Of a DNA stretch of 25,604 bases, positions 1 to 25,604 are shown in pieces. This stretch comes from Hysterium pulicare CBS 123377 (taxonomy: Eukaryota; Ascomycota; Dothideomycetes; Hysteriales; Hysteriaceae). Made by a program: the position numbers and the translations under genes. A model generated the notes under the pieces. The model saw only the letters and a list, made by a program, of their open reading frames with translations, did not search any database and was not told the DNA's origin. Every line of letters starts with the position of its first letter. Position 1 is the stretch's first letter. The stretch spans positions 1-25,604 of the forward strand of contig AJFK01000267.1 of the NCBI GenBank assembly GCA_000467715.1, written 5' to 3'.

Positions 1-170
1 ATTAGTTATTAATAAAATTTAAAATTTACTAAATTTTAATATATAGTATTAGAATACTAAGATAGAATTAAATACTTAAATCTAGTAGTATAGAAGTTAA
101 ACTTTTTAAATAGATAAATTAGTATAATGTTTCTTGCTAATTAGCAACAAAAGCGCCCCTTAGACTTAGC
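1..170. other. AT-rich border segment
   Basis: The first ~130 bases are almost entirely A/T with many TTAA, TATA and AATT runs and have no coding potential. Composition changes sharply to mixed sequence at about 140-170. AT-rich blocks like this in ascomycetes are often old transposon remnants decayed by repeat-induced point mutation. That origin is inferred here, since no transposon protein is visible. Confidence 0.5.
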
Positions 171-232
171 CACCCCTGTTGCGCTATAACTCCTGCACTA
201 ACTAGTCACCTCACTTATGCCGGATACCACAG

Positions 233-278
233 TACAGTGGAAGACGTATGTGTGCGGCACAGTAGTTTAGGTAGAACA
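233..278 (+). repeat. 46-bp direct repeat, copy 1
   Basis: This 46-bp stretch recurs at 327-372 with 44 of 46 identical bases. The only two differences are transitions: this copy has A and T where the other has G and C. The copies start 94 bp apart, upstream of the transcription factor gene. Function is unknown; they may be a tandem duplication remnant or a regulatory repeat. Confidence 0.85.
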
Positions 279-326
279 CGGGTCAGACCCCTCCCCTGCT
301 AGCAACGGGCCAAGACGACCAGAATA

Positions 327-372
327 TACAGTGGAAGGCGTACGTGTGCGGCACAGTAGTTTAGGTAGAACA
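327..372 (+). repeat. 46-bp direct repeat, copy 2
   Basis: Second copy of the repeat at 233-278, in the same orientation, with two transition differences. The sequence between the copies (279-326) is not repeated, so this is a spaced duplication rather than a simple tandem array. Confidence 0.85.
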
Positions 373-447
373 TGGCTACATGTCCTGCTTACCCCTGTCC
401 AGAAATCAGGCACGTATTCATTGCCTCATCTGGTGCTGACATTAACC

Positions 448-556
448 ACGCCGCAAACAACAACTACGCCGTAGACAAATAATTATGCCTTAGACGATAA
501 TTACGCCCCAGACAACAAATACGCCCCAGACAATAATTGCGCGACCAACAATAAAA
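448..556 (+). repeat. Degenerate ~18-bp tandem repeat, about 6 units
   Basis: Six consecutive units can be read at 448, 466, 485, 503, 521 and 539. They follow a pattern close to ACGCCCCAGACAACAAAT; unit 2 is 19 bp and the last unit is the most diverged. The array ends 74 bp before the ATG of the Zn2Cys6 gene, so it lies in its promoter or 5' UTR. It could be a neutral minisatellite or a regulatory array. Confidence 0.75.
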
Positions 557-630
557 ACCTAGAAAGCGGTAAGTTTTAACAAGACTCTTCAGTTATTCGA
601 AGTCGGCTAATTATCTTCTTTCATCACGAA

Positions 631-1809
631 ATGGACCCCACTGCTCACGTGCAAAACAACTTCCTCGCCTTTCGATCTTCATGTGACCGCTGTCGTTATA
701 TGAAGTTGAAATGCCCTTCCAACGGCAATGACACCAACGAGCCCTGTGAACGGTGCTCAAAGGCGAAATTGCGTTGCACCTACAGCCGCCGCACTAGTTT
801 AAGAAAACGAACCGCTGCTGGGCAAGACAATGGCTTAGATGCCCCAGACGGTCGTGACGAGCATATGGCTGCGCCAGACATAACGATAACGGATCAAGGG
901 TCCGGGCAGAGCGACGAGAGCTCGACATCCATTGGAGTGATTGTCTCTGAGATCCCGTCTGAGCCTGTGGATGCCTTCTGTTTCTCCAATACCCTTGACG
1001 TACTATCATCTGACGAACTACTTTGGGCTACTGGATGGGACGACCCATCGACCTCTGCAACGTCTCCTGCCCTGTGGCCGAACCACACGCCAGCCTTTTC
1101 CGAACACGAGGCAACTCTCTCAGCCCAATGTACGCTCAACCTTGCAACTTTGGCCGTCGAACTGGGCGAGTGCCTGCAGATGCTTCGTGACGACATCCGG
1201 ACTCAACAATCCATCGATAATTATCCTATTGGCCACATTCGCCACCTCTCACAAGCCTTCGTCGCCTCGGCACAAAGCCCCTCCGCGCTCGACGTACCGA
1301 CGAGCTTGTTGCTCTTGAGCTGTTACGTGACGCTCCGCAAACTCTACATCAACGCCTTTTTCAAAATCAAAGACCACATCCTACTTGGAAACGACAACCA
1401 ACAGCAGATCTCCCATGATCCGAGAACCACGCGCTTGCGCGGCATGGATATGCTCAACGAGCGCTGCATCCGCAGCTACACCGCCTTCAACATCACCATA
1501 GACTTGCTCCACAACTGCGATGCGGCTCTGGGCCTCTGCACAGTCTGCCGACCTCCTGGACAGTCTGGTTCGCCGACTTCCATGACTTCAGCCGTACCAC
1601 ACTCGCAGGGCGTGCCTCCGGGCGACAACTTGGAAGCACCTATGGAACAATCCTCTTCCAGCAGCGCGTGCATCGCTTGTGCACTCCCAGCTAACTTTAG
1701 AATGGAGGCCGTGTCAATTTTCAACGCCATAACGGATCAAGAGCACGCTCTACACGAGGTCATTGCGATGCTGAGAGGTACACTGCGCCATCAAATGGGA
1801 CTTCTCTGA
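631..1809 (+). CDS. Zn2Cys6 (AflR-type) pathway-specific transcription factor
   Basis: Predicted nuclear DNA-binding regulator of the cluster, 392 aa and intronless. The binuclear zinc cluster is seen near the N-terminus: Cys18, Cys21, Cys28, Cys39, Cys42 and Cys49, spaced C-X2-C-X6-C-X10-C-X2-C-X6-C, followed by a basic stretch (residues 51-62). The rest is a poorly conserved Ser/Thr/Pro-rich region. The C-terminal segment (about 360-390) contains a QEHALHEVIAMLRGTL-like helix typical of AflR-family proteins in polyketide clusters. The length suits that family. ATG 631 is the first in frame and places the zinc cluster at residues 18-49, as expected. It converges with the FAD monooxygenase. 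That it activates the neighbouring genes is inferred from location and family. Confidence 0.9.
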   Translation: MDPTAHVQNNFLAFRSSCDRCRYMKLKCPSNGNDTNEPCERCSKAKLRCTYSRRTSLRKRTAAGQDNGLDAPDGRDEHMAAPDITITDQGSGQSDESSTSIGVIVSEIPSEPVDAFCFSNTLDVLSSDELLWATGWDDPSTSATSPALWPNHTPAFSEHEATLSAQCTLNLATLAVELGECLQMLRDDIRTQQSIDNYPIGHIRHLSQAFVASAQSPSALDVPTSLLLLSCYVTLRKLYINAFFKIKDHILLGNDNQQQISHDPRTTRLRGMDMLNERCIRSYTAFNITIDLLHNCDAALGLCTVCRPPGQSGSPTSMTSAVPHSQGVPPGDNLEAPMEQSSSSSACIACALPANFRMEAVSIFNAITDQEHALHEVIAMLRGTLRHQMGLL

Positions 1810-2339
1810 AGGATATTGAACCAAGCCTGGGAAAGCACAGGTGTTCACACCTTCGCCTTTTTCTGTTGCGCTCGGAGCTGACCGAAGTTAACCGGCCTTT
1901 GGTTAATCAATCCTTGTAAGGTTGATTAGTTGAAACTTGAAGCTGTGCCGGTTGATGTCTCACGGAGGATGGAACTAGTATGTTCCTGTTTTGCACTGCG
2001 TTGCCAGCCTGATTATTAGATTTGCATATAGAATGGCGCTGTTGGCATTTATCGATAAAATCATGAATTCGCACAAACTCTGCAAAAACATGCCAATATT
2101 TTCTTTGGTTTATAATTTGATAATAATCAAGAAATGTGGTTTTATCACAGATGCATGTCTGCGTAGTTATGCCCATTCCAACACCTAATAACTTTCTCTT
2201 TCAACACATATAATGAACAGGTATACGGCTAAATGCATTGTAGAGACGTCAAATAACCGCTGGTCATAAGAGCATAGGTTTGGTTACATAGTTAAAATGT
2301 ACACGTCCAAAACCTAAGTTCACACGAGTTCTGTTAAGT
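1810..2339. other. Convergent 3' intergenic region; no gene seen
   Basis: About 530 bp between the stops of the transcription factor (+) and the FAD monooxygenase (-). It becomes AT-rich after ~1970 and holds only short frames without recognisable protein. It should contain both polyadenylation regions. The only structure I see is the hairpin pair at 1887-1928. Confidence 0.6.
1887..1928. repeat. Two overlapping inverted repeats (3' hairpins)
   Basis: TTAACC (1888-1893) pairs with GGTTAA (1901-1906). Immediately after, TAATCAA (1904-1910) plus CCTT (1912-1915) pairs with AAGG (1918-1921) plus TTGATTA (1922-1928), leaving a single-base bulge and a 2-nt loop. The two stems share bases and so are alternatives. 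They lie about 80-120 bp past the transcription factor stop and could act in 3'-end formation. This may also be chance in AT-rich DNA. Confidence 0.4.
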
Positions 2340-4019
2340 CTACTTAAGCCATCTTGCTCTAGCTTCCTTGAGCTGCAACACAATATCAACGTGCTTGTCA
2401 TCCGTGGCCCAAGCAACTACCCCATCTGGCCTGGTCATCACCACCTGGAGTCCCAGTGTCTCTTTGGCATTGCTGTCAGTGTAGACAAAGCCTTCCAATC
2501 CCCCCAAAAACCTGGCAATGTCGCCGTTTTGACTAAAGTCGACGACCACCCATGTCCCGCCGGCCATCTTGTCCCCCATCCTCGTGCCATCAGCAAAGTC
2601 AAAGTCCGGCGAGCTCAGTCCAACCAGCCAGTGCTTGCAGCCTTCTCCCAGGTTGACACGAGGGTGGAACCAAATGAATTTGCTTGCGAACAGTGTTGAG
2701 CCATCCCTTGTCGCAATCATCTGCTTCGCTAGATTGTAAATTGCATCTCCATGCACGCCCGGCATGATGGCTGACGTGTGCGCTCTGATCATCTCCAGCA
2801 CTTCCGTCGCTATCGGCCTTCTCTCCTTGTCGTACGTATCCAACAACTCTTGATGGGCCAGGCCCTTGGCCACTGCCGCGACCTTCCACCCCAGATTCAT
2901 TGCATCTGCCAGGCCTAAATTCAGTCCTTGACCTCCTAGAGGCGAGTGGATATGCGCAGAATCCCCGGCCAGCAAGATCCGCCCGCGACGAAACTCAGTG
3001 ACCAATTTTGCGCGATCGGTGAATGAGCCACTTAGATGTAGCGTCTCAACCGTAAGCTCTTCGCGTCCTACCACACGTCTGAGTACGGCTTCAAAGCCTT
3101 CCCTCGTAACATCAGGACGTTGCGTATTCTTGCCATTGCCGTTGTTGGACACGCTGTCGTCAAGATCCAGGGCGAATGTCGCTGGAGGCCGAACTGCATA
3201 TGCGCCCTTTTTCGTGCGGTGAAAGCCAGGCGGTAGAAGCTCCTTTGATCTCGTGGAAAGGTCACAGTCTGCCATGTAGCCGGTCCAAGTCGCTTCATTG
3301 CCCTCCATAGTGAAGCCAGCGTGACGGCGGACGAAGCTGCGGCCACCATCTGCTCCAATCAGATAATCGGCTACATACGCAGTTCCTTCGGCTCCTTCGT
3401 TGCTGGCAATTGAGTGACCATTGCTGCCTTTACTTGTCGTCGTGGTGCCATTAGATAGAGCAGAGTTCGGGCCGGTCCAGACTTTGACGTTCGTCCCAGT
3501 GTCCTCGAAGCGAGTAACAGGGCAGTTAAAGAGGATCTCCACTCCAAGGTCTTTAGCACGTTGATAGAGGACTCCGACAAGCTGGCCCTGCTTTACAGCG
3601 CCACCGAAAGCTGATGGCCCGGGTAGGATATGTTTCCAGCGGCTCCAGTCGACATTGTTGGAATGGATAACGATGCCAGCAAAATGGCTTGCCACGGGGA
3701 AATCGCCAGGTTTCCGCTGCTGTATTGTTCCTTTGCGTTCCTCTTTGCCGCCGGCAAGTGACACCTCGCCTGGGGTAAGCTCGGTTTCAGTTGCGATAAC
3801 CTTGGACAGCAGACCTCGGCGATAGAACGTCTCCGCAGAAGGGTGATTGAGTAGTCGGAAGCCCAGCGCACCGTCTCGCCATGGATCTGCCAAGGTAGCA
3901 TTTTTCTCAAGCACAAGGGTCGAAACGTTTGCCAGAGCTAGCTCACAGGCGAGCAGGAGGCCGACGGGGCCGGCCCCAACTATGATGACTGCGTATTTGC
4001 GGGCGTCTTGGCGCGTCAT
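2340..4019 (-). CDS. FAD-dependent monooxygenase (class A, PheA/TfdB-like)
   Basis: Single-component flavoprotein hydroxylase, 559 aa, no intron, probably cytosolic. Motifs seen: the Rossmann GAGPVG at residues 15-20 with ribose-binding Glu38; the DG motif (IGADGGRSFVRR, 221-232), which contacts FAD and NAD(P)H; and the GD motif (GRILLAGDSAHIHSP, Asp353), which binds the FAD ribityl chain. The segment after it (LGGQGLNLGLADAMNLGWK) is typical of phenol-hydroxylase-like enzymes, and the C-terminus has the thioredoxin-like tail expected for that group. ATG 4019 places the FAD motif at the normal distance. It diverges from the MFS gene. Oxidative tailoring of the PKS-NRPS product (hydroxylation or epoxidation) is inferred; the substrate cannot be read from sequence. 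Confidence 0.9.
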   Translation of the reverse strand: MTRQDARKYAVIIVGAGPVGLLLACELALANVSTLVLEKNATLADPWRDGALGFRLLNHPSAETFYRRGLLSKVIATETELTPGEVSLAGGKEERKGTIQQRKPGDFPVASHFAGIVIHSNNVDWSRWKHILPGPSAFGGAVKQGQLVGVLYQRAKDLGVEILFNCPVTRFEDTGTNVKVWTGPNSALSNGTTTTSKGSNGHSIASNEGAEGTAYVADYLIGADGGRSFVRRHAGFTMEGNEATWTGYMADCDLSTRSKELLPPGFHRTKKGAYAVRPPATFALDLDDSVSNNGNGKNTQRPDVTREGFEAVLRRVVGREELTVETLHLSGSFTDRAKLVTEFRRGRILLAGDSAHIHSPLGGQGLNLGLADAMNLGWKVAAVAKGLAHQELLDTYDKERRPIATEVLEMIRAHTSAIMPGVHGDAIYNLAKQMIATRDGSTLFASKFIWFHPRVNLGEGCKHWLVGLSSPDFDFADGTRMGDKMAGGTWVVVDFSQNGDIARFLGGLEGFVYTDSNAKETLGLQVVMTRPDGVVAWATDDKHVDIVLQLKEARARWLK

Positions 4020-4307
4020 GATGCTTCTCTCTGCAAAAAGGTTTCTGCATAAAGGCTAATATCTGCGAGAACGAATGAGTCCAGGAGGGCATGTCTAAGA
4101 AAAGTAGGATCGGCTGTTGCCTGGAGGGACGAGATACTCCGAGGCAATCCGACTTACAGCGAAATTGCGTTATATAGGTGGTCCGAGTTTGTCTAAGGCG
4201 ATATTTTCCGACAAATCCCCAATACAAACGACATACTCCGTGGAGAATGATGCGCCTCCATTCCTAATTAACAAGACACTCTTTCAACGTCCTATTCCTC
4301 GGCGGAC
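4020..4307. promoter_or_regulatory. Bidirectional promoter, FAD monooxygenase / MFS exporter
   Basis: 288 bp between two divergent ATGs, so both promoters must overlap here. A TATATA lies near the middle (4171-4176). TCCG recurs at 4138, 4148, 4182, 4207 and 4237, and four of these extend to CCGA within 72 bp. CGG/CCG triplets are the half-sites usually bound by Zn2Cys6 proteins, so these are candidate sites for the cluster regulator. The assignment is inferred from motif and context only. Confidence 0.5.
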
Positions 4308-5764
4308 ATGGAAGACAGCGCCGCCAACAACGTGACCTGGGATGGCCCTGACGATCCCGAGAACCCTCGCAACTGGAGCCATGGCTTCAAGCTGGTCAAT
4401 GTCTTGCTCATTGGCCTGTCGCTCCTCTGCACGAATTTCGCGACGACCATGTTTGCGCCTGCCGCACCGCAGCTGGCCGATGAATTCAACGTTCATGATA
4501 GCATCCTCATCACTCTGACTGTCACCATTCCCGCTCTCGGTGGCGCGACCGGCCCGCTCCTGTTCGCCCCTGCCTCTGAGATCTTCGGCAGGGTGAGGAT
4601 CTACTGGTTATCCAATGTGTTGTTTCTCGCCTTCGCCGTTGGCCTTGCTCGCAGCACCGACATATCCATGTTTCTTGTCTTCCGCTTCTTGGACGGTGTG
4701 TGCTACGCGTCCTACTTGACCTGTAGCGCGGGAACCATCGCAGACCTCTTCGATCGCGACAATCGCGGTGCGGCTTCCGCCGTGCTTGCTCTGGCTCCCT
4801 TGTTAGGACCAATTCTGGGTCCGGTGGCAGGCGGTTTCGTAGCACAAGAATTGGGCTGGCGGTGGATCTTTTACATTGTGCTGATGATGGTAAGTCGGCG
4901 CGCCACCAACGTGGAGAATGCACAGGAGTGGGACCTGCTAATCACATCCATCGCTAGACCGGAGTCGTCACTGCAGCAGTCTTGCTCGTGATGCGCGAGT
5001 CGATGGAATCCATCCTGCTTGCGAGAAAAGCCGCGCGTCTGCGCAAATCGACTGGAAACCCCAACTTGCGGTCTGCTGTCGCTAGCAATCTACCAGCTCA
5101 TCAGCTCGTAGGACGTGCCTTCACCCGACCGATCAGAATGCTACTCTTCTCGCCAATAGTTCTTCTTCTGGGGCTTTATCTTGCCTTTGTCTACGGACTG
5201 GTCTTCCTCCTCCTTGCTACCTTCTCACAAGTCTTCGAGGGCACCTACGGCTTTGGTCAGGGCTTCGCAGGTCTTTCGTATCTGGGCTTGGGTCTGGGAA
5301 GCATCATTGGCACCCTTCTCTTCGCCAAGTTCAGCGATAGGCTTGCAAAGAAGCACAGCACGCCCGAACATCGCATGATCATGATGATGTTCGGAGGCCC
5401 GACTATTCCCGCGAGCCTGTTCTGGTATGGCTGGTCTGCTCAGTATCACGTGCACTGGATCGTACCCATCATCGGAACATCGTTCATCGGAATTGGTATC
5501 GTCTTTGTCACCGCTTCGGGACAGCTCTACATAATCGATACATTTGGATCTGAGGCGTCTGCTTCGGCTATGGCGGCCATTACGTTGGTGCGGAACAGTT
5601 CTGGGGCTTTCTTGCCTCTCGTTGCGGCGCCCTTGTACGCGAAGTTGGGCCTGGGCTGGGGCAACAGCGTTCTCGGATTCATATCCCTGACTTTCCTGCC
5701 CCTCGCCTTCCTCTTCTTCAAATTTGGTGGTTTGCTGCGGGAGAAGTATACTTTCAAGCCATAA
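4308..5764 (+). CDS. MFS drug:H+ antiporter (DHA1-type), cluster exporter
   Basis: Plasma-membrane major facilitator transporter, 462 aa from two exons (4308-4889 and 4958-5764). The N-terminus has the DPENPRNWSHGFKL signature common in fungal DHA1 transporters. Exon 1 carries TM1-6, including the antiporter motif C-like GPILGPVAGGF and GWRWIFY. Exon 2 starts TGVVTAAVLLVMRES, carries the basic central loop (LLARKAARLRKSTGNP) and then TM7-12, ending EKYTFKP. Splicing is required: exon 1 otherwise runs into unrelated residues and a stop at 4991. It shares its promoter with the FAD monooxygenase. Export of the cluster product, with possible self-protection, is inferred from location. Confidence 0.9.
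4890..4957 (+). other. Intron of the MFS transporter gene (68 nt)
   Basis: GTAAGT donor, GCTAAT branch-like element at 4937-4942 and TAG acceptor. Removal joins codons cleanly (phase 0) and continues the transmembrane sequence as FYIVLMM-TGVVTAAV. Confidence 0.9.
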
Positions 5765-6894
5765 GCGAGGGGTGCTCAGGCATAAGTAAAGAAGTACCTA
5801 CTTGTGCTGATAAAGATATAGAGATAAGATAAAGGGAACTAGGTAATGTTTAAACTAGATACTATATATTTGAGCTTTTCGAACTTCGTACCCAAAATTT
5901 AACTCGCGGACAAGGGATCATAGGAAGGGACGTCATGCTGCGTGCTCTAGGAAGTGAGATTGAGAAGCAGTTTGCGTGATGGATATGTGGCGAAGATCAA
6001 GGGTCGGACGAGGTATGAACCTGAACTGAGAACGGAGATTGCTCATAAATGATACGCAACTGCACGAAAATGAGTGCAAATATCATCGAGGTGATGCTAG
6101 CTTAGGTGGCAAGTATATGTACGAGCTTGTGGGGAAGATGGATAGGGTGGTGGGAATATACGGTCGTGTTAAGGATGTGGAAGTGGCACAGAGGGTATTG
6201 CCGGACAAGAGCGCGACTTCGCATTCTGGAATACGAGGTCTCGATTTCTTGGCAATACTGTAGGGTTTCGTGGCACAGCGTTCTGCCACCTCAACAACCA
6301 TCAACAGCGGCCATTGTGCCTCCCTCAACAGAAATGCGCCATCTCTGCGCCATCCCCGATGTCGATCTACTATGAACTGCTTCCTTTGAGCACACTACTG
6401 CTCCTAGATGCGCATCGACAGCCCCTCGTGGGGCTCCGCAAGCTACCCCACTCGCAACGCGAACCGCTCCACCACAGGCGCAGAGGACATTAGGAGCGAG
6501 ACAACTACGTTGTTTACACAATAGTGCTGCACGCCAAAACACAAATAGAGCATCCTCTTCGAAGCCGTATCGCCCTCTAGGCCCGATAAAGTCCAACTTC
6601 TACGACCTCGTCTGTCTGGTTTCCTCCACTGGAGATCAAGGCACACGAAACACGGAAACAGGCAAATACATTATGAACAACACGGTAAACACACAGGAAG
6701 AGGGCGGCGGTGTTTGTAAAGAAGCGGTCCCTTTTGCCATAGCAGTAGGGATTGTTTTTGCTATCACGCTGCTCTCTCAACCTCGACCCCAGTAACAAGT
6801 ATGGCAGTCCCGTCGTGCAGTGGAAACCCTATACTCAAACGAATTTCAGCACTAAGTGTCTTAACGCCATAATTTCTGTAAAGCGTGTAGAGGC
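5765..6894. other. Intergenic region, 3' of MFS and 3' of Diels-Alderase; no gene seen
   Basis: About 1.1 kb lies between the MFS stop and the Diels-Alderase stop. Short frames occur on both strands (up to ~100 codons), but none shows a recognisable domain, a believable exon structure or conserved composition. A run of four GATA elements lies at 5809-5833. The region may hold decayed sequence, but nothing identifiable remains. Confidence 0.6.
5809..5833 (+). promoter_or_regulatory. Cluster of four GATA motifs
   Basis: GATAAA (5809), GATATA (5815), GATAAG (5823) and GATAAA (5828) fall within 25 bp. HGATAR is the core bound by fungal GATA factors such as the nitrogen regulator AreA. The site lies 45 bp after the MFS stop, where a promoter role is not obvious, so this may simply be purine-rich 3' UTR. 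Confidence 0.25.
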
Positions 6895-8055
6895 CTACTC
6901 TGGCATCTCGACCTGTCCGGCCATTCCAAAGCCTTCAAAAATGTCCCCAGATCCCACTAGACCCCCTTTCACCGACACCACGAAAGCCGAGCTGCCAGTT
7001 GTGTCTGGCCCTGGCTTACTTGTAGGCATCTGCCACCATACTCGATCATGGCGTAGCTCGAAAGACCACTTCGCCTCAGACAAGAATTCGATTCGATATC
7101 CGACGTTCTTGTGCCGGAAGGTTGCTGGGACACCCTCCCCATCAAAAAACTTGTCCACGATTACGGCAGGGCCTGCCTTTGAATCTCCGAATGTATACCC
7201 ATCAGGTTTGTCGACCACTCTTTGAGGGCTGCAGACCAGTTTGCCGTCGCAATACAGCCTTGCAGAGGCAGTATGTTCGTAATTGTTCTCGGGTCGGCCA
7301 ACCAGCCGCATCACCTGCAGGACGTAGGGTCCAACCTTGGCTCTCACAAAGAGCGAGTCGGTCACGGCCTTGGTCCACGGTATCGATTCCCAAGAGCGCT
7401 CGAGTCCTCCGTATCCACCCTTGTCCGCAGAAATAAGCATGCGCTTAGGCTCCGTGGAGGGATCCGTAACGATCGCCACATCCAAATTGGCGCTTGCCAT
7501 GGCGACTGGCCTCATCCAGAATATTTCAGTGGCAACCTTAGCCTCATCTTCTGTTTTGGGAAGGCACGGATAGCCCATTGACTTGTGCGTCAGTGTGCCC
7601 ATGATGCGTCCCGGTACGTTGAACGTGACTTTAGAGATGGAGAGGTCTTCGTTCACCTCGAAACTAGCAGAGGGACCGTCCTCGCCATCATCCGCCGTCC
7701 GCCAGACGCCAGTCACGCGCCCTTGTCCCGGATTCAATCCTTCGACTGTGACCGTTGACATTGGAAGGATTAAATCGTGGCTCCAATTGGTTCCATCCTC
7801 CCAGCTTGCATTGATGATAACCCGAAATCCCGCCGGTGCCGCCATGCTGTCGCGCAAGAATGACACGGTAAAGGCGTCGCTACCATCTGGTGCCAAGGCG
7901 TCAAAAAGCCACACTTCGACAGCCGTCCTGGGGAATTTGTCGGCATATTTTGGATAAAGGTTGCCGCTGTTGGGAAAGAAATCCGTTTCTGGACCTGGCT
8001 CTGCAACGATCGAGCCGCTGGACACAAGCGACGAGGTCTGGTTTGCTGAGGGCAT
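6895..8055 (-). CDS. Diels-Alderase (Fsa2/CghA/MycB-type pericyclase)
   Basis: Predicted stereoselective intramolecular Diels-Alder cyclase, 386 aa, intronless, without cofactor. Family features seen: SGNLYPK at residues 30-36 followed by a W-L-F-D strand (49-52), matching SGNIFPK..ELWYFD in Fsa2-type enzymes; a central YVLQVMRL strand; and near the C-terminus RVWWQMPTSKPGPD (PTSKPGPD at 344-351), the signature before the last beta-strands of the second lipocalin-like barrel. The frame stays open upstream to 8124, but that codon is TTG. ATG 8055 is the first ATG and gives the family's usual length. It diverges from the trans-ER gene. Characterised relatives form decalins on PKS-NRPS polyenes; cytochalasan cyclases are related, so the ring type made here is inferred. 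Confidence 0.9.
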   Translation of the reverse strand: MPSANQTSSLVSSGSIVAEPGPETDFFPNSGNLYPKYADKFPRTAVEVWLFDALAPDGSDAFTVSFLRDSMAAPAGFRVIINASWEDGTNWSHDLILPMSTVTVEGLNPGQGRVTGVWRTADDGEDGPSASFEVNEDLSISKVTFNVPGRIMGTLTHKSMGYPCLPKTEDEAKVATEIFWMRPVAMASANLDVAIVTDPSTEPKRMLISADKGGYGGLERSWESIPWTKAVTDSLFVRAKVGPYVLQVMRLVGRPENNYEHTASARLYCDGKLVCSPQRVVDKPDGYTFGDSKAGPAVIVDKFFDGEGVPATFRHKNVGYRIEFLSEAKWSFELRHDRVWWQMPTSKPGPDTTGSSAFVVSVKGGLVGSGDIFEGFGMAGQVEMPE

Positions 8056-8299
8056 GACGAACGAGGAGCGAAACGAGAAAATTCGATATGTATTCGATGA
8101 GCGAGATAACTTTCGTTTGCCCAAGTTTTATTATGTTGCGCTGTCGGAGTAGGTCGGTATATTTAGGAGTCCCGTGCGATGACCGCTTGCGCGGAGATTT
8201 TCGGTCGGTCGCTGCACCGTTGCTGAGGTGCTTAAAGCAAAGAAGAGAAACTGAAAAGCTAAGACAAGTTGATCACGTATTACAAAGCATACTTGCACA
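8056..8299. promoter_or_regulatory. Bidirectional promoter, Diels-Alderase / trans-ER
   Basis: 244 bp between divergent ATGs. TATATTTA at 8158-8165 reads TAAATATA on the minus strand, 103 nt before the Diels-Alderase ATG, a sensible TATA position for that gene. TCGG (the complement of CCGA) occurs four times within 65 bp, at 8144, 8154, 8201 and 8205, the last two in direct tandem. The same core is clustered in the 4020-4307 promoter, suggesting a common Zn2Cys6 regulator. Confidence 0.5.
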
Positions 8300-9442
8300 A
8301 TGGGATCTGTCGACATGGTACAGACGGCGCTGGTTGGTGGGCCGAAGGATAGCATTGCTCTCTCACACACGGCACCGGTTCCTCCGGGTACGCTGGAAGA
8401 CGGCACGTTGGCGGTGGAAGTGATGGCAGTGTCGCTGAATCCTGTAGATACGAAGATGCTGGGCGGCTATCACACAGTTGGAGCTATTGCGGGGTGTGAA
8501 TATGCTGGTGTCGTTAAGGCGGTCGGCTCTGGGGTGACGGCGGAATGGAACATTGAGGTTGGCGACCGAGTCAGTGCTGCTATCATGGGCATGAATCCAC
8601 GGCGACCCAACATCGGAGCCTTCGCTCAATATTCCGTGGCACCGGCATACTGCGCTCTCAAGCTTCCGGACGATTTTTCTTTTGCACATGGTGCAGGCAT
8701 TGGCAATGCGTGGTACACGGTGCCATGGGCGCTTTTCCATACCCTGGGTCTCGCTCCTGGGCCACAGCTCCAGCCTCTCAGCGACTGGATCGAGTCATCA
8801 ACATCAAGCCCGGTCCTGGGATCCAAAGTCATACTCAACACTATCAAGCCGCAAAGTGTCTTGGTGAGTGGTGGCTCCAGCTCAACGGGGACTTGCGCCA
8901 TCCAACTCTTAAAGATTGCCGGCTTCAAAGTTATCGCCACAACGTCGGCACGCAACATGGCTCTGGTCAAATCTTTTGGCGCCGATGCCGCTTTTGATTA
9001 CTCGGACCCGAATTGCGCCAGCGACATTCGCGCTTACACCGCCAACGCGTTACGCTTCGCCATCGATTGCATTACCACACCTGAGACGACACAGCTGTGC
9101 TACAAAGCCTTGGGGAGGACTAGAGGACGCTACGTGTCGCTGGATCCATTTAGCGAGTCCATCGCCTCGACGCGCAAAATCGTGTCTGCCGGGTGGGTTT
9201 TAGGACCCGAGCTCTTGGGCGAGGAGATCGCCTGGCCAGCACCACATGGAAGAGACGCCAACCCCTTTGCCAAAGACTTTTGTGTCGTGTGGAACCAAAC
9301 GCTGCAACGATTGCTCGACCAGGGCCGGATCCGCACTCATCCTCAGCTGGTGCGTGACACCGGTCTTGAAGGTGCTTTGGGTGGCCTGGAGGAGATCCGA
9401 GCAAAACAAGTTTCCGGACAGAAGCTCATATTTACCTTGTGA
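8300..9442 (+). CDS. Trans-acting enoyl reductase (LovC/TenC-type MDR)
   Basis: NADPH-dependent medium-chain reductase, 380 aa, intronless, acting in trans on the ACP-bound enoyl chain of a PKS whose own ER is dead. Seen: the N-terminal GroES-like fold with NPVDTKM (Lys52, at the place of the conserved LovC lysine); GCEYAGVV and VGDRV; the dinucleotide loop VLVSGGSSSTG (187-197); and the long RFAIDCIT..GRYVSLDPF..WPAPHGR stretch that closely follows LovC. Zinc ligands are absent, as in this family. Length agrees with known members (about 360-390 aa). It lies directly upstream of the PKS-NRPS on the same strand, which itself has a degenerate ER. Programmed reduction of only some extension cycles is inferred. 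Confidence 0.93.
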   Translation: MGSVDMVQTALVGGPKDSIALSHTAPVPPGTLEDGTLAVEVMAVSLNPVDTKMLGGYHTVGAIAGCEYAGVVKAVGSGVTAEWNIEVGDRVSAAIMGMNPRRPNIGAFAQYSVAPAYCALKLPDDFSFAHGAGIGNAWYTVPWALFHTLGLAPGPQLQPLSDWIESSTSSPVLGSKVILNTIKPQSVLVSGGSSSTGTCAIQLLKIAGFKVIATTSARNMALVKSFGADAAFDYSDPNCASDIRAYTANALRFAIDCITTPETTQLCYKALGRTRGRYVSLDPFSESIASTRKIVSAGWVLGPELLGEEIAWPAPHGRDANPFAKDFCVVWNQTLQRLLDQGRIRTHPQLVRDTGLEGALGGLEEIRAKQVSGQKLIFTL

Positions 9443-10665
9443 CCAACTGCTTCTCCTATAAGCCTGGCCTTTATTACTGAAAAATAACTATCTTTCAATT
9501 GCAGCTCTCCTTTCCTCGCGTTCGCCTCTTTCCCTTGCGTTTGTAGAAGCTGTTTCTCAGTCCTTCGCCTTCTTTCTATTATAAACGCGGGCAGATCCTC
9601 ATCACATGGCGATTTTCCTACGTTTCAAGTACTACATCTGAATCACAGTGGTGATGTAGGAGCAGCTGATATGATGACTGCAGCGATGCCACATCATCGA
9701 GAGAGGGCGCGGGCATGGCCTGGAGCTCGTATGCAATGGAACATTCTGGTCATGAGATCTAGATCCAAGCGAAGAGGGCTTCGCAGTCCTTGGCAAGCAC
9801 TTGCCTTGATGGAAATTCATCCAGCGTAGACGGCGTGCCGCTGCAGTTGTAGTCTCAGATAGCCTATCAGGTCACATGCTAGGTACGCTTGCCTATCCGA
9901 GAGAATGCTGCAGATCACTGATGCAAGTCTGCTAAAACATCTTCACAGCTACACTGCTCTAATTCCAATACTGAAATCAATGTACAAATGGAAGAGAGCA
10001 TGCTGAAGCATGCGCTCAGCAACTGACTAGGACCTCGGACGAAATCCTATGACCAGCGTATCACAACGTTTGACATTCGGCTCTCGGTAATCAACAGTTA
10101 GAAGCCTTCTCTATCTCAATTTTGAATATTGAGAGGCAAAAGTCACTCATAATGGTTGGGAACGATTTTTTTTTTCAAGTTTCGCCTATAACAAACGGCT
10201 CGGCAGTTAATAACTGGTGATATTATATACTATGGGCTAGCATCTTCTCATAGAGCATCAAGATCTGACTGCAACCTAGCTTGAGAGTTCAAGGTAGACA
10301 CACCACCAAACGAGGCCAGAATTCATAAGCAGCCTTGCGCCTTGAGACTACACGTACAAAGACTTTTAAGGATAGACAGGTTCCTATATAACAGCAAAGA
10401 AGAAACGAAATGTTCCAGGATCAGCCAACGCGAAGCTATTTTTCAGCATGTATATCGCCATCCAGACCCTGATATGGGCATCAGGGGCCATCGATTCCTA
10501 TACCTGAGCAACACGCAAAACATCGGCGGTCTTCGGTGTACTAGAGAGCTCGGGGCGGGGAGCGGTGAACTTTTCCAGTGGCCGGTTTACAGCGACGGTT
10601 CATGTCAATAAGAGGTGAGTCTCACGAATCTTGTCCAGCATCTTAGAGATTTACAGCAATTCAAC
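9443..10665. promoter_or_regulatory. Intergenic region and long 5' region of the PKS-NRPS gene
   Basis: 1.2 kb between the trans-ER stop and the PKS-NRPS ATG, with no supported gene. It contains a T10 tract (10166-10175), a TATATA at 10224-10229 about 440 bp before the ATG, and TCGG cores at 10035, 10077, 10084 and 10200. A short upstream ORF starts at 10602. If the TATA is used, the mRNA leader is ~400 nt. GTGAGT at 10615 with TTACAG ending at 10656 could mark a 42-nt leader intron, which is shorter than usual. Confidence 0.5.
10602..10646 (+). other. Upstream ORF (14 codons) before the PKS-NRPS start
   Basis: ATG at 10602 opens a frame that stops with TAG at 10644-10646, 20 nt before the main ATG at 10666 and in a different frame. 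Both ATGs sit in the same local sequence, CATGTCAAT. It could reduce translation of the main frame if the leader is transcribed. It is real as sequence; function is inferred. Confidence 0.3.
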
Positions 10666-13600
10666 ATGTCAATCTTCAACAGAACCGAGCAACCGGTGGA
10701 GCCCATTGCGATTATTGGCGTCGCATGTCGTTTCCCTGGGGGCGCAAACACTCCATCGAAACTCAAGGACTTGATACAGTCACCATACGATCTCTCCAAG
10801 ACGGTTCCAGCGAACCGGTTTGATACGACGAGTTTCTTTCACTCGGATCCATCTCATCATGGAACGACCAACGCCAACAAAGCCTACTTCCTCGACGAGG
10901 ACATCCGCAATTTTGATACTGCTTTCTTCAATGTCCAGGCCTCTGAGGCTGACGCTATGGACCCCCAACAGCGTTTGTTAATGGAGGTCGTCTACGAATC
11001 ACTGTACTACTCCCCCTCTCTCTATACGTATCTTCCTTGATCAAGTCTAATTATTGCTGCAGGTGCAACGCCGGTCAGAAAGTTGAAGATACCAAGGGTT
11101 CAAATACTGCTGTTTATGTTGGATTGATGTGTGATGACTGGTCTCAGTTGACAGGTCGTGACTGGGAGTTGACTCCAACCTACGCAGCAACCGGCACCAG
11201 CCGCGCCATATTTTCGAATCGCATCTCTTACTTCTTTGACTGGCACGGGCCAAGTATGACCGTCGATACGGCTTGCTCTTCGTCACTGGTTGCCGTGCAC
11301 CAAGCTGTGGCGACGCTGCGAAGCGGGGAAAGCAAAATGGCAGTAGTGGCGGGCACAAACCTCATTCTCTCACCAGGTACTTTGGGCTCAACTCCCTAGC
11401 GCAAGACCCCTGATAATAACAGAATTACAGGTATGTGGATTGCTGAGAGCAATCTGCGGATGCTTTCGCCGACAGGTACGAGCAAGATGTGGGATGCCGC
11501 GGCAGATGGCTATGCCCGTGGTGAAGGTGTAGCTGCAATCATCATGAAGCCATTGAGTGCTGCCTTAAGAGACGGCGACAACATTGACTGTGTCATTCGT
11601 GCCACGGGCATCAACCAAGACGGACGAACGCCCGGCCTTACGATGCCCAGCAATCTAGCCCAGTCACAATTGATTAGGGACACATACGTTCGCGCTGGCT
11701 TGAACATTAATGACACCAAGGACCGTCCGCAATTCTTCCACGCCCATGGAACAGGAACGCCCGCAGGTGATCCTCAAGAAGCTGAAGCCATTTCACGTGC
11801 CTTCTTCCAAGATCAACAGCGTGCCAGAACTCCTCTATATGTGGGCTCTATCAAAACTGTGATCGGGTAAGTCATGAAGTGTCTGGTCAATTCATTCTTA
11901 GCTGATGCGAAATGCTTTACTTTAGGCATACTGAAGGTACAGCCGGCCTTGCCAGTCTCGTGGCTACCGCATTGGCCATGAAGCACGGCTTTATTCCACC
12001 AAACCTACACTTCAATACCCTGAGTCCTTCCGTTGCACCATATTGTACGCATCTCCGCGTGCCGACCGAAACCATCCCATGGCCAGAACCTGCTCCAGGG
12101 CAGCCTCGGCGTGCGAGCATCAATAGTTTTGGTGAGTGCTGTAGCATAATTCTTCTATATGGGTTTAGAAATCATTGCTAACATGGTATCAAGGCTTTGG
12201 TGGCACCAATGCACACGCCATTATCGAGACTTATCCTTCAACTGGGTTTACCCAACCTACGTCGACGACGCAGGCCGTCTTCAGTCCGATCATGCTTTCC
12301 GCAGCCTCTCCGTCTGCCCTGCGCCAGTCAATGTTGGATGTACAATCCTACCTTATGGACCACCAAGGTACCGACATGCGAAATCTGGTCCACACTCTGC
12401 ATGCCCGCCGCTCGACGCTCGCATATCGGAAAGCTCTTGTGTGCGAGACGATCGAAGATGTGGTCGCCAACGTTGAAACACTGCTTGACGAGGAAGGGGA
12501 TGACAGCTTGAGCACGCGTTACTCCGAGATAACAGCACCGAGCATTTTGGGGGTATTTACGGGTCAAGGCGCACAGTGGCCGCAAATGGGCGCCACACTG
12601 ATTCAACAGTCGCCTTTCGTGGTCGCTCGTTTAGCCGAGTTGAATGCGGCATTGTCATCCCTTCCGGCAACAGACCGACCAAACTGGACCTTGGAAGAGC
12701 AACTGACAGCACCAAAGGACCGCTCGAGACTCTCGGAAGCGGCCATTTCTCAGCCTCTGTGCACAGCCGTTCAGATACTTCTTGTTGACCTCGCCAAAGC
12801 GGCAGGTATTCGGCTTCGCGCGGTGGTAGGCCACTCTTCTGGAGAAATTGGTGCGGCATATGCAGCAGGATATATCAGTAGTTGGGACGCCCTACGTGTC
12901 GCATACTATCGTGGATTGTATGCTAAGCAGGCCCAATCTCCATCGGGAGCCAAAGGTGCCATGATGGCCGTCGGGACTACCTATGAGGATGCCGTTGAAT
13001 TCACCTCCCTGGAAGAATTCGAAGGTCGCATACAGGTTGCCGCACATAACTCTCCAACTAGCGTCACGTTGTCTGGGGACGAAGACGCTATTGACGAAGC
13101 ACTTGCCATTCTGAAAGATGAAGGCAAGTTCGCACGCAAGTTGCAGGTCGATACGGCATACCACTCCCGTCACATGCTCGCCTGTAGTGCGCAGTATCGT
13201 GAGGCTTTGATACGATGTAACATTCGCATCCAGCCTGGCAATGGTGTCCTTTGGCTCTCAAGTGTGCTTAATGGGAAGTCTATGACTGAGTCGATTCTTC
13301 AGGACCTAGGCCCAAGTTACTGGGTTGATAACATGACAAACCCCGTTCAATTTGCTCTGGCTGTCGCCACAGCTGCTGAGAGCTGTGGCACTTTCGATCT
13401 TGCCATTGAGCTCGGACCGCACCCGGCACTCAAAGCTCCATGTCTCGACAGCATGAAGATGAAGCCTGGTCAAGAGCCTCCATACACTGGCCTCATGGGC
13501 CGTGGTAAGAACGATGTTTCCGAGTTAGCGAGAGGTCTGGGTTTCATCTGGACATGTTTGGGACCGAAATCGGTAGCCTTTGACCGCTTGGACAGTATCA

Positions 13601-16600
13601 TGTCTGGTCCCCTTCCCCCCCCAAGATCGCTGTCAGACCTTCCTGCTTACCCTTTCGACCACACTCGCTCGTATGGTCAGCTTTCTCGGTACTCTGGCGG
13701 GCATCTTGTTCCTCTCGACGGGCCAAACCCTTTGCTCGGACGCAGACTTGTCGAGTCAGAGACAGCCGATCAAGTTTCATGGCGCAATGTTCTTTCTCCA
13801 AGCGAGAATAGTTGGTTGCAAGGCCATGCGTTACAAGGACAGACTGTCTTCCCAGCAATGGGTTATGTGGCCATGGCAGCCGAAGCAATCGTAGCCATTT
13901 GTCCCAATCGTCCTCTCGGCCTCATTGGCCTGCGAGATGTTGTTATTAACCGCGCTCTCGCATTCGAAGACGACCGAAGCAAGATGGAAACTAGGGTTGT
14001 AGTCACGATCGATAAGCTCACTGATGAATGTTTTCAAGGTCAATTGGTCTGCCACTCGGGACTGCCGCATAGCACAACACCATTTGTACGAAACTTCAGC
14101 GCGGAAATCTCTGCCACCTTGTATGAATCCCGCTCAGACACATTATCAGCCATCCGCGCGGACGAGATCAACCTTCACGACATCGATCCGTCACGCTTTT
14201 ATGACCAGTTCACTCGGCTAGGCTACAATTATAGCGCTCCTTTCACCGGCATTAACAGTCTCAAACGCAGAGGTGGATATGCCACTGGCAGTATTGAAGA
14301 TGTTTCCGGTGAAGGCTGGGAACACCAAATCCTCGTACATCCTGGATGGCTCGACTCTGCACTGCAAACAGCCCTTGCTGCGTATTCCTACCCTCACGAT
14401 AACCGCCTGTGGAGTTTGCACGTTCCTGTTGCGATTCGCTCCATCATAATCAATCCGTATTTCACAGCTCGAGGCGCTGGCGGAAGGCCAAAGAAATTCG
14501 AGTATCAAACCGTTGCTGCACAGGCTCCTTCGGTTCCTGTTCTTGCAGACATCGACGTGTTCGCTGGCGAGAGGTTTGACAAGCCATTTGTCCAGATCGA
14601 GTCTGTCGAAATCAAGCCGTTCGCTCAGGGCACCGCGGCAGACGATGTCACGCTTTTCACAGGCTTCGACTACCGCCTTGCATCTCCCGACGGTCCGGCC
14701 GCTGTGGCCGGTGAAAACTTCTACAACTCGGAGCGACTCCGGATGTTAGAGGTACTCGAGCGTGTGGGTTACTTCTACATCCGTCAAATGCACCAGACTT
14801 TGACGCCGGTGGAGAAGGCGAACGCTTTGCCGCACTACAAATATTTCCTGGAATTCGCCGAGCGAATCGTGTCCGACGTTTCCAAGGGCTTGTTGCCCAA
14901 TGTGCCTCCAGAAGCATCTAAAGACACTCGGGCTTACATTAAATCATTGACAGCTCAGTATCGAGAATCCGTCGATATCAGATTGCTCGAGGCTGCCGGC
15001 GACAATATCGTGGACGAAGTACGAAATTCGGGCAGCATTCTGCAACACCTTCTTGCAGACAATCTGCTGGACCAATTCTACGAAGAGTCTGTAGCGTTGA
15101 ATTATGCCAACGTACTGATAGGCCGTATTGTCGCTCAAATCGCCCATCGTCATCCAAACATGCACATATTCGAAGTTGGGGCTGGAACAGGGGGCGCCAC
15201 GAGCCAAATTCTTCCGGCACTGGGAAATGCTTTCTCAACATATACATATACTGACATCTCTGCGGGATTCTCACATCGTGTCCAGGACCGGTTCCGACCA
15301 TATGTGAATCGCATGAATTTTACAGTGTTCGACATGGAAAAACCTCCAGCTGAACAAGGAATTATCGAAAACACATACGACGTCGTTATTGCGTCCAATG
15401 TGCTACACGCCACAGGCAAGCTAGACGACACGATTGCTCATATTCGCCGCTTGCTACGCCCTGGCGGCTATCTTGTTGCGCTGGAAGTAATTTCCAACTA
15501 CTCTCTCGCCATTGATGCTGTCTTTGGTGCACTTCCAGGCTGGTGGGCAGGCGCGGAGGTCGAAAGCTGGCGACGAGATGGACCGGCCCTCACTCTAGAG
15601 CAGTGGACCACATTGACACGCAGACATGGCTTTAGCGGGGTGGACACACACACGCCCGTGTCGAATCCTTTGCAGGCGTTCTCCGTCTTTGCCTGTCAGG
15701 CTGTTGATCCCATCGTGTCTGGACTACGGGATCCTCTTACTGCTGGTGTTTCCTTGTCCTCGCAACATCTTGTTGTAGTAGGTGGTGTTAAACCCGCAGT
15801 CTTGGAACTTATGGAGGGAGCGGTGAAACTTGCTCGTTCCCACTTTGCAAATGTCATCCACCTGCCATCTCTTGAGGAACTCAACAATCACGGCCTGGCC
15901 GAAAGTTCTTCAGTCCTGTGTCTTACAGAGCTTGACGAACAGTTACTCGAACGTCGAAACGCCTCCAAATTTGACGCGCTGAAAGTTCTGTGGCAGAACG
16001 GACGCAACGTGTTATGGGTGACGCGGGGTGCAAGAGCAGAAAACCCGCACTCTGCAATGATGCTGGGCCTATGCCGCTCGGCACGCTTCGAATATCCCCA
16101 TCTAAATTTGCAATTTCTCGATTTCGATATCATGCCATCGGCCAAGTCCACTATGGAAGCCCTACTCCAGCTCGAACTCGCCGCGCAGCTGAAGACAGAA
16201 GGCCGCGAGGGCACTCTCTGGACTTTCGAACCGGAGCTACATGTTGTCGACGATCAGACACTAATTCCTCGCTTGTATCCAAATTCTTCAGCCAATGAAA
16301 GATACAACACCTCGCGGCGATTGGTACGGCACGACGTCAATCTCGACGAAACTACAGTCGGATTGGCCGCCAATGCAGATGAGAACACATTGGACGTCCA
16401 GGTCATGCCGCCATTGAGGCCGCAAATCCCATCTACTGGTTCAACAATATGTGTCAAGATTCAGTATTCGATGCTACAAGCTATCAAAGTGTCGGAAGGC
16501 TTCTTCTATCTTTGCGCAGCGAAGAATGTCCAGACGGGTGAGAGTGTCGTTGCATTAACGAACAAAGGAGTGGCTTCAACCATGGATATACCCATATCGT

Positions 16601-19600
16601 GGGTCAAAGTCATGTCAACTGCTCCCGACAGCTTGGTCATTAGCACGTTAGCGCTCCACTTGATCACGCAGAGCATCATCTCCAGCAATGCCACTGAGGA
16701 AGGTACTATCCTCATCCACGATGCTAGCGAGATACTTCGCAAAGCGATCAGCAAAGAAGCGACAGCTCGTGGAATCCAGGTCGCATTCACCACAAGCAGA
16801 AAACCGGCGGTGAAATCTAGCCGGGAGGGATTCGAGGTGTACTTGCACGAAAGTTTCCCACGCCGCTTGATTGAGAAGCTCATTCCGCGTGACGTAGTGG
16901 TGTTCCTGGACATGTCCACAGGCGACAATCCCTTGGGCGGCTTACTACGAGAGTCACTGCCTCGACACACCGTGATGCATACCACACCAGACTTCATTCG
17001 AGCTCACACCGACTCCTCACGAACAACGGCCGATGGGAATATCCAACAGATTCTGAAAGTAGCATGCCGGTCAGCGGCACGTCCAACCCCTGACTGTCTT
17101 CCTGTTGTATCATTGGCAGATATGGGGACATCCATGAAAGCGAATACAACACCAACCATTGTAGACTGGAAGAGCTCGTCAAATCTCACAGCAACAGTGC
17201 AACCCATCGATGCTGGGACTATTTTCCGCGACAATGGGACCTACTGGTTGCTAGGAATGACGGGTGACTTGGGAATATCCATCTGCCATTGGATGGTCCG
17301 TCACGGTGCCCGACACGTTGTCCTCAGTAGCCGGAACCCCAATGTACATCCAAGAAGTTTCGAGTCGCTCGAAGCCCTTGGGGCCAATATTCGAATCGTG
17401 AGCGTCGACATCAGCAATCGCAAGTCTTTGCATGATTGCCACAGCAAGCTCCAGGCAGATTTTCCACCTATCATTGGCGTCGCCAACGCCGCGATGGTTC
17501 TTGAGGATAGCCTGTTCGACGAAGTACAATACGCGTCTATCGAACGGGCCATGCTACCAAAAGTTGAGGGAAGCGCGTTCTTGGACCAGCTCTTCTACTC
17601 AACGCCGTTGGACTTTTTCATTTTATTCACATCGGTTGCCAATGTGGTGGGCACAAGTGGCCAGTCAACATACGTCATGGCCAATTGTTTTATGTCGGCC
17701 CTTGCCAAGCAGAGAAGAGATATCCGTGGTGTAGCCGGGTCTGACATTGCTGTGGGCTCGGTCCAAGGTTTGGGCTACCTCATGAGGGACAAGAAACTTG
17801 ACAGGGATTATTTCGTTCGTCGAGGCTATCGCAACCTTTCGGAGCAAGATCTCCACCAACTTTTTGCAGAGGCAATCTTGGCTGGACAGCCTGGACACCA
17901 GGGAAGCTCACAGGTCGTGAGCGGTATCCAGCCGTTCCGTGAGGCCCACGCCCAGCTTACAACCAATGCACAATTCCAGCATATGCGCCTGCGAGATGAC
18001 GAGCTGAACGATCGCGGTCTAGGCGATGGGAAAGGTGGTGCGGCGAGCGTTCAAGCTCGCCTTGCATCCGTCAAGTCGCAAGAAGAAGCTTCAGATGTCG
18101 TGCAGGACGCCTTTCTTGCTCGACTAAGATCGATTTTGATGATGCCCAAGACTGAAGTGATTGACCCACTGACGTCTTTGGTAGAGCTAGGGGCTGATTC
18201 CATCATGGCGGTCGACATCCGGGCTTGGTTCCTCAAGGAGTTGAACGTCGACATCCCAGTGCTCAAGATTCTCGGGCCGGGTGAAACGGTCGCTGACCTG
18301 GTGGCCGTGTCTGTTGCCAAGTTGGTACTAGACCTCGATCCGACTAAACTTGGGGACGAAAAGGAAGAAAACGACGTCCATGCCAAACCAGTCGCATCTT
18401 CACAGGCAAATGCTGAGCTTCAATTAGCGAACTACTCTACGTCTGAGTCGGGCAAGAGTGAAACGTCTAGTAGAACTTCCCCGAGCTCGTCCTCGTTGAC
18501 TACGGCATTAGAAACGCCTCTGGAGCCATCAGCAGAGGTTGCAGCGCGAAGACTCGAGCAGCAAGGGAAAGAAGACGAATGGAAATTGCGTCGAACAACC
18601 ATTGTCAACTCAGCCTCGGAGCGGATTGAGCCAATGACTCTGGGCCAGAAGCGATTTTGGTTCCTTAGCCATTACGTCCAAGACCCTACGACGTTCAATA
18701 TCACATACTTTGCCAAGATCCAAGGTCACATCCGCGTGAACGATTTGGCTCGAGCAGTTGATATTGTCGCTCAGAGGCACGAATCGCTCCGCACTCGCTT
18801 TTTCTGGTCGAATGATACAGCCAAGATGCCAATGCAAGGCATCCTGTCCAAGCCACTGCTTCAGTTGGAGCTGTCCACCATCCACCATACTGCACAAGCT
18901 CACCAAGCATATGAAGATATGCAGAGCTTCAATTGGGACTTTACCGACTGGTTGCCACTTCGTATACAACTTCTTTCGCTGTCGCCGACGGAACATTTCT
19001 GGATCATCGGAACTCACCATATCTCAATGGATGGTCTCAGCTTCAGTGTGCTCATGTTGGACATACACAAAGCCTACTCGGCATCAGGTCAATTGCCACC
19101 GCTGCCCGCAGGGTCCCAAATTCACGCTTTGGGTGCCCAACAGCGTCGTGCGCTGAAGAGTGGCAAGCTGCGCCCTGCATTAGATTATTATCGGAAGGCC
19201 CTCTCGACTGTCGACTTCACTAAGCCTATTGAGCTGTTCTCTTTCGCTAAGAGTCCAGTTAGATCTCCATTCTCTGACTATAGGACGCACGTCGCCAAGG
19301 TGCATCTGGACGCATCTACAACAGCAAAGCTAAAGCAACTCGCACGCCAGCAACGAGCGACCAGCTTCCATGCATATCTTGCCGCTTTTCAAACCATGGT
19401 GTTTCGTCTGCTCGACGAGAGCACGACCGATCAAATTGTCATAGGACTTTCGGACGCTAATCGTTTAGAGAAGTCGTCGATGGAGAGCGTTGGAAATTTG
19501 CTGAATCTTCTTCCCGTCAGCTTTCAACGCTCTCGGGACCAAAGCTTTGGGCAAGCAGTGCAAGATGCGAGGGATCGCGCTCATGCCGCCATAAAACATT

Positions 19601-22600
19601 CAGCTCTGCCGTTTGACGTGCTTCTCGACGAGCTCAGCATCCCTCGATCAGCTGCGTGGAATCCACTTTTTCAGATCTACATGGACTATCGCCTCATAGT
19701 CAAAGAGCAGGCGGAAAAGACTTGGATCGATTGTAAGATCGAAAATGAAACGTGGCGTACGGCTCGACATGGCTACGACGTCTTTGTTGAAGTTATAGAC
19801 AGGCCGGACGGTGCTACGATCGCGGTACATGTCCAGCAAGCGTTGTATACCGCAAAGGGAGCCGAGCTACTTGCCAGTACTTACGCGAACATCCTTAAGC
19901 AAGTCGCAGACGTTGGTCCTGATCTCAACACAAGTCGCGTGGAAAAGTGGAATCCAGACGATATTCGGACTGCCCTAGCTCTCAGTAAAGGTGACAAAGA
20001 GAATCTACCCTCGAATTGGTGACGTGTAGCTAACTATACCCCTCATCAGGTCCTTACATGGCACTGGAATGGCCTCCAACGACCACTGGCAAAGTCGACG
20101 AGATCATCCGCAGCAACGCCAACAATATCGCTTTGAGGGATGCTTACGGACAAACGCTCACATATCGAGCCATGGATGAGCTAATTGAGGCAATCGCAGC
20201 TTCTATTGAGAAATACTTGCCCAAGACTGGGGTGAAGCAAGTCGTTGTCGGCGTCTTTCAACTACCTTCCATCGACGTCATCTGCTCACTTCTCGCTATC
20301 TGGCGCCTAGGCGCGATCTACGTACCACTCGATCTCGTCAATGGTACTGCTCGATTGCAGTCAAATGTTCGAGCAACCCAGCCGGTTGTCATCCTCACAC
20401 ACCAGTTCACTAGTGAAAGAATTGCAGAGATCGACGAAACCGGTAAAATTGCGACCATAAATGTGTCGGACGTCGTGGAACTCGCCTTGACAGATCCAAG
20501 ACCAACAAGGGCTATTCCGCACCCAGACTCTACAGCGTATATCTTGTTCACCAGCGGATCCACGGGTGAACCCAAGGGTGTTGTTGTTCAACATTCAGGG
20601 CTGCGAGCTTACCTTGAAGCGCTGCATCGCACGTGGGACATTCGCAATCAGGCCAGCGTCGTTCTGCAGCAGTCTTCACTGAGTTTTGATTCCTCTATAC
20701 TTCAGATCTTTGCGGCACTCTGCACGGGTGGATGCCTGACTGTCGTACCCGCCGAAGCCCGCGGAGATCCGGTCGAGGTGGCCAACCAAATGGTTGAGCA
20801 CGGAGTGACCTTCACTCACGGCACGCCTTCCGAATACGACTTGTGGTTCCGCTTCGCTAGCCACAAACTGCGGCAATGCAAGACGTGGAAGTCGGCCTGG
20901 TATGTCGGTGAGCCAGCAGCCCTCTCACTTCTCCACGACTTCGGGCGCCTTGTCGACAGCATTCCTGACTTTCGCGTGTTCAATTGTTACGGCCCAACCG
21001 AGACGTCGATTGCTGGCGTCGAAGGTGAAGCAGACATACGCGATCCCGCACTTCAAGTTCCGATCCCTGGCCGCCCGTTGCCCAACTATGGGTGCTACAT
21101 CGTTGACGAGGACTTGAAGCCTCAACCTATTGGGGTTCTTGGTGAGATCCTATTCGCCGGCTTAGGAGTCGCGGATAATAGTTATCTTAATCGCCCAGAC
21201 CTCACACTGAGAGCGTTTCCCAAAGACCATCTTAGTGCACCTGATCAGATTGGTTGGAACAAAGTATATCGTACGGGCGACCGAGGGCGACTTGACGAGC
21301 ATGGCAATATTACAGTTCATGGCAGAATCGCTGGTGACACCGAAGTCAAGTTGGGAGGTTTCAGGGTCGAGCTGACGGAAATCGAACGCGCCATAGTTGA
21401 AGAAGCAGATGGGGTACTGAGGAACGCCATTGTCACAATTCGTCGAGATGACGAGCACGGACAATTGCTCGTGGCCCATGTCCTCTTCGAAGACACTGCT
21501 CATGTCTCAAACGCGACACCAACCGAGCTCATTGATGGTCTCATGGCAAAGTTACGTCTTCGGCTGCCTCCTTACATGTGTCCGGCAACAATCATTGTGG
21601 TCGAAAACATGCCACTTAATTCTCATGGGAAATTAGATCGCAAAAAAGTGCAGGCGCTACCACTTTCACACATGGGCTCTCTGCCGGCTCCGCAGCTAGG
21701 CGATTTGACCCCGACCGAGCAACGGCTTGTTCAATTGTGGAAGTCATTACTGCCCTCTTGGGCTTTCACGGCTGATGTGCACTATGGCACAGACTTCTTC
21801 CACTCGGGTGGCAACTCCCTGCTGCTCGTGAAGCTTCAGGCGCTTATCAGAAAAGAGTTCAACAACGCACCTCGACTGAGCCTGTTGATGAGTTCTCCCG
21901 CACTGGGTCTCATGGCATCGCTCATCGACGCTGACGTGGACAAGGTCGACTGGGACGCAGAGATTGATGTACAACTTGGGAATGACCCCAGTATGCCAAC
22001 CGAGAGGCCACTGAAGGACGCCGATGACAGATTGGCCATCGTACTTACTGGAAGCACTGGATCCTTGGGTCGGCGAATTCTTCAAGAGCTCGTGTCAGAT
22101 CCTCGAGTCAAGACGATTTTCTGTCCAGTGCGCGTGGTCAAAGGCCGCGATCTACAGAATCTGTTTTCGTTCAAAAGCGACAAGATCCAAGTCATAGAAG
22201 CTGAATTACCGTCTCTGCCACCGAACGAAATTCTGTTCGAGGCTGACTGCATCTTGCATTGCGCGGAAGACCGAAACTTCTGGGACGGCTACAATGCTCT
22301 TCGACCCATTAACGTTGACGCTGCAAAAGCGCTGGCGCATGTTACTGTTCAGACCGGTGCGGCCCTGCATGTACTTAGCTCGGGTGCTGTTGCAGCATAT
22401 GAAGACGAAGATGAGGCTCTATTGCCCCGCCCTTCTCCTAAGGCTGGCTACGTCTCAACCAAATGGGTGATGGAAAGATACCTCAAACGCATCGCACGCC
22501 AGGCTGGAGTACCCATCACGGCTCAACGACCAACACAAACCCGCTTGAGCGAGAGACAGCCGGAGAACGACACACAGTGCGAGGCTGCTGTGGCCCAAGA

Positions 22601-22976
22601 CATGGTCTTAATTTCGAGACAACTGGGTTACCGACCAGACTTTACCAATTTGAGCGGTACAATCGACGTCGCACGCTTACAGGAGATTGTAGTTGCCATA
22701 GCACAATCGGTCACCTCCCGGAACGGTTCAAAAAATGCTTCCATGACTGTGATAGATCACCCAGGCTCAGCGCGAATTCTCATTGAAGGCCTGGCCTCAC
22801 GCACCAATGCGCTGCTGCAGCATGACGAAAATCAATCTGTCGCAGAGCTGCCTGCAAAGTCCGTGTTGAAGTGGCTTAGGGACGCGAAACATACTGGGCT
22901 ATTCGAGTGGTTCTTTACCGCGCAGGACTTGACAATGGAAGACGAAAATGGGAATCGGGTGGTCACAAAGCGTTGA
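10666..22976 (+). CDS. Hybrid PKS-NRPS (KS-AT-DH-MT-psiER-KR-ACP-C-A-T-R)
   Basis: Backbone synthase of the cluster: a highly reducing iterative PKS fused to one NRPS module, 4005 aa. Six exons: 10666-11003, 11063-11376, 11431-11866, 11926-12131, 12194-19990 and 20050-22976; their summed length is divisible by three. Four introns break the KS and one lies in the C-A linker. ATG 10666 is the first ATG in frame and puts EPIAIIG at residue 12, as usual for fungal KS starts. Catalytic residues of KS, AT, DH, MT, KR, ACP, C, A, T and R can all be placed; only ER is degenerate, matching the separate trans-ER gene. The product is predicted to be a C-methylated reduced polyketide amide-linked to one amino acid, released by R. 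Size and order match fungal PKS-NRPSs of the decalin, tetramate and cytochalasan pathways. Confidence 0.95.
11004..11062 (+). other. Intron 1 of the PKS-NRPS gene (59 nt)
   Basis: GTACTA donor, TCTAAT branch-like element at 11046 and CAG acceptor. Joining gives [16 protein letters not shown], restoring the KS sequence; unspliced it hits a stop at 11038-11040. Confidence 0.88.
11377..11430 (+). other. Intron 2 of the PKS-NRPS gene (54 nt)
   Basis: GTACTT donor, CTGAT branch-like element and CAG acceptor. Joining gives [18 protein letters not shown], the expected KS segment; unspliced it stops at 11397-11399. Confidence 0.88.
11867..11925 (+). other. Intron 3 of the PKS-NRPS gene (59 nt)
   Basis: GTAAGT donor, GCTGAT branch-like element near 11901 and TAG acceptor. 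Joining gives [16 protein letters not shown], which creates the third KS catalytic motif. Confidence 0.92.
12132..12193 (+). other. Intron 4 of the PKS-NRPS gene (62 nt)
   Basis: GTGAGT donor, GCTAAC branch point at 12177-12182 and AAG acceptor. Joining gives [17 protein letters not shown], the canonical KS end. Confidence 0.92.
12550..13560 (+). other. AT domain (malonyl-CoA acyltransferase)
   Basis: Begins [14 protein letters not shown] at residue 551. The nucleophile Ser646 lies in [14 protein letters not shown] and the C-terminal [11 protein letters not shown] motif is present. Fungal HR-PKS ATs load malonyl-CoA; that substrate is family knowledge, not read from the sequence. Confidence 0.93.
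13717..14631 (+). other. DH domain (dehydratase)
   Basis: Double-hotdog dehydratase with GPNPLLG at the start, His976 in [10 protein letters not shown] (HxxxGxxxxP) and Asp1152 in DSALQ. Both catalytic residues are intact, so it should be active and supply the double bonds needed for a later cycloaddition. Confidence 0.92.
14731..15705 (+). other. MT domain (SAM-dependent C-methyltransferase)
   Basis: SAM-binding motif [10 protein letters not shown] begins at residue 1425, followed by a YTDISAGF strand and [12 protein letters not shown], a complete class I methyltransferase core. The intact glycine-rich loop suggests an active alpha-methylating domain. Confidence 0.9.
15706..17235 (+). other. 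Degenerate ER (psiER) with structural psiKR region
   Basis: About 510 residues between MT and KR. The position is that of the ER in full HR-PKSs, but I find no glycine-rich NADPH loop of the GxGxxG type and no strong MDR motifs. Loss of cis-ER activity is the normal state in PKS-NRPSs that use a LovC-like partner, which is encoded at 8300-9442. Confidence 0.8.
17236..17910 (+). other. KR domain (ketoreductase)
   Basis: NADPH loop LLGMTGDLG starts near residue 2117. Catalytic residues Lys2221, Ser2245 (TSVANVVG) and Tyr2258 with Asn2262 (STYVMAN) are all present. It should be active. Confidence 0.92.
18100..18330 (+). other. ACP domain
   Basis: Phosphopantetheine attachment site Ser2434 in [12 protein letters not shown], within a helical ~75-residue segment. 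It is followed by a Ser/Thr-rich linker (about 18331-18618), which probably lets the ACP reach both the PKS domains and the downstream C domain. Confidence 0.93.
18619..19938 (+). other. C domain (condensation)
   Basis: Starts [16 protein letters not shown]. The catalytic HHISMDG motif lies at residues 2706-2712 with the second His at 2707. It forms the amide between the ACP-bound polyketide and the T-bound amino acid. Confidence 0.92.
19991..20049 (+). other. Intron 5 of the PKS-NRPS gene, in the C-A linker (59 nt)
   Basis: GTGACA donor after AAAG, GCTAAC branch point at 20029-20034 and CAG acceptor. Removing 59 nt shifts the frame as needed and joins ALALSKG to [14 protein letters not shown], a normal linker into an A domain. 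Unspliced, the frame meets TGA at 20020-20022. An alternative donor GTAAAG at 19985 (65 nt) also keeps the frame but drops Lys-Gly. A donor at 20019 would give only 31 nt and the wrong frame. Confidence 0.85.
20070..21665 (+). other. A domain (amino-acid adenylation)
   Basis: Core motifs in order: A3 [14 protein letters not shown] from residue 3194, A5 [12 protein letters not shown]7 VYRTGDRG, A8 [11 protein letters not shown] and A10 [10 protein letters not shown] with catalytic Lys3558. Aligning by eye to the PheA specificity positions gives D-S-L-G-W-V-C-I-A-K. I do not recognise this code, so the amino acid is left open. Confidence 0.92.
21708..21940 (+). other. T domain (peptidyl carrier)
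   Basis: Phosphopantetheine site Ser3620 in [15 protein letters not shown], in the normal place between A and R. Confidence 0.92.
22026..22976 (+). other. R domain (terminal thioester reductase)
   Basis: Extended SDR domain. NADPH loop TGSTGSLG at residues 3697-3704, Ser3807/Ser3808 in [10 protein letters not shown], and Tyr3831 with Lys3835 in GYVSTKW. In Dieckmann-type R* domains of tetramate synthases the catalytic Tyr is typically lost; here the whole triad is present, so reductive release to an aldehyde is favoured. This prediction rests on motifs only. Confidence 0.88.
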
Positions 22977-23866
22977 TTAAAATGGTAATGTTTACTTCTA
23001 CCGCACCGCGCGTATGAAGGTTCTTAGGAGCGTATATGATAGGAATGCGCGCAAGATGAAATGGGATTATTGTGTTGAAAGTGGACTGAACAGGAACAGA
23101 CGGTTCCTGACCATTCACTGTTTTGGTACGGACGCGCTAAAGTTGTAAAGTAATACCCTCCCTCGGGTACATTGTTGAGATTTAGTTAGTTTTCATTGAT
23201 CCTGCAAAATACGTTCATGTGCCGATCTCCACTCATTACGTTGTTCTTCCCTTCTGAATCCGTATTCCGTGTCTCAACACCACAACTTCAACACACGACA
23301 AGTCTAGTGAGTCGGTGCGCGTGCGTCGGAACTAGTAGTATCCAATATGTCGCTTGTCTTTGTAAATACATTGAAGATGGTGGTTTTGGTGGTTACTTTG
23401 CGTAAATGACAAGCCCACCACCGTGACTCCAACTGACGAAGCGATTGCAGCGTTTAAATTGCAAAGACTAGGAGAACAACTTAAGGCTTATGCTGCTAGG
23501 CTTGGTATTGAGCCTCGACTCTAGGATATCATCGCACCCCACATAAATAGCGTTCGTAAAGGATCAGTATGCTGTGAGATGTCCAGCGTCCTCGTCGTGT
23601 TTCCGATCCATAAAGTTGATATTGTCGTATGCTGACCTCCCGCGCTGAGGCTTTCGCAAAACACCGATGTTGATCGGTTCGTGATTGGCTCGGAATTTAT
23701 CGGTGCCAGCAATGCGCTTTGCATAATTCATATGTTTACATTTCATTAGCCACAAACAGAAAGTGGTTTACGACAACACAGACAACTTCATCAAACAAGA
23801 GCTCCACGCATCATTTGTCTGCAAACAATAAATTATTCAAAAGCTTCTCCACCTCCTGCTGGCATT
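22977..23866. other. Intergenic region between PKS-NRPS and kinesin gene
   Basis: About 890 bp. The first part should be the PKS-NRPS 3' UTR. Short frames at 23196-23405 (+) and 23521-23755 (-) show no recognisable features. The only coding-like piece is at 23411-23524. The last ~150 bp are AT-rich, as expected for the kinesin promoter. Confidence 0.6.
23411..23524 (+). pseudogene. Coding-like C-terminal fragment, unknown protein
   Basis: A 37-codon stretch ending in TAG reads KPTTVTPTDEAIAAFKLQRL and then EQLKAYAARLGIEPRL. It is an amphipathic, Ala/Leu-rich, helix-like sequence with a natural-looking protein end. No ATG starts it, and the frame is closed by TGA at 23372-23374. It looks like the last exon or the eroded tail of a lost gene. 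I do not recognise the family. Chance is possible at this length. Confidence 0.3.
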
Positions 23867-25343
23867 ATGGAACAATTCTATCTCGAGAATATTCCCAAAT
23901 ACCACTCACTCGTTGGTGCGCTTGATCCTTGCCCAAAGCCGCGGATATCAAAAGGGGTGCCAGGCCCCAACATGGTTGTCAGTGCCAGAATCAGACCTCG
24001 CCCTAAAAATGAACGTTTTCCTTCCGCCACTTTCCCCCGATCGAACCAGGAAAATGTGTTGGATATTCACGATCTCTACAATCATCCAAGGGGCATTCCG
24101 ATGCTCCGGGTATGAAGCATTGACATACAGCGAGACAGAGTTTTACTAATCTTTAAGTATTTACAGTCCAACAATTACGAAGTCGATAGGCTTTTCCATT
24201 CCAACTCAACTACTGAGGAGATCTACGAGGATCTTGTTGCTGACCTGGTTCCGTTTGCCTGGGACGGCGGTATCGGGACCTTATTTGCGTATGGTCAAAC
24301 AGGTTCAGGCAAGACGTTCACGGTCAGCAGGCTGGAGGAACTCGTGGCAGAAACGCTAATGAGCGGAAATCTCGAAGGAGAGAGAGAGATTTACATGACC
24401 ATCATCGATCTTGCTGGAAACGCTGCATTCGACCTTCTGAGCAACCGAGAGCCAATTTCGCTCCTTGAAGATTCCTCTGGCAATACGCAGATGGTAGGCG
24501 CTGTGGAACATCAGGTATTCGACATAGAAGACATGAGGGCTCTGATCGAGCAGGCGACCCCATTCAGACGCACAGCACCAACCCTCAAGAATCCCACTTC
24601 ATCGCGTTCACATGCTATTTGCCGTATCAGGATCTGGAATGGGGCAGACTGCTCAGACGGTTCATTGTATCTGATCGACCTCGCAGGATCCGAAGCTGCT
24701 CGCGATGTTGCAACTCATGGGGCAGACCGCATGCTCGAGACACGGCAGATCAATGTCAGTCTTTCGGTGCTCAAAGATTGCATTCGTGGAAAAGCCCTGG
24801 CAGATACCGTGACATCGCTGGACAGAGAGAAGCTGGGCCGGAAGTTACCGCATATTCCTTTCAGGCAAAGTGCGCTCACGAGAGTCTTGAAACACGTGTT
24901 CGATCCAGCCGGTGCCCGCGCTTGCAGGACGGTCGTGATAGCTTGCATCAACCCAAGTCTCGCGGATGTGGGTCCGACTAAAAATACGCTGCGGTTTGCG
25001 GAAATGCTGCGCGTGCTAGAGCCGGCAACGAACGAGACGAGTGCAGACCGAACGAGCGCTATACAATGGACGAACACGCAATTGCAGGAATGGATCAGGG
25101 CAAACGTAAGTGGACTTCATATGACGAACTACCATCATGAACTAGAAACTGACCGGAAATCCGCTCCAGTGTGGCACTCCTGCAATTCTAGATCGTGTTG
25201 TAGCTCCGCGAGAATCAGGAGCCCAGCTATTCAAGCTCTCGAGCACAGAAATTGAGTATCGATGTCGACAGTGTCCGGGTGTTAAACTGGAGCAAGCAAA
25301 AGCTTTCCGTTGCAAGCTATGGCAGATGTATATTGTTTCGTAA
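23867..25343 (+). CDS. Compact kinesin motor protein (kinesin-13-like)
   Basis: ATP-driven microtubule motor, 451 aa from three exons (23867-24109, 24167-25105, 25170-25343). Motor motifs: VVSARIRPRP at the first beta-strand, P-loop GQTGSGKT (residues 124-131), switch I NPTSSRSH (223-230), switch II IDLAGSE (251-257), NVSLSVLKDCIRGK, HIPFRQSALTRVL and CINPSLADVGPTKNTLRFAE. The wording around NVSL..LKDCIR resembles kinesin-13. Only ~35 residues precede the motor and ~60 follow the second splice, so the neck and coiled coils of full-length kinesins are absent. Exon 3 reads CGTPAILDRVVAPRESG and ends LWQMYIVS. No fault is seen in the frame, so it is probably functional. It is likely a flanking housekeeping-type gene; a role in the metabolite pathway is unproven. 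Confidence 0.88.
24110..24166 (+). other. Intron 1 of the kinesin gene (57 nt)
   Basis: GTATGA donor, ACTAAT branch point at 24145-24150 and CAG acceptor. Joining gives IPMLRSNNYEVDRLF in an unbroken frame; reading through gives a stop at 24113-24115. Confidence 0.9.
25106..25169 (+). other. Intron 2 of the kinesin gene (64 nt)
   Basis: GTAAGT donor, CTGAC branch point at 25149-25153 and CAG acceptor. Splicing changes frame and yields WIRANCGTPAILDRVVAP, more protein-like than the Ser/Cys/Arg-rich read-through that stops at 25255. Confidence 0.8.
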
Positions 25344-25604
25344 ATATTGAATATTGGGTGTAATTTTTTAGATATAGGATAATAGACTCTTCTACTACGA
25401 GTATATCTTTCCTATCTACTATCTAAAAAATCTTAGTTCTATTTTATATAAGCATACAACTGCGTGGTTGAGTACCTGTGGTGCGATCAGCCACGTCAAC
25501 CTGTTGCAATCGATCGGATCCGAGCGCGACCGAGGTTGCAATACTAATGTTGAGGTGCACGTCAGCCCATTTGCTACGAAGGAGCTCGTATTTAGTGTTG
25601 CATA
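25344..25604. other. Trailing intergenic sequence, AT-rich then mixed
   Basis: The kinesin 3' flank is strongly AT-rich to about 25450 and then returns to mixed composition. No gene can be assigned. A 12-bp inverted repeat lies at 25363-25431. Confidence 0.5.
25363..25431. repeat. 12-bp perfect inverted repeat, 45-bp spacer
   Basis: ATTTTTTAGATA (25363-25374) is the exact reverse complement of TATCTAAAAAAT (25420-25431). It begins 20 bp after the kinesin stop. It could be a 3'-end hairpin or the ends of a tiny non-autonomous element; no target-site duplication is evident by eye. Confidence 0.45.

Follow-up and report, generated by a model that had tools for sequence, protein, structure and literature searches.

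Gene content of the locus

The window analysed here is an entire 25.6-kb contig (25,604 nucleotides) of Hysterium pulicare CBS 123377. Reading frames and Pfam matches delineate six intact genes at positions 631-22976, encoding a Zn2Cys6 regulator, a class A flavin monooxygenase (FMO), an MFS transporter, a Diels-Alderase, a trans-acting enoyl reductase (trans-ER) and a PKS-NRPS. A first-pass annotation of this DNA had listed the same six genes, and each proves to have an intact frame and the Pfam domains of its kind. The regulator (631..1809, forward strand; 392 aa, single exon, intact frame) had been described as AflR-type; the Zn2Cys6 part of that description holds (Zn_clus, 24.3 bits), while the AflR-family part does not, as Zn_clus is the only Pfam match at E<=1. 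The FMO (2340..4019, reverse strand; 559 aa) matches FAD_binding_3 (188 bits) and the ring-hydroxylase C-terminal domain Rng_hyd_C (35 bits), carries the GAGPVG, GADG and AGDSAH motifs, and is the single class A FMO that had been proposed. Beside it is the expected MFS exporter gene (4308..5764, forward strand; 462 aa; MFS_1, 157 bits), which has one intron, preferably placed at 4890-4957 among several possible in-frame splice choices. The Diels-Alderase (6895..8055, reverse strand; 386 aa) and the LovC-type trans-ER (8300..9442, forward strand; 380 aa; ADH_N and ADH_zinc_N) are followed by the PKS-NRPS (10666..22976, forward strand).

The left end of the contig lies 630 bases from the regulator gene; since the window takes in the entire contig and nothing more, the completeness of the cluster is unproven. 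No match to one P450 haem consensus pattern was found in the six unspliced frames of the window, and the 10 longest listed of the 43 intergenic frames of at least 45 aa gave nothing above the Pfam family cut-offs. Neither the modelled genes nor these 10 frames include an alpha/beta-hydrolase (Knoevenagelase), or the aldolase and transaminase of the Sch210972 clade (Ib-B of Minami 2020); any of these could lie beyond the contig end. A kinesin-like gene at the right edge was considered as a duplicated self-resistance target and rejected, since it has no close second copy in the genome (the next match, 43% over residues 119-285, is a gene judged kinesin-8-like by eye).

The PKS-NRPS and its release domain

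The PKS-NRPS is modelled as six exons (10666-11003, 11063-11376, 11431-11866, 11926-12131, 12194-19984 and 20050-22976) encoding about 4003 aa; the 4005 aa given previously differ by two residues, the last donor being possible at either 19985 or 19991. Pfam identifies the AT, DH, C-methyltransferase, KR, ACP, C, A, T and terminal NAD_binding_4 domains, the KS being found separately, and a search with 17 motif patterns recovered the KS, AT, DH, MT, KR, ACP, C, A and T motifs; three of the 17 were the window's own string, read by eye. Among PDB sequences, the part encoded by 12196-19983 matches LovB (1220 bits) and PsoA (1141 bits), and the last exon matches PsoA (419 bits).

No G(G/A)xG-type ER nucleotide motif occurs between the MT and KR domains, and no Pfam ER family was detected in 12196-19983 at E<=0.001 or in the in-frame stretch 16300-17200 (approximately residues 1801-2100) at E<=1. 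Judging from these searches the internal ER is degenerate or inactive, as had been proposed together with a LovC-like trans-ER, and the latter is confirmed by a 241-bit match to LovC over residues 8-378. The domain order within one protein (KS-AT-DH-CMeT-(inactive ER)-KR-ACP-C-A-T-R/DKC), the inactive ER and the LovC-type gene alongside are hallmarks of a fungal HR-PKS-NRPS hybrid with a trans-ER. The adenylation pocket, read by eye on PDB alignments with GrsA numbering, is approximately D-S-L-S-W-V-C-I-A-K, and led to no amino acid assignment.

The terminal release domain (R/DKC; 21987..22973, forward strand) retains the nucleotide motif (TGSTGSLG) and two residues of the triad, Tyr and Lys (Tyr-x-x-x-Lys, GYVSTKW). 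In this respect it is like that of ACE1, thought to be reductive (PMC5667575), and unlike that of CpaS, in which the triad Tyr is Leu (PMC3202784). Passages of PMC7421883 report that no residue specific to DKC domains has been found, and the retention of reductase motifs makes the core of the product uncertain. If the terminal domain were a true reductase, the same genes would release an aldehyde, and Knoevenagel condensation would close it to a pyrrolinone ahead of the Diels-Alder reaction, following the logic of oxaleimide, myceliothermophin and UCS1025A. Besides the two motifs, this reading would be consistent with the PDB search of the domain, which returned only PsoA (67 bits) and MxaA (33 bits), the pseurotin clade of PsoA being listed among pyrrolinone-derived products (PMC7421883), and with a Ser in the Diels-Alderase in place of CghA Asn364, a residue that binds a tetramate carbonyl (PMC9055775). 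It is nonetheless unlikely: the Knoevenagelase gene, not found among the modelled genes or the 10 intergenic frames scanned, is conserved in seven pyrrolinone clades and is lacking from the tetramic-acid clades as described in PMC7421883, the nearest of the PDB Diels-Alderases, all from tetramic-acid pathways, is CghA, and NAD_binding_4 scores lower here (56.7 bits) than in the genome's second PKS-NRPS (99.3 bits). That no Knoevenagelase turned up among the genes and frames searched speaks for a Dieckmann cyclisation giving a tetramic acid.

The Diels-Alderase and related clusters

The Diels-Alderase matches DA_N (206 bits) and DA_C (179 bits), and in a PDB search it matches CghA (408 bits), Fsa2 (218 bits) and chain 7dmo (213 bits). 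It is identical to CghA at 192 of 364 aligned residues (52.7%), compared with 35.6% for Phm7 and 32.6% for Fsa2. Its earlier assignment to the Fsa2/CghA kind is therefore upheld, and these relationships together with the two domains place it among the lipocalin-type (type II) Diels-Alderases. The equisetin clade (Ib-C) has a type II-alpha enzyme; the nearness of the window's enzyme to CghA comes from a comparison with PDB sequences, none of them II-beta, and the enzyme could be nearer to the pyrrolinone-acting MycB, PoxQ or CcsF, which are outside the PDB set. A second CghA-like enzyme in the genome was sought and rejected: the candidate, a DA_N/AsqO_C protein adjoining a GH35 beta-galactosidase, is only 23% identical over 287 columns and has no PDB match at E<=0.01.

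PMC9055775 discusses eight CghA residues, of which six are conserved here (S65, N82, W183, W235, M257 and V391), and Ser occupies the positions of Ala242 and Asn364. Four of the five residues whose mutation costs activity or which contact the substrate, namely Ser65, Asn82, Trp183, Trp235 and Asn364 (PMC9055775), are retained, Asn364 being the one replaced. The A242S change is shared with SdtD of the HB-35018 pathway (PMC12947280); a cis-decalin prediction from this match was rejected, since Fsa2 also has Ser at this position and gives a trans-decalin, so that the residue alone is no predictor of cis geometry. There is a modest chance that a CghA-lineage enzyme with Ser at both positions sets an unusual decalin stereochemistry (for example cis or exo), with subsequent FMO oxidation giving a decalin pyrrolidinone whose oxidation pattern is not yet described. 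A macrocyclic, cytochalasan-like product with the Diels-Alderase forming an isoindolone is very improbable, for although cytochalasan clusters share the PKS-NRPS, ER and Diels-Alderase and gene content alone cannot separate them from decalin clusters (PMC9055775), the enzyme is 52.7% identical to decalin-forming CghA in a comparison that covered Diels-Alderases in the PDB, all from tetramic-acid pathways, it conserves the W183 and W235 that sandwich the decalin in CghA (PMC9055775), and neither a hydrolase (modelled genes and 10 of 43 intergenic frames) nor a P450 haem motif was found.

Comparison with characterised clusters covered proteins in the PDB only, where the best Diels-Alderase identity is 52.7%, to CghA; the first-pass annotation had named >80% identity with near-complete synteny as the mark of a cluster of known product. 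The Sch210972 cluster (cgh) of Chaetomium globosum likewise has a PKS-NRPS, a trans-ER and this nearest Diels-Alderase, the only cgh protein compared. It differs in having the aldolase CghB, which was not found in the window and which, together with CghC and CghG, is required to make the linear Sch210972 precursor (PMC11101550); the window has an FMO and Ser at A242 and N364. The equisetin/trichosetin clusters (eqx, fsa) of Fusarium also combine a PKS-NRPS, Diels-Alderase, trans-ER, Zn2Cys6 regulator and MFS transporter (PMC5408200), but have two regulators rather than one and a Diels-Alderase, Fsa2, to which that of the window is only 32.6% identical; the equisetin cluster has an N-methyltransferase, and the six trichosetin genes, as described, include no FMO. 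By its description in PMC9701702, the compact macrophasetin cluster (mps) of Macrophomina phaseolina has a CghG-like PKS-NRPS, a Diels-Alderase modelled on CghA, a trans-ER, a transporter and two regulators, with a P450 where the window has the FMO. The HB-35018 cluster (sdt) of Aspergillus terreus shares the PKS-NRPS, trans-ER and lipocalin Diels-Alderase, but according to PMC12947280 also has an ATR, an SDR, a P450 and an acetolactate-synthase resistance gene, none of which was found in the window.

Shared promoter repeats and the predicted pathway

Three biosynthetic promoter regions (288, 244 and 1223 bp) each contain a single exact TCGG-N6-TCGG direct repeat: between the divergent FMO and MFS genes (4139..4152, reverse strand), where copies with one mismatch flank it at a distance of 10 bases on both sides; between the divergent Diels-Alderase and trans-ER genes (8144..8157, forward strand), where a copy with one mismatch follows 10 bases downstream; and 129 bases upstream of the PKS-NRPS start codon (10523..10536, forward strand). 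The repeat was chosen from the promoters by eye, post hoc, and the screening covered 39 CGG half-site patterns. When each region was shuffled 2000 times, one repeat appeared in 0.9%, 0.65% and 1.65% of trials, respectively. The broader WCGG-N6-TCGG occurs 1554 times in the 37.2-Mb genome, a frequency at which about 0.07 would be expected in these 1755 bp against the three seen; genome-wide it is rarer than its reversed control (2266). Other loci totalling 103,680 bases contain three copies of the repeat. Elsewhere in the window, beyond the cluster, there are two further copies, and none lies in the 630 bases upstream of the regulator. Binding of WCGG-N6-TCGG by MlcR was considered and set aside, as it does not appear in the passages of PMC10609478 and PMC7763326. 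The shared repeat lends moderate, post hoc support to a putative single regulon that includes the FMO gene.

The FMO is the sole oxidative tailoring enzyme found in the window, as previously stated, and its best PDB matches are a rifampin/pentachlorophenol monooxygenase entry (161 bits) and PgaE (156 bits). According to PMC7421883, pyranonigrin clusters have an FMO as a key enzyme, and the equisetin decalin undergoes no additional functionalisation. The product might be an unoxidised decalin tetramate like trichosetin, whose six-gene cluster has no oxygenase in the account of PMC5408200, with an FMO outside the pathway; the reaction of this enzyme is not readable from its PDB relatives. That is doubtful given the position of the gene between the regulator and the transporter, the repeat that its promoter shares with the other two biosynthetic promoters, and a next best place in the genome only 32% identical, over residues 164-404. 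The tailoring set had also been called unusually minimal. This part of the earlier interpretation fails, since the minimal set published for decalin pyrrolidinones consists of a PKS-NRPS, an ER and a Diels-Alderase (PMC9055775) and the trichosetin cluster lacks an oxygenase, so that few tailoring genes are not unusual here; the decalin-type PKS-NRPS gene set itself stands, and the product may, as suggested then, be undescribed.

The cluster looks built for a well-known kind of pathway, leading to a decalin-containing, amino-acid-capped polyketide, and is probably a regulated decalin-tetramate cluster akin to those for Sch210972 and equisetin. With its own ER inactive, the PKS would rely on the trans-ER in building a C-methylated polyene chain, to which the NRPS would add an amino acid. 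The terminal domain would then release the chain, most likely through a Dieckmann cyclisation that yields a 3-acyl tetramic acid. Folding of the triene into a decalin would fall to the CghA-like Diels-Alderase, the FMO may add oxygen, and the MFS protein would export the product. The Zn2Cys6 protein may switch these genes on through the TCGG-N6-TCGG repeats.

The bioactive decalin tetramates of fungi form a broad group, and this cluster opens no new kind of system among them. It offers a natural variant at two CghA pocket positions that have already been studied, and each new Diels-Alderase with an altered pocket helps to show how the fold controls stereochemistry; it also supplies a candidate regulatory repeat open to testing.

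Gene content and borders of the cluster

The window comprises an entire contig of 25604 bases, in an assembly of 37.2 Mb in 596 contigs. Its Pfam matches, together with gene models that contain introns, indicate a filamentous fungus. Six genes, all with intact frames, were modelled at 631-22976: a Zn2Cys6 regulator (leftmost), a class A flavin monooxygenase (FMO, minus strand), an MFS transporter, a Diels-Alderase (minus strand), a trans-acting enoyl reductase (trans-ER) and the adjoining PKS-NRPS (six exons, approximately 4003 aa). Each assignment is backed by Pfam. The PKS-NRPS/Diels-Alderase gene set described in the first-pass annotation is borne out. There are 43 frames of at least 45 aa between or beside these genes; a Pfam scan of ten of the twelve longest gave nothing above a family cut-off.

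On the left, the contig stops 630 bases ahead of the regulator, and the stretch 1-630 matches only itself in the whole genome. Two 49-base direct repeats (233-375), 94% alike and 94 bases apart, lie in this stretch near the contig end. On the right, a short kinesin-motor gene (23867-25344, plus strand, approximately 451 aa, three exons) has its best PDB matches to kinesin-13 KIF2C (128 bits) and no close second copy anywhere in the genome; it probably marks the cluster edge.

For the part of the PKS-NRPS encoded by 12196-19983, alignments to LovB (1220 bits) and to PsoA (1141 bits) extend over almost its full length; the last exon aligns with the A-T-R end of PsoA at 419 bits. Motifs for KS, AT, DH, MT, KR, ACP, C, A and T are seen. 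Because the interval between MT and KR contains neither an ER nucleotide motif nor a Pfam ER domain, the internal ER is degenerate, as had been claimed; the trans-ER beside it is LovC-like (241 bits). No clear amino acid is readable from the A-domain pocket residues.

A second PKS-NRPS, with KS present, is found on contig C495 (approximately 36.8-49.2 kb, loci L024-L026). It is 35% identical to that of the window over the NRPS part, and has a stronger reductase-like end (99 bits); nearby frames match P450, MFS, fungal rhodopsin and phospholipase A2. On contig C108 (L012:4594-5820), for which no KS match is listed, a protein encoded in a single frame carries DA_N and AsqO_C domains, adjoins a GH35 beta-galactosidase and has no PDB relative at E≤0.01. 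None of the 39 candidates scored (of 1289) matched Rfam 5.8S rRNA, and rDNA may therefore be missing from the assembly.

Diels-Alderase and chain release

Within a comparison set of three PDB homologues (four distinct sequences), all from tetramic-acid pathways, the Diels-Alderase is closest to CghA (408 bits, 192 of 364 aligned columns identical), followed by Fsa2 (218 bits, 115/353) and Phm7 (7dmo; 213 bits, 130/365). Six of the eight CghA residues treated in PMC9055775 are conserved, with A242 and N364 replaced by Ser. A242S is described as one of three substitutions shifting CghA towards the exo product (PMC9055775) and occurs in SdtD, a cis-forming Diels-Alderase (PMC12947280). Because Fsa2 also carries Ser at the aligned position, decalin stereochemistry is not predictable from A242S.

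Taken alone, the motifs of the terminal release domain would point to release of the chain by reduction: the domain retains a nucleotide-binding motif and Tyr-x-x-x-Lys, with Tyr where the Dieckmann enzyme CpaS has Leu (PMC3202784), and it shares the Tyr and Lys of the triad with ACE1, which is thought to be reductive and whose triad resembles the one in reducing domains (PMC5667575). Across 884 hybrid clusters, a published analysis reported no residue exclusive to Dieckmann domains; it sorted release instead by an alpha/beta-hydrolase gene, described as absent from tetramic-acid clades and present in seven pyrrolinone clades (PMC7421883). Arguing against reduction, Pfam identified no such hydrolase among the modelled genes or the 10 scanned intergenic and flanking frames of the contig, and the Diels-Alderase is CghA-like. 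On these two grounds Dieckmann cyclisation would be favoured with reasonable confidence, given the reading of the cluster as a decalin-tetramate-type pathway.

Promoter repeats and the flavin monooxygenase

The window carries five exact copies of the direct repeat TCGG-N6-TCGG, the proposed target of the regulator. One, at 4139, is in the divergent promoter shared by the FMO and MFS genes, with one-mismatch copies 10 bases to either side; a second, at 8144, is in the Diels-Alderase/trans-ER divergent promoter, with a one-mismatch copy 10 bases downstream; a third (10523) is 129 bases upstream of the PKS-NRPS. The other two are outside the cluster, at 23690, ending 163 bases upstream of the kinesin-motor gene start, and at 25520. 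No copy is present in the 630 bases ahead of the regulator. The repeat appeared in 0.9%, 0.65% and 1.65% of dinucleotide shuffles (n=2000 per promoter region), for a pattern chosen by eye after the promoters were read and with 39 CGG half-site patterns screened. WCGG-N6-TCGG is rarer genome-wide than its reversed control (1554 versus 2266 in 37.2 Mb). At its genome-wide density, approximately 0.07 copies are expected in 1755 promoter bases and three are observed. With at most one mismatch, the window holds 31 matches versus 19.4 expected, a count reached in 0 of 100 shuffles. Set against the choice by eye, the half-site screen, the lack of a copy ahead of the regulator and the rarity genome-wide, the repeats lend moderate support to a single regulon that would take in the FMO.

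The FMO possesses FAD_binding_3 and ring-hydroxylase C-terminal domains and all three flavin motifs. Its 40 PDB matches are led by rifampicin-type and polyketide oxygenases (≤161 bits), similarities that give its class, not its reaction. The best of 13 other places in the genome is 32% identical over part of the protein, and by this comparison the FMO is no copy of another gene there.

Relationship to known pathways

The first-pass interpretation is only partly supported, since the tailoring set that it regarded as unusually minimal has published counterparts. PKS-NRPS, ER and Diels-Alderase are described as the minimal gene set for decalin pyrrolidinones (PMC9055775). The trichosetin cluster is reported with six genes and without an oxygenase (PMC5408200), whereas the six genes here include an FMO; the macrophasetin cluster carries one P450 (PMC9701702) where the window has the FMO. 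An FMO is a key enzyme of pyranonigrin clusters (PMC7421883), and its occurrence beside a fungal PKS-NRPS, as in the window, is therefore already known. Literature titles and abstract openings yielded no case in which an FMO accompanies a CghA-like Diels-Alderase, which is hardly evidence of absence; this pairing may be the less common feature. The cluster is a further example of an established pathway type.
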